The translations under genes and the position numbers were made by a program. The notes beneath the pieces are model-generated. The model did no database searches. It was not told the DNA's origin and saw only the letters and a list, made by a program, of their open reading frames with translations. From Muricea muricata (Eukaryota; Cnidaria; Anthozoa; Malacalcyonacea; Plexauridae): a stretch of DNA of 64,000 nt. The first letter of the stretch is position 1. Each line of letters starts with the position of its first letter. The DNA is taken from positions 45,651,213 to 45,715,212 of the forward strand of contig OY979716.1 of assembly GCA_963855995.1 (NCBI GenBank), in the 5' to 3' direction. Below are positions 1-64,000 of this stretch, piece after piece.

Positions 1-790
1 GAATGTCCTTACTGGCCTCTAATTTGTACAACGCTTCGGCGATAGACATTTCTGAATCATTCGCTGATACAATCGTTTCCGTAAACTCGCTTAAATTATC
101 TATCCAACTGTCGAATGATCGGGGTGATGACAGGTTATAATTGGCTTTAGATTTCAAAATGTCGCTGGCGATTTCGGAGTTTGTATTTATTGCATTTTCA
201 GGCTCTAGAATGTCTAAACTCGTTTTAGGCACCATTTCGTTTGCTTCAAGATTTGGCTCTGACTGAGACTGACTAACTTCGACCGTATTTTCCCCTGGGG
301 CTGTATTATTTACTTCCTCGCTACTACCACCCGCGTCGACAGAACTAGCTTTATTGTTCGTCATGGATTGTTCAGATGTCTGTTCGCTCGTTAAAGACAT
401 TGTGTTAGCGGGTTTTGGTTCAGAGATTGACTGAAGGAAGTTTTCTACCGTCTCTTCAACGTCATAGAAATCATTAGTTAAAACGTCCTCCCAATCGTCC
501 ATAGTAGAGATTTGACTCTCGTCAACATATTCGTACATCTCTGCATGACACTCACGCGCTAAGTCAAAATCTTTACGAACTTGTAAAATTTCCTTTTCAA
601 TTCGTTTGCGCATCTCCGCGCCTTGCTCGATAAACTTCTTTATTCTATTAATTGATCTGGTGACCTTACCTCGTAGTTGTGCGCGCCGTTTCTTGAGCTG
701 CTCGCCCGCTTTTGCGTTTGACTCACCAACACTTTGTGATGTTGTTTGCGTCGCTTCGACTGACCCACTTTGCCCTTCGTTGTCGCTCAT
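1..790 (-). CDS. Partial gag-like ORF, possibly BEL/Pao LTR retrotransposon
   Basis: Reading the minus strand from the ATG at 788-790 gives about 263 codons with no stop, running off the window edge. The protein starts MSDNEGQSG. It has a basic, coiled-coil-like segment at about residues 30-75 (KKRRAQLRGKVTRSINRIKK, then heptad-like K/E/L runs) and then a long acidic, Ser/Thr/Asn-rich stretch with no cysteine knuckle yet. The pattern of a basic RxxLRGKVTR segment followed by an acidic helix resembles the N-terminal gag domain of BEL/Pao elements (DUF1759-like). This is inference from pattern, not a search. A host coiled-coil protein is the alternative. It differs from all the non-LTR ORF1 proteins in the window. 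Confidence 0.5.
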   Translation of the reverse strand, partial: MSDNEGQSGSVEATQTTSQSVGESNAKAGEQLKKRRAQLRGKVTRSINRIKKFIEQGAEMRKRIEKEILQVRKDFDLARECHAEMYEYVDESQISTMDDWEDVLTNDFYDVEETVENFLQSISEPKPANTMSLTSEQTSEQSMTNNKASSVDAGGSSEEVNNTAPGENTVEVSQSQSEPNLEANEMVPKTSLDILEPENAINTNSEIASDILKSKANYNLSSPRSFDSWIDNLSEFTETIVSANDSEMSIAEALYKLEASKDI

Positions 791-1269
791 GATTTCATCC
801 AGATAACCAAAAACTGCCTGCTAACTCGGCACCACGTCTTCATGTAAACGCTTCTTCAGAACTTGTTGCCAATGAATGAAATCATACCCAAACCGTAGAG
901 ATTTTTCAGTAATTATATTTGAAATTGGACATTATATATCATATCATTAATTCTGAAAGTGATTAAATACAATTAAACTACATTAATATTTCATTGGATT
1001 ACATGGTGTAAATGATTCAAAACTTGCATTAATCAATGATTTACGATACCTGAAGAGTGGATCTCTACAGCCTGTAACTATCTCTGTTCGATTTTTTCTA
1101 AACGTCTGAGCGCATTTTGTTATTGTCGCAGACTTTGCGCAAAGCTATTCTTATCCTATATCGAATTACGGCATGCGAATCATCAATGAATCAGCGGGTA
1201 ATCAGATTAAATATGTAAATCAACATGCATAAATTACTCGTATAAATTAACAGAATAAAATAATCATTG
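791..1269. other. Non-coding leader of the gag-like ORF
   Basis: AT-rich sequence between the gag-like start codon and the U1L stub. No ORF or RNA gene is visible. If the neighbour is an LTR element, its 5' LTR and primer-binding site should lie here, but I could not define LTR ends or a convincing tRNA-complementary site. Confidence 0.3.
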
Positions 1270-1740
1270 TCTTAGCTACTACGTCCGAAACAGCCTGTAC
1301 TGCAGCTACCTTGCGCTCCCCAATGGCATTAATCAGTTCTTTTCTCAACTGTAGGATCTTAGACTGTTTTGCAATGCAGGATGGAATGTTCACCACCGAA
1401 GTGGTTTGATTCCATCTTTGGAAATCCACAGCCGAGAACTTTATTGTGTTGTTTGAACTAATGTTTATGTCATTATTATTATTATTGTTCTGGCTGGTAG
1501 CCATGGTTCTTGTTATGATGGAAAAGGAGGGAATTAATATACTATATATACAAAATCCAGTACAACACACACTCTCTAATAAATAAATTAGAGAAAGAAA
1601 AACGAGAAAAAATTACTGGATAAGAAACAAACAAAATTCCCAAAAGCAACAAAAACAAAAACTTAGTGCTTGAAATAGCACTAAAAGAACCTACTATTAA
1701 AAGGCGCCTGCGCAATTGCGTATAATTGTCCCACAGAATT
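1270..1740 (-). pseudogene. 5' stub of a U1L element: 5' UTR end plus ORF1 N-terminus
   Basis: Minus-strand sequence matches 27930-28330 of U1L-1: the end of the 5' UTR, the ORF1 start (MATSQNN) and about the first 70 residues, including FQRWNQTTSVV and GERKVAAVQA. Homology stops after AAVQA near 1290. The frame then runs a few unrelated codons to a stop at about 1247. EN and RT are absent. Non-LTR copies usually lose their 5' ends, so an isolated 5' piece points to a later deletion or rearrangement. It has an expanded Asn run (NNNNNN) absent from the other copy. Confidence 0.8.
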
Positions 1741-3320
1741 TTAGTGTTTTGTATATGTCTGTTTATACCTTTAATTTCAATATTTTGGGTAGTGTAACTA
1801 ACCAGTGGTGATTTTTGTAATAATCGTAAGCATAAATATGCAGGAGCTTATGATAGGCAACTAACTTGCTAAACTGCATGTATATTGAATTCTCATGCAA
1901 CTGGTGTATTTATATTTAATAAGCAGATAAGAAAAAGGCAAGCGATTAAGATTAAAACCGGGCATTGTAGATAGATTATTATGTTTACTATCAAACTATA
2001 AGATTCAAGCTAAGCAGTTTAGTATATGTGCAAGTATATTACTAGTTTGGCTGTATCATAGTTTGGACTGAGTTGAATTAATATTGTACTGCATGTATCG
2101 CGCATTTGTTCCTTATAAAACATTCACATTGACTGAATTTGTACGGCTAGCGGAGTAATCGTGTCCCAACTATAAACTTTTCCCAGTTGACGTATTGACC
2201 AAAGGTGTTATTTTGAAATTGGCGAACTGTTAAAGTGATTGTTACTATGGAAATTGCGCACGCAGACGGTGCACCATTGGTGCACCGTGAGAAATTAGAA
2301 TATATAATAATAGTTATTTCTATGCCGGAAAATGGTGAACCGTTGAGATTTCTTAAACTAAAGGATTTCTAAATTATACAAAAACGTGAAAATACTAATA
2401 ATCACTTGTAGGAGTAATTCCACCTTCAATCTTACGATCTAATGTAAGTCGTGCCAAAATACGGCCAATTCAGTGCTTGCGCGTGTGGTGTACCGTGAAT
2501 ATTACATTGCGTCACATGTAATTCTATCCCTCTATATTGACTTCGCTTAGTTAAAGTAATCAATTTTGTTTTATGATTTTCTGTCAAGTATTTCTACTAT
2601 GTAAATATGTTGCAAGTTAGCGCTAGAACCTATTGGTTACTGAATATAACACGTTGATTCAGCAGTTCTGTATATTATTATGATATTGTTCATTCATTCA
2701 TAAACGGCACAATTGCTTCATATCGTGAGAAGGTGCCAGACTACAAGACAATTTAAAAGTGACCCACTATTTTCCAAAGACTATTTCTGACCTAAAGGTC
2801 ATTTATTGCTTATTATGTAAAAATATTGCTTACTTCATGTATGTTCGAGCTTTCACGTTTTTGCAAACTGATCAGCATGTGTTTATCGCAATTTCACATT
2901 ATTCCCTCTTTAGGTGATACAAAAAATATAATTCTATTTGTAACGTTTCAATGAGAGAGATGTATCTTTTGACATATTAACAAGGCCATGTGTATGTCCG
3001 ACATTCTTTCTGAGCACAAAATAAAAAAAATTGAAATTAATCAACATCGCAAGTTTTCAAAATTTTACAAAATTTCCGACAATCCTGGACAAAACATTGA
3101 CGACACTTTTCCTAATATTGTCATTTTCTTAGCTCATTGTTATTACATAGAGCAAACCTCCCCCATTCACCCACCGATCAATGTTGTTTTCATTTCTTAC
3201 AGATTCAACATTGTTTTGGGGGTGAGGGGGTAAATTGAGGGGTCTAGTTTGATGTTTTTTCATTAGGTACGCACATGTCGAGCAAATAATTAGTGTAGTC
3301 AATAGTTTTCTCCAGGATTG
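1741..3320. other. AT-rich spacer, no gene seen
   Basis: About 1.6 kb of unique AT-rich DNA with only short, unrecognised ORFs. It contains the 23-bp palindrome at 2266-2288. I see no snRNA, tRNA or retroelement homology to the rest of the window. Confidence 0.5.
2266..2288. repeat. 23-bp perfect palindrome
   Basis: Two 11-bp arms (ACGGTGCACCA and its complement) around one central base. Related half-sites GGTGAACCGT and GGTGTACCGT lie within 250 bp downstream. It could be a dimeric protein-binding site or chance; nothing adjacent identifies it. Confidence 0.6.
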
Positions 3321-3415
3321 TAGTTGAATCCAGCACAGTCGTGTTAAGGGCTCCAATCCCTAGCATGGACGTCCACAACTGCCCGGTCGAAGACACTGAA
3401 TGCGAGTACAAGTGA
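3321..3415 (-). mobile_element. 5' head of a second U1L copy, truncated
   Basis: 95 bp matching the first 94 bp of U1L-1 (27405-27498) with few differences. It joins U1-like nt 3-18 at 3416-3431, the same junction as in U1L-1. Homology stops at GGATTCAACTA and unrelated sequence follows. Like U1L-1, it starts with a small hairpin (GCGAGT...ACTCGC) that spans the U1 junction. Confidence 0.75.
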
Positions 3416-3431
3416 CTCGCGCCATGTAAGT
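3416..3431 (-). ncRNA. U1: U1 snRNA fragment, nt 3-18, diverged
   Basis: Minus-strand ACTTACATGGCGCGAG against U1 ACTTACCTGACGCGAG: 14 of 16 match. It is the distal target duplication of the third sG copy and the 5' flank of the U1L head. Confidence 0.75.
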
Positions 3432-3735
3432 TTGTATTGCAAGTCCTGCTCCTGACACCAAGAGGGTCGTGCAATGGTCGCAGGGTGAAATGCAACTTGG
3501 AAGGCCCCCGTTCGCGAAACCGCACTTTTCCGAAGAAAAGCCCGCTACAGGTAACGCACCTCCCAATAGCGCGAAACTAGTAGGCCGTGAAGCACTACTA
3601 GCTAAAGTCTCCAAAAGGAGAACAAAAAATACAACCTGCTGGATGTACCATACAGGAGGAAAAAAACTGCTGGGCGAACCATACAGTATAAGGTGCCTGC
3701 TGGGCTAACCATACAGACGAAAAACTTAACCTAAA
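3432..3735 (-). mobile_element. sG copy c (304 bp, SINE-like, in U1)
   Basis: Third tandem copy of a 304-bp non-coding unit, nearly identical to the two next to it. On the minus strand it opens TTAGGTTAAG, has three short sub-repeats of the form CTGTATGGT...CCAGCAG, and ends GACTTGCAATACAA. It is flanked by U1 nt 3-16 at 3736-3749 and the diverged U1 copy at 3416-3431. Small ORFs across it are repeat shadows. Confidence 0.85.
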
Positions 3736-3749
3736 CGCGTCAGGTAAGT

Positions 3750-4053
3750 TTGTATTGCAAGTCCTGCTCCCGACACCAAGAGGGTCGTGCAATGGTCGCA
3801 GGATGAAATGCAACTTGGAAGGCCCCCGTTCGCGAAACCGCACTTTTCCGAAGAAAAGCCCGCTACAGGTAACGCACCTCCCAATAGCGCGAAACTAATA
3901 GGCCGTCAAGCACTACTAGCTAAAGTCTCCAAAAGGAGGACAAAAAATACAACCTGCTGGGCGTACCATACAGGAGGAAAAAAACTGCTGGGCGAACCAT
4001 ACAGTATAAGGTGCCTGCTGGGCTAACCATACAGACGAAAAACTTAACCTAAA
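3750..4053 (-). mobile_element. sG copy b (304 bp, SINE-like, in U1)
   Basis: Same length and order as copies a and c. It is bounded by ACTTACCTGACGC(G/A) at 4054-4067 and 3736-3749, which are U1 nt 3-16 and read as target duplications. Its 3' part contains CCATTGCACGACCCTC, close to CCATTGCACAATCCCTC in the last 60 bp of U1L-1. That suggests it borrows the U1L machinery. Confidence 0.85.
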
Positions 4054-4067
4054 TGCGTCAGGTAAGT

Positions 4068-4371
4068 TTGTATTGCAAGTCCTGCTCCCGACACCAAGAG
4101 GGTCGTGCAATGGTCGCAGGATGAAATGCAACTTGGAAGGCCCCCGTTCGCGAAACCGCACTTTTCCGAAGAAAAGCCCGCTACAGGTAACGCACCTCCC
4201 AATAGCGCGAAACTAGTAGGCCGTGAAGCACTACTAGCTAAAGTCTCCAAAAGGAGAACAAAAAATACAACCTGCTGGACGTACCATACAGGAGGAAAAA
4301 AACTGCTGGGCGAACCATACAGTATAAGGTGCCTGCTGGGCTAACCATACAGACGAAAAACTTAACCTAAA
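4068..4371 (-). mobile_element. sG copy a (304 bp, SINE-like, in U1)
   Basis: Copy nearest the U1 promoter. Its 5' end joins U1 nt 16 at 4372 and its 3' end joins U1 nt 3-16 at 4054-4067. It contains a stem-loop-like segment (CTTTTCTTCGGAAAAG). There is no poly(A) tail; the 3' end is CAATACAA. No internal ORF is credible. Confidence 0.85.
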
Positions 4372-4387
4372 CGCGTCAGGTAAGTAT
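4372..4387 (-). ncRNA. U1: U1 snRNA 5' end, nt 1-16, disrupted gene
   Basis: ATACTTACCTGACGCG on the minus strand matches the first 16 nt of the complete U1 at 37517. It includes the 5'-splice-site-pairing segment ACUUACCU. The rest of this U1 gene is displaced by three sG copies and a U1L head, and no U1 body is found beyond them. Confidence 0.9.
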
Positions 4388-4500
4388 GAGTTTCAATAGC
4401 ACAGGCACTCAGGTTTTATTCAGCCAACAAAAATGGAAACGGACGTGGTTGTTGTGCAGCACTCTAATTTGCATGGTTCATCCTTGCCTGGCCAGATTCG
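4388..4500 (-). promoter_or_regulatory. U1 promoter (octamer DSE and probable PSE)
   Basis: It aligns with the promoters at 27279-27386 and 37409-37516 but is more diverged. ATTTGCAT at 4467-4474 is the octamer on the transcribed strand, about 80 bp from U1 nt 1, as in the other two. The proximal element is inferred from conservation around -55. Confidence 0.75.
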
Positions 4501-5008
4501 GTAAGTGTGAGCATCGCTTGCCGTTGTGGCTCGCTGTAAAAAGAATAAGGCAGAAATATGTTAGAAGTGAGTCCCGCTCACAATCTGTGTGGAAATTACT
4601 AAAACCTGATTACTAGGCTAGACTCTGACTAGTTTTGTCCAAATTCTCCATTACTCATTTCTTTATAATAGAGTTTCTTTCTACTGATTGTTGAAAATCA
4701 TACGAGCTATTTCATTCTTAATGCTTTTATCAATGTTCTATCATGAAGTATTGCTGTCTACATTGAGATTGCTATGCCTTATGGGAAAGCAACGGAAAAT
4801 TTCAGCGTGACCCATAGCCCCCTTGCAAACAACGAGAAAATATATATATACATACAAGACAAGAGATACATATGAATTAAGATCTATAATAAAGAGATCA
4901 GTACTTATTCTTCTAAGTGCATAGTATCTGTTCAGTTTTGCCGGAGCTGTTCATTTCATAGTCGATTTCATACTTTTTCACTTTATATTCCATATTTCAA
5001 AATAAACG
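4501..5008 (-). other. U2-to-U1 spacer
   Basis: Homologous to 26634-27278 (+) and 43736-44378 (-), with several indels. It links the U2 3' end at 5009 with the U1 promoter, showing the U2-then-U1 order on the minus strand. No gene is seen. Confidence 0.75.
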
Positions 5009-5166
5009 GGTGGGCTGTTCTTGATGGTAGTGCAATGACCGAGATAACCCCTGGCCAGGGCGAAGCAAGCTTCAGTGATAAGTCCCATGGCCGAGCTCCA
5101 AAAATCAGTTTAATATATGAGTTAGGCATTGCCTAACATATCAGATATTAAGCTGATAAGAACAGA
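5009..5166 (-). ncRNA. U2: U2 snRNA 3' part, nt 39 to end
   Basis: On the minus strand it starts TCTGTTCTTATCAG and runs through the Sm-site region (GATTTTTGGAG) to AGCCCACC. It matches 26474-26633 with small differences. U2 nt 1-38 are separated from it by Uto-1 and further insertions, so the gene is not functional as drawn. Confidence 0.93.
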
Positions 5167-5520
5167 TATATTTATTACAATTTTTTCCAAAATTTACAAC
5201 AATGGTTATAATAATGGAAAAGTAAGAAGAATCCTAGATACATAGGGGTTCAATATATACAAAATAATAATATACTGCTAATGGGTATAACTGGTAAAAG
5301 TGTCTCATATAGCATAATCTTCGGGTTATCTATATTACTACTTTAAACTTCTATTGTTCATTCCTGAAAATGTTTTGCCTTAAACTATTATGAACTATGA
5401 ATCAATGTTCACGAAAATATAACACATAAGCGACTATACGTTTAACTAAGTACAAAAATAAATTATAATAACTGCATGCAAAATAACACGTATTATAACT
5501 CTACATCTAATTTAAAACAT

Positions 5521-8500
5521 TCATATGACTAAGATAGATATCTGCAGATCCGCATATGGCGTCACTGCAGCAAAGTTTTCTAAATAATTTACGATATCTA
5601 GGTGACATCTGAATTCGGTCTTCTCATTATGAGGATGCCAAGCACCTAGGGAGCCAACAACAAATCCAAATACTCTGCAGTTCTTTCCCATTCTCATGAA
5701 ATGCTGGGCGATATGAGCATATTTCTGAATTTTGCGATCTTCTGCAGCTTGAAGGGCATCCGAACTATTTTCAAAAGGGACTGTGACGTCGATGACAGTG
5801 ACTTCGTTTCCATTTTCAATCAAAATATCAGGGCGACATGTGTCATCTAGTCCGGCCACTTGTTGATCCCGTCTGGCGTTCCCAAATCTGATGGAGTTGG
5901 CTAGTCTTGAAACAATGAGGTCATGTCTCACACGGTTCTTCACCATATTTGTGGGACAGAGTTTCCGGATCAATGTTACACACACGACACAGCATTTACA
6001 TCATCATCCCATCGACTAATATTTTGCTCGGTGGGGACGACGTTCAGCCTTGCACGGTGGATTAATCGCCAATCACTAAATCGGATGTTAAGTCCACTAT
6101 ACGTCCACGATGAAGCAGATCCCAAACTATCCGCAAGAAGTAATGCTCTAGCGACTTTACCTTGATCAAACAAGTCTACTAACCGATTAGCTGCACGTTC
6201 TTGGATCATGCGGTGTAGTTGGAGGCATGAATCTTTTGCTCTGCATCGGCGCCCGGACTCAAGGACAATGGATGGGGGGTTATAGTCAGGGACCTCAACC
6301 TTAACACGAAGATTCCGACAAGCTTTACGAGCTCTAGTCCAGAGGGAGTGGGTTCGGTATTGGATACGGTCAGGATGGAAATTTCCCTGCGTGGAACCTG
6401 ACAAGAAATCGCTAACAAGGGTGGCAGTGGGGTTAGCTCTTGCCGCAAAACGGACTGACTGTCGGAGTTCAGCTTTAGCGATATTCACAACAACTGGGTC
6501 GGCCGAAGATAACATCTTTATCGCCTGGACAATGATTTGAATGTCCACCTCCTGGATGGGATCTTGGAGGGCGAGTCCACCAGCTCTAGCTGTCGCAAAG
6601 ATGACATGTTGCGTTGCTCGGTAAGGAAGGTTGCAGATAAATCTCACGACATCAATGACTTTCCGGCGGTACTTTAGCAAGGAGGCTTTCTCTGGCTCAC
6701 CAGCACGTAGGGCAAACATTAGGCACGGTTGGACAAAGGTTCTTATGGCATCCAGTTTTTGCCAAGGTGTTAACAGGGATGCATTGATCTTATCAAGGTC
6801 TTTGCAAGGTTGGTCAACAAGGTTGTTAATGTCATCAACATCATGCATTTCACCAATCGGGACACCAAGGTATCTGTAGTGCTCATGTTGTTTCAAAGCA
6901 GGGATGACTTTGCCTTGCACCACGAAATCATTGAGTTGGATGTTACCTGTCGTTACACATTTGGAATAGGTACAGCTGAGCGAAGCACACTTGTCTTGGT
7001 GAAATTCCACGCCAATGAGCGTAGCAGTTTGACTGGCCGCGTTGAGTAAACGTTGAAGTTTAGCTTTATCACGCGAGATTAGCACAAGGTCATCAGCATA
7101 AGCTAGGACAGAGATGGGATAGTCATGATGCTTTGCCGGGCCAACTTCATTAGCTTTCAGTAAGATGGAACAGAGTATGATCTCAACGCTAAGATTGAAA
7201 AGGATTGGCGACAACGGACAACCTTGCTTGACCCCCGATATTATGGGAATTTCACCAGTTTCACCCGAGGGAGTTTGAACAATCGTGTGGGCGTTGGTGT
7301 AGACATTCTTGATGAGCTCAACGACAGATTGGGGGACACCAAGGTGAGTAAGGGTGATCTCAATGACATCATGCAGGACACTACCAAATGCATTTCTCAG
7401 ATCAAGCCATGCCAGGAAAACGTTTTTCTGTAGCCGTTTGGCATCAAGAACAAGGGATTGAAGTAGGAACGTATGTTCGTAACACCCTTCTGATGGTCTT
7501 GCGCTTTTCTGACAGGCCGAGAGAAGATCATTGTCAATAGCAAAATTCACCAAGCGGTTAGCCATAACACTCATAAATAATTTATAAATGCAGCTCATAA
7601 GGGCTATGGGACGGAAGTGGGAGATCTTGCCAGCATCACCTTTCTTGTGAATAAGTCAACGATTCTTTCCACGTTGCCGGTACATCATTACCATCCAGGC
7701 AATGGTTGAACAATATAGCAAGAACATCACATTTAGGATCAACAGCTCTCAATTGACGGTATTCAACTCGATCTTTTCCAGGAGCAGAATTCGACAAAGA
7801 ACGTAACTTTTTTAAGATTTCACCAGGTGTAAGATAGTCATCAAGGTGATTGTCAGAAGGACTAGGGGCAGAATCGTTTAGTCCGCGTTTGATGCCCTCT
7901 TTGTCGCATGCTCTGGCGCTGAATACGTTAGTAAAGAATTGTTCCGCATTTTCAACAGTTCCTGTATAAGATGGTTTGTTAACACCACTAACTTTCCTGG
8001 CTGCACGTTTCTTAGATATTCTATACAGACTCTGGATTCTCCTTGCTTCGATAGGGTTATATCTTAGCGGACGTCGGTTGTTATTGACAGGTCTGGAAGA
8101 AGGGCAATTGGGACGACGAGGGGCATGATTTTGTTTCTTATTAGGTAAGACTTTTGCACTCGTTTCAATCACGTCCTTAGCAAATGCTGTGCATTGCTCA
8201 GAAAAGTTAGACCAATCACCAGGATTAGTAAATGCATCACACCATTTGTCATGGAAAGCCTGAATTGGATTGTTGATGGTAGAGGTTGGCTTCCGGGAAG
8301 GACTAACACTTCCATCATCGTCAGGAAGTGAATAATTGGTATGAGGTAAAGGGGTTTGGGAAGCATCACCATATACATCAGTGCAACCAGTTAAGGCGAC
8401 CGTTGGATGAGGAGATATGGTAAGGGAGGGATATCAGGAACTAGGGAATGTATAGGGGTAGTTGATGGAAAAGTTGAGGGAGTTGGATCAGGGCAACTGG

Positions 8501-9560
8501 CATCCATATCGCCATCCACTCCAGTACAACCACTTAAGGCGACCGTCGGATCAGGAGACATTCCGGATACGTTGTTGGGGGTGGCAGGTAAAAAGAAAGG
8601 GGGAGGGTGATTTAGGTGGCTCAAGTCAAACCATCCACTCCAGTGCAACCATTGAAGGCGACCGTTGTTTCAGGAGATGAACACGGGTTTGGACCAGGGA
8701 AAGTAGAAGGTGACGGAGAGTAGTCGGAAAGGGATTGACCATTATGACAGAAAGGATCAGCATTAACGTTCAAGTCAGTATAATCAGCTAAGGCGACCAA
8801 TGATTCAGGTACGGAAACATGATCAGGGGAGCAGGAATAATGATGTCTAGGAGGAGAGGGACAGGGGTCATGGTCTTCATCGAGGTCTATGTCAGAAAGG
8901 ACAGGTACAGGAGTATCACTGGAGCTATCAGTAAAAAGGGAACATGTAAGTGAACATGTATTACCAGGGGAAGTCTGACGAGGAGAGATCTGGATGAGGG
9001 ATCTAGAAAATGGTGGGTTAACATGCTGCGTGGCAAACGAAACAACATCATGGGAGGTTGACGAGGGACACTGTGACGGGCAGCTGGTAATGCCGAACAG
9101 CGGAGAATGAGTTAATGATACTCTTCTTGACCTACGACTTCGCGTGGATGATGCTATGGTGGAATTATTTTGTGACAGGGTGTAATCTACAAAAGATATC
9201 ACAGGCGAAGGAGAGAGGGGGTAATGATCATCTTTACCGATTTTGTGCACACGCTTGACATGGACACCAGCACCACTCGATTTAGAGAAGACACGATTAC
9301 ATATCAAACACTTTGCAGAGATGTTTAGGGACACTCCTTTGTGGGTGGTGGAAAAATGACGCTTGAAATTAGGGAAAGAAGCAATAATATTGTTACACAG
9401 GCAACAGTAGTGGGATTTTCCTTCCGGGAAAAGACGAACGATATTCACCAAATTGATGTTATCAAGATTTGTGCATCTTGGACCTGTGTATACCCAGATG
9501 ACCCTGCGACGAGGAAATAAAACTACAATCAGGACACTGGACGAACGGAGACTGCGACAT
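5521..9560 (-). pseudogene. Uto-1 ORF: C2H2 fingers, RT, RLE, several frameshifts
   Basis: The ATG at 9558-9560 begins MSQSPFVQCPDC. A short deletion near 9478 breaks the frame after the first finger. The next frame (9451 down) carries fingers two and three (CCLCNN...KRHFSTTH, CLICNR...). A Pro/Ser-rich linker with repeated VALSGCT-type motifs follows at about 8390-8830. RT lies in 5976-7598 with AYADDLVL, preceded by frame breaks near 8380, 8170 and 7640. The zinc knuckle between RT and RLE is damaged at about 5980. RLE residues CRPDILIE and VIDVT remain in 5521-5985. It cannot encode one intact protein. Confidence 0.9.
8381..8830 (-). repeat. GGTCGCCTTAA-type motif cluster in the Uto-1 linker
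   Basis: Four copies of a ~20-nt motif (sense GGTCGCCTTAAgTGGTTgyACTG) near 8381-8402, 8521-8545, 8641-8661 and 8785-8800. They encode VAL(S/T)GCT or VALADYT. The same motif lies in non-coding 3' UTRs of Kes-1, Kes-2 and Kes-3. Confidence 0.8.
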
Positions 9561-10374
9561 CATGAGATAGTACTATACGAGGACGTATAATAATAAAAGA
9601 CAATACATCGACAGTACATAATACGGGAATTCCCCATATTCTGAAAATAGAATCCAAGACTAGGACAATGACCGTTAAGAAATTAAAATAACGATCATTT
9701 AAAAAACCACGAAAGTCATCAACACCAAACTTAACAATCTTGACGACAAACACAACAACCACACTTGTGCAAAGTTCCAAGTTAATAACACAAATAGATC
9801 CAGAGATACAGGACACAATAGCGATACTGCCACATTGTAAACAATATATAGTACATAATACACTACAAATCCAAGATCACTATTTCACACGATAGCATAT
9901 CAAAATGTTCCAAATACAGATTGCAGTCCGGATCCAACACGAACAAACGACCAATACTTGTAAATAAACCAAAAATCCAATAAAAGATATACATACATAA
10001 TTGTATGTATGCAAAAATTCAAATTAATACCAACGGTCAAACTATACGAGACGGAATAACACCAAAACGGGACGACACTACGACTTGAAACTTTAATAGG
10101 ACAGGACAATCATAAAACACAGTTCACAGGCCAAATTTGAACCAAGGACAGCAAGCCAAAGTGGAGAAATAAGTATATCCAATATCAAGCGTAACGAATA
10201 ATAAATGAGGACACACGGGCCCCCAAAAACAGAAATAAAATGTTCCAAATAGTGTAAATAAAATCCAAAAAGTACGCAATAGATGAACGGAGCCTTTACA
10301 AATGGTTTACAAACAAAATTAAGACAAAAAACAACTGAAATACGCTTCAACAACGACCTTTTAACAGAGCTCCA

Positions 10375-10389
10375 TACTACACTTGATCT
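10375..10389 (-). ncRNA. U2: U2 snRNA bridge, nt 24-38
   Basis: Minus-strand AGATCAAGTGTAGTA, exactly U2 nt 24-38. It separates the 5' end of Uto-1 from the 3' end of Kes-1, so two different elements occupy one U2 gene. Confidence 0.92.
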
Positions 10390-10394
10390 GGTTT

Positions 10395-10580
10395 TGAGTT
10401 ATACGACGAAGGGCTTGATGACTCCGACGGTGCTATCGCCGTACCCAAGGAGGCCGCTACTCAGCGACGCAGACCTCCAGGGGGTATGATCCCCTCTCCT
10501 GTGCCATGATGACTACCATGAGTGGCCCGACATTTGGACGTGAAGCGTCCGCCTGCCGGGGGTCTCTAACCTATGATGGT
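10395..10580 (-). other. Kes-1 3' UTR structured core
   Basis: Shared by Kes-1, Kes-2, Kes-3 and Kes-4. Features are GACTCCGACGGTG, a GGGGGTATGATCCCC stem-loop and a GC-rich CCTGCCGGGGG block. This copy lacks about 22 bp (CAATGGAGCCTGGACCCC...) present in the other three. It is a good candidate for the RNA part recognised by the RT. Confidence 0.8.
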
Positions 10581-10755
10581 GGATGCTTGAATGACATGAT
10601 AACTGGCTAGAATGCGCCATCAAAGCAACCTCAATGGGTTCCGAGCACCGACAAAAATTGATAACCTGACGTGACCGCTACAGCACAAGGCTGCAGCGAG
10701 CTGCCAGTCAAAAATTTACCTAAGAAACCTAGACCCCCAACCCCCCGGGATTGTG

Positions 10756-11240
10756 GCAGTACAACCACCTAAGGCGACCCCCACATCCTAGAGGCCGAGG
10801 CTCCAAGGCCAATAGGCTCCGCTACAAACACCTGCTGAGACGAGACATTACAATCGAAATAGAACAGACACTAAACTTCGTCTTCGTGTGCGAAATGAAA
10901 TGAACCGAACTGCACTTGAAAAATCAGAGCTGCCGGCCTGAACAGATACTACACTTAGAATAACAATAACTCCGCTGCCCACAAGGAGACAACGGATCAC
11001 GCTGAAACCGAACCGAAGCTAGGTACTAATGCATGCTACATAAATAATAAATAGATCATGCAAGACAAAACAATAGGACAGAACAAACAGAAAACATAAA
11101 ACCTAAATAAAGAAAAGTACTATGTTGATATTAATTACTGTAATTAATACTAAAACATACAGGACAGAATGACTGTGGACGGCACAGGACAAGTGCTAAG
11201 CATGCACCGGCAGTAGCAACCACTTAAGGCGACCCCCGAG
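10756..11240 (-). repeat. Two GGTCGCC-type motifs in the Kes-1 3' UTR
   Basis: Plus-strand copies at 10756-10782 (CAGTACAACCACCTAAGGCG, then ACC) and 11209-11232 (CAGTAGCAACCACTTAAGGC, then GACC). They match the motif in Uto coding linkers, in the same orientation relative to transcription. Confidence 0.85.
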
Positions 11241-11268
11241 CATGCCAAGCAGACAGGACAACACAACA

Positions 11269-14235
11269 TTAAGAAAAACCTGGAGAAAAGGCAACGATGT
11301 TGTCTGGCGTGACATGACCCAGAAGACCACCAGCCAGCCATGACTCCACGAAGAGATCGCGAGGACAATGCCGCTGCTGCACACGCAGGGTGAACCGCAA
11401 TGACGACTTGACCAACGACAAGATGGAGCTAAACACCACCGGCGAACCATCGAAATGGAAGGCATTCCGAGCGATCCACAGGCGGTGACGGATGATACCG
11501 AGGAGGCACGGGAAAACTGGTGGAATCTTGACCGACTTGTCGTACCCAAGAAGGATCTGCGATGTAGTCGGATGGGCCAGGTGAGGAACAACGCTGCAAA
11601 CCAAGGACTGGCACCAGGCGAGGAGGCGTTTGGCAACAGGACACTTGACGAGCAGATGGATCAGGCTCTCTGCTTGACCACAGTGGCAGGACGGGTGGAT
11701 TCGTACTCCAAAACAGATCAGATGATCGGCGGTTTGAAGGACACCATGGGCGATGAGCCAATGTGGTCAAGCGGAGAGCCAGACGGGAAAACTGCCGGTA
11801 CGCAAAGCAGATGGACAGGGACGCCAACGGGACCACGGAACCGAAGCCATTGACGACGATGTTGCCATTCTCCAGGCGACGAGACAGACAAAACCAGGCC
11901 AACATGACAGAACAGAAAAAAGGAGGAAGAAGATTCATCGCGGTCGGAGACGGGGCTGGGAGAAGAAGGATTTGCTGGAGAGAGTGTCCAGCAAAGGCCA
12001 CTCGCAAAGCACGCGAGGAGAAGAAGAAACTAGGATGGTCCGGTGCCTGAGCCAGACGCCGAACCCAAATAACATGAAACGCACTAGTTTTATTATTCAG
12101 ACCCACAACATTGAGGCCACCAGAAGAGGAAGGTTGGGTGAGAGAAGAACGAGCAACGCGCTCACGCTTCCCATTCCAAATAAAAGAAAAGGCAGTAGAA
12201 CTAACGGCTTTCTTGACCGTGGAAGACATGGTCAAGAAAGAGGCGAGGTACCAAAAGGTGCTCAAACCCAGAGAATTGAGCACCAAAGCACGACCGTGAT
12301 AGGACAGGCGACGCTGACGCCCAAGTGCCAAGCAACAACCCATGAGACTTGGTCACATTGAGCTTCGCTCCCGACGAACGCTCGTAGCGTTGAAAAAGTT
12401 TAAAGACAGCTTCAAGAGAGAAGTCTGACATCACAATAATAGAAGTGTCGTCGGCGTATTGACACAACTTAATACACCGACGACCAGGTAGAGAGAAACC
12501 ATCAATGTGTGGATCACTACGTATGGCAGAGGCAATGGTCTCGAATCCCGGTCAGGATCCCGGCCTCGAACACCACAAGATTGATCTGGATGGACGACGG
12601 TAGGTAACACTTCAAGGAGACGATTAGCAATCGCCTTCGCTGCAATCTTGTAGTCCGCACGCAGGAGCGTGATAGGACGCCAATTCTTCATCTCCAGGTG
12701 ATCACCACGCTTGTAACGAAGAGTAATCAACTCAGAACGTTGAGAAAGAGAAAGACGACCAGATGTATACGAGTGATTGAGAACCTCGACGAGGTCCTCA
12801 CCGAGCAACGGCCAGAAACGTTGGTACCATCCACACCAGGAGACTTCCCACTGGCCATACCATCAACGGCGGCTTTGCATTCCTCCAGAATGAGCTCTCC
12901 CTCACACAAAGCGCGCTCAGCTGCAGACAAGCCTCTAGTAAGCCGGGACAGAAAAAAGTCCTGCTCCCCCACCACCAAAGGCTGGGCCGTAAACAACAAC
13001 ACATAGAAAGAGACCCACAAGCCTTAGCAATGAGAGAAACAGAGTGAACAACAAGACCACCCAGAGTGCAAATAGCATAGAGAGGGTGTTCCTGGCCGCG
13101 CTTTCGCTCCAAGTTAAAAAAGTATGTGGTCGAGGCCTTTCCCTCTTCCGCCCATTGCATTCCAGCCCGAAGACAACAACCTCGAGCTCGCTGGCGATGC
13201 AGTTCTTCCAATTCGGACTTTGTCTCAGATAAGTCCCACAACATCCTCCCCATTCTCCAACCGAGGGTTAAGGAAGTAAAGTGTCCTTTCCAGAGGCCGG
13301 ACCTGCTTCCGATAAGTGGAAGCCTGCCTCTTGGAATAAGACTTAATGAGACGCTGCAAGCGCACCTTACCAGCATCGCACCAAGCAGTTAGGGAGAAGA
13401 ATGACCGCTTCTCGGCCCGCCACGATTCCCAAAAACAAGTAATCATCAAAATAAAGGAAGGGTCGCTCATGTGGGAAGTATTCAACTTCCAAACACCAGG
13501 ACCACGATGAACGACCCCAGGCAAAGAAAATTTCAAATATACATATGAGTGGTCGGAGCGGAAAAAGGGGAGAATGTCCACCGCCAAAAGAAGAGGGAGA
13601 AAAAGAGGCAATCCAGAACATATCTAATCTGGATGCCTGTCTAGAATTTGGCCGATGCCAAGTATATTCCACCGCGTCAGGATGAAGCCAACGCCAAACA
13701 TCAGATAGAGAAAAAGTGGTCAATGTAGAAGACCAATTATACGCCCATGGAGAAGAAACGTTACACCCGCGACGATCGAGATGTGGGTCCACAACGGTAT
13801 TAAAATCGCCACAGACAATTGACGGTATATCCGGATCCAACACCGGATAAAGAGATTCAAAAAACAAGGCCCCCTCACGAGCCTTGTTCGGACCATAAAC
13901 ATTACATAAAGAGAAGGTCTGATCAGCAACAGTAAATTGCCCGCAGACAAAACGCCCCTGCTGATCAGACTGAGAAGAAGTTAGTAAATGCTGGGACTTG
14001 AACACAATCGCAACACCACTGCTACGATTAGTCCCAGGAGACGAGATACAGGAATAAGCAGAAGACAATAGTTAATTATCGATGGCCGAACGCAACCACC
14101 AAGAGAATTCCTTAGAAGAGGTGGAGTGGGTTTCCTGAAGACAACAATTGAGCCATGAGAACTAAGTGTCCCGGCTAACAGAGGACTGCAGTCCTTGGCA
14201 GCTTAAGGTAATAATCTCTACTGACTCTATGAATG
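11269..14235 (-). pseudogene. Kes-1 ORF2 (EN, RT, zinc knuckle), frameshifted
   Basis: Pieces in several frames align with intact Kes-3 ORF2: an N-terminal EN start near 14235 followed by an early stop, EN (13367-14068; CGDFNTVVDP, SAYSCISSPG), the EN-RT link (13225-13611, WKLNTS), early RT (12727-13376, SGKSPGVDG), middle RT (12431-12808, NWRPITLL), the catalytic segment (12201-12467, QYADDTSI) and the C-terminus (11269-12343, ending WLAGGLLGH). More than five frame changes make it non-functional. A 24-residue-scale loss near 12540 removes the DQEKAFDR region. Confidence 0.88.
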
Positions 14236-14260
14236 TGAAATAGAGTGGAAGGACAAAAAA

Positions 14261-15465
14261 TTAACATTTAGGGGCCCTCTGAGAGGCCGAAAGAGGAGGA
14301 GGTCTGGTAGGCTTACGAACACAAGGATCATTCCCAGAAGAAGGCTGGGATGTAGTACCCCTAGTTTTAGTCACAGTAGGTTTAGGAACAGGAGTGGTCA
14401 TTAGAGAAGAGTCCATATTCGTGCTATTATTTTTGGGATCGGGGTCTGTGGGGGTATCCGTTATTAGGGTCCAATTCGTTTCATCATCATCATCATCATC
14501 TGATGGCAAGGGAACCGTTGCGGCTACGTCCACTGCCAGAGCCTCGCCCTCATCCTGACAGCACTGCAACTGATGAAGACCCGCCTGGATCTCCTTACCT
14601 TTCTTACGTGCTTGGGAAAGCTCTGGATCCGAATAATTAGACCCAGTCCCAGCACGCTCCCGTTTGCCATAGTAGGCCTCACCCACACGCGTGGCATCCG
14701 TAACAATATCATAACTATCCGATTCCAAGCCAGAATCAACAAGATCCTTCTCGGGAAGAGGGGTCCGATCTTGACCCCTATCAGCCACATCGCATCCTAC
14801 ATCTATATTATCAGGCACTGAACCTGGTTCAGTCGCCAATTCAGGGCCGTCGGAGGTACCCGACCCTGCCCCCAAACCGACCACCTCAACGAAGGTGGCC
14901 AGACCAGTTAGACAAAACAAAACAAAATCAACTAACTCCTTGACGGCAGCACGCCGTGCAGGAGAAGGAGGGGTGCCTCATCTGCTGCAGCGTCAATGGC
15001 AGGAGGTTCATTAACATTATTTGCTAGAGGGCACTTAGCACGAGTATGCCCCAATTGCCGACACGGAAAACAAGTGGGCACCTGACCTGGGTAGAACACA
15101 TTACACCAATGGTCAGCAATGCGAATATTAGATGGTATAGGTGTGGCAATTTCCATGAGTACATTCTGTACCCCCACGTATACCCCCTGGTAAGAGTCCA
15201 TTTTAACATTCAGAATTTTCCCATAAGGGCTTAGTGCCACCTGCAAAGCCTCAGGTGGCACCCTGTAACTAAGACGGGTCACATTCACCCACTTCGCCGT
15301 GCGACAGGGGTGAAATGTGACGTCCCTATTCCTAAAAGCGAGGCCTAGATGTTGTACCTCTTCAAGTGCACGCAGAGAGTGGCGAATAACCCGCACCTTC
15401 CGCAGAGATAGTAGTATGAACGCTTCGAAAAGCGTTGTGAAATTTGATGGGACCTGTGCCCACAC
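14261..15465 (-). pseudogene. Kes-1 ORF1 with CCHC knuckle, broken
   Basis: Two pieces. 14932-15465 gives MWAQVPSNFTTLFEAFILLS, then the conserved CRTAKWVNVTRLSY segment and the knuckle CFPCRQLGHTRAKC. 14261-14920 gives the acidic tail with a DDDDDD run and KKGKEIQ. Kes-3 ORF1 is the intact counterpart and covers both pieces in one frame. ORF1 proteins of this kind bind element RNA; that role is from family knowledge. Confidence 0.85.
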
Positions 15466-15724
15466 GCCCAGTGCGCGTGCGCAGACAACAAAAGGAATAT
15501 GACAAGGAGCTGGACCAACGGGACCAAGACTTCTTGACCACAGGCAACGTTCAACAGCACAGCAAACGGTCTTCAGCCCAACAGGATTGGATTTTCTTCA
15601 AAAGCTTCTGCTTCCTGTACCAGTCTTCAGTAACCACAATAAGAACAGCACCAAGTTTCTTCTTTAAGAACTTCACCAACGATCAAGTTTCTTCTTTAAG
15701 AACTTCACCAATCAATCTTATTTT

Positions 15725-15930
15725 GGATGACACGACAAGGGACTTATTGACTCCGACGGTGCAATGGAGCCTGGACCCCATGATATCGCCGTACCCAGGG
15801 GGGCCGCTACTTAGCGACGCAGACCTTCAGGGGGTATGATCCCCTCCCCCGTGCCATGATGACAACCGTGAATGGCCCGGGCATTTGGACCAAAAGGGCC
15901 CGCCTGCCCGGGGGTCCCTAACCTATGATG
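15725..15930 (-). other. Kes-2 3' UTR structured core
   Basis: Contains GACTCCGACGGTGCAATGG, the GGGGGTATGATCCCC hairpin and a CCCGGGCA/TGCCCGGG pairing (8 bp). Near-identical to 49640-49840, although the ORFs of the two elements are distant. Confidence 0.82.
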
Positions 15931-16082
15931 GTGAATGGTGAGGACAGATGGAACTGACGATTGTGGTGTCAACATGAACAGCACCCATGGGAAAACGCAG
16001 ATAAGGAAACATTGAAATTCTGCCGTGACCGACGCAGTGCAAGACTATGACGAGCCGACAGTCAAAAATTAATGAAACCCTG

Positions 16083-16315
16083 ATGAAAAACGGCAGTACA
16101 ACCAATTAAGGCGACCCCCGCATCACCGAGGCATTACAATCGAAAAGGGAACTGCAAAACCAAACAGATACTATGCTTCAGAGTGCATGCGATGTTAAAG
16201 GTCACTTAAAGTAAATAAATTAATAAAAAACATACCTGACAAAGTGACAATGGACAGCACTGGACAAGTGCCTAGCATGCTCCGGCAGTAACAACCACCT
16301 AAGGCGACCCCCGGG
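16083..16315 (-). repeat. Two GGTCGCC-type motifs in the Kes-2 3' UTR
   Basis: Plus-strand CAGTACAACCAATTAAGGCG at about 16091 and CAGTAACAACCACCTAAGGC at about 16285, each followed by ACCCCCG context. Non-coding here. Confidence 0.85.
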
Positions 16316-16682
16316 CATACCAGGCGGACGGGACATCACAACATTTAACAAAAAGGCTGGAAATCGAAGGACCAGCAGCGACACACGCGGAAGCGCTGTA
16401 AGCAAAAAACCTAACTGGAACACACTGAGAGAGAGAGCCTGGGTAGACCACTCCCCTCCCCGGAGATGAGGTAGCAAACCTCAATTACGGCAAAGTGCGC
16501 AGAGAAGAGAGGGGACGGACCGTCTCCCTCCTGCTCAAATCCTAAAGGAAAAAATTGGGCCTAAGAAAGTCTCCCCCTAACGGCGAGACGTTGCTCGTGA
16601 GACATCCCCCCCAGGAATGCTACATAATTAGAATGCGAAGCAGCAGGCCTGTTGTCCAGACCACCGAGCCAACTAACCATAA

Positions 16683-19680
16683 TTAAACCGACCTCGGACG
16701 GGCTGGAGTGCGCTCCTCTGGGACAAGAGCATCAAGCCGAGTCAGCAAAGGTACCAGTGCTCCTCCAGCGAGCCACTCGTCCTCGTAAAAGGAGGTGAGA
16801 GCGACTCGCTGTTGGACTCTCGAGACAAATCGGAACGTTGCTTTGATCTTCTCGACCAAGGCCTGAGGATCTGGACGAAGGCCCTCAATTGCCACGAATT
16901 TCTAGCGACCCAAATGTAGTGGCGCAGGGTTGCCAGCAGAAATTTAAATCCGGCTGGAATCCCGGCCATGGCCGGAAAACCAAACCGGACGTGTGTGTTT
17001 GAAAGGCGATGGTGTGGCCTTGAGTGAGCCAGCAACCCCTCGAACCAGCGAACTGCGTATAATAACAGGGGACACTGTTCTAGTAGGTGCTTTTGTGTTT
17101 CTGTATCTCCACAATGGCAGAGGGGCTGATGGATTGCTATCCCCCACCGTTGGAGGCAGTCAGTTGTTGGTAATATCCCATGGGCCAGCAAAAAGTTGGT
17201 TTTTCAAATGGGTTTATCGATAAAATAATTGTCAAGGTCGTGCCAAATAGAGGGCCAGTCGATATTATAGTACCAGAATCGAATAACACCCAGCATGCAT
17301 GCAACTAACGCGCGCCCCGATATGACAATCTGCGGTGTTGCCAGGAAGCGAAAACACGGTCTAGTGCTTTAAGGGCAGGATCCCAGTCTTGAGAACCCTC
17401 TGGAGAGATTCTCGCCCCCAGGACCTCGAGGTAACGACCATTTTAAATCCACCGGGAACAAAGTACAAGTCCGCCAGGGGCCAAGCAAGAGTCCGCAGCA
17501 TTTGCCTTGGTTCAAGCGCGCCCCACTGGCTCGCTCATACTTCGCGAACAGGCCAAACAGCGCATGCAAGGAAGCATCGCTACACACAAAGCTTGATGTA
17601 TCATCAGCATATTGCGAGAGCTTCACTACATTGTTCCCCCCGGGAGAGAGAAGCCGTCGATCTTAGGATCAGCTCAAACCGCACATGCCAATGATTCCAT
17701 CGCCAGAACGTCCAACAAAGGCGAGAGTGGACAACCTTGGCGCAACCCCCCAGTCACCGGAAAGGACTCTGAAACGAAGCCATTCACGACGACTGCAGAG
17801 TGCACGTTGGTATAGAGTAACCTAATCCATGCCCTAAAGGACGGGCCAAATCCCATGCATTCTAAAACTTTCATCAAGAATGAGATTTCCACTCTGTCAA
17901 AAGCCTTCTCCTGATCTTCTCACGATCGCTCCTCCTATGTTGTTTTGGTCCGCATAACATGCTATGTTTAAAAGCAACCTAATGTTTTCAGCAGGGACCG
18001 ACCTGGGATACCACAGGACTGGTCGGGTGAAACCACCGAGGCGATCACCTGCAGGAGACGGTTCCCTAGGGCCTTAGCGGCAATTTTGTAGTCCACACAC
18101 AAAAGAGTGATGGGCCTCAAATTCGCCGGATCAAGGCAATCCCCCTTCTTATACAAAAGAGTGATGGCCCCATTTCTTTGGGATTGGCAAAGTCGACCGT
18201 GGTGAAAACAAGAGTTGTATACTTCCACTAAACCTGGGCCCAACGTGTCCCAAAAGCGCCGAAAAAATTCGGCTGGGAAACCGTCTACCCCGGGCGATTT
18301 AGCTGATGGCATGTTCGAAAGGGCTTTTGAACATTCCTCAATGGTGAGGTCCCCCTCACACAACCTGGATTCGGCTGGGGTGAGTCTACGTTCCATGGAG
18401 TCAAGAAAAGCCCTTGGTCACCTTCGGACAATTCCTGCGACAAGAACAAACCAAAATAAAACTCACTCCAGACATTCATAATGTCAGTTTTGCTCGTGAC
18501 CACAGTCCCATCCCTCCGCCGAATGACATTGATCAGTTTCTGCTGGCCTCAAATCTTTCCCTCCAGAGGAAATATGCCGTTGACCTCTCCCCTTCAACAG
18601 CCTCCTGGACCTGCACCCGTAACTTAGCACCCTGAGCTTGGTGAGATAAAAACTCCTCCAGCTCAGCCCTAGTTTCATCTAGAAGCGCGGAGAGGTTTTC
18701 ACCATGATGTACCCGTCATTCTAAATCAGCTAGCGTGGAATTGAACTTGGCAAATTTGTCAACGTTCTTCGTCGCAATCGTACTTTGCCGGCTTCGTACC
18801 AATTTGAAAGGAGATAAAAACCCCCTTCTTGCGGCGCCAATTGCACCAGAGTTCTTCGACTTCGGGGCAAAAGGCCTCACGTTGCAGTAACAAAACGTTA
18901 AATTTCCACAGTCCGGGACCCCGCTCGATGCCCCAAGGGAAATCGATCTCGAGATACATGCACTGATGGTCAGACTGAAGATATGGTGAAATTTCTATCT
19001 GCCTGACCAGGCTCAAGTAACACGCAGGCAACCAGATCATATCGATACGCGAACCCTGGGAAGCATTTGTCCTCCTCCAGGTGAACTCCTTGATGTTGGG
19101 GTGACGAGCATGCCAAACGTCGCAGAGGTCGAATGTACTCATCAACTGTCGATGGAGTGGAGGCCCAATTGTTTGCCCAGGGGGATACAGGGTTGCATCC
19201 GAAACGATCGACATGAGGATCGACCGTTGGATTAGAATCCCCACACATCACGATTGGGATGTCTGGATCAATAGATTGATAAAGGGACTAAAAAAATTGA
19301 CGCCCTTTATCCCTAGAATTCGGCGCATATAGGCACATGACTTGGAAGTCAAAATTGTTGCCAGAAAATTCGACAACAATAAGGTGTCCACAGTCATCCC
19401 TTCGAACATGTTTAACCTGAAAGAGGGGGCGAAAGAGAATAGCAACACCCGAGGAGCGCGTGCTACCCGGTGAACTTTTGCAACACAATTGCTTGTGCGG
19501 CGGGGCCCTATTATTATAATCCTCCACCCAGGAGGAGAATTCCTGGATGGAGTTTGCATGCGTTTCTTGCACACAGAGAAAATCAAGATTTAAACATAAA
19601 ACCCATGCAAATAGCATATCCCTAGAGGCCTGCCCACGCAAGCCCTGCACGTTAAGGGTTAGAATGTTAGTCTTCCTCAT
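16683..19680 (-). pseudogene. Kes-2 ORF2 (EN, RT, zinc knuckle), broken
   Basis: Starts at the ATG of MRKTNILTLNVQGLRG (19678-19680), overlapping the ORF1 end by 14 nt. EN motifs are LTLNVQG, CVQETHA, YAPNSRD and CGDSN (usual GDFN; the Phe is Ser). RT motifs in later frames are GVDGFPAEFF, NLRPITLL and QYADDTSS (17369-17626). The C-terminal knuckle CHCGDTETQKHLLEQC lies in 16742-17191. At least six frame breaks. Confidence 0.85.
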
Positions 19681-20840
19681 CGGGGTTCTTTGGGAGAGTG
19701 GACTGTTTGGCGATGGAGGACTTCTTCTTCCCGCTGGTGGCCATGGAGGGGAGAGTCTTGTTGCGTCCACTGCCATGTAGGGTGCTACTCAGGCGTTTAA
19801 GAGACGTGGTTGTGCGCTTTGTAGATTTTGACCGGAGGCTCTTCAATGGACTGGATGTCGCCGTACCTGTCGCAGATTGAGAAGGATCTGACAGTTCGGA
19901 GACGACACTTGGACGTGGTTGGAGGGTAGGCAGTGTATTTTTGAGCTGTTTGAACAGTTCTTGAGTTGATGGTTCTGCAGTCGTCGAGGACTCGAGGTCG
20001 TCTAGGACTGGCGGAGGGTGAGTATCCATGTTGGGTTCTTCAACCGACAGGGGACGCACGTTCTTGTCGCCGGCTGGCGGGACGACCGTATGCTCGCTTG
20101 AGGGGTTTGTCTCGACAACAGGCTGAGCTGGTGGTGCAAATGGCTCGGGTTGAGGAGGTGGGACCAACTGGACTTCTGAAAGCGAGATGGTCTTCGGCTC
20201 CGTGAGAGCAGCGGACTCTTCCACGACCATCGTTGTTGGTTCAGCTGCTTTGGGTTGCTGCCCAGGCTCCTTTGTCAAGGGGGGGTCGGCAATGACCTCG
20301 TCCGTGTGTTCAGGGATAGCAGGGGTTTTTGCCCCAGCCATAATCTCTGCGAAGGAGAGCGGACCTGTTGGTTTGTTAAGAGGGCATGCAGGGCCCACCC
20401 TACGTGGGCAGTTTTTAGCCTCGTGGCCGGCTTCGCGGCACACAAAACAAGACCGTGGCTGGTTTTTATATAAGACGTTAATAGGGTTCCCCTGGATGTT
20501 AATTCGACTGGGGATATCCTGGCGGAGTTCTATCTCCAGCCGGAATTTTGACACATGATATCCTTTATGATATCCTTTATGATATCCTTTATGACATATG
20601 ATATCCTTATATTATGGCTCCCGAAACGGTGCCATATTTAGCAACGGCAGTCTTAACTGCCGCCTCAGTTAGACCGTAGAGGACTCGATCCAAAACAACT
20701 ATGGTGGTGGATTTAACAGGGGCTATGTGAAGTTTGTGTCCTCTGAAATTGTACCCATGAGCGACAAAATCAAGCACCTGCTCCGGACTGGCCAAGTGTA
20801 ATAGGAAGGTCTTGTTGCCATGCTGCATGATGTTGCACAA
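19667..20840 (-). pseudogene. Kes-2 ORF1 with CCHC knuckle, split by a short tandem repeat
   Basis: The N-terminal part (20607-20840; GNKTFLLHLASPEQVLDFV, LTEAAVKTAVAKYG) looks like an RRM-type fold. The C-terminal part (19667-20554) has SRINIQGNPINVLYKNQPRS, the knuckle CFVCREAGHEAKNC and a long Pro/Ser/Thr tail with a basic end. The two are separated by the ATGATATCCTTT repeat at 20555-20612, which breaks the frame. The true N-terminus is missing. Confidence 0.8.
20555..20612. repeat. 12-bp tandem repeat inside Kes-2 ORF1
   Basis: About four and a half units of ATGATATCCTTT, the last ones imperfect. The repeat interrupts ORF1 between its RRM-like and knuckle parts. Confidence 0.9.
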
Positions 20841-20849
20841 TCCATGTTA

Positions 20850-21205
20850 AAGACCTCCTCTATGGAGTCATCTGTGGTGACCGCGACAGTCGTATTGTCG
20901 GCATACCCTGAGCTCCTAAACTCCTCCAATGAATTTGGAAGTGTAATGCCTGTTAGTTTTGGAGACGTCCGAAGACAGACGGCAAGCACATTGATTGATA
21001 GGACATAAAGTAGTGGGGATAACGGACACCCTAGTTCTTGGTTTCTACAGGGTCGTCTTTTTTATAAAGTACAGTAATGAGTCCTCGACGCTGAGAGGTG
21101 GAAAGCTGGCTGGTCTCAAATGCAAGATTGAGAACACGGACCAGATCAGCGCCGAGAGCTTTCCAAAAAGTAATGTAGAACTCCATGGGGAATCCATCTG
21201 ACCCG
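20850..21205 (-). pseudogene. U1L-type RT fragment with internal deletion
   Basis: 21031-21200 encodes GSDGFPMEFYITFWKALGADLVRVLN... and SQRRGLITVLYKKDDP, matching U1L-1 ORF2. Further on, 20850-20989 encodes LAVCLRTSPKL...ITLPNS and SGYADNTTVAVTTDDS, where the catalytic YADD is YADN. The roughly 200 residues between are deleted. It joins snRNA spacer at about 21205. Confidence 0.8.
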
Positions 21206-21298
21206 TAGATAAAAGCATTAAGAATTGAAATAGCTCGTATGATTTTCACGAGAAATAAACTCTATTATAAAGAGACGAGTAATGGGGAATTTGGACAA
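21206..21298 (+). other. U2-U1 spacer piece fused to the U2 promoter
   Basis: Matches 27053-27141 (between U2 and U1), then switches at GGACAA/GTTTGCGCG to the sequence upstream of U2 (37943 on). The U1 gene expected between them is absent. Confidence 0.85.
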
Positions 21299-21490
21299 GT
21301 TTGCGCGTGATGACGAGGGGGAAAGCCGTCGACGGCACACACGCCATATGCATGACGTGACCTGCGTGCTCGAGACGGCCTGCTCGCGTGCTCTGATGCA
21401 AACTTAACAACAAGTCACGAAAGCAGCAGCACCGCGTGCACGCACGCCAATGCGAGCGCGATAAAGGCTTGCCGAAACCGGCCAAAAGGT
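21299..21490 (+). promoter_or_regulatory. U2 promoter region
   Basis: 192 bp nearly identical to 37943-38136, directly before U2 nt 1. Contains ATATGCATGACGTGACC (octamer-like plus CRE-like) about 145 bp upstream and GC-rich CGCGATAAAGGCTTGCC near the start. No precise PSE assignment is possible from two copies. Confidence 0.7.
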
Positions 21491-21528
21491 ATCGCTTCTC
21501 GGCCTTTTGGCTAAGATCAAGTGTAGTA
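21491..21528 (+). ncRNA. U2: U2 snRNA 5' part, nt 1-38
   Basis: ATCGCTTCTCGGCCTTTTGG, then CTAAGATCAAGTGTAGTA. This is the highly conserved 5' end of U2 up to and including the branch-site-pairing GUAGUA. Uto-2 begins at the next base. Confidence 0.96.
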
Positions 21529-24500
21529 TGGAGCTCCGTTGAAAGGTTCGTTTTGAAGCGTTTTTCAGTTACTTTTTGCGTATTTTTCGGTTTTAAACCA
21601 TTTATAAAAGCTCCGTTTTAATATTGTATACTACTTTGAGTATTTTATTTCGTTTTGGATCGTTTTATTGGCGTTTTTTGGGACTTGTGTACTACAATTA
21701 TTATTCTATTTGCTTGTTTTTGGATTCGCTTATATCTTTGGTTTGGCTTGGTGTCCTTCGTTCAAATTTGGCCTGCGAACTGTGTTTTATGGTTGTTTTG
21801 TCCTGTCAAAGTTTCAAGTTGTCTCACCGTTTCGTTTTGGAGTTATTACGTCCCGTATATTTTGACCGTTGGTTTTAATTTGAATTTTTGCATATATAAT
21901 TGGATATTGTATATTGGATTTTTGGTTCATTTATGTGTCTTGGCTGTTTGTTCGTGTTGGATTCGGTTTGCAATTTGTATTTGGATCATTTTGATATGTT
22001 ATTTGCCCCGTTTTGTACATTTATCCGTGTGAATTCGTGATTTTGGATTTGTAGTGTACTATATCGTATATACTGTTTACATTGTGACCGTATCGTTATT
22101 GTGTCCTGTTACTCTGGATCCATTTGTCCTATTAATTTGGAACTTTGTACAGTTGTTGTTGTCCTCTATGTCTTCAAGATTGCCGAGTCTAGTGTTGTTG
22201 GCTTTTGTGGTTTTTGAATTATTGCTTTTTTAATTTCTCAACGGTCAACTGTCATCGGAGTATATTTTCAGAGTTTGGGGAATTCCCGTATTACGTACTG
22301 TCGCTGTACTGTCTTCTAGTATATAACATTCGTGCGTGCATAGTAGTGTGCCAGTATGTCGCAGTCTCCGTTCGTAAAATGTTGTGATTGTAGTTTCATT
22401 GCAGCCTCGCAGGGCCATCTTGGAGTACACAGATCTAAAATGCATAGGTCTGACGTTGATGCCAACATCAAAACTGTGTCCATTACTAGGCTTTTCCCGG
22501 AGGGAAAGTCCCATTATTGTTGCTTGTGTAATAATATCGTCGCGTCGTTTCCAAATTTCAAACGCCACTTTGCAACCACCCACCAAGGTATTGCTCTTAA
22601 AGTCTCTGCTAAATGCCTAATTTGTGATCGCAAGTTTGCAAAGTCTACTGGCGCTGGTGTTCTTCTGAAACGTGCCCATAAAATCGGTAAAGATGACCCT
22701 TACCCCGTGTCTCCTTCGCCAGTAATGTCCTATGTCGATATGGAATTATCTCAAAATAATTCTACTTTCCATTCAACGAGTTCTCGACGTTCCAGTCGTT
22801 TATCATTGATAAATTCACCACTGTCTGGCATTAACACCTGCCCTTCGTCGAATGGAGATAATACATTTGATTCGCAATATGTCAACACCTCACTTACATG
22901 CCCATCAACCATCATTCCTCCCCCAAGGTCCCCGCCACCTGTACTATCTGACGTTGACCCTGATGATGTTGATGATCTTCCCTCACCTTTTCCCCCTAGA
23001 CCCTCCAGTTCCCCCCTCCCCGACCTAGTACCAGATCCAGCTCCGTTGGTCCCCTTAAATGGATGTACTGATTGGAACGTTGATGCTGATACGACTATTC
23101 CATCTGGTCAGACCCCATCCCTCCTCGCACCCTTTCCACCTGCCACCCCCCCACCAACTATTCAACTTTCCTCTGAACCTTCGGTCGCCTTAAGTGGTTG
23201 CACTGTCGAGAATGTGGATTTAAGTTGTTCTCCTGACATTCCCACGTCATCCCCATTCACAGCCCATACTCATCATCCACTGACCTTTAGTAGCATTCCA
23301 TCGCCTGTGGTCGCCTCTGTAGTGGATCTCCCTATGCCGCCTGATACGCCCACAACTAGTCCATCACCCAGCACCGAGCCCCCTAACCCTGTTAATAACT
23401 TCCAAGCTAAGTGGTTTACGGTCTTCTCTGCGAATGATGATTGGGACCAGTTTTCTACAAACTGTGACCTATTTGCTGATGATGTTATCAAAACCAGCGA
23501 TGATGATTTCAAAAGGAAGACGACTCACGCCCCACGTCGTGCATAACGCCCATCGGCGAGGCCAGTTAATCCTGATAGGAGAGAGCTGCGTTACAACCCA
23601 ATTCAAGCCCGACGTCTGCAGAGCCTATATCGCCTATCTAAGAAACGTGCGGCTCGGAAAGTCCTAAGTGATAGTAAACCCTCGTTTGATGGTACGGTGG
23701 ATGATGCCAATGAGTTCTTCACGCGTGTTTTTGGCCCGAAAGATTGTGATGTTGATGGTGTTAACAATGGTCTCAATGACTTTGTTCCATCTGGTCCGGC
23801 TGATAATCACCTCGCTGACCCGTTAACACCGGATGAAATCAAGAAGAAACTGCGCGTCCTTTCCAACTCAGCGCCCGGTGCCGACCATGTGGAGTATCGC
23901 CACCTTCGTGCAGTGGACCCCAAATGCAAAATCTTATGTGCGATCTATAACCGGTGCCTGGAGGAAAATGATGTCCCAAAACAATGGAAATCGGCCACCA
24001 CTATCCTGATACACAAGAAAGGCGACTCCCGTGACGTTTCCAACTTTCGCCCGATTGCTCTGATGAGTTGCATATACAAACTCTTCATGAGTGTCATTGC
24101 TAATCGTCTTGTTGATTTCGCCATTGTGAACGACCTGTTATCGGATAGCCAGAAGAGTGCTAGACCCAGTGAAGGATGCTATGAGCATACGTTCCTGTTG
24201 CAGTCGTTGTTGCTTGATGCAAAGAGACTCCAGAAGAATTTATGCCTGGCTTGGTTAGATTTGCGCAACGCTTTTGGAAGTGTACCCCATGATGTCATCC
24301 GGTTAACATTATCCCACCTGAATGTCCCCCAGTCGTTGATTGATCTCGTCATGAATGTCTACACCGATGCCACCACGGTTGTCCGTACGCCCGCTGGCGT
24401 TACCTCTGCCATCCCGATATTATCTGGTGTAAAGCAAGGTTGCCCACTTTCGCCCATATTGTTTAATCTGAGTGTTGAGATTATTCTTCGTGCCATCTTA

Positions 24501-26473
24501 GCCAAAGCCAAATCCGTGGGCCAAGCAAAACATCATGGCTGCCCTATATCGGTCTTGGCGTATGCGGACGATTTGGTCCTAATTGCTCGTGACGCGAAGA
24601 GTCTACAACTACTCCTGGACAGCGCTAGTGAGGTGGCCACGTTGATTGGTCTTGAATTTCGTCAGGATAAGTGTGCCTCGTTATGTGCCACTTATTCTAA
24701 GCGTGTTGAGGGAAATATCCAACTCCATGACTTTAAAATCCAAGATCGGGTAATGCCTGCGCTAAGTGAACACGAACATTACCGGTACCTCGGCGTCCCC
24801 ATGGGTTTAATGAAGGATGTTGATTCGATTGACCGTCTTGTGGATGGACTGTGTGGTGATTTGGATAAGATCAATGAATCGCTTCTTGCCCCTTGGCAGA
24901 AATTGGACATGATAAGAACGTTCGTCCAGCCTTCACTCATCTTTGCCTTACGTGCTGGTGAACCCGAGAAAGCATCACTCGTGTCATACAAACAAAAGTT
25001 GATCCAAACTGTTCGCAACATCTGCCACCTCCCATCCCGTGCCACGCAATCCATCATTTTTGCCAGCAAGAAGGTTGGCGGCCTTGGGTTACAGGATCCA
25101 TTGGTTGAAGTTGATGTTCAAACAGTTGTTCAAGCTATCAAAATGCTCTCATCCAATGATCCCTTGGTTTCTAATATTGCTAAAGCAGAATTAAGGCAAT
25201 CGGTCCGTTTTGCAGCTTGAGCTGAACCGTCTCCGGAGTTGTTGCGTGAGTTCCTCTCTGGTTCAACGCAAGGTGCCTTCCACCCTGACACCATAAGATA
25301 CCGCACCCATTCGCTTTGGACTCGTGCTCGAAAGGCCAGTCGTAACCTCAAGTTATCGTTTAATGTCCCAGATCAAGCCCCTCCGTATTTTACCAATGAC
25401 TCTGGGCCTCCGATGTTAGCGAGAGTAGCATGTAAGAAATTACACGAGCTAGTACAAGATCGTGCCTGTGTCAAACTAATGTCGCTGCCTGACCAAGGTA
25501 AAGTGGCCCGTGCCCTTGTGAAAGACCTCTTTGGTAATGGCTCCTCCTGGACATACTCTGGCCTTAACATCCGGTTTAAGGATTGGAGATTTATACATCG
25601 TGCGCGTCTCAACCTTGTCCCTACAAACCAAAACAAGCATCGATGGGATGACCTCCAGTCCCCGACCTGCCGAGTGTGCAACACCAATTTGGAAACCCTA
25701 CCTCATGTCCTCTGCCATTGTCCGACAAACCTACCCCAAGTTCGAGAGAGACATAATGCGGTGATGAGCAGACTTACTCAAGCCATCAGGTTCGGTGACG
25801 TCCGGATAGACCAAAGGATCCCTGACCTAGATGATGACTGTCGACCAGATATTGTCATTCAAGAAGGTAATCAAGTGGTTGTGATTGATGTCGTCTGCCC
25901 ATTTGATAATGGAGATGATGCGTTGGATTTAGCGGAAGAAAGGAAAATCACTAAATATTCCCACCTCATTGATCACTATAGACAGCGTGGGAAGTCGTGT
26001 CGTGTCTTTGGTTTTGTGGTTGGTGCGTTAGGCACCTGGCACCTGCATAATGAACTTGTCCTCAACCAGTTGAGAATGACACTTAGCTACAGAAAACTGT
26101 TTAGAAAGCTGTGTTGCAGTGATGCTATTAAGCATTCTGCTGACATTTATTATAATCATATTAGTGTAGAGTCAGGTGGATATTAGATTCGCCAGGCTAC
26201 ATTGTTTTGCTATTTTTAGTAGAGGAGATTATTGTATGTCTACATTTGACGGACAGTTATAATTATCATAGTTTTAAATCGGACAGTCATACTATTTATT
26301 TTCCAAGCTAGTATTAGGCTCGAACTTTTCCATGTTTGATCATTTAAATATGGTTATGATAACCTATTTATCTGTATATATATATATATTATTCTCTATG
26401 TATATAGAACCTTAGTGTAAACACCTCACAACATAACAATGTAAATACTGGGATATTGAATAAATTTTTAAGA
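21529..26473 (+). mobile_element. Uto-2: full-length U2-specific RLE-type element
   Basis: 4945 bp exactly between U2 nt 38 and nt 39, with no detectable target duplication or loss (38 + 160 nt rebuild a normal-length U2). About 827 bp of T-rich 5' UTR, one ORF interrupted by two stops, and a 287-bp 3' UTR ending AATAAATTTTTAAGA. It is the clearest insertion for defining element ends. Confidence 0.94.
22356..26186 (+). pseudogene. Uto-2 ORF: C2H2 fingers, RT, RLE, two in-frame stops
   Basis: ATG at 22356 (MSQSPFVKCCDC). 1277 codons in one frame apart from TAA at 23544-23546 and TGA at 25218-25220. Three fingers lie in about residues 8-110. A Pro/Ser linker runs to about residue 360. A basic RRLQSLYRLSKKRAAR motif (about 415-430) precedes RT, with CIYKLFMS, DLRNAFGSVPH, GVKQGCPLSP and AYADDLVL (about 735). 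A zinc knuckle CRVCNTNLETLPHVLCHC (about 1106) is followed by the RLE with CRPDIVIQ, VVVIDVVCPF and KYSHLIDHY. TGA may come from CGA. No frameshift is seen, so it is a recent-looking loss. Confidence 0.93.
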
Positions 26474-26633
26474 TCTGTTCTTATCAGCTTAATATCTGAT
26501 ATGTTAGGCAATGCCTAACTCATATATTAAACTGATTTTTGGAGCTCGACCATGGGACTTATCTTACTGAAGCTTGCTTCGCCCTGGCCACAGGTTGTCT
26601 CGGTCATTGCACTACCACCGAGAACAGCCCACC
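26474..26633 (+). ncRNA. U2: U2 snRNA 3' part, nt 39 to end
   Basis: 160 nt from TCTGTTCTTATCAGC to CAGCCCACC, including the Sm-like GATTTTTGGAG segment and the 3' stem-loops. With 21491-21528 it makes a 198-nt U2. Confidence 0.95.
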
Positions 26634-27278
26634 ATTTATAGCAACTATAAACAATTTGAAATATGAAATAGCCGAAAACGAATACTGAACCATCGACTAT
26701 GAGCAAATGAACAGCTCTGGCGGCAAAAACTGAGAACAGATACTATGCACAACTTAGAAGACTAAGTAGCGATCTCTTCTGATTCTAGATGTATATTCAT
26801 ACATGTATCAGTCTTGTATAGTACATAGTATATAGTATACAGTAGATAGTATCGTCGTATATCGTGGTATATCTAGTATATCGTCTAGCTTCTTCTATAT
26901 ATACAGTAGCCAGTCTATATACAGTAGCCAGCCTATAGTATATTTTGTTTTAGTTTGGAAGGGGGCTATGTGTGACGCTGAAATTTTCCGTTGCTTTCCC
27001 ATAAGGCTTAGCGATCTCACTGTAGACGGCAATACTTCATGATATAGCGTAGATAAAAGCATTAAGAATTGAAATAGCTCGTATGATTTTCACGAGAAAT
27101 AAACTCTATTATAAAGAGACGAGTAATGGGGAATTTGGACAAACTTTCGAGTCAGTCAGAGACTACTCTAGCTTAGTCATTTAGCCATTGGCAAACATCG
27201 ATTGTGAACGAGACTCACTTCTAACATATTTTTCTCTCATTCTTTTTACAGCGAGCGAGAACGGCAAGCGATGCTCAT
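26634..27278 (+). other. U2-to-U1 spacer
   Basis: Homologous to 43736-44378 and 4501-5008 (both minus). Contains TA/GTA-rich simple repeats at about 26817-26945, including two copies of ATATACAGTAGCCAG. It ends near CTCATACTTACC (27274-27285), a U1-start look-alike. Confidence 0.85.
26817..26945. repeat. AT-rich simple repeats in the U2-U1 spacer
   Basis: Runs of AGTATAT, ATCGT(G)GTATATC and CTATATATACAGTAGCCAG units. A related stretch in inverse orientation is at about 44050-44195, so the repeats are part of the array unit. Confidence 0.75.
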
Positions 27279-27285
27279 ACTTACC

Positions 27286-27386
27286 CAACCAAGGAGAAAG
27301 CCGATGCAAATGAGAAAAACGAAAACCACGTCCGTTTCCATTCTTGTTCGCTGAATAAAACGTGAGTGCCTGCGCTCTACAAACTC
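27286..27386 (+). promoter_or_regulatory. U1 promoter (octamer and probable PSE)
   Basis: ATGCAAAT at 27304-27311, 83 bp upstream of U1 nt 1 (27387). Conserved CGTTTCCATTCTTGTTCGCT around -55 is the likely PSE. It drives only an 18-nt U1 stub followed by U1L-1, so it could supply transcription of the element. Confidence 0.8.
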
Positions 27387-27404
27387 ATACTTACCTGACG
27401 CGAG
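27387..27404 (+). ncRNA. U1: U1 snRNA 5' stub, nt 1-18
   Basis: ATACTTACCTGACGCGAG, identical to 37517-37534, then U1L-1 starts with TCACTTGC. Confidence 0.93.
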
Positions 27405-27897
27405 TCACTTGCACTCGCGTTCAGTGCTTCGACCGGGCAGTTGTGGACGTCCATGCTAGGGATTGGTGCCCTTAACACAGCTGTGCCGGATTCAACTAGC
27501 TACACCCCCTTCATTGTGCTTGGTGTAGACACGCCACTCTTCTTACCCTTCTCGTAGTTTTCTTCCGCTGGGGACAGTCGGGCTGAGGGTTAGCCTCAGT
27601 TGGTACGACTGCCAGCACCTCCCATACTTCTTTTCTTTGTCGGTCTCTTCGGAGATCGGCGGTAGGGTTAGCCTACCTTGTCTTCCGGTGTACCGGCTTA
27701 ACTGGGCACCTCCCTGCATTTTTTATTGCACACAGTCCACACGTGTATAGGTAGAGGGAACTAGTTTTTCCGTGGTTGGGCCTGTCGAGTCGAGGAGACT
27801 CAAAGGTCAGGGATCACTTTTTTCTGGTATCTTTGACGCTTTCCTGTTGGGGTTCTTGGTCCATCTTTTCCTTCAGGTTTTGAGCGCGTCTGTAGTC

Positions 27898-27964
27898 TAT
27901 TAAAAGGCCGGATTAGTTAGTCTGTGGGACAATTGTATTCAATTGCACAGAGGCCTTTTAATAG
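27898..27964 (+). other. Hairpin in the U1L-1 5' UTR
   Basis: Perfect 12-bp arms TATTAAAAGGCC and GGCCTTTTAATA enclose a 43-nt loop that itself holds two CAATTG. About 170 bp upstream of the ORF1 ATG. The stub at 1270-1740 begins inside the equivalent hairpin. Confidence 0.8.
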
Positions 27965-29789
27965 TAGGTTAGTTAGGTTAAGTGAAGTTTTGTTTTTTGT
28001 TGGGAATTTGTCTATCCAGTTATTTTTTCTAGTTTTTCTTTTCTCTAATTGAGTTTTATTAGAGAAAGTGTGTGTTGAACTGGATTATCGTGTATATATT
28101 TCTATTTAATTCCCTTTGTTCTAAACTTATCCTAACTATGGCTACTAGCCAGAATAATACCAACACCATAAAAACAGTTACCTTCTCGGCTGCGGATTTC
28201 CAACGGTGGAATCAGACCACTTCGGTGGTTTCGATTCCACAACGCCTGATAAGATCGAGTAAAATCCCGCAGCTGAGAAAAGAACTCATTCAATCAGTTG
28301 GGGAGCGCAAGGTTGCGGCTGTGCAAGCCTTGTCTCCCTTCAAATTCAGGGTAGAATTTCGTCGCAGCTCTGATCGACACGCTGCTGACATTAATGGCAT
28401 CGCATTTCGTGGCATACACCTACAGCCCCTACCCGCCTACGAGGAGGTGAAGTCGGTCTTTGTAGATCGGGCACCCCTCCAAATGACAGACAATATTTTG
28501 TTCGAGACCTTGGCGCCCTACGGGAGAGTCATTTCAGTCCAACATCTTAAAGTGAAGGGCTTTGAGTCCGTTCGCTCCGGCACCCGTAGGGTGTCCATGG
28601 TCTTAGGTAAAGCCATCCCTGCGAACATTAACATCGGGGGCTTTCTGGTGTCCTTCCGTTACCGCGGGCAGCCACCAACTTGTTTCGTGTGCCAGGAGGT
28701 GGGGCATACGGGCAAGGACTGTCCAAAGTCTCGGCGGGCCCAGAAAGCTGCCCAGCAACAACAACAACAGGGTGGCAGTAAGAAACAAAATAAACAAGGT
28801 CAGGAGGACCTTACAATTAAAATTCAAGGGTCCGAGCGCACTGTCTCGGCCCTAACTAAGAAACAACAGCAGGTGGATCTCCGTGAAAAGATCGACGCGT
28901 CGAGGGCTGCCAAGTTGGCTCCCTCGAAAGCTGCCGCGTCGAGGTCCACCTCGCGTACAAATAAGGTGAAGGAGGCTGACACATTACTGGGACAGTCCTC
29001 ACAGGGGGCAAAAGCTGAGGCAGCCAAGACTGTCCATAGCGTCACGGGCGAGGCTGTTTCCATGGATACGTGCTCTCCTCCTTCACCTCCACAAATCAAA
29101 AGAGAGGCTGGCAGAGCTAAGGGCCGGTCTTCAAAGGGGGCGGGAGTTAAGGTAACCGCCATGGATCCGCAGGATGAGGTTGCCCCTTCCGTCCCTGGCG
29201 AGGCTGGTCTGAGAGCAGTCCAGTCTCTCAAACATAATAAACCGAAAATATCAACATCTCCCCCGGCTCAGCACCTGGCTGCCATTCGCCAGGTGTTCGG
29301 CATGCCATCGCCGTCGGACAATCTGGAGCCGGGGGAAATTCGAGATTCAGAGCCGGAGGCTGATTTTAAGTCTCTGGCTAAGAAGGCGCAGTCCATCGCC
29401 AAGGTGGCAACGATCGCCACGACAGCGCTCACCACGGCCACATCAGCGTCATTCATTGGCAAAGGTTCTGCTCGTCCGAGCGGTTCACGATCAACCAGGG
29501 CCAAGTCGGTCCTGGTCAGTGCACCAGAGGATGTCGCCTCTGGTTGCACCCCCCCTCGGTCGAGCAGTTCTCCTTTTCGCTCACGACCGTCTCAACAACA
29601 TCAACCGTAAATGCCAGTGCCTCCTCAGTACAATCAGAGTGGACAAGGTCGACTCGCTGCAGGAGGACGATGATGTCCCATTGCTGCAGCGTAGACTGGC
29701 GAGGCCATTTAACATCATCGGTCGAGGCCGTGGACGAGTGCTTGTCGGGGTCCAGTGTCGTGGACCCCCTTAACATGGGCTGCCCTGCC

Positions 29790-30190
29790 CTTACATCAGG
29801 TGGGGGGAGTGAGATGCCGCCAGTCTCCTCCCCCCCGTCTAGCCATACCATCGCTGAGGTTGAGGAGATGCCGCCAGTCTCCTCCCCTCAGGTTGATTCT
29901 GGGACCGAGGCCATGTTGGTCTCGGGCCCAGCAGGCCATACAATTGCACCAACTGAGGGGAGCGAGATACCGTCAGTCTCCTCCCTCACAATAGGCACTA
30001 ACAGTGGTTCTGGGGTCACGCCGACCTCAGACCCTAGCACAAACATCTGCACTGGTCCTGGGGTCATGTTGATCCCGGGTCCAAGTAATAATATCCACTC
30101 GGGCTCTGGGGTCACGTCGACCCCGGACCCTAGCACCAATAATTTTAACTTAGTTGAGGGGAGCGAGATTCCGCCAGTCTCCTCCCCTCT
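29790..30190 (+). repeat. Coding repeats in the ORF1 tail
   Basis: Units of the form GAGGGGAGCGAGAT, CCGCCAGTCTCCTCC (peptide EGSEIPPVSSP), mixed with SGSGVTPTSDPST-type units. Low-complexity, probably disordered, linker-like protein. Confidence 0.75.
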
Positions 30191-30210
30191 ATCTCGCTTG
30201 GAGACAGAGT

Positions 30211-33107
30211 CCACGCTTGGCAAAAATGTATGCAAAATCGCCAATTCAAAATGTCCCAATTTTTTACCGTCCGTGCGTAAATTAACGGGAGACTGGTGAC
30301 TAAACTGCCTTCTAAAATTGCGCAATATTTCGAGCGGTGCTAGACGTTTAGGGTTGTCGGGGAGTATAGGAAACCTAGTGAAATTTGAAAGCGGGAATTA
30401 CGAGGATAATTTTGATACCAAAGTTGCTATGGTTACGTTGTTTCCCTTTCTGTGAACGAATTTTGCTTCGAGGGTGCGTGCGCGAATCGGGTGAATTGCG
30501 AATTTTAGAAAAAAATCGCAATTTTCGGCTAGTTATATCTTTTTTATTTTAACTCCGATCGTAAAATTTTTTGCGTATTTTTAAAGTTAAGATGGGAACT
30601 TAAAATCGTATGTTTTTTGTTTTCAAAGTTTTGTTTTATAAAGTCATAAAAAAGGGCATGTTTTACGGGTGATATCTGGAACTCCAGTGGTAACAATTGA
30701 TTGTCTGCACACATATGAAGTAGAGAAACGGATATAAAGACTGTCAAAGAAAGCAAAAAACAGAGGATACTGGATAAATCATTTAGATTAAGAGGTAAAT
30801 AAACTTTTGGGTGTTATTTATCGGTAATCAGGCCCATTTTCTGACAGATTTCTCTTGTATGACCATATGTCTATTTGTTTGTACTTTGTACATTTAGGCA
30901 AATTATATTTTTACGTATTGTTTCTATTTTAAAATACTGGCCTTCCACATTTGGTAGTAAATACCTACGCGACATTTTTCCAGTTCTATGGTAGTATTAC
31001 AAAGTATTTCAGCTCTTTTTTGTATCATGTGAAGAATTCACGAGCTGGCCAATACATTTAGTTTTATTATATATGAAGTGACAGAGTCTGTGATTGAGAT
31101 GTGTTGACACTTGATTTCCAAATGTGTTATTAAGAAATCAGGTCATCTTATTTTACTACCTAAAATGGGGAAAGGGTCAGATTTGTTTTTAAATACACTG
31201 CAGCAGCAACATGGAAAATTCATCCTGTGTGTGTGTGCTTTTATTAAAATCACACAGGCAGTCAGCTCATCACTACATTGCATCTTGATTGCTGACACAC
31301 CAGAGTGACACTGGGTTTGTCTTCTTTAGGTCATTATTTACCTGACTACATCAGCTGGCAGCAAAAGTCTTTACCACAACCTATGTGTGCTCTCAATCCA
31401 AGCAGGCCTTTGCCAGCCAGTTCAAAGAACAATTAATGAAATACTTGAAAGGGCAATTTCATAGATATAGCAGCACAAAAGTTCTTTTGATGTGCTCCAA
31501 TGCATGCTGTTAAATTATTTTGCCTTTTCTAATGTTAAACAATATTACTGAATGAGGAAAAGGGGGCACTGAATTTTTGGTCAACAAATAGAATTAATAG
31601 CATGTGTCACTTGCTGATTGACATAAAAATTCTTTCCTTCACAATTAATCATGTGCCAATAAATTTGGGGCCATTTACTTGCATTGTACAGTACTAAACA
31701 ATGGCCAGAAATAGATCAATCTCAGTGGATCAAAGTGGTGGAAAGTGGAGGGGGCATTGTAGAATAGCCTAACTCAAGGATCTGTCAACACAATGCATGT
31801 ATGGAATTGCACTTTGTAAAGCTATATAGTGCTGCCATACTGTTCATTATTCACTCTATTGCTGTACAAATTTATTTGTGAATGTCATGGTCTTTCACCA
31901 TAGTCAATTGGCAAACCCAATCTTACTTTGTTGTTTGAGCCCAATGGATGATAAACACTCCCTTTACTTGTCAAGGAAAGAGTTTTATCTTGCTTATGCA
32001 TACTAAAAGTCCAAACCAATGAGAATACAAAGTAAACTAAAACAGTAAAAGACACTGTATATAATAAATAATATATAATTGTAAAATAGACCAATTACAA
32101 CCATTATATGAATTACTGTACACTAAAAGTATTGATTATAAACAAAACACTTGTACATCCTGACACCTAATAAATTAGTTACTAAACAGTATATAATAGA
32201 TAAAAGTCTGAGAATTTTTCCATAATTGTCTGATCATGTTTTGAGTTTGGTGGGCAAGGGGAATGGTTGGGGAATAACAGGAATACCACATTTATTGCAC
32301 TAAAGTACTAAAAAGGAATGAAGTAAGGTAGGTCATTAAGAACTTCCCACTCACCCAGCTATCTTTTTTCCCTTGAGCATTGTTACTTGCTATAACATCA
32401 GAGTTCTTGTATTATCAAAACATCTCACACAGCACAAGATTACTGTGTCTATTGTCCAACCATATTGTTCGTATGCCATATGTACATTTATATACTATTT
32501 CATATGTAATTGCAAGGATGAAAATGGAAAGCTTCCTTGCTTTACTTTATATTTTGATGGCTATGCTTTATAATGATAAGGTAAATTTTGTTTACAAATT
32601 CATACATGTCATTTCAAATTTTCAATCCTACATTTTATGACCCAAATGCGCAATTTAGCGAGCTATTTCTTTTCATGACTGCTTCTCCAGAATACCCAAC
32701 AGGTAAAAACTTGTAAACAAAATTTTTTTTCCACAAATATCCTGAATAGATTTTGCTAAAACTTGCACATTATATTCAGGTAATCAGATTCACTTCAGAA
32801 TACAACCACAGCAGTCTTCACAGAAGAAAAACGTGCCGTAGCTCACTGTCACGCCAGAGTTCATCAACAGTAAAATGCTCATGATTCATGTACCACATCT
32901 CTTCTATTTAGTTTCGCCAAATTTTGTATCATTTGCCAAAATGTTGGGTTTTATTCTTTATTGCGTTTATAGCAGTAGTTCGCCATTTTGAAAGAATGAA
33001 GCGGACTACTTCATCTAGGCAGCCAATATTGGATATTTTCACTTGAATAACCGCTGGATATGCATATCGCATATTGGCGATTTTGCATGCATTTTTGCCA
33101 AGCGTGG
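30211..33107. mobile_element. 2.9-kb element with 35-bp terminal inverted repeats
   Basis: Ends 30211-30245 and 33073-33107 are inverted copies matching at 34 of 35 bases (CCACGCTTGGCAAAAATG...). The interior is AT-rich with no long ORF, unlike the GC-richer retroelement around it. It sits inside U1L-1 ORF1. This is best read as a non-autonomous DNA transposon. A clean target duplication is not visible. Flanks show only an imperfect TCCACG/TCAACG similarity. Confidence 0.75.
31328..31464 (+). other. Possible exon-like ORF inside the inverted-repeat element
   Basis: After TTCTTTAG an open stretch of about 45 codons reads VIIYLTTSAGSKSLYHNL, then ends near PVQRTINEILERAIS and a TAG. It could be a transposase or host-gene fragment, or chance. 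No family recognised. Confidence 0.25.
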
Positions 33108-33450
33108 TCAACGTTGGACTCCCTCTCCTTGTCCTCGAGCGTAGCTGCTGGGGATACCAACATGGGGTGGCAAACGCCTCCCCCACTCTACAGCAGCTCG
33201 TTTCCATCAGTGGTGGGGGGAGAGGAGTCACCGTTTGGCTCTGTACTCTCCACCCCTGAATTTTTGCCCTCCCCAGCATCATCAATGGGGAGGTTTGAGG
33301 CATTGATCGGTGGGGCCCCTGTGGCCTCCGTGTCCCAGTCGGAGCCGGAGCTGCTGGACACGATCGAGGCCATTAACAGGGCGATCCTCACCGATCTCGC
33401 CTGTCTACAGCTCCTCATCGAGCTGCCTGAGCCTTCCTTGGAGTCCAATA

Positions 33451-36400
33451 ATGGATCTCAAGATCGTATCACTAAACATTAACGGTCTGAACGACCATCT
33501 AAAGCGAACCGCACTGGTAGACTGGCTTAAGTGCATGAAGGTGGATGTGGTGTGCCTCCAAAAGACCCACTCCCCTTCGCACGAGTCTGCCAGAAGGTGG
33601 TTCGCTAACAGCGGCTATCGCGTCGCCTCCTCTTCACTAACATCAAAGAGTGCAGGCGTCGCCATCCTTGTTAAAGACAGTTACAAAATCACAAAAATCA
33701 TCAAGGATGAAGATGGCCGCTACGTTCAGGCCGTTGTGGACTTCACGGAGGGCCAGGCCAGTTTTGTTTCATTGTACGCGCCGAACCGTAACCCGGCGCG
33801 TAACACTTTTTTTGCCAGTTTAACTGGTCTTATTGATTTATCCCGGCCAACCTTTGTGGCCGGGGACTTCAATGCTGTATTGGATCCGCCATTAGATCGG
33901 ATGCGCGATCCCACATATGTTGCTGGACCATCGGCTAAGCAACGGGAAAGCGTTGCAGCGTTGGAGTCCCTCATGTCGTTCTCGCAAACCTACCCGCTGT
34001 GGCGCCATCTCCATCCTGGGCGCACAGCATACTCATGGACGCACGGGGACGGGACCCAGGCGTCGCGGATCGACATGGTGTGGGCTCCAACCGCATTAAG
34101 CAACAACATCAAAGGGTGTGACTATCACCCCTCGTTTTTTTCAGACCACCAATATTTATTGGTGGTCTTTACCTTACAACAACAATTTGACTCAGGGCCG
34201 GGGGTGTGGAAGCTGAATGCTTCGCTCCTCCAGGACCCCGAGTACCTTAATTTAATTAATTCGTTCTGGTCCCACTGGCAGTCCATGGAAAATCACGCTG
34301 ATTTTCCATCCCTGATGGACTGGTGGGACCAGGGCAAGTTCTATTTGAGAGAGGTCTCCCGAACATATGAGCGTGCAAAAGCCGCCGACAAACGCGGCAG
34401 GAAGGCCTCTCTCACCAAAGAGATGCACGCCCTTAAAGAGGCGTTCGATCGGGGGGATCGAACGGCCTTCACACGCCTGTGCGCAGTCCAGCAGGAGTTG
34501 AGAGACATCGCTCTGTACGAGGCCAAAGGGGCCCAGGTTCGTGCTCGCTGTCAGTGGGCAGAGGAGGGAGAAACATCCTCCTCTTACTTCTTGAACCTGG
34601 AGTCGAAACATCATGCCCGACAGACGATGTACTCGATACGCGATCCTGCAACTGGACTGGTCCGCCACGACCTATTTGACATCTTAGGGGTCTGGCGGTC
34701 GTATTACGACACCTTATTTACCGCACAGGTGTGTGATCCTATCGCTCAGGACACCATGCTCTCTCAGCTGACACGTCGCTTAAGTCAGGCTGAGAGGGCT
34801 GGTTGCGAGGGGTGTCTTACCGTTGACAAATGCTGGGCCGCCCTTTCGGGCATGCCTCACGGTAAGACACCCGGGTCGGACGGTCTCCCTATGGAGTTTT
34901 ACCAAACATTTTGGCAGTCCCTCGGTGCTGATCTGGTCCGCGTCCTCAATGCAGCTTTTGAGGCCGGCCAGCTTTCCACCTCTCAGCGCCGGGGACTGAT
35001 CATTGTTCTTTATAAGAAAAACGACCCTCTCGACACCAAGAACTGGCGCCCCATTAGTTTACTTAACGTAGATTACAAAATCGCTACGAGAACTATTTCG
35101 GGGCGCCTTCTTGGTGTCATGCCTACCATTGTTGGTCCGAACCAGACGTGCGGTGTGCGCGGCCGGACCATTAGTGAAAACCTCGCCGGGGTGCGAGATC
35201 TATTAGAGTATGTGGAGCGGGAAGATATTCCCCTCGCCCTTCTCTCTCTCGATCAAGAGAAGGCATTCGATCGTGTGGATTGGGGCTTCCTGCTCCGCAT
35301 ACTCGAGACGTTTAATTTCGGGCCCCAGTTTCGTAACTGGGTCCGTCTATTTTATACGGACATCCAGTCAGCTGTCATTATAAATGGCTGGATGTCCTCG
35401 TTTTTTAACCCCACTAGGGGTGTGCGCCAGGGGTGCCCTCTGTCTCCTCTATTGTACGTCCTCTCCATCGAAGTGCTGGCGGAGTGCATTCGTGCATCTC
35501 CGCAAATTCAGGGCGTTACCATCCCCCACTCGGTGGAGGGGTACAAGTGCTCCGGCTACGCGGACGACACCACCGTAGCCGTCACTACAGAACGGTCGAT
35601 GGAGGAGACCTTCTCAGTTTATTCCACCTACGAGAGGGCCTCTGGCGCCCAATTAAATAGGGGCAAGTCGAAAGCTATGTGGGCTGGTTCCTGGAAGGAT
35701 CGCACCGATACCCCGTATGGGTTACAGTGGGTAAAACAACTGCCACTGCTCGGTGCGACCTTCAGCGTTGGTGATTACACCACCCCAACGTGGGAGCCAG
35801 TCGTCTCCAGCTTGGAGACTCGGCTTGCCTCGTGGTCCGGGCGACAGCTGTCTTTTCAGGGGAAGGCAGTTGTCATAAACACCCTAGCACTATCACAGAT
35901 TTATCACTTGTGTCACGTTTTTCCCGTACCAGGTTAGGTGGGGAAACGTATCGATAAAGCCGTGTGGACCTTCTTTTGGTCAGGCAAACGTGACCGAGTG
36001 GCCCGGACCACAGTAACTCTCCCCAAAGCACAGGGTGGCTTTGGGGTAGTAAATTTTCGCTATAAAGCCGAAGCCTTTGCGCTGCAGTGGCTCAAACGTT
36101 TTTTCGTGTCCTCCGACGGGCGTTGGAGGACCTTTTTTGTTTATTTCTTTAAAATCACCTTTAATTTGGAGCCATGCAGCGCTCTTTTAACAGCCCAGCC
36201 TCGTCGCCTTTTACGATCACTACCCACATTTTATCAGCTCCTTTTCAGGGTATGGCGGGCCCTGGACGGGGGTTTGATAGTGGGTAGCGACGAGCTGGGC
36301 ATTAGGGTATCTTCTGACAACCCGGTCAACATCTCGCAGCTCTCATCGCGAAACACGTACACCCTCTTGCGGGCACACAACTATAAGGAACCCCATTGTA

Positions 36401-37005
36401 TCACGAAATTCCTTCCCACCTACGGTCCCTTGCACTGGCCCGAGACATGGCGCCAGTTGCATATTTGCGATCTGGATCGTAAGGTGGTCGATCTGAATTG
36501 GCAGATCGCACATGGGGTTCTCTACACAGGTGCCCGCTTGGCCATCAACTTTAGAATGCGTGGAGTCGACAGTCGTTGTTTTTGTGCGACTGCCGACGAG
36601 ACGCTTGAACATCTTTTCTTCGAGTGCGAGCTGGCTCGCCTCTTGGTGGCCTGGGTGTACATGTACTTACATTCCATCAACCCAACCGCTGGTCAGTTTA
36701 CGGTTGACGAGCTGCTCTTTGGGTTTTCGGAAGCTCGTAGTCGGGCAATCCCTTCTATTTTTGGTTTCATGCTCATGGTCATGAAACATGCCATCTGGGT
36801 TTCTCGGTGCGACTTCCGATTTCGTCAGAAGGTACCCGTTGCTTCGCAGGTATTACACATAGCGATTCTTAGGATAAAATTTGTTTTAAATTTATTATTT
36901 AAGCGGTGCAAGTCTCCCGCTCAAATTCGCGCGTTTGAGCGGGAGTGGCTTGGCCGCGGTTCTTTGGGGCACTTGGAGGGTCCGGACCTTGTCTTTTCCT
37001 TCTGA
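33451..37005 (+). pseudogene. U1L-1 ORF2 (AP-endonuclease, RT, zinc knuckle) with one in-frame stop
   Basis: ATG at 33451 (MDLKIVSLNINGLNDH). 1185 codons in one frame except TAG at 35935-35937. EN motifs: SLNING, CLQKTH (the usual catalytic Glu of QETH is Lys, codon 33562-33564), YAPNR, AGDFN, SDHQY. RT motifs: GSDGLPMEFY, NWRPISLL, LDQEKAFDRVDW, GVRQGCPLSP, SGYADDTTVAV. The segment after the stop carries VWTFFWSGKRDRVAR and the knuckle CFCATADETLEHLFFEC. The order matches Tx1-like elements. The EN change alone should abolish nicking. Confidence 0.9.
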
Positions 37006-37408
37006 GTGTCTCTCTTCCCTCTTTTTCTTCTTTTTAACCTTCTTGGTGGTATCCCGGTGCTATCTTCCATGGTGCACCGTCCATGTATATATATATATAG
37101 TTCACATTACACACATACATTTTAACATACACACATATATACATTTTTTAACTTTTAGTTATTTAATTTTCGGGGTTTATAGCGCTATTTATGTTCCATG
37201 AATTATATGTTGTTTTCTGCCTTGTTTTCTGTCCTGTTCGTCAGAGTGTTGTCGTGTCCATTAGCGCTAAATGTGTGCTTAACAGGCATTTAGTCGGGGT
37301 TGGGGCTCGACTCCCCAGTTGTTTTGCGTGTGGGTACACACCCCGAAATTCGGCATGCCATTGCACAATCCCTCAATCGGGACGGCAATGTCGAATTTAG
37401 AAGTATAA
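37006..37408 (+). other. U1L-1 3' UTR
   Basis: Contains a (TA)n run at 37087-37100, CACACAT-type repeats, and a terminal part with CCATTGCACAATCCCTC, also found (one or two changes) near the 3' end of sG. It ends GAAGTATAA without poly(A). Confidence 0.7.
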
Positions 37409-37534
37409 ACTTACCCAACCAAGGAGAAAGCCGATGCAAATGAGAAAAACGAAAACCATGTTCGTTTCCATTCTTGTTCGCTGAATAAAACGTGAGTGCC
37501 TGCGCTCTACAAACTCATACTTACCTGACGCGAG
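37409..37534 (+). repeat. Downstream copy of the 126-bp target duplication
   Basis: Second copy of 27279-27404. Because it carries the promoter and U1 nt 1-18, it is continuous with the rest of U1 and leaves an apparently normal U1 gene after the element. Confidence 0.88.
37421..37516 (+). promoter_or_regulatory. U1 promoter of the intact gene
   Basis: ATGCAAAT octamer at 37434-37441 (-83) and CGTTTCCATTCTTGTTCGCT around -55 (probable PSE). No TATA box near -30, as expected for Pol II snRNA genes. Confidence 0.82.
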
Positions 37535-37681
37535 AGGCACCTTGATCAACTAGGAGGTCCTCTCAGGATGAGGCCCTTTCATTGCACTAACAGACTGGGT
37601 TGACTCCTGCGATTACCCCTAATGTGGGTAACTCGAGCGTAGAATTTCTGCTAGTGGGGACTTGCGTTCGCGCTCGTCCCC
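37517..37681 (+). ncRNA. U1: U1 snRNA, complete
   Basis: 165 nt starting ATACTTACCTGACGCGAG, with the 5'-splice-site-pairing segment at nt 3-10. It has the conserved GACTCCTGCGATTACCCC and AATGTGGGTAACTCGA stem-loop, the Sm-site-like GAATTTCTGCTAGTGGGG, and the 3' stem-loop GGACTTGCGTTCGCGCTCGT, then CCCC. Length and order match animal U1 (164-165 nt). It is the only complete snRNA gene in the window. Confidence 0.96.
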
Positions 37682-37942
37682 TTTCAATCTATGACCTTAT
37701 TAAAGAACTTGAATAGCTAATTCGCATTGCGTGCGCCCGCCCACCGCCGCCAAGGTAAACAGACCGAGACAACAGCAGAGACTATTATAAAATCATGGAT
37801 AGCGTGACACTACTGCATAGCGCAGTACTATGTGTCCGTCTGTCTGTCACGCACTGTCTGTCTGCCTTTGCCCCGTACTCTTTCAATGAAGTAAGTAAGT
37901 AAGTAAGTAAGTCGTGCTGTTGTTGTCCAATGAACGCCGGAA
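37682..37942 (+). other. U1-to-U2 spacer
   Basis: Possible snRNA 3'-end signal shortly after U1 (TTATTAAAGAACTTG at about 37698). A (GTAA)n microsatellite at about 37889-37912. No other gene seen. Confidence 0.6.
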
Positions 37943-38136
37943 AAGTTTGCGCGTGATGACGAGGGGGAAAGCCGTCGACGGCACACACGCCATATGCATG
38001 ACGTGACCTGCGTGCTCGAGACGGCCTGCTCGCGTGCTCTGACGCAAACTCAACAACAAGTCACGAAAGCAGCAGCACCGCGTGCACGCACGCCAATGCG
38101 AGCGCGATAAAGGCTTGCCGAAACCGGCCAAAAGGC
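37943..38136 (+). promoter_or_regulatory. U2 promoter region
   Basis: Nearly identical to 21299-21490, ending CCGGCCAAAAGGC just before U2 nt 1. Conservation in two units supports a promoter role. Confidence 0.72.
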
Positions 38137-38165
38137 ATCGCTTCTCGGCCTTTTGGCTAAGATCA
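38137..38165 (+). ncRNA. U2: U2 snRNA 5' part, nt 1-29
   Basis: Ends AAGATCA, then sF begins. Confidence 0.95.
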
Positions 38166-38429
38166 ATGTGTCGGAACTCCCCTCGCATTTTGGTCTGTCA
38201 AAAAGGGTACCCTTAGCAACTTATACCGTGACTGGCCAAATTACCCGCATAAGCGGCCAAATGGCGGACGGTATAAAGGGATCATCGAGCTGCACGGCGA
38301 TTAAATCTTGGGCTACGAGAGCACCCAAAAGGTTCAAGTGACGAAGCACCACGGGGTATGACTTCATTGCATCGCTAGTTGGAGCTACTAGCAGTCGTCG
38401 AAGCTCCTATCTGATCTCGCCTCAAAAGC
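38166..38429 (+). mobile_element. sF copy 1 (264 bp, SINE-like, in U2)
   Basis: Starts ATGTGTCGGAACTCC, ends CTCAAAAGC, flanked by AGATCA on both sides (U2 nt 24-29; 38160-38165 and 38430-38435). Contains TATAAAGGG and a possible Pol III B-box-like GGTTCAAGTGA with an A-box-like GGCCAAATGG upstream. No ORF. Its 3' end CTCAAAA resembles the Kes 3' end CTCAAAATA, so it may be mobilised by Kes proteins. Confidence 0.85.
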
Positions 38430-38444
38430 AGATCAAGTGTAGTA
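38430..38444 (+). ncRNA. U2: U2 snRNA bridge, nt 24-38
   Basis: AGATCAAGTGTAGTA between sF and Uto-3. Confidence 0.95.
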
Positions 38445-41400
38445 TGGAGCTCTGTTGAAAGGTTCGTTTTGAAGCGTTTTTAAGTTATTTTTTGTGTATT
38501 TTTTGGTTTTAAACCATTTATTAAAGCTCCGGTTTACTATTGTATACTACTTTGATTATTTTATTTCGTTTTGGATCGTTTTATTGGCGTTTTTTGGGAA
38601 TTGTGTGCTACAATTATTATTCTATCCGCTTAATTTTTGATTCGCTTATATCTTGGGTTTGGCTTGGTGTTCTTCGTTCAAATTTGGCCTGTGAACTGTG
38701 TTTTATGGTTGTTTTGTCTTGTCAAAGTTTCAAGCTGTTTCACCGTTCCATTTTGGAGTTACTGCGTCCCGTATATTTTGACCGTTGGTTTTAGTTTGAA
38801 TTTTGGCATATATAATTGGATATCGTATATTGGATTTTTGGTTCACTTACAAGTTTTGGTCGTTTGTTCGTGTTTGATTCGGATTGCTTTCTGTATTTGG
38901 AGAATTTTGATATGTTATTTGTCTCGTTTTGTTCAGTTATTCGTGTGGAATAGTGATTTTGGATTTGTAGTGTATTATATAGTATATATCGTGTACATTG
39001 TGGCAGTCACGCTATTGTGTCCTGTATCTCTGGCTGTACTGGTCTGATTAACTTGTAACTTTGTCCAAGTGTGGTTGTCCTGTATCTCATCAAGTTTGTC
39101 ACGTTTGGTGTCGAGGACTTTCGTGGTTTTTGAATTATCGTGATTTTATTTTCTCAACGGTCATTTGTCCTCCGAATATATTCGCCGATTATGGGGAATC
39201 CCCGTATTTCGTACTGTTGTTGTATTATCCTTTATTGATTTCATCGCGTGCTTGTCTAGTACTGTCCCATTATGTCGCAGTCCCAGTTTGTTCAGTGTCC
39301 TGATTGTAGTTTTATATCATCGTCGCAAGGCCATTTAGGTATACATCGTTCGAAGATGCATAAATGTTCTGTTCCTGAAAATATCAACTCCGTGAACATT
39401 GTTAGACTTTTCCCTGAAGGAAAGCCTTATTACTGCTGCCTTTGCCATAACACCATTGCGTCTTTTCCTAATTTTAAACGCCATTTTTCAACAACGCATA
39501 AAGGAATTACCCTTAAGGTATCAGCCAAGTGTGTCATTTGTGATCGGGAGTTCTCTAAGCCGACTGGTGCTGGTGTTCACATCCAACGCACGCATAAGAT
39601 TGGAAAAGATGATCCTTACCCTCATTCTCCTCAGCCGGTGCGATCCTATGTTGATAATTCATCTTCACCCATAGTTTCCTCTGTGCGTAGTCGTAGCTCA
39701 AGAACAATACCCAATCGTGAACTCTCCGCTGTCGGGCATTACCACCAGCCCCTTTCAGTGTTCCACTGCTATCAACGATGATCCTGACAAGTCTGAGTCT
39801 GGATATGTTAACCCTGTTTCATCTACACCTAATAATGACCCCTCACCTGTCCTCGCTGAAATTGAACCAGGGTATGAAGATGATTTTCTACCCTCCTCCC
39901 CTCCTAGACCCTGTTCATCCTCGTCCATTGTTACTGGTCCTGTCTCCGAATCTTTGGTCGCCTTAGTTGGTTGTACTGATTTGAACGTTGAGGCCCCTCC
40001 ATTTATTCCATCAACTCCCCTCCCTCCGACTCCCATGACTCCTCTTGCAGCTGTACCTCCTTCTGATATCATTAATCCGGGTGATTTATTTCCATCTCCA
40101 GTTATGTTGACATCTCATATCCCGAGTCCCGATTGCCAACCTTCCCCTGTTACAACGGTCGCCTTCAGTGGTTGTACTGACGTATGCACTCCAATATCCC
40201 CCGTTTTGTCCTCTCCATCCCTCACCCCAGCTATCGGTAGTGGTATGGCTAACCATCAATCCCCACTGCATAGTTCCTTACCTACCTTAACCCCATATCC
40301 ATCATCTGTGACCTCGCCCTTTACCAACCCCTCCCTTTCTCCTTCTTCTGACCAAAATGATGATATCCCCTTCAATCCTAATCCGGATGTTGAAAATGTC
40401 CCTGAGTTTGTCACTGAATGGTCCAGCAAACTATCCTCGGCTGTTGATTTCGACAGCTTTTGCCGTGTCTGTGAAGATCTTGCCTCGGCTGTGCTTGAGA
40501 GGGGCAAAAGTATGTCCAACCGTTCTTCTGGCTCTCGTGGACCTCCTCGACCAGCGTCCCATCGACCGAATCGTAGTGATCCCCATCCACGCCGAGCTCG
40601 TATCCATAACAACCCTCGAGAGGCAAGACGAATCCAGACGCTGTTTCGGTTATCTAAGAAACGAGCGGCTCGTCAAATTCTTCGGGAAAACAATGTGGTT
40701 TACACTGGCTCTAAAGATCAAGCCCACCACCATTTCTCTGACTCTTTTGCTGCGAAGCATGTGAACATTGATGAGGTTTTGGAGTCCCTTCGTGAACATG
40801 TTCCATCAACTAACGTCGATCCAAACCTTATGACCCCGTTCACCAATAAGGAGATCAAGGCCAAACTCGTGTCAATGTCCAACTCTGCCCCTGGTAGTGA
40901 TAGAGTCGAGTATCGCCATCTTAAGTTGGTTGATCCCGATGGTTCCTTACTTCAGGTCCTATTTAACCGATGTCTGGTCGAGCGGAAAATCCCTCTCATT
41001 TGGAAACATGCCACAACCATCCTAATATACAAGAAAGGTGATTGCAATGACCCTAGCAACTTTAGACCAATTGCGTTGATGTCTTGCATTTACAAGTTGT
41101 TCTCTTCCCTTCTTGCTATGAGAGTCACTTCGTTTGCCATTACAAATGACTTGATGTCCGCTGAGCAGAAGTGCGCTAGACCAGCAGAAGGATGCCATGA
41201 ACATACTTTCACTTTGCAATCCATCGTGGCTGATTGTAAACGAAACCAAAAGAACTGTTTCCTGGCCTGGTTGGACCTCAAGAATGCTTTTGGGAGTATC
41301 TCTCATGAAGTTATTTACACCACTTTGTCCCATATGGGGTTTCCATCTTCCCTCATTGATCTCATCAAGGATATATACACCAATGCCTCCACCACGGTCA

Positions 41401-43538
41401 AAACTTCGAAGTTGGACGAAACTGATCTGATCCCAATACATGCTGGTGTTAAACAAGGATGTCCCATCAGTCCGATATTGTTCAATTTGTCATCAGAACT
41501 GTTAATACGGACTGTTAAATCGAAATGTGTTGAGAACTCCACCATTCCGTTCCAATTGCATGGCCAACCTATATCAGTCCTTGCCTATGCTGATGATCTT
41601 GTTCTTATTAGTCGCACTAGGCAGGGTCTGCAGGAGTTGCTGAACGTGGTGTCGAAAGCTGCTGATGTTCTTAGTCTCGTGTTTCGTCCGGAAAAATGTG
41701 CTTCAATTTCGTTGACATGTTCAAAACGGGAAACCTCTAGAGTATCCTCCTTTGTTTTCCAAGTTCAGGGTCATGATGTTCCTTGCCTAGCAAAAGAAGA
41801 ATCATACCGGTACCTGGGTGTCCCCATTGGGTTAATTTATGACGCCGATGACATGAATTCCATTACGGAGAGACTTATTAAAGATCTTGAGAAATTGCGT
41901 GATTCTCTCCTGGCACCATGGCAAAAATTAGATGCCATTAGGACCTTTATCCAACCAGATCTTACTTATGCCCTTCGTGCCTGCCCTGTCACCCGTGAAT
42001 CCCTTTCCACCTACCGGTCGAAGTTAATCCAAGTCCTCAGAGCGGTCTGCCGGCTCCCCAATCGTTCGTCGGTGTCCTATTTCTTTGCGAGTAAATCAGT
42101 GGGTGGTTTGGGCCTACAAGATCCGTTCGATGAGAGACATGTCCAGAAAATCGTCCATACGGTGAAAATTCTATCGTCAGCGGACCCTCTCATCCATCAG
42201 ATTGCTAACGGACAGTTGAAATCAGTCGTGTACCGCTGTATCCACCGTAATCCATCAGATGATGAGATTGATAACTTCCTCTCTGGATCTAATGAAGGTG
42301 GTTTGAATAACCATTCCAGCGCCAATAATAGTCAAACATTATGGTCGTGCTGCCGAATTTCCGCAAAAGCCCTTCATGTAACTTTCTCTAATGCCCTCAC
42401 GGATCCTTCTGTCAGCGTTAATGACAACTCTTCCTCCAAAGCCAAATCTGTTGCGGCGTACCTTCATCGCGCATGTTTGGAGAAGCATTCTGTCATTCTT
42501 AAATCCCTGCCTGACCAAGGTAAAGTGGCCCGTTGTCTCCAATCGTCTCAATTCCCATCCACCAACAACTGGTCCTATGACGGCACGGGCATCCGTTTCT
42601 GTGATTGGCGCTTTATCCATCGGGCGCGCACGAATACCCTTCCCACGAACGATGTTAAAAGTCGTTTTTCTGGTGGTCACTCCCCTACCTGTCGGAAGTG
42701 CCAGAGCCTCGGTGATAATGAAACCCTCCCACACATCGTCTGTCATTGTCCACCCAATATGCCCTCCATCACCCGTCGCCATAATGCTATTTTGGAAAGG
42801 CTCTCTAAATCAATCCATCGTGGATCTTTCTCAGTTGACAAAGTGGTCCCGGGTGCTCCTGGCAATAATCGCCCTGATCTGGTCATCACGGATGGCTCTA
42901 AAGTCACTATTATCTACGTCACGTGCCCCTTTGACAATGGTCATGACGCGTTAAGTGAGACAGCCCAACGTAAAGTGGATAAATATCGTTATCTTGTTGA
43001 CCATTTCCGCTTGTTGGGTATGTCTGCTAAGGTGTTTGGTTTCGTGGTTGGTGCCTTGGGTTCGTGGTACCCTGGGAATGAGAAGGCGCTGGACGAAATA
43101 TATATGAGTCGTCGCTATCGAACTCTTTTTAGGAAACTGTGTTGTGCTGACGCAATTAAAGTTTCCCGTAACATTTATGTGGAACACCTCTCAGGTGTCC
43201 CCCAATATTAAACTTTATATACATATTTAAACAATCTTTTATTGTCCTTAAATTAATTCATAGCTTGTTATTTTCAGTATATAGTACGGGTGCACACAAA
43301 AGAAAGTGTCAGTACTTTTACTTTGTATATAACTTATTTGGTAGTTCTTACTGTAGCATGCATCTTATATGCCATCATTATTAGGTACGAACCTTCATTA
43401 GTTTTCTAGCATAGTGTTTTTTATATATTATTTTCCAACTTCAGAAACGGACAGAGTAGTATCCACTATTGATGTGAATAGTTCGCAACTTATTATCTAT
43501 ATTCGCTTGTAAACTTTATTTAAGATTAATAAAAAATT
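38445..43538 (+). mobile_element. Uto-3: U2-specific RLE-type element
   Basis: 5094 bp between U2 nt 38 and nt 39. Same TGGAGCTC start, T-rich 5' UTR and C2H2-RT-RLE ORF as the other copies. 3' UTR about 327 bp ending TTAATAAAAAATT. The U2 gene it occupies is cut off 20 nt downstream. Confidence 0.92.
39272..43211 (+). pseudogene. Uto-3 ORF: one frameshift and a changed RLE residue
   Basis: ATG at 39272 (MSQSQFVQCPDC) with three fingers. Near 39716 the frame changes by one base, and the rest (to 43211, about 1164 codons) is open. Downstream: Pro/Ser linker with VALVGCT and VAFSGCT, RLSKKRAAR, RT with DLKNAFGSIS, GVKQGCPISP and AYADDLVL, knuckle CRKCQSLGDNETLPHIVCHC, RLE with NRPDLVIT. The other copies read IDV(T/V) at the RLE catalytic Asp; this one reads IYVT (codon 42915-42917). 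The copy is therefore doubly impaired. Confidence 0.92.
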
Positions 43539-43558
43539 TCTGTTCTTATCAGCTTAAT
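43539..43558 (+). ncRNA. U2: U2 snRNA fragment, nt 39-58
   Basis: TCTGTTCTTATCAGCTTAAT, then the match ends abruptly at the inversion junction. Confidence 0.9.
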
Positions 43559-43735
43559 TGATCTGGCAATACGAAGACACCGAAGACCGTTGCGGACGAA
43601 ATCCAAGGCAGCAGACCAACCGGAGCAGAACAAGACAGCAGTTCCGAAGGCGAAGAAGACGGCGAAAAGATTAAACGATCTGGACTCTTGGCTGGCTTAC
43701 TCTCAAAGGGAGTATGCTTGAGCCGAAGGCATCAC
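43559..43735 (+). other. Filler DNA at an inversion junction, coding-like
   Basis: About 177 bp with no homology elsewhere in the window. One frame is open for about 54 codons to a TGA at 43719-43721 and reads as a basic tail ending KRLNDLDSWLAYSQREYA. It may be a captured C-terminal exon of an unidentified gene. Confidence 0.4.
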
Positions 43736-44378
43736 CAGCTTCTGTAAAAAGAATGAGAGAAAAATATGTTAGAAGTGAGTCTCGTTCACAATCGATGTTT
43801 GCCAATGGCTAAATGACCAAGCTAGAGTAGTCTCTGACTGACTCGAAAGTTTGTCCAAATTCCCCATTACTCGTCTCTTTATAATAGAGTTTATTTCTCG
43901 TGAAAATCATACGAGCTATTTCAATTCTTAATGCTTTTATCTACGCTATATCATGAAGTATTGCCGTCTACAGTGAGATCGCTAAGCCTTATGGGAAAGC
44001 AACGGAAAATTTCAGCGTCACACATAGCCCCCTTCCAAACTAAAACAAAATATACTATAGGCTGGCTACTGTATATAGGCTGGCTACTGCTGGCTACTGC
44101 TAGCTCCGTCTAGCTAGAAGAAGCTAGACGATATACTAGATATACGACGATATACGACGATACTATCTACTATATACTTTATACTATGTACTATACAAGA
44201 CTGATACATGTATGAATCAACATCTAGAATCAGAAGAGATCGCTACTTAGTCTTCTAAGTTGTGCATAGTATCTGTTCTCAGTTTTTGCCGCCAGAGCTG
44301 TTCATTTGCTCATAGTCGATGGTTCAGTATTCGTTTTTGGCTATTTCATATTTCAAATTGTTTATAGTTGCTATAAAT
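43736..44378 (-). other. U2-to-U1 spacer, inverted
   Basis: Minus-strand homologue of 26634-27265, including the array simple repeats at about 44050-44195. It ends at CTGTAAAAAG, where the filler begins, so the U1 gene of this unit is lost. Confidence 0.85.
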
Positions 44379-44538
44379 GGTGGGCTGTTCTCGGTGGTAG
44401 TGCAATGACCGAGACAACCCGTGGCCAGGGCGAAGCAAGCTTCAGTAAGATAAGTCCCATGGCCGAGCTCCAAAAATCAGTTTAATATATGAGTTAGGCA
44501 TTGCCTAACATATCAGATATTAAGCTGATAAGAACAGA
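44379..44538 (-). ncRNA. U2: U2 snRNA 3' part, nt 39 to end
   Basis: 160 nt, nearly identical to 26474-26633. Start of the longest interrupted U2 gene in the window, reading leftwards on the minus strand. Confidence 0.95.
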
Positions 44539-44736
44539 ATTATTAACAAATATATACATATATACAAAAATACTTTCATATCTTAACTATTTGAGTTCAA
44601 ATCTCAGTTCTATTTGAGTCCAATGCTCTATAACAAAACGCCCATAATGTTCTATATAGTAACTAGTTTACTATAAAATGTTTAACCTAAGCAAAACTAC
44701 TAATGTTTATATAAACTACCATAAAAGTAGTGAGGT

Positions 44737-47700
44737 TTATTGTGGAACACCGGTAAGGTGCTCGACATAAATGTTTCTTGATCCTTTGATTGCGTCGGAA
44801 CAACACAGCTTTCGGAATAATGTTCTATACCACATAGACATTCCAATTTCGTTTAACACTTTTTCATTCCCAGGGAACCAACCACCGAGCGCGCCAACGA
44901 CGAAACCATACACCTTAGCACGAATATTCTGCGAGGCGAAGAAGTCAATAAGGTAAGGTAGTATTTGGCTTTTTTACGGTCATCAGCCACGGACAGCGCG
45001 GACTTTCCATTTTCGAATGGGCACGTTACGTCGATTATCAAAGCTGTATCCCCTTCACGAACCACAATGTCAGGACGGTCTTCGCCTGGAGCGCCAGGAA
45101 CAGTCTGATCTATTACTACATCACCCTTCTTGATTTCCTTAACCAATCTGTTCAAAACTGCATCATGTCTACTGGTTATGGTTACCATATTAGGTCGGCA
45201 GTTACATATGATATGCGGGAGAGTTTCTGTATCCGTTTCGCTACCACATCTGCGGCACATCGGCGAACATTCGTCCGACCATCTACTTTTGACGTCATTA
45301 GTAGGGAGGGTGTTGGTTCTAGCACGATGGATAAACCGCCAATCACAAAATCTTATCCCAGTACCGTCATAGCACCAACCATGAGTTGACGAAACCTTAT
45401 TCTCTTGAAAACAACGGGCCGTTTTACCTTGGTCTGGGAGATCTTTTAACTGTTGTTCATGATGTTTCAGGCAGTGGCGATGCAAATAGAACGCAACACT
45501 CTTCTGATCCGCCGAGGATGCAAAGTTATCAACTGAAATTACAAATTTCTCATTCACCAAACGGACTCTCACTTTCATCGCTCTACAGGCAATTCGACAT
45601 CTCGACCACGACGTTTGACTATTATTGGCTCGACTGTGGTTACTTAATTCACCGTCCATTGATCCAGATAGGAAGGCATCAATTTCGTCATCCGTTGGGT
45701 CTCGATGGAAACATCTGTACACCACCGATTTAAGTTGGCTTTTAGCAATGTTGTTAGTAAGGGTATCAGCTGCGGATAGGATTTTAACCGAGTGGACAAT
45801 GGATTGGATATGTCTCTCGTCAAAAGGATCTAGGAGCCCAAGTCCACCAACTGATTTATCGGCAAAGAAATAGTGTGTAGACGATCTTTTTGGGAGATGA
45901 CAGATGGAACGAAGAACGTCAATTAACTTTGATCTGTAGGTCTTTAAGGAATCACGTGTCACAGGAGAGGTGCGCAGAACATATGTTAAACACGGTTGTA
46001 TAAATGTTCTAATTGCATCTAATTTTTGCCACGGAGCGAGTAGGGAATCATGGATCTTTTCAAGGTCTTGCATTAATTTGTCTGTAATTCGTAGCATATC
46101 ATTCGCATCGTATAACAAACCAATCGGGACACCCAAATACCGATATGACTCCTCTTTAGCAAGAACAGGGATGTTACGTTCTTGTACTGAAAACACCGTA
46201 TCACCAACACGAGATGGTTCACGTTTGCTGTTACATGTTAATGAGAGGGAAGCACACTTATCGGGGCGGAAGGATAGTTGGAGGATGTTAGCAGCCACCG
46301 AGACATCATCTAATAAGGTTTGAAGACCATGACGAGCGCGACTCACCAAAACCAGATCATCAGCATACGCAAGGACATACACCGGGTTACCATGTAACTT
46401 AAAGGAAATGTCAGAGTTTTCACTACACCTCGATTGGACAGAACGAATGAGAAGTTCCGTGGTCAAATTAAATAGTATCGGGCTTATTGGGCAACCTTGC
46501 TTCACGCCAGCATTCACCTTGATGGGGTCAGTTTCTTGGTCTTTGGACAGTTTAACGACCGTTTCAGCGTCTGTGTAAATATCTTTGACCAGATTAATAA
46601 AATGCGAGGGAAATCCCATATGCGTAAGTGTAACATAGATGGCGTCATGCGATACGCTACCAAACGCATTTCTGAGGTCTAGCCAGGCAAAGAAACAGTT
46701 CTTGCGATTTCTTTTACAATCCGCTACAACAGACTGCAGGGTAAACGTATGCTCATGGCAACCTTCCGAAGGTCTGGCGCTCTTCTGCTGCGACGATAAC
46801 AAGTTGTTACTAATAGCAAAATCCGAGACACGGGCCGATAGGATGGACGTAAATAGCTTGTACAAACAGGACATTAACGCAATAGATCTAAAATTCCTAG
46901 GATCATCACCAGGGCCTTTCTTGTGGATGAGGATGGTGGTAGAGTTCTTCCACGTCGCTGGGATCCTACGTTCGCGAAGACACTTATTGAAGATGGCGCC
47001 GAGAACTTTACAGTTCGGGTCAACAAGTTTTAAATGCCTGTATTCCACCCTATCTTTGCCGGGGGCCGAGTTCGACATTGACCGAAGCTTCGCCTTGATC
47101 TCTTTCTGTGTCATCAGAGTCATTAGCGAAGGATCTTCAGCAGCAGTAGGAACATGTACACTTAAAGAAGCTAAAAGTTCATCCAAGTCAACAGTCGGGG
47201 GTGAAAAAGTCTCGTTGAAATATTGTTCAGCACGATCTTTGGTGCCAGAATAAGGGGTGTTGTTGTCATTTAATACATGACGGGCTGCTCTCTTCTTAGA
47301 TAATCGGTATAAGATCTGAAGTCTCTTAGCATCTCTTGGGTTGAACTGCAATGGCCGACGGTTACGGTTTGGTACTCTCCCATGAGGTCGATTTCTGGGG
47401 TTCGGGGCAGGTCTACCACGAGGGTTGCCAGACATGTCTTTACCTTTCGTAACCACCTCATCTGCAAACTGACCACAAGAGGCAGAGAAATCATCAAACG
47501 AAGCAGCCGATGAAATTCGGTCATACCAATGACAAACGAACTCCGACTCATTCCCACGTGCATTCTGCGACTGTGGATTACTAGTAGCATTGTTAGAATC
47601 ATCACTATCCCCAACAGTGCAACCACTTAAGGCGACCGAAGGTTCAAGAGTTGATACGTTGTTAGGGTTATTAGCAAGGTTATCAGTGGGATTAGTAGGG

Positions 47701-48785
47701 TTATCATGCGCCAAGGAGGGACCATGAGGGGTACCGTGGCTTGACTGGACCAAACACGACTCAGCAGTACAACCAACGAAGGCGACCCCTGGATCAGCAG
47801 GTGGTTGATGGAACACAGTCGAACTGGGGCTGTTGATGGGATTAGCATCACCAGTTAACAATATCTCAGGTATAGGTGGGGTAGGGGATTGAACAGCACC
47901 ACACGTTGATTGGGCCATACGCGACTCAGCAGTACAACCAGTGAAGGCGACCCCTGGATCAGGAGATGGTGGACTAGGCTCAATCAAACTGGGACTGGAG
48001 ATGAAATCAGAATCACCAGGTGATGGTACAGGAGTGCGATCAGGGGAGCAGGAAGAGCGAGGTCTGGGAGGAGAGGAATAGAGGTCATCATCTTCATTGG
48101 GATCGACGTCAGAAATGATAGGTACAGGGGTGTCACTACAACTTACATTAAAAAGGAGTCGTGGAAGTGGAGATGTAATACCAGGGGTTGGTTGACGAGG
48201 GGAGATTTGGATAAGTGACCGGGAAAATGATGGGTTAATAGGTTGCGTGTCAAGCGATACATCTGTATGGGGAACTAACGAAGGGCACTGTGACGTGCAG
48301 GTGGTAATGCCAGACAGTGGAGAGTGGGTTAATGATACTCTTCTTGACCTACGACTTCGCGTGGATGATGAGATGGTGGAATCATTTTGTGAGAGAGTGT
48401 AATCAACAAATGACATCACAGGCGAAGGAGAAAGAGGGTATGGATCATCTTCACCAATTTTATGTGCACGCCTTATGTAGACACCAGCACCATTTGATGT
48501 AGGGAATTCGCGGTCACATATTAAACACTTCGCAGAGGTATTGAGGGATATGCCTTTATGGGTGGTGGAGAAATGGCGCTTGAAATTCGGGAACGAAGCG
48601 ATGATGTTGTTACAAAGGCAACAGTAGCGTGATTTACCTTCGGGGAAAAGACGAACGATATTCACCGAAGTGATGTTATCAGAAACTACGGTTTTGTGCA
48701 TTTTGGACCGATGTATACCCAAATGACCTTGCGACGAGGTAATAAAACAACAATCAGGACACTGGACAAACGGAGACTGCAACAT
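44737..48785 (-). pseudogene. Uto-4 ORF: C2H2 fingers, RT, RLE, one late frameshift
   Basis: ATG at 48783-48785 (MLQSPFVQCPDC). Fingers at about residues 7-110; Pro/Ser linker with VAFTGCT, VAFVGCT and VALSGCT; RLSKKRAAR; RT with SIALMSCLYKLF, DLRNAFGSVSH, GVKQGCPISP, AYADDLVL; knuckle CRRCGSETDTETLPHIICNC; RLE with DRPDIVV and LIIDVTCPF. At about 44950-44965 a one-base change, near a run of six A in the sense strand, sends the frame to a stop at 44853. The family C-terminus (KVYGFVVG, then IGMSMWYRTLFRKLCCSDAI) is intact in the next frame to a stop at 44737-44739. Confidence 0.92.
47615..47960 (-). repeat. Three GGTCGCC-type motifs in the Uto-4 linker
   Basis: Plus-strand copies near 47618-47640, 47767-47789 and 47932-47955 (GCAACCACTTAAGGCGACC and variants), encoding VALSGCT, VAFVGCT, VAFTGCT. 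Confidence 0.85.
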
Positions 48786-49614
48786 AATGAGACAGAACTA
48801 GACACGCACGCACGTTATATAATAGACGGCCATATAGCGACAATATGTAAAACGGGAACTCCCCATACACTGAAAATATAATCCAAGGACAGTTGACCGT
48901 TGGGAAATAAAAAATAACAATAATTCAAAAACCACAAAAGCCAACGACACCAAACTCGGTAATCTTGGAGATATACAGGACAACAACCACTGTACAAAAT
49001 TCCAAATTGATAGGACAAATGGCTCAAGATTAACAGGACACAATAACGATACGGCCACAATGTAAACAGTATATACGATATAATACACTACAAATCCAAG
49101 ATCACTGATTCACACGGATAAATGTACAAAACGGGGCAAATAACATATCAAAATGATCCAAATACAAATCGCAGACCAAATCCAACACGAACAAACAGCC
49201 AAAACACGTAAATAAACCAAAAATCCAATAAAAGATAACCAATTATATATGCCAAAATTCAAATTAGTTCCAACGGTCAAAATATACGGGACGCAGTAAC
49301 TCAAAAACGGGACGATAAAACAACGTGAAACTTTGACAGTACAAAACAACCATAAAACACAGTTCGCAGGCCAAATTTGAACCAAGGACACCAATCCAAA
49401 CCAAAGATATAGGTAAATCCAAAATCAAACGAATAGAATAATGATTACAGCACACAATTCCCAAAAAACGCCAATAAAACAATCCAAAACAAAATAAAAA
49501 AACCCAAAGTAGTATACAACAGTGGAACGGAGCTTTTATAAATGATTTAGAACCAAAAAATACACAAAAAGTAACTGAAAAACGCTTCAACCAAAACCTT
49601 TCAACGGAGCTCCA

Positions 49615-49629
49615 TACTACACTTGATCT
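49615..49629 (-). ncRNA. U2: U2 snRNA bridge, nt 24-38
   Basis: Minus-strand AGATCAAGTGTAGTA between Kes-3 and Uto-4; base 49630 also fits U2 nt 23. Confidence 0.94.
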
Positions 49630-49634
49630 TATTT

Positions 49635-49845
49635 TGAGTTAAACGACGAGGGGCTTGGTGACTCCGACGGTGCAATGGAGCCTGGACCCCGTGATATCGC
49701 CGTACCCAGGGAGGCCGCTACTTAGCGACGCAGACCTTCAGGGGGTATGATCCCCTCCCCCATGCCATGATAACAACCGTGAATGGCCCGAGCATTTGGA
49801 CGCGAAGCGCCCGCCTGCCGGGGGTCCCTACCCTATGGTGGTGAA
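49635..49845 (-). other. Kes-3 3' UTR structured core
   Basis: Same block as in Kes-2 (GACTCCGACGGTGCAATGG, GGGGGTATGATCCCC hairpin, CCTGCCGGGGG). Proposed RT recognition region, inferred from conservation. Confidence 0.8.
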
Positions 49846-50004
49846 TGGTAAAAACGGATGAAACTGGCAATGTGTGACGTCAACATGAACAACACCCATG
49901 GGGAACTAAGACCTAAGAAACATTGAAAACCTGCCGTGACCGACGCAGCGCAAGGCTACGACGAGCCGACAGTCAAACATTAACTAAACCTGAAACCTCG
50001 TTGA

Positions 50005-50205
50005 GAAAACGGCAGTACGACCCGTTAAGGCGACCCCCGCCTCGCAGAGGCCAGGGACCAGACAAGAACGAATGGTCACTTAACAAAAATATTGTACAAA
50101 ACAAACACTAAACAAGCAATCACGGAATGAACCATTTGGACAAGACAGGACAATAAGAGCCTGTCATACACCGGCAGTGACAACCAATTAAGGCGACCCC
50201 CGGGC
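50005..50205 (-). repeat. Two GGTCGCC-type motifs in the Kes-3 3' UTR
   Basis: Plus-strand CAGTACGACCCGTTAAGGCG near 50013 and CAGTGACAACCAATTAAGGC near 50174, each continuing ACCCCCG. Confidence 0.85.
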
Positions 50206-50227
50206 ATGACAAGCGGACTAATACAGA

Positions 50228-53200
50228 TTACAATAATTCAGCTCCGAAAACCAGGACGTCGTCAGGAGACAGGTGACCGAATATGCCACCAGCCAACCAG
50301 GACGCTATAAAAAAGTCGCGCGGGCAGCGGCGATGGAACACGGACAGCACGAACCGAAGCGAGGAAGACACGTGTGCCAATACAGATCGATATTCAACTG
50401 GGGACTGATCAAAACACCAACCATTGCGTGCTATCCAAATACGGTGACGAATAAGTCCCAAAAGGCAAGGAAAGACGGGTGGTAGGGCAATGGATGAATC
50501 GTAGCCAACCATGATCTCCGATGTGGTAAGACGATGCTGTTGAGGAAAGGCACGACGGACCAAGGTCTGATACCAAGCAAACAGTTGTTTGGCTAAAGGG
50601 CACTCGACGAGCAGGTGCACCAGCGACTCGTGTTGACCACAATGGCAACAAGGATCAATCGTGGAGTTATATCGTAAAAGCCGGTCTGCGGTGGGTAATA
50701 TGCCGTGCGCGATTTTCCAATTGGTGTCGCGCACCTCGCGAACGTAACGCCAAAGCTGAAGGTTACGCCAAACTGAATGCCATTCGACGGTTATGCCCCA
50801 AGTCTCATATTTGGAGACACAGCGGTGTGCGACATTGGAAAGACGAACTAATTCGCGATAAACGAAACGAACAGTGAGAGATCTAAGAGGGCAAACTGTG
50901 GTACCAGGACCAGCAACCACAATGTCATCGCCCTCCCATCGTCGTGAAAGGGAAAACCAAGAAGACATCACCGACCGATAAAATGGGGGCAAGAGATTAA
51001 GAGCAGTGCGGGATGGCGCCGGCAATAGCAAAATCTGGCTAACCGGTCGGCCGGCAAAGGCGACCCGGAGGTAGTGTTGGAAAAAGAACATGCAGGGTTG
51101 ATCCTGGTATTCCAATAGATGGCGCACCCAAATAGCGTGAAGAGCTTGTATCTTATGTGAAACATGGACGACACCTAGGCCACCCTGGCTGGGATGCTGT
51201 GTGACCGACACTCGGCGGAGTTGTTCCCGTTTCTTTTGCCAAATGAATGAGAAAATCAACGAATTCACTAGACGGAGCACGTTATCGGGCATCACTGAAA
51301 AGGAGGCCAGGTACCACAGAACACTCAGACCCATCATGTTGACAATTAATGCCCGACCATGGAAAGACAGCCCCCGAGTACGCCATGAGGAGAGAACCGA
51401 GTCCAGTTTTTCGACCGGAGCCTTCCATGATTCGTCGGAAATAGTATTCGCCAGGCGCGAGCCCATGACTATGATGGACTCAGAAGACCACTGCAGTGTA
51501 ATCGGTAATTGAGCACGGGAAGCCCATGACCCAATCAGCAACCCGTGGGACTTACTAACATTAAGTTTAGCCCCTGAGGCCAACTCATAGCGCTGAAAAA
51601 TCTCAAACACGCGACATAACGCGCGATCGGTCATGACAAAGATGGTAGTGTCGTCAGCGTACTGACAGAGTTTAACCCGCCGGTTGCCAGGTAAGACAAA
51701 GCCATCGATGAGGGGATCCGCGCGAATGGCACACGCCATAGTCTCGGCGATAATGATGTAAAGCAGAGGTGAAAGAGGGCACCCCTGGCGGACACCCCGA
51801 GAGACAAAAAAGAAATCAGAACAGTGACCGTTAACCAGAACACTGGAAGAAATGCCAGTGTAAAATAAAGAAATCCATTGGCAAAAGGAAGGCCCAAAGT
51901 TCATTCGAGCGAGGACACGCTGGAGATAGCCCCAATCGACGCGGTCGAAGGCTTTTTCTTGGTCTAATGAAAGGACAGCGCCCCCTAGGCCGCGATTGTT
52001 TAGATCGGAGACAATATCCTGTAACATACGACTATTTAAAGTAGGGTTGTGGCCCTTGACCCCACAACTTTGGTCAGGGCTGATCACCGAAGGCAACACC
52101 TGCAGAAGACGATTAGCGATAGCTTTGCTAGCAATTTTGTAATCGACACAAAGTAAAGTAATAGGTCGCCAGTTTTTCATCTCCAGGCGATCACCTCGTT
52201 TGAAAAGAAGAGTGATCAACCCGGAGCGTTGAGACGCCGAAAGACAACCGGAAGTATAGCAATAAGACATGGTATCGACGTAATCCTGCCCCATCAGAGG
52301 GCAAAACCGTTGATAAAATTCAGCAGGAAGCCCATCTAACCCAGGAGTCTTCCCGTGCGGCATGCTATCGAGCGCTGCCTTGCACTCTGCAAGTGTAAGC
52401 GCGCCCTCGCATAAATCACGTTCGGCAGGAGACAAGTGCTGCCGAATGAAAGAAAGAAAAAAATCCTGATGTCCAGGATCTAATGAAATGGCAGAAAATA
52501 AAATAAGGTAAAATGAGACCCAGGCTCGTGCTATAAGGGCGACAGAAGAAACGACTTGACCACTGAGACTGCGAATGGCCAAAAATAGACGTGACTGGCC
52601 CCGTTTCTGCTCTAGGGAAAAGAAATAAGAGGAGGTCTCACCCTCCTCAGCCCATTGGATCCGAGCGCGGATACAACAACCTTGCGCACGCTGACGGTGC
52701 AATTCCTCGAGTTCCTGTTTAGTGTCAGCGAGTTCCCGCACAACATCTTCCCCATCCTCCGCCCGACGATGAAGAAAGCGCAAGGTGCGCTCAAAGGACG
52801 CAATACGTTGGCGAAAGGTTCTAGCTTGCTTGCGAGAATAATCACGAATAAGAATTTTCAAGCGGGTTTTACCCGCATCCCACCACGCACTTGGTGAGAA
52901 GAAAGACCGCTTCTCGGCCTGCCAGCGCTCCCAAAACTGGGTAACCATAACGACAAAATGGTGATCTTTCAAAAGATCACAATTAAATTTCCAAACTCCC
53001 GACCCGCGAGGAATATGGGTAGGCAAAGAGAGTTTAAGAAACACGTATGAATGGTCAGAGCGAAAGAAAGGGAAGATGTCCACCGACAATACCAAAGGCA
53101 AAAAGAACGAACAAAGCCAAAACATATCTAATCGAGACGCTTGCGCCCCGTTTGGTCGTTGCCAAGTAAAGGCATAATCGCCCGGATGTTTTACCCGCCA

Positions 53201-53788
53201 GATATCCTGAAGATCGTAACAGGATATTAAATTTGTGAGGGTCCGTGACCAATTATAAGCCCACGGAGAGGTGGGGTTACAACCCCGACGGTCCATGTAT
53301 GGGTCGACCACCGTGTTGAAATCACCGCATAGAATGCAGGGTAAGTCAAAGTCCAACACTGGGTATAAAGATTCGAAGAAGACATCACCATCTTTGGCCT
53401 TATTTGGGCCATAAATATTACAGACTTGGAATGTTTTGGAGTTCGATGTGAACTGTGTACAGAGGAGTCGGCCATGCCGATCCCTCGCACACGAAGAAAG
53501 AGATAGGCAAGAATCATAAAGAATAGCGACTCCGCAACTGCGGTCCCGACCAGGTGATGAGACACACGAATAATTGCGTGAAAGCACCCCATTATCTTGA
53601 GCCGCTTTCACCCATCCCTCAAACTCCGTTTGAGACACAGAATGTGTTTCTTGTAGACACAAGATGTTGACTTTACAGCAATTAAGCCATGAAAACAATG
53701 TATCACGATTGTCAGATGAACGTAATCCCTGGCAATTCAGGGATATGACTTCGAGAGAACTAGGATTAGAGTTGTTAGTAGCCATCAA
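50228..53788 (-). CDS. Kes-3 ORF2: AP-endonuclease, reverse transcriptase, zinc knuckle
   Basis: 1186 residues without a stop, ATG at 53786-53788, 8 nt after the ORF1 stop. EN (about 1-250): ISLNCQG, CLQETH, YGPNK, CGDFNTVVDP, RSDHSY, so all catalytic landmarks are present. RT (about 460-780): GKTPGLDGLPAEFY, NWRPITLLCVDYK, LDQEKAFDRVDW, GVRQGCPLSPLLY, QYADDTTIFVM. C-terminal knuckle CCHCGQHESLVHLLVEC (about 1070). The enzyme would nick U2 DNA and copy its own RNA there. Sequence style matches Tx1-group ORF2. It is the reference for Kes-1 and Kes-4. Confidence 0.93.
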   Translation of the reverse strand: MMATNNSNPSSLEVISLNCQGLRSSDNRDTLFSWLNCCKVNILCLQETHSVSQTEFEGWVKAAQDNGVLSRNYSCVSSPGRDRSCGVAILYDSCLSLSSCARDRHGRLLCTQFTSNSKTFQVCNIYGPNKAKDGDVFFESLYPVLDFDLPCILCGDFNTVVDPYMDRRGCNPTSPWAYNWSRTLTNLISCYDLQDIWRVKHPGDYAFTWQRPNGAQASRLDMFWLCSFFLPLVLSVDIFPFFRSDHSYVFLKLSLPTHIPRGSGVWKFNCDLLKDHHFVVMVTQFWERWQAEKRSFFSPSAWWDAGKTRLKILIRDYSRKQARTFRQRIASFERTLRFLHRRAEDGEDVVRELADTKQELEELHRQRAQGCCIRARIQWAEEGETSSYFFSLEQKRGQSRLFLAIRSLSGQVVSSVALIARAWVSFYLILFSAISLDPGHQDFFLSFIRQHLSPAERDLCEGALTLAECKAALDSMPHGKTPGLDGLPAEFYQRFCPLMGQDYVDTMSYCYTSGCLSASQRSGLITLLFKRGDRLEMKNWRPITLLCVDYKIASKAIANRLLQVLPSVISPDQSCGVKGHNPTLNSRMLQDIVSDLNNRGLGGAVLSLDQEKAFDRVDWGYLQRVLARMNFGPSFCQWISLFYTGISSSVLVNGHCSDFFFVSRGVRQGCPLSPLLYIIIAETMACAIRADPLIDGFVLPGNRRVKLCQYADDTTIFVMTDRALCRVFEIFQRYELASGAKLNVSKSHGLLIGSWASRAQLPITLQWSSESIIVMGSRLANTISDESWKAPVEKLDSVLSSWRTRGLSFHGRALIVNMMGLSVLWYLASFSVMPDNVLRLVNSLIFSFIWQKKREQLRRVSVTQHPSQGGLGVVHVSHKIQALHAIWVRHLLEYQDQPCMFFFQHYLRVAFAGRPVSQILLLPAPSRTALNLLPPFYRSVMSSWFSLSRRWEGDDIVVAGPGTTVCPLRSLTVRFVYRELVRLSNVAHRCVSKYETWGITVEWHSVWRNLQLWRYVREVRDTNWKIAHGILPTADRLLRYNSTIDPCCHCGQHESLVHLLVECPLAKQLFAWYQTLVRRAFPQQHRLTTSEIMVGYDSSIALPPVFPCLLGLIRHRIWIARNGWCFDQSPVEYRSVLAHVSSSLRFVLSVFHRRCPRDFFIASWLAGGIFGHLSPDDVLVFGAELL

Positions 53789-53796
53789 GAAAGAGT

Positions 53797-55218
53797 TTAA
53801 AAGTCAGATAATGAACGTGAGTGAGATTGAGACCGGGTGCGAGCACCACACCCGGTACCTCTCAGATCCGGTTTAGTGGATCGACGAGTAAAATAGAGAC
53901 TCTCTGAAGACTGGGAAAGTGTTTTACCAATACGGCGAACTGGAGTGGGTTGAGTTAAGGGGTAATCCGTAGTGTCAGGGTCCGTTACCGTGCTTAAATT
54001 ATCGTCAACATAATCGGGGTCAATGGGGTTATTCGAATCTTTATCTGAAAACAAGTCTATATCGCTATCGACATTGTCAGGAAGAGGCAAGGCCGCCGCG
54101 GCTGCCAAGGTCGAAACATGTGCATCGCACATCTCAAGAAGCTCTACCTGTATCTCCTTGCCTTTTTTGGAAGTGGGAGAAAGAGAACTATCCGAACACT
54201 CGGAACTGCCCTCCGGTGGTCGAGATCGTTTCAACGAGGATAGTTCAGTAACCGGTTCAACATCGAAGAAGTCGTCATCACTCTCCACAGACTCACTATC
54301 GGAAGTCGCGGAAGTATTATCATCCATACCCGTATGCCCCATGGGCAAACCCGGTAAATTTGAATCGACCACACCCTCATGGGTGCTCTTATCGGCATCA
54401 GCCTTTTGTGCCGAATCCGGCAAACTAGAAGAAAGTGGCCTCTTGGCCACTTCCTCAATTTTTAAATCAGGATCTAGATTTTGACCCTCGACAGCGGTCT
54501 CCAACTCGGGGACCGGTTTAGTAACGCCTGGGGAAACAACTACTTGGGCATAACTGGCTGGACCAGCCGCAACGCGCTCTACGACGGAGCCCAGAAGTTC
54601 ATGAACAAGATCCCGACGCGCAGGTGAAAGGAGTATTGGATCAGCTATTGCCGTAGCGTCAACAGCGGGGACCTCTGGCTGAGTAAGTGGGCAATTTGCC
54701 CGAGTATGACCATTTCGTCTGCAGTTAAAACACGTAGGGATTTGCCCAGGGTAGAACACGTTACACCAGTGTTCTGCGATTTTAAGGGACGAAGGGATGG
54801 GCGTGGAAATCTCCATGAGAACGTTTCGCACCCCTACATAAACCCCCTGATAGGAGGCCATTTTAACATTTAAGACTTTCCCAAAAGGGCTAAGTGCAGC
54901 CTGTAAGGCCTCATTTGGTATACCATAGCTTAAACGGGTCACATTCACCCACTTGGCAGTACGGCAAGGGTGGAACGTGACCCGCGCAGATCTAAAAGTA
55001 AGACCTAAATTTTGCACCTCCTCTAGATTGTGCGGGGTACGGCACGTAACCCGCACCTTTCGAGGTGAAAGTAACACAAACGCTTCGAATAAATTAGAAA
55101 AATTACTGGGAAGTTGCTCCCGAAAAGAATCTATGACAGCCCGTACCGTCACTTTAGGCTGCCCTGGGGCAGCGGGCAAATCAACATCCGCCGTACGATT
55201 GGCGAATGGTATACGCAT
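53797..55218 (-). CDS. Kes-3 ORF1: CCHC RNA-binding protein
   Basis: 473 residues from the ATG at 55216-55218 (MRIPFANRTADVD). RRM-like region at about residues 25-165 (SNLFEAFVLLSPRKVRVTCR, CRTAKWVNVTRLSYGIP, FGKVLNVKM). One knuckle CFNCRRNGHTRANC (about 180). An acidic, Ser-rich tail holds KKGKEIQVELLE, also in Kes-1. Probable role: coating element RNA for import and target-primed reverse transcription (family knowledge). ORF2 follows after 8 nt, suggesting reinitiation. Confidence 0.9.
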   Translation of the reverse strand: MRIPFANRTADVDLPAAPGQPKVTVRAVIDSFREQLPSNFSNLFEAFVLLSPRKVRVTCRTPHNLEEVQNLGLTFRSARVTFHPCRTAKWVNVTRLSYGIPNEALQAALSPFGKVLNVKMASYQGVYVGVRNVLMEISTPIPSSLKIAEHWCNVFYPGQIPTCFNCRRNGHTRANCPLTQPEVPAVDATAIADPILLSPARRDLVHELLGSVVERVAAGPASYAQVVVSPGVTKPVPELETAVEGQNLDPDLKIEEVAKRPLSSSLPDSAQKADADKSTHEGVVDSNLPGLPMGHTGMDDNTSATSDSESVESDDDFFDVEPVTELSSLKRSRPPEGSSECSDSSLSPTSKKGKEIQVELLEMCDAHVSTLAAAAALPLPDNVDSDIDLFSDKDSNNPIDPDYVDDNLSTVTDPDTTDYPLTQPTPVRRIGKTLSQSSESLYFTRRSTKPDLRGTGCGARTRSQSHSRSLSDF

Positions 55219-55959
55219 ACTAAAATACTCACAAAAGAATACACCAAGTATAAATTGTAATATACAATAGGCGATTTATAATATATATTATAGAATAGGC
55301 AAATTGCGGGCGGGAAAAGAACCACCGCCTGCACAGAGACAGAAAGCCAGACTACGGGGATCGGCCACGTACCTCCCCCCGTACACAAAAAGCAAAAAGA
55401 CGAAAAAGACCCCCTCCTTACCGATTGCCCCCTGATGGGCCCCCGGGATCAGGAACAGACCCTCGAAATTTATAACACCCGCCCGCGAATATGATAATTC
55501 CTGCGCCCAATTGCTGTATAGCGTAGGGTGCGCACACTAAAATAAGTATAGAAATAATAAACTCACGCCACGCGCCCAATGCGCGCGCGAAAAACCCAGA
55601 AAAATATTCCAAGACAAACAGGAGGTCCACCTAGGCTGGGCCACTTGACCGAGACGCTGGACGTTCCTAAGAGAGCACGGGAACCACGTCTTGGCGGCAC
55701 ACGATGCAAACCACGCGAACCTGGCCAAAGAGCTACACCGAACAAGGCACCAAACTTCCTGATCAGGACAACAGACCAAGGCCAGGAACCAGGCCAAGGA
55801 GCAGGACCAACAAGGCGCCAAACTTCTTGACCGGGACACTAGACGATATCACAACAGCGCTGGAACTTTTCTAGATGCCAATAGTCGTCAGGTTCTTCAA
55901 GTCTTCAGATCTTCAACTGTCTTCAGATTCAGCAACAAACAATTCTTCAATGTGATCTT
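55219..55959 (-). other. Kes-3 5' UTR
   Basis: GC-rich in part, with repeated TCTTCAG-type words near the 5' end (55890-55930). No ORF worth calling. It begins right after the U2-like AGTATCTG. Confidence 0.7.
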
Positions 55960-55967
55960 CAGATACT
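55960..55967 (-). ncRNA. U2: Probable U2 remnant, nt 35-42
   Basis: AGTATCTG on the minus strand, directly after the TxD poly(A) run and before the Kes-3 5' end. Eight bases only, but the position and register fit U2. Confidence 0.55.
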
Positions 55968-56104
55968 TTTTTTTTTGTGTTTAAAAGATTTATTTACAAA
56001 TTGTCTGTGTACAAAGAAAATCAAACTACTCTACTTAGATCAAACCGACTACTGTCTTATCGAAAAGTGATCAATGTTTATAACTGTTTAAAACGTAATT
56101 TACT

Positions 56105-59100
56105 TTATATCTTGAGGACTAGCAGCCCATTGTTTATCTCGGCGAGAGTTTTCTTGTGACTCCAGAAGAGTTCAACCCGGTTAGGGTTAATATAAAAGTC
56201 AGTCTGAATATGGTGTCTGATCATTCGTAACGTATCCTGAGCCACGTTTCTCAAGGGTGTTTTCTTGTCAAAAATTCTGTTGTTACGAGTTTTCCATAGG
56301 TTTTCAGCGGTGGTGGCTATAATATAGAAACACAGTTCATCTGCCGGTGATATGGTGGGCAAAGCCCGACGAAACACAAGAGCTTCCAAGTCTATTGTAA
56401 GTGGGTGACCCGCTATTGCCGTAAGAAGTGGTTGTATTGCGGTCCAAGTGTTCTGAGCCCGTTGGCACTGTACCAGTGCGTGGAAGGAGTCCTCGCGGCG
56501 TGGACAAAAGGGGCATGCCGGACTGACCGACATTCCCCACTGACGTAAATATGCTTTAGTAAGTAGGACACGGTGTGATAGTCGCCATATGAATTCTTTG
56601 ACGTGGTTAGAACATTTTGACGCCCACAGCTGGTTCCATGGGATGGTCGGCGGTGGATGGATCAATCGATTCCATTCGGCCACACAACGAGGTTGGTGGG
56701 GGTCTCGGATCAATAGTTTCAGGAATCGGTTGGTAAGGTTGTCGTCAGGTGTTTCAGCTAGGGTTTTACAATGTTTTGAGACAAAGTCTAATATCGTTCG
56801 GTACCATTTTGGCGCGTTGTGGGGGTCCCCATGCGGGACTGTGTTTGATCGGAGCCATCTCCAGTCACTTTTGATGCATCCTAAGGTGTGTCCTGCCCAG
56901 TAACGGCCGTAGTTTGACCATTTAGTTTGTATTGTCTGGTTAGTAAGATGCTTGAGCCATTTGATCATGCAAAAGGTTCTGATTGTGTGTATGTCTGGGA
57001 TGCCCAGCCCACCTTGATTGAGCGGGAGGTGGCATGTCGCACGCGAAACTAGCTCGTTTTTAGTGTGCCATAGGAACTGAAAAATTGCTCGATGTATCCG
57101 GGTAATGTGAACGTCGGGAATCAAGAACATGCTGGCCAAATAAACGATCTGCGCAATCGCATATGTCTGGATGATGACTGCCTTTTCCTTGCATGATAGC
57201 CGGCGTTCCCGCCATCGTGATAAGGTTGTTTCTAGTCTGTCTGCTGCTTTATCCCAGTCCTGTCGCATGTCATTTCCAATCTTCGTTCCTAGTGCTGTAA
57301 TGTTATCGGTTTTCCATTTGATTGGTACTGGACCATGGTCGCGTCCCGCTTGTTGGCCCACGTACACACCTTCCGTTTTGGTCATGTTCAGTTTACTGCC
57401 ATTTGCCTTCTCATAAGTGTTTATGACGTCAAAAGCCCGTGTGACTGACAGATCGTCTTTGAGAGTGAGAGTGGCATCATCCGCATACGCTGTGGTCTTA
57501 CTGTGTTGCGTGTTCCCTGGGAGGGGTACTCCTTCAATTCTTGGGTTTCTGCGTATGGCATTGGTTAGAGTTTCAAAGACGATCGTATATAAAAGTGACG
57601 ACAGAGGACACCCCTGACGCACTCCCCGTTCCAAAAAAACCGGTTCGGAGAGCCAGCCGTTGTTAATAATTTTGCAGTTTGCACCTGCGTACATGGTTTT
57701 CAGCCATCGAATGAAGGTTGTTCCAAAATTCATTTTGACAAGAATGTTAAAGAGATAATTCCGATCCACTCGGTCGAACGCTTTTTCTTGGTCAAGACTG
57801 ATGAGAATCAAGTTCGAGTGTTTAGCCGTGGCTTCATATGCCATGTCGCGTAGACGCAACACCGTATCATAAATAGTACGTCCGGGTATTCCACATGTTT
57901 GATCGGGATGTATCACCTCTGGCAGTGCGGCCCTAAGGCGATTTGCTAATACAGTTGCCAAGATCTTATAGTCCGTGTTTAGGAGTGATATCGGACGCCA
58001 GTTGCTTAATAGTTCTCGTTCATTTTTTTTATGCAATAGCCGTAGCAACGCCTCTTGTTGTGATTTAGACATTTGTCCTCGAAGGAAATTGTCGTTGTAC
58101 ACTTCCAGCAGGTCCGGGGCGAGATCATTCCAAAAAGTGTGGTAGAATTCTGTGGTCAAGCCATCTGGTCCTGGAGACTTGTTCATGTGCATTTTCTTTC
58201 TCGCTGTCGTCATTTCGGCTTCCGTGATTGGCCCTTCACACGATTCCTTCGTCTCCGCCGAGAGTTGTTTCTCCAAAAGCTCAAGGAGTTCGTGTTGTAA
58301 ATCGCTATCTCCATTGTAGTGGCTGTAAAGTTGTTGATAAAATCTCTGCGCTTCGGCTAGGATGTCTTTGTCGGTGGTTACTACTGTCTGCTCGATCCGG
58401 AGTTTGGTGATACGTGCTTTCTCTTGCTTGCGTTTCTCTAAGCTGAAGAAGAACTTCGTTGGTCGCTCCCCTTCCTCGAGCCAGGACGCTCTACTTCGTA
58501 TTTTGATGCCTTCGAGTTTGCATGTCTCTATTTCCTCGATCTTTCTTTTCGCATCGTCAATGGCTGATGCATCCGGGTGGTTCTGACACTGGAGAGTGTT
58601 CAACTCGTTTATTAACTCGCGTAAATCACGGTCCCTGTTGCGACTCTTCCGGACGGCGTGTGTAATGGCGATCGCTTTATAATCACATTTTGCTTGGTCC
58701 CACCATTCCTGTAACGATGGAAAGTCAGTTTTCTTGCCCTGCCAAAATTTTTGGAAGGCACGTATATCCCGTTGGAAGCTTTGGTCGTCGATAACTTGCT
58801 GGTTGATTTTCCAAACCCCTTTTCCCCGTTTCGAGCCAAGCGGTTCAGTTAGTATGAGCTCAATGACCGAATGATCCGAGAAAGGGCATGCCCGGATTGA
58901 TGTGTGAGTCTTTGCACTGCTTTTCGTGTACCACCTGTCCAATCTGGATCGTAAAGTGAAATCCTTGTTGTGCCATGTATATAACCTGTCATTCGGGTGG
59001 CTCTTGCGCCATGTATCGTGAAGGTCGTTGTGGTCAACGAACTGATTTAGTTCTACTATGCCCTGCCTACCGCTGGCCGGATTTCCCCCTTGCTTGTCCA

Positions 59101-59518
59101 ACTCGGGCGTCTCGATACAGTTGAAATCTCCTGCAAGAAGTATATTCGTATCTCCCGGTTTATATTGCCATAGTTTGTCAAAAAAAGTTTGGCGTTCTCG
59201 CGGAATGTTTGGTGCGTAAACGTTCATAATATTCAGCTGAAGATTATTGTCCTGGTCTGTCAAGGTTGCTGCAAGTATCCTGCCTTCAGTTTCCCTCCGA
59301 ATGTTGCTGATGTGCATATTGGAGCCAGGTGGTAGCAAAATTGCCACCCCCTTGCTTCTGTTTGTTCCCCTACTCCACAAGCATCGACCTCCCCATTCTG
59401 CTGCCCATTGTTTTTCATGTCCGTCATTATCATTATGTGTCTCTTGTAGTAAATAGATATCCGCTTTAAAATTCTTAATAAAATCGAAATTTCTGTCTCT
59501 TTTCGGTTTTTCTGCCAT
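56105..59518 (-). CDS. TxD ORF2: AP-endonuclease, reverse transcriptase, zinc knuckle
   Basis: 1137 residues from the first ATG (MAEKPKRDRN). Codons just upstream in the same frame read CISLNVNG, the usual EN N-terminus, and have no ATG back to a TAG near 59592. The true protein therefore probably starts upstream by frameshift or non-AUG initiation. EN: LLQETH, YAPNIP, AGDFN, FSDHS. RT: SPGPDGLTTEFY, NWRPISLLNTDYK, LDQEKAFDRVDR, GVRQGCPLSSLLY, AYADDATL. C-terminal knuckle CPFCPRREDSFHALVQC. Otherwise uninterrupted, so the copy looks young. Confidence 0.9.
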   Translation of the reverse strand: MAEKPKRDRNFDFIKNFKADIYLLQETHNDNDGHEKQWAAEWGGRCLWSRGTNRSKGVAILLPPGSNMHISNIRRETEGRILAATLTDQDNNLQLNIMNVYAPNIPRERQTFFDKLWQYKPGDTNILLAGDFNCIETPELDKQGGNPASGRQGIVELNQFVDHNDLHDTWRKSHPNDRLYTWHNKDFTLRSRLDRWYTKSSAKTHTSIRACPFSDHSVIELILTEPLGSKRGKGVWKINQQVIDDQSFQRDIRAFQKFWQGKKTDFPSLQEWWDQAKCDYKAIAITHAVRKSRNRDRDLRELINELNTLQCQNHPDASAIDDAKRKIEEIETCKLEGIKIRSRASWLEEGERPTKFFFSLEKRKQEKARITKLRIEQTVVTTDKDILAEAQRFYQQLYSHYNGDSDLQHELLELLEKQLSAETKESCEGPITEAEMTTARKKMHMNKSPGPDGLTTEFYHTFWNDLAPDLLEVYNDNFLRGQMSKSQQEALLRLLHKKNERELLSNWRPISLLNTDYKILATVLANRLRAALPEVIHPDQTCGIPGRTIYDTVLRLRDMAYEATAKHSNLILISLDQEKAFDRVDRNYLFNILVKMNFGTTFIRWLKTMYAGANCKIINNGWLSEPVFLERGVRQGCPLSSLLYTIVFETLTNAIRRNPRIEGVPLPGNTQHSKTTAYADDATLTLKDDLSVTRAFDVINTYEKANGSKLNMTKTEGVYVGQQAGRDHGPVPIKWKTDNITALGTKIGNDMRQDWDKAADRLETTLSRWRERRLSCKEKAVIIQTYAIAQIVYLASMFLIPDVHITRIHRAIFQFLWHTKNELVSRATCHLPLNQGGLGIPDIHTIRTFCMIKWLKHLTNQTIQTKWSNYGRYWAGHTLGCIKSDWRWLRSNTVPHGDPHNAPKWYRTILDFVSKHCKTLAETPDDNLTNRFLKLLIRDPHQPRCVAEWNRLIHPPPTIPWNQLWASKCSNHVKEFIWRLSHRVLLTKAYLRQWGMSVSPACPFCPRREDSFHALVQCQRAQNTWTAIQPLLTAIAGHPLTIDLEALVFRRALPTISPADELCFYIIATTAENLWKTRNNRIFDKKTPLRNVAQDTLRMIRHHIQTDFYINPNRVELFWSHKKTLAEINNGLLVLKI

Positions 59519-59552
59519 TCCGTTTACGTTTAGACTGATACACTTGAATGTA

Positions 59553-60833
59553 TTACTTTGTAAATGGGTTCCGATTTCTTCCCCCGGCTACGTTAACAGC
59601 CGGGCTGTTCCCTTTCGATTTCTTTTTCTTTTTCTTTGAACTAGCCGTAACCATTTTGCCCAATTTTCCAGGTGAGACGGCTCTGGTGGTTCTTGTTGTC
59701 TTTGACGTCTTCAGGGGGGGTTCGTCTTCTCCACCCGAAGAGTCTGTTGAATCGTTCGGGAGGGGCGGTATCGGGGGGTCGACTGGTGTGACTTCGCCGT
59801 TGGGGGGGGATGTTTCCATTACTGTTGTAGGAGCAAGGTCGCTAGGTTGGTGGTCTGAGTTCTTTGTCGGGGCGTCGTTGGTCAGTGGGATCTCTGCTGA
59901 GGTGGACGTTGTGGTCTCCTTGGCCGGGTCAGTCGTCTCGGTAGTGGTGGTAAGCACCTCACGTTGCTCAGGTATGTGGTTTTTCGGGGTTAGGTGGCTG
60001 GATTCAGTTGAAGTTGGTTCGGTTTCGTCTCCCCAGTCTGCCTGTTCGCAAGTCGGGCCATCGGTGGTCATAGGGGTTAAATCGGGTTCCACGTTTTGAC
60101 GTGGGTCTGGTTGTTCGGTTAGCTCTGTTGTTTCTCCTAAACTAGGAAAGCCTCTAAGGTATTCTGGGCATTCATGTACTTCGTGACCTTTCCCCAGACA
60201 TTGAAAACATATTTTTTCGGGGCAGTCAGCTTTCGTGTGCCCCGGTTCCCCGCACTGTTTACACACACGGCCGGCTGTGCAGTCTTTTACCATGTGGCCC
60301 TCTTTGTGGCAGTTTCTACATGTCTTGATTTGTCCACGATACGCTGTTCGTACTCGGTGTCTTCCGACGTGTATAAACGAAGGAATATTACCCTTTACAC
60401 TAGTAAATTGTGCCAGTTTTACGCCCGTCTTAATTTGGAGTCGTCCGTCTATTTCGTCCGTAATCGCAAATAGTTCCCCATACAGTGACATTGTCTTTTC
60501 TAGGTATTTACTGTCCGTATCTAGGGGAAAACCATAAAGTCGGACCCATGTATACGAGATCCTTGGTCGTTGATATTCTGCGCTTGCTAGCGTATATGTT
60601 TTTCCATAAAGTTCGATTTGTGTATCTTTGGCTTCCGTTTTTGCAATTCTCGTTTTAAAGACGATATACCATGTCGTCTGACTAAAACACTCGATACCTT
60701 CTAACGTGTCCATATTTACACCGCCGTCTTTCAGGCTGTTGTAGATCACCTTTCGGAGGACAGCTGGGCCATCTACGGTGGCTTCGGCTGGTGGGTCCTC
60801 CAGGGTTAAAAGTAAAGATCTTGGTCGTGACAT
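59553..60833 (-). CDS. TxD ORF1: three-knuckle CCHC protein
   Basis: 426 residues from the ATG at 60831-60833 (MSRPRSLLLTLEDPPAEA); the longer frame above it has only a GTG start and is rejected. RRM-like part at about residues 15-165 (GVNMDTLEGIECFSQ, RISYTWVRLYGFPLD). Three knuckles in a row at about 178-230: CRNCHKEGHMVKDC, CKQCGEPGHTKADC, CFQCLGKGHEVHEC. Ser/Thr/Pro-rich tail and a basic end with a Lys run. The ORF2 frame overlaps its last codons in the +1 register. Confidence 0.9.
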   Translation of the reverse strand: MSRPRSLLLTLEDPPAEATVDGPAVLRKVIYNSLKDGGVNMDTLEGIECFSQTTWYIVFKTRIAKTEAKDTQIELYGKTYTLASAEYQRPRISYTWVRLYGFPLDTDSKYLEKTMSLYGELFAITDEIDGRLQIKTGVKLAQFTSVKGNIPSFIHVGRHRVRTAYRGQIKTCRNCHKEGHMVKDCTAGRVCKQCGEPGHTKADCPEKICFQCLGKGHEVHECPEYLRGFPSLGETTELTEQPDPRQNVEPDLTPMTTDGPTCEQADWGDETEPTSTESSHLTPKNHIPEQREVLTTTTETTDPAKETTTSTSAEIPLTNDAPTKNSDHQPSDLAPTTVMETSPPNGEVTPVDPPIPPLPNDSTDSSGGEDEPPLKTSKTTRTTRAVSPGKLGKMVTASSKKKKKKSKGNSPAVNVAGGRNRNPFTK

Positions 60834-61141
60834 GACGCGACTCGACGTGACGCGCGTCGTATCCAATGGAGTTCTAGGGTCAGCGACGAGCAGTCCGCCT
60901 ATCCGGCCCTCGGGTGGGGTCCTGAGGACGTGAATCCCCAGGTCCTGGCCTCGGGCTAGGGAGCTTCCCACACGTACACCCACCTAAAAGTTGACTTCGG
61001 GCTCCTGCCCCTTTTCCACAAGTGTACCGTGACCGTTACACTCCGGACTAGCTCGTTTAAAAAACCACGTTGCACCGTGACCTTTGTACACTCTCTCCCT
61101 CGCATAAAAAGCAGCACTCGCGAAAATACCACTTTTTCAAT
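60834..61141 (-). other. TxD 5' UTR
   Basis: 308 bp, GC-rich, with two GGTCACGGT words (61028 and 61074 regions). No RNA gene seen. Starts ATTGAAAAAGTGG right after U2 nt 33. Confidence 0.65.
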
Positions 61142-61151
61142 CACTTGATCT
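61142..61151 (-). ncRNA. U2: U2 snRNA bridge, nt 24-33
   Basis: AGATCAAGTG between sF copy 2 and TxD. Confidence 0.85.
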
Positions 61152-61416
61152 GCTTTTGAGGCGAGATCAGATAGGAGCTTCGACGACTGCTAGTAGCTCC
61201 AACTAGCGATGCAATGAAGTCATACCTCGTGGTGCTTCGTCACTTGAACCTTTTGGGTGCTCTCGTAGCCCAAGATTTAATCGCAGTGCAGCTCGATGAT
61301 CCCTTTATACCGTCCGCCATTTGGCCGCTTTATGCGGGTAATTTGGCCAGTCGGGTATAAGTTGCTAAGGGTACCCTTTTTGACGAGACCGAAATGCGAG
61401 GGGAGTTCCGACACAT
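61152..61416 (-). mobile_element. sF copy 2 (265 bp, SINE-like, in U2)
   Basis: Matches sF copy 1 over its full length with scattered changes (TTTTGGTCTG against TTTCGGTCTC near the start). Flanked by AGATCA at 61417-61422 and 61146-61151. Same ends as copy 1 in an independent place, which fixes its limits. Confidence 0.87.
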
Positions 61417-61423
61417 TGATCTT
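61417..61423 (-). ncRNA. U2: U2 snRNA bridge, nt 23-29
   Basis: AAGATCA between the Kes-4 3' end and sF copy 2. Confidence 0.8.
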
Positions 61424-64000
61424 ATTTTGAGTTGAACGACGAAGGGCTTATCGACTCCGACGGTGCAATGGAGCCTGGACCCCGTGATATCGCCGCACCC
61501 AAGGAGGCCGCTACAGGCGACGCAGATCTTCAGGGGGCATGATCCCCTCTCCTGTGCCATGATCTCTGCCGATGAGTGGCCCGGGCATTTGGGCCAAATG
61601 GGTCCGCTTGCCCGGGGGTCCCTAACCTACGGTATTATATGGGCGATAACAGGTGATAACTGGCTAAGGTGACCTTATATGGACGAAGTCAAAATGAAAA
61701 ATGAACTGCGAAATGAAACGCTCCAAAAGAACAGATACCACACTTTGCTCCCCTCCCCCAAGATCATACGTGTACTATTAAACATTGTGAATTGGACTCA
61801 CCTCTAATATAGGACGGAAAACGTTCAAGGAACTTACCAGAGCTCCTCCGAAAAAACAATGATGTCCTCCTCCGAAATAAACCCGAGGACATTGCTGGCC
61901 AGCCATAGCTCAGAAAAGCGATCCCAAGGACAATGGCGTTGTTGGATGCGCAAAGTGAAGCGCAAAGAGGATTTAACTCGATGTAAAATATCGCCATATA
62001 TGACAGGTCGTTGATCGAAGCGAAAACCATTACGAGCGACCCAGATTTGATGTCGTATTATCCCCAAAAGACAAGGAAAAACCGGGGGTATGCGTACGGA
62101 ATGGTGATATCCAATCAGGATTTGACTGGGTGAGGGACGCGTTAGGCATGGCTGAGCTCGATGAACCCACGATTGGTACCATGCGAACAACCGTTTTGCC
62201 AGTTGGCATTCAACAAAAAGGTGGACCAGAGATTCCGACTGGCCGCAATGACACAGGGGGTCCACTTGCATCCCAAAACGGATTAGCCGGTCAGCAGTGG
62301 GGAGAACAGCGTGTGCTATCAACCAGTTGGTGTCGCGTACAGGACGTATGAAGTGCCACAAGTGCAAGTTCAGCCAGACTGTGCGCCACTCGACAGTCAG
62401 GCCCCAAGTTCGATATTTCGCAACACAGCGATGTTCGGTCAAGTCAAGACGGGACAACTGCCGATAGATGTACCGGGTGGTAATGGAGCGAAGCGAGCAG
62501 GAAGAGGCACCGGGCCCAGACACCACAATTTCCCCGTTCTCCACCGAGCGAGTCAAACGGAACCAAGATTCCATGACAGACCGATAAAATTTTGGCAGCA
62601 GATCTAAAGCACTCTGAGACGGACTGGGGAGCATTAAGATTTGGTCAACGGTACGTCCCGCAAAGGCGACCCGAAGGTAATGTTTAAAATAGAATAGCGA
62701 AGAAAGGGCACTGTGCTCGACAAGACGGCGGATCCACATGACATGTAGTGCACTGATTTTGCGCTTGAGGTCGACCAAGCCGAGTCCCCCTTGAAAGGGT
62801 CGCTGGGTTACCGTTGTACGCGCAAGCCACTCCCGCTTTTTGTTCCAAATAAACGAATAGACGAGAGAATTAATACGCGATACAGCGGAGTCAGGCATGG
62901 AAAGGAACGACGAGAGGTACCAAAAAATACTGAGACCGAGTGTATTGGTCACCAAGGCGCGGCCCTGGAAGGACAGTTGTCGCGACGTCCAGGAGGCAAG
63001 CACGGATTTAAACTGCTCGATGGGAGCTTGCCAGGATACAGTGTCCTCCCCATTAGTTAAATGAAAGCCCATTACAGTGATGCCAGTTGAAGACCACTGT
63101 AGCTGAATAGGAAGGTTGGCCCGAGTCTTCCATGGACCTACCAATAGACCGTGGGATTTTTTAACATTCAGTTTGGCGCCTGACGCGAACTCATATCGGC
63201 GGAATGTATCAAATACTTCTATCAATGCCCTGTCCGAAAGGACGATAAGGGACGTGTCATCGGCGTATTGGCAGATTTTGACACATCTGTTACCCGGGAG
63301 ACAGACGCCATCAATTGCAGCATTAGATCGTATTGCACATGCGATGGTCTCCGCCATGACTACGTACAGGAGAGGCGAGAGAGGACAACCTTGCCGCACA
63401 CCTCGAGAGACATAAAAGGCTTCAGACGTTACGCCATTGATCAGAACGCAGGACGAAATGCGCGCGTAAAAGATAGAAATCCACTTGCAAAAGGAGTCCC
63501 CGAAGTTCATACGATGTAAGACACGGAGAAGGTATGACCAGTCCACTCTGTCAAACGCTTTCTCTTGGTCGAGAGAGAGGACGGCTCCACCTATACCACG
63601 TTGGTTGAGATCGTCGACTACATCCTGTAGCAAGCGGTTGTTGACAATGGGATTGCGGCCTTTAACGCCGCAAGACTGGTCCGTATGGATAAGGGAAGGG
63701 AGGACAGTAAGCAGTCGATTTGCGATGGCTTTGCTGGCAATTTTATAATCTACGCAGAGGAGGGTAATGGGTCGCCAATTTTTCATATTCAGCCGATCCC
63801 CTTTCTTATATAGCAAGGTAATTAATCCCCCGCGTTGCGATGCCGTGAGGGAGCCCGCGGAATAACAGGAATTCATTACCTCCACATAATCGCGCCCTAT
63901 CAAGGGCCAGAAGCGGTGATAGAACTCGGCTGGGAAGCCGTCTAAGCCAGGAGATTTGCCCGTTGCCATGGCGTCCAATGCTAATTTGCATTCATCGAAA
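61424..64000 (-). mobile_element. Kes-4: U2-specific EN-RT element, runs off the window
   Basis: 3' end CTCAAAAT abuts U2 AAGATCA. It has the conserved 3' UTR core (about 61435-61630) but no clear GGTCGCC motif, only a weak GGCTAAGGTGACC at about 61660. ORF1, EN and the 5' end lie beyond 64000. Confidence 0.88.
61834..64000 (-). CDS. Kes-4 ORF2, C-terminal part (RT and zinc knuckle)
   Basis: Open from the window edge to the stop at 61834, at least 722 codons. The frame continues upstream of the first internal Met (63978), reading FDECKLALDAMATGK, so no start is present here. RT motifs: GKSPGLDGFPAEFY, NWRPITLLCVDYK, LDQEKAFDRVDW, GVRQGCPLSPLLY, QYADDTSLIVL. C-terminal VWNLHL-type region and knuckle CHCGQSESLVHLFVEC. 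Close to Kes-3 throughout. No break in the visible part. Confidence 0.92.
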   Translation of the reverse strand, partial: FDECKLALDAMATGKSPGLDGFPAEFYHRFWPLIGRDYVEVMNSCYSAGSLTASQRGGLITLLYKKGDRLNMKNWRPITLLCVDYKIASKAIANRLLTVLPSLIHTDQSCGVKGRNPIVNNRLLQDVVDDLNQRGIGGAVLSLDQEKAFDRVDWSYLLRVLHRMNFGDSFCKWISIFYARISSCVLINGVTSEAFYVSRGVRQGCPLSPLLYVVMAETIACAIRSNAAIDGVCLPGNRCVKICQYADDTSLIVLSDRALIEVFDTFRRYEFASGAKLNVKKSHGLLVGPWKTRANLPIQLQWSSTGITVMGFHLTNGEDTVSWQAPIEQFKSVLASWTSRQLSFQGRALVTNTLGLSIFWYLSSFLSMPDSAVSRINSLVYSFIWNKKREWLARTTVTQRPFQGGLGLVDLKRKISALHVMWIRRLVEHSALSSLFYFKHYLRVAFAGRTVDQILMLPSPSQSALDLLPKFYRSVMESWFRLTRSVENGEIVVSGPGASSCSLRSITTRYIYRQLSRLDLTEHRCVAKYRTWGLTVEWRTVWLNLHLWHFIRPVRDTNWLIAHAVLPTADRLIRFGMQVDPLCHCGQSESLVHLFVECQLAKRLFAWYQSWVHRAQPCLTRPSPSQILIGYHHSVRIPPVFPCLLGIIRHQIWVARNGFRFDQRPVIYGDILHRVKSSLRFTLRIQQRHCPWDRFSELWLASNVLGFISEEDIIVFSEELW

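Follow-up and report, generated by a model that had tools for sequence, protein, structure and literature searches.

In tandem rDNA, elements with several endonuclease types, such as R1 and R2, share the array at separate bases and destroy the host copies that they enter. For snRNA genes, the passages of PMC4640811 that deal with Utopia describe U2 gene arrays of Phytophthora co-occupied by several Utopia families, where Utopia is a U2-specific, NeSL-clade element with an RLE, and where types without a target duplication and types with a 20-bp duplication occur. The pertinent passages of PMC4640811 and PMC3706591 also place Keno, a Tx1-clade element, in U2, with a 3' flank that begins, as in Utopia, at nt 39. 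The Utopia paper further raises, in these passages, the puzzle of what allows parasites to survive in essential genes of low copy number (PMC4640811). Linked snRNA genes are described for fish, with 5S/U1/U2/U5 in Solea and U2-U5 linkages in fishes (PMC3464664, in the passages concerned).

Here we describe a locus of the anthozoan Muricea muricata that includes the window, i.e. the whole 64,000-nucleotide stretch of DNA that was analysed. Unlike R1 and R2, the elements of this locus target U1 and U2, and some insertions of a U1 lineage (U1L) keep a complete gene together with its promoter. As in the fish arrays, genes for different snRNAs are combined here in a tandem unit or locus, whereas the passages describing those arrays contain no retrotransposon niche (PMC3464664). 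Dada-U1 is likewise inserted at a fixed base of U1 genes; however, its described members are DNA transposons with 6-8 bp duplications at another U1 position, GCGAAT/GCGAAC (PMC3706591, in the passages describing it). We consider it very probable that the linked U1-U2 array is a partitioned niche for site-specific non-LTR elements, including a dual-site mechanism in U1L; each lineage would nick U1 or U2 at a base of its own and insert in the sense direction by target-primed reverse transcription. U1 would thereby join the targets of non-LTR retrotransposons. RLE and AP-EN families together occupy a small RNA-gene array at five separate positions, namely U1 nt 4, the upstream site, and U2 nt 22/25, 36, and 39. 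The initial annotation had flagged the co-occupied linked array as new, which is too broad, since U2 arrays with several Utopia families and linked snRNA genes are already on record in the passages cited above; the novelty that stands lies in a U1-specific AP-EN non-LTR lineage, a promoter-duplicating insertion, a U2 nt-22 site, and a U1A-type motif in such elements, none of which our literature search found in print.

Organization of the linked U1-U2 array

The array repeat is a 1.63-1.66-kb unit with the order U2, spacer, U1, spacer, all on one strand. It is tandemly arrayed on contig C16, which holds all 42 scored U1 matches and where 30 of the 41 spacings between neighbours measure 1600-1700 bp; a second array, at C1:44.4-45.9 Mb, is invaded by elements and takes in the window. 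At least 46 U2 matches were scored (a lower bound, from 34400 candidates), with 23 in C1:44.42-45.90 Mb, 17 in C16:6.13-6.50 Mb, and 6 elsewhere; this clustering and the C16 spacings speak against the possibility, raised earlier, that snRNA pieces are scattered singly in the genome. Inside the two arrays also fall 37 of the 39 scored matches to Kes ORF2, those of U1L included.

An intact 1664-bp unit (locus L001 on C16) was mapped onto 264 contiguous kb (L009, the window, and L010-L028), in which unit pieces with sharp, recurring ends follow in the expected order, bearing out the fixed succession of U1 and U2 pieces and spacers first read from the window. These 264 kb contain no intact U2 gene and one U1 with an unaltered 5' end, together with five more U1 bodies whose first bases are altered because an element abuts each; intact units may be undercounted because parts of the retrieved loci are masked as N. 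Within the window, Rfam identified one complete U1 (37517-37682, + strand; 141.3 bits) and four U2 matches, every one of them an interrupted gene. From position 3321 onward, on hand-set intervals, the window consists of unit pieces, elements, or inserts in these, in agreement with the earlier claim that almost all the remaining DNA is made up of elements at defined snRNA positions.

By intact-unit mapping, the unit pieces of the window include (i) a divergent piece with spacer A, the U1 promoter, and U1 nt 1-16 (4372..4851, - strand); (ii) U2 from nt 37-39 to its end, plus spacer (4858..5168, -; also found by Rfam); (iii) a piece from which U1 has been lost (21298/21300) and which ends in U2 nt 1-39 (21204..21529, +); and (iv) spacer A with U2 from nt 39 to its end (43742..44538, -), starting at the strand switch 43741/43742. 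A further piece comprises U2 from nt 38/39 to its end, spacer A, the U1 promoter, and U1 nt 1-18 (26473..27404, +). Next to the piece without U1, fragments of U1L ORF2 lie at a rearrangement breakpoint (20843..21203, -).

RLE and AP-endonuclease elements share U2 genes

In the Utopia protein, R2 structures match the RT and the C-terminus (E 1.6e-55; second stretch, 1117-1283); Pfam gives RVT_1 only, with no AP endonuclease, and we take the CCHC and RPD..D..E residues to be those of an RLE. The sequence TCTGTTCTTATCAG occurs at 11 places in the 264 kb, nine of which follow element DNA and two of which lie in U2 behind Kes/X1, and five 5'-side Utopia joins are at U2 nt 39. The window has two Utopia copies with broken frames (5169..10373, -, with its 5' junction at U2 nt 39; and 21530..26472, +), a third with nt 39 at both junctions (38446..43538, +), and a fourth with an intact 1310-aa ORF that contains the RT and the R2-like C-terminal region (44539..49613, -). 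Two duplication types are present, one without duplication and one with 20 bp (U2 nt 39-58), the latter matched by U2 nt 39-58 at 43539..43558 (+). By eye, 43559-43741 resembles the 5' end of this second type. The RLE protein, the R2-like RT, the 3' flank from U2 nt 39, and both kinds of duplication agree with Utopia as described in the passages of PMC4640811, and so does the U2 specificity that the initial annotation had named for Utopia; unlike the published elements, those found here, which are named by protein type and site, lie in an array linked to U1 and can occupy one U2 gene jointly with AP-EN elements, which sit at other bases. No ribozyme was matched by Rfam at the 5' end of the one Utopia searched (E<=5). 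Matches to the Utopia protein at 39-48% also lie beyond the arrays on C1, C3, C7, C8, and C9, and may belong to another RLE family.

Among the AP-endonuclease elements, Kes and X1 occupy U2 nt 22-28, and TXD is found at nt 33/36. All eight Kes/X1 3' joins fall at U2 nt 22 or 25, and all three TXD 3' joins at nt 36, while the 5' end of Kes in the window adjoins U2 nt 36-40 and not nt 24-28. Kes contains Pfam AP endonuclease, RT, and zf-RVT domains and matches the LINE-1 ORF2p (E 6.1e-73), and X1 was assigned to the Tx1-like group by its similarity to Kes. One Kes has both ORF1 and ORF2 intact, with all three domains (49632..55959, -), and is separated from the intact Utopia by U2 nt 22-39 (49614-49631, -), which makes this a single U2 gene with two insertions; U2 nt 25-39 (10374..10388, -) similarly lies between Utopia and a broken Kes whose 3' junction is at nt 25 (10389..15714, -). 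The remaining copies on this strand are a broken X1 with its 3' junction at nt 22 and an approximate 5' limit (15721..20842), a TXD with an intact ORF2 (1137 aa from the first ATG) and a poly(A) tail joined to U2 nt 36 (55967..61141), and the 3' part of another Kes (61425..64000), which continues to 67954, the start of U2 nt 1-24.

Like Keno and other Tx1-clade elements, these lineages and U1L combine an AP-EN with an snRNA-gene target; however, none of the Kes/X1 (nt 22 or 25) or TXD (nt 36) ends has the Keno-type 3' flank at U2 nt 39, and U1L lies in U1. U1L and Kes/X1 fell into separate supported clades of a quick-method tree of 82 selected rows, and a match annotated as Transposon TX1 (P0105) fell in the clade beside U1L, in a tree that is without curated Tx1 or Keno sequences. 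The joint presence of RLE-type Utopia, AP-EN-type elements, and short passengers in linked U1/U2 units supports the niche reading of the initial annotation, and its "at least four lineages" was right as to there being several but an undercount in view of the U1L subfamilies, Kes, X1, TXD, two Utopia duplication types, sF, and sG.

A U1A-type motif at element 3' ends

The U1A-binding sequence of U1/U2 RNA, CCAUUGCAC, occurs at 31 of 33 U1L, sF, and Kes/X1 3' ends, and the U1 and U2 genes of the coral contain its AUUGCAC motif too. By contrast, ATTGCA is absent from the last 150 nt of TXD and of six Utopia copies. In both Kes and U1L, the motif is unpaired beside a closing C-G pair. The U1L structure has 93.8% of cells paired, and both partners change in 5 of 13 pairs; none of 500 shuffles matched its covariation score, although two of five structure measures did not exceed shuffles (both-side changes, 81/500; further pair types, 236/500).

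Non-LTR RTs commonly recognize conserved 3' hairpins, and the structure has an even chance of being the elements' own RT-recognition tail, unrelated to snRNP proteins; it may be inherited, since both U1L and Kes belong to the Tx1-like elements, and the motif was selected after being seen. Against this, the stems of U1L vary, whereas 14 of 15 rows retain AUUGCAC and 14 of 15 the closing pair. What is conserved corresponds to the U1A contact sequence plus the closing C-G pair, which together define the U1A RNA site in the relevant part of PMC2203988. The motif may recruit a U1A/U2B''-type protein to the 3' ends of U1L, sF, and Kes/X1 RNA, and with the AUUGCAC structure a connection of snRNP proteins to retrotransposon RNA becomes open to testing.

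U1L 5' ends join U1 at one base and 3' ends join two sites

U1L is a Tx1-like AP-endonuclease lineage in U1 with several subfamilies; Pfam finds AP-EN and RT, with zf-RVT in some close homologues. A 22-base U1L pattern, which catches 11 of the 18 copies in the 264 kb and hence a part of U1L only, gave 33 exact genome matches (11 in the 264 kb, 20 retrieved, and 2 others; reversed control, 0). Among these, all 31 examined 5' ends lie at U1 nt 18, as do 18/18 in the 264 kb and 20/20 retrieved sites. The 3' ends (n=30) fall either at U1 nt 4 (19) or at an ACTTACC that resembles the one in U1 and lies immediately outside the U1 promoter (11), a count that leaves out three further U1-site ends (5' flanks of L034, L039, and L045). 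By source, the 264 kb yielded 17 ends (6 upstream, 11 U1) and the 20 retrieved windows 13 (5 upstream, 8 U1), with no 3' end in the other seven. The upstream ACTTACC lies about 108-126 bp before U1, and ACTTACC, ATGCAAAT, and a block of ~65 bp before U1 are conserved across 35 related upstream regions.

Insertions at the upstream site duplicate 126-144 bp, with 0-4 mismatches in six of eight pairs compared, and the promoter and U1 therefore survive downstream. Of the other two pairs, L048/L057 does not match (144 vs 136), while the piece cut for the second contained no 3' copy of the duplication. In the window, U1L-A (27405..37408, +; ORF1, 28063-29610; ORF2, 33307-37005, with one internal stop), which carries a foreign insert of 2886 bp (30221-33106), is flanked by a 126-bp duplication whose 5' copy (27279-27404, +) differs at two positions from the 3' copy (37409..37534, +). 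The latter contains the U1-like ACTTACCC, the octamer ATGCAAAT, the proximal promoter block, and U1 nt 1-18, and leads into the complete U1 gene noted above. A second U1L appears as a 5' end fragment directly after the U1-like ACTTACATGGCGCGAG (3321..3415, -).

We propose that U1L nicks the bottom strand at ACTTACC (complement GGTAAGT), either at U1 nt 4 or at the upstream copy, and that its 5' join is made at U1 nt 18 irrespective of the copy nicked. Transcription from the U1 promoter would start its RNA at U1 +1, and the U1 leader would guide the 5' join. A nick in U1 itself would produce a 14-16-bp duplication and kill that gene, whereas a nick at the upstream copy would duplicate the proximal promoter (126-144 bp), which would provide the element with a promoter and keep a complete U1 downstream. 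Both outcomes would regenerate the target, which would explain head-to-tail runs. We tentatively suggest that U1L spares U1 through this leader join, the promoter duplication, and a U1-headed transcript, and that U1L and Kes mimic the U1A/U2B'' hairpin as false snRNPs; a promoter-copying insertion after which the gene is still complete would answer in concrete terms the persistence puzzle raised for Utopia.

Possibly, though we doubt it, a second-strand cut, with no RNA leader involved, fixes the join at U1 nt 18, and the long duplication is a 126-144-nt stagger. Indeed, sF joins at U1 nt 16 in 8/8 cases, 2 nt before U1L, so that joins could be element-specific cuts, and the U1 leader is absent from both U1L copies found outside the arrays (on C10, in satellites), which start near element nt 58-62; as a test of the leader, these two copies either count against it or carry no information. 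Such a cut would nevertheless require one element type to combine the same top-strand cut with bottom nicks either 16 or about 126-144 nt away. Rfam matched no ribozyme at the 5' end of the one U1L searched (E<=5).

Many U1L copies were multiplied by array duplication (those at 27405 and 193039 are 97-99% identical), and the junction counts are therefore not independent events. It is nonetheless improbable that a few ancestral insertions were amplified with the array by unequal crossing-over without repeated site-specific integration: near-identical copies do stand in head-to-tail runs, and A91 and A144 differ in ORF2 by a dS of 0.012, but (i) 3' types A, B, and others, as well as sF, share target bases despite different element ends; (ii) one 3'-end type occurs at both ACTTACC sites (4 upstream, 7 U1); (iii) a perfect 140-bp duplication bears a unit variant absent from every other pair compared; and (iv) identical junctions occur on C1 and C16. 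ORF2 of U1L is under selection, with a dN/dS of 0.08-0.17 in five of seven pairs (two of these with dS above 2), 0.33 in one near-identical pair, and an infinite dS in the last. Misassembly, which the initial annotation had named as a danger, or collapsed repeats might be suspected in so long and repetitive a region, whose orientation switches near 21.2 and 43.74 kb of the window, but are hardly credible given the absence of N throughout the 264 kb, the intact long ORFs, the base-exact target duplications, and the recurrence of base-exact junctions on the second contig.

Short elements sF and sG

sF is a 0.3-kb element in U1, between whose copies stands the U1 target ACTTACCTGACGCG or a variant that differs from it at one base; three copies of ~304 bp stand in tandem with 318-bp spacing at 3419..4371 (-). 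Rfam found nothing for sF or sG at E<=1. The similarity of the sF tail to U1L is weak (10/1000 shuffles as good against B and 78 against A; control against Kes, 25), as is the match between sG and Kes tails (8 and 160 of 1000 shuffles; control, 156). Both are probably non-autonomous passengers, which would depend on partner elements. One sF unit of 317 nt has a folding z of -3.36. sG, of ~265 bp, lies at 38167..38430 (+) between U2 nt 30, the end of U2 nt 1-30 (38137..38166, +), and nt 25, and a second copy, 97% identical to the first, is present at 61151..61415 (-).

The linked U1-U2 array and its invasion

In the 453-Mb Muricea muricata genome, an uninterrupted unit of ~1.66 kb is seen at locus L001 on contig C16, all on one strand, where U2 is followed by 0.8 kb of spacer that includes the U1 promoter, by U1 at offset 986, and by a 0.5-kb spacer that leads to U2. 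Among the at least 42 scored U1 matches on C16, 30 of 41 neighbor spacings measure 1600-1700 bp, which establishes a genuine tandem array and bears out the initial annotation in reading the U1 and U2 pieces of the window (C1:45651213-45715212) as a tandem array. Of the scored U2 matches (at least 46), C1:44.42-45.90 Mb contains 23 and C16:6.13-6.50 Mb contains 17, with six elsewhere; the U1 and U2 counts are both lower bounds.

When the intact unit was mapped onto 264 contiguous kb that include the window, the ends of the unit pieces recurred at a few bases, in agreement with the further proposal that the elements abut defined snRNA positions. This stretch holds no intact U2 and one U1 with an undisturbed 5′ end (37517-37682), and the DNA between the unit pieces sorts into separate protein lineages. 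Window positions 3321-64000 are fully covered by hand-set intervals (including one foreign 2.9-kb insert), 183 bp of which were placed by likeness alone. At the left edge, where positions 1-3320 lie mostly outside any element interval, there is a 273-amino acid open frame (2-820). Separately, a 24-bp satellite has grown to ~4.5 kb in a U1-U2 spacer (112360-116850 in 264-kb coordinates; loci L014-L015).

Insertion of U1L in U1

All 18 of the 5′ ends of U1L, a Tx1-like AP-endonuclease lineage, lie directly after U1 nt 18 in the 264 kb, a few of them showing single-base target changes. A 22-base pattern of this 5′ end has 33 exact genome matches (reversed control, 0), of which 32 are within the two arrays and one is at C1:52.47 Mb, 1.4 kb from a U2 match. 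Eleven of these matches are inside the 264 kb, and 20 of the other 22 were fetched; all 20 join U1 nt 18, one target base being altered in two, and every join in the 264 kb and at the fetched sites is sense relative to U1. The short element sF (~0.3 kb) joins U1 nt 16 in 8/8 copies.

The U1L 3′ ends form two classes, with 11 of 17 in the 264 kb lying at U1 ACTTACCTG (nt 4) and six at ACTTACCC, ~108 bp upstream. Thirteen of the 20 fetched windows contain a 3′ end (8 in U1, 5 upstream) and seven contain none, and a single 3′-end type is found at both sites (7 in U1, 4 upstream). Upstream-site insertions carry duplications of 126-144 bp; among the eight pairs compared, six agree (0-4 mismatches), one is of unequal length, and one has its 3′ copy absent from the piece cut. 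The duplicated stretch contains the target sequence ACTTACC, the octamer ATGCAAAT, and a block before U1, all conserved across 35 upstream regions, which are related to one another. We take the octamer to be the distal, and the block the proximal, promoter element. Since the duplication spans all three, the U1 gene downstream of an upstream-site insertion is, at the level of sequence, complete.

The simplest account of U1L would be target-primed insertion from a bottom-strand nick at ACTTACC; if transcribed from the U1 promoter, the U1L RNA would carry U1 nt 1-18 at its start. The 5′ join keeps to U1 nt 18 whether the nick is 16 or >120 nt away, from which we infer that the RNA may set the join. 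A fixed second cut setting the join instead is a live alternative, and it draws support from two U1L copies in satellite DNA on contig C10 (5.44 and 7.86 Mb; L073-L076), in which the leader (U1 nt 1-18) was looked for and is absent; these are joined at ACAA|ACT and start near element nt 58-62, the first ~58-62 nt being missing. Both insertion modes restore ACTTACC...GACGCGAG, and the elements therefore stack head to tail.

The snRNA-targeted elements found in the literature are the non-LTR elements Utopia and Keno, both in U2 (PMC4640811 and PMC3706591), and the U1-targeted Dada-U1, a DNA transposon (PMC3706591). No U1-specific non-LTR element was found in the literature on snRNA-targeted elements, drawn mostly from outside subscription journals, so that absence is unproven, and none appears in passages of PMC3706591, PMC8869645, and PMC3464664.

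Elements in U2

Utopia, a restriction-like endonuclease element whose protein resembles R2 in its RT and at its C-terminus, joins U2 nt 39 (five joins on the 5′ side and nine on the 3′ side in the 264 kb), its 3′ flank agreeing with that of published Utopia (PMC4640811). A second Utopia type shows a 20-bp duplication (U2 nt 39-58), which has likewise been described for other Utopia elements (PMC4640811).

Kes and X1 are AP-endonuclease lineages, the Kes protein matching human LINE-1 ORF2p. Their 3′ joins are at U2 nt 22 or 25 in 8/8 ends in the 264 kb and their 5′ joins at U2 nt 24-28 (five listed), with the exception of a window Kes copy that has its 5′ end beside U2 nt 36-40. A third AP-endonuclease lineage, TXD, has its poly(A) end joined to U2 nt 36 in all three copies seen and its 5′ end, in the one case seen, at nt 33; both copies of sG (~265 bp) are flanked by U2 nt 30 and nt 25. 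One U2 gene carries both Kes and Utopia, with just U2 nt 22-39 between them (49614-49631).

The last ~200 nt of Kes and X1 (window 49632-49830 compared with 122547-122746 and other X1/Kes ends) are common to both at 91-92%, but their ORF2 sequences are ~43% identical, which suggests, from sequence comparison, that 3′ ends have been exchanged between the lineages. Short U2-like pieces also occur in Kes/X1 3′ UTRs (L004 1022-1056; window 10956; 99950 and 123044 in 264-kb coordinates), reading AAGTGTAGTATCTGTTC...TTTTTGGAGC in two copies, and a similar piece lies antisense in the native U2-U1 spacer.

A U1A-type motif in the 3′ ends

In U1L, sF, and Kes/X1, CCATTGCAC is placed ~44-49 nt before the 3′ terminus, allowing for flank letters. 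ATTGCAC is within 90 nt of 31/33 ends in the 264 kb (17 U1L, 8 sF, 8 Kes/X1), the two others being a U1L mutated there and a Kes deleted there; the motif was picked after being seen, and its improbability is therefore post hoc. It occurs 82 times in the 264 kb, 51 times away from element ends, including in U1 and U2, and both U1 and U2 of the M. muricata genome contain it. It was looked for in six Utopia copies and in TXD ends and is absent, and sG carries ATTGCAT in its place.

U1A contacts AUUGCAC and a closing C-G pair, its site being a hairpin in U1 and an internal loop in its own pre-mRNA (PMC2203988). The motif is predicted to lie in an 11-nt, C-G-closed hairpin loop in Kes and in an internal loop flanked by two stems in U1L. 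Over 15 distinct U1L rows, the same sequences from which the structure was drawn, 93.8% of cells pair and 5/13 pairs show changes on both sides; the covariation score was matched by 0/500 shuffles and is far above slid controls, and two other measures were not above shuffles (81/500 and 236/500). An independent RNAalifold fold of the U1L 3′ structure agrees largely.

Coding capacity and restriction to the arrays

Full ORFs are present in several copies of U1L, Kes, TXD, and Utopia. U1L ORF2 dN/dS is 0.08-0.17 in 5/7 pairs (dS >2 in two of these five) and 0.33 in one near-identical pair, with dS infinite in the remaining one. Of the scored matches to a Kes ORF2 query, 37/39 are inside the two arrays, and the remaining two are the C10 U1L copies. 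Utopia relatives of at least 49% are either inside the arrays or no more than ~50 kb from another U2 match, those of 39-48% being present elsewhere too. Five of the six loci with TXD relatives of at least 54% are in C1:44.48-45.71 Mb, and one is at C1:41.89 Mb.

A cluster of TXD-like (33-34%) AP-endonuclease elements, 4/5 without stops, lies away from the snRNA arrays at C1:35.02-35.16 Mb. U1L-A, the window U1L copy at 27405-37408, is interrupted at window 30221-33106 by 2886 bp of inserted, AT-richer DNA with a duplication of ~11 bp.
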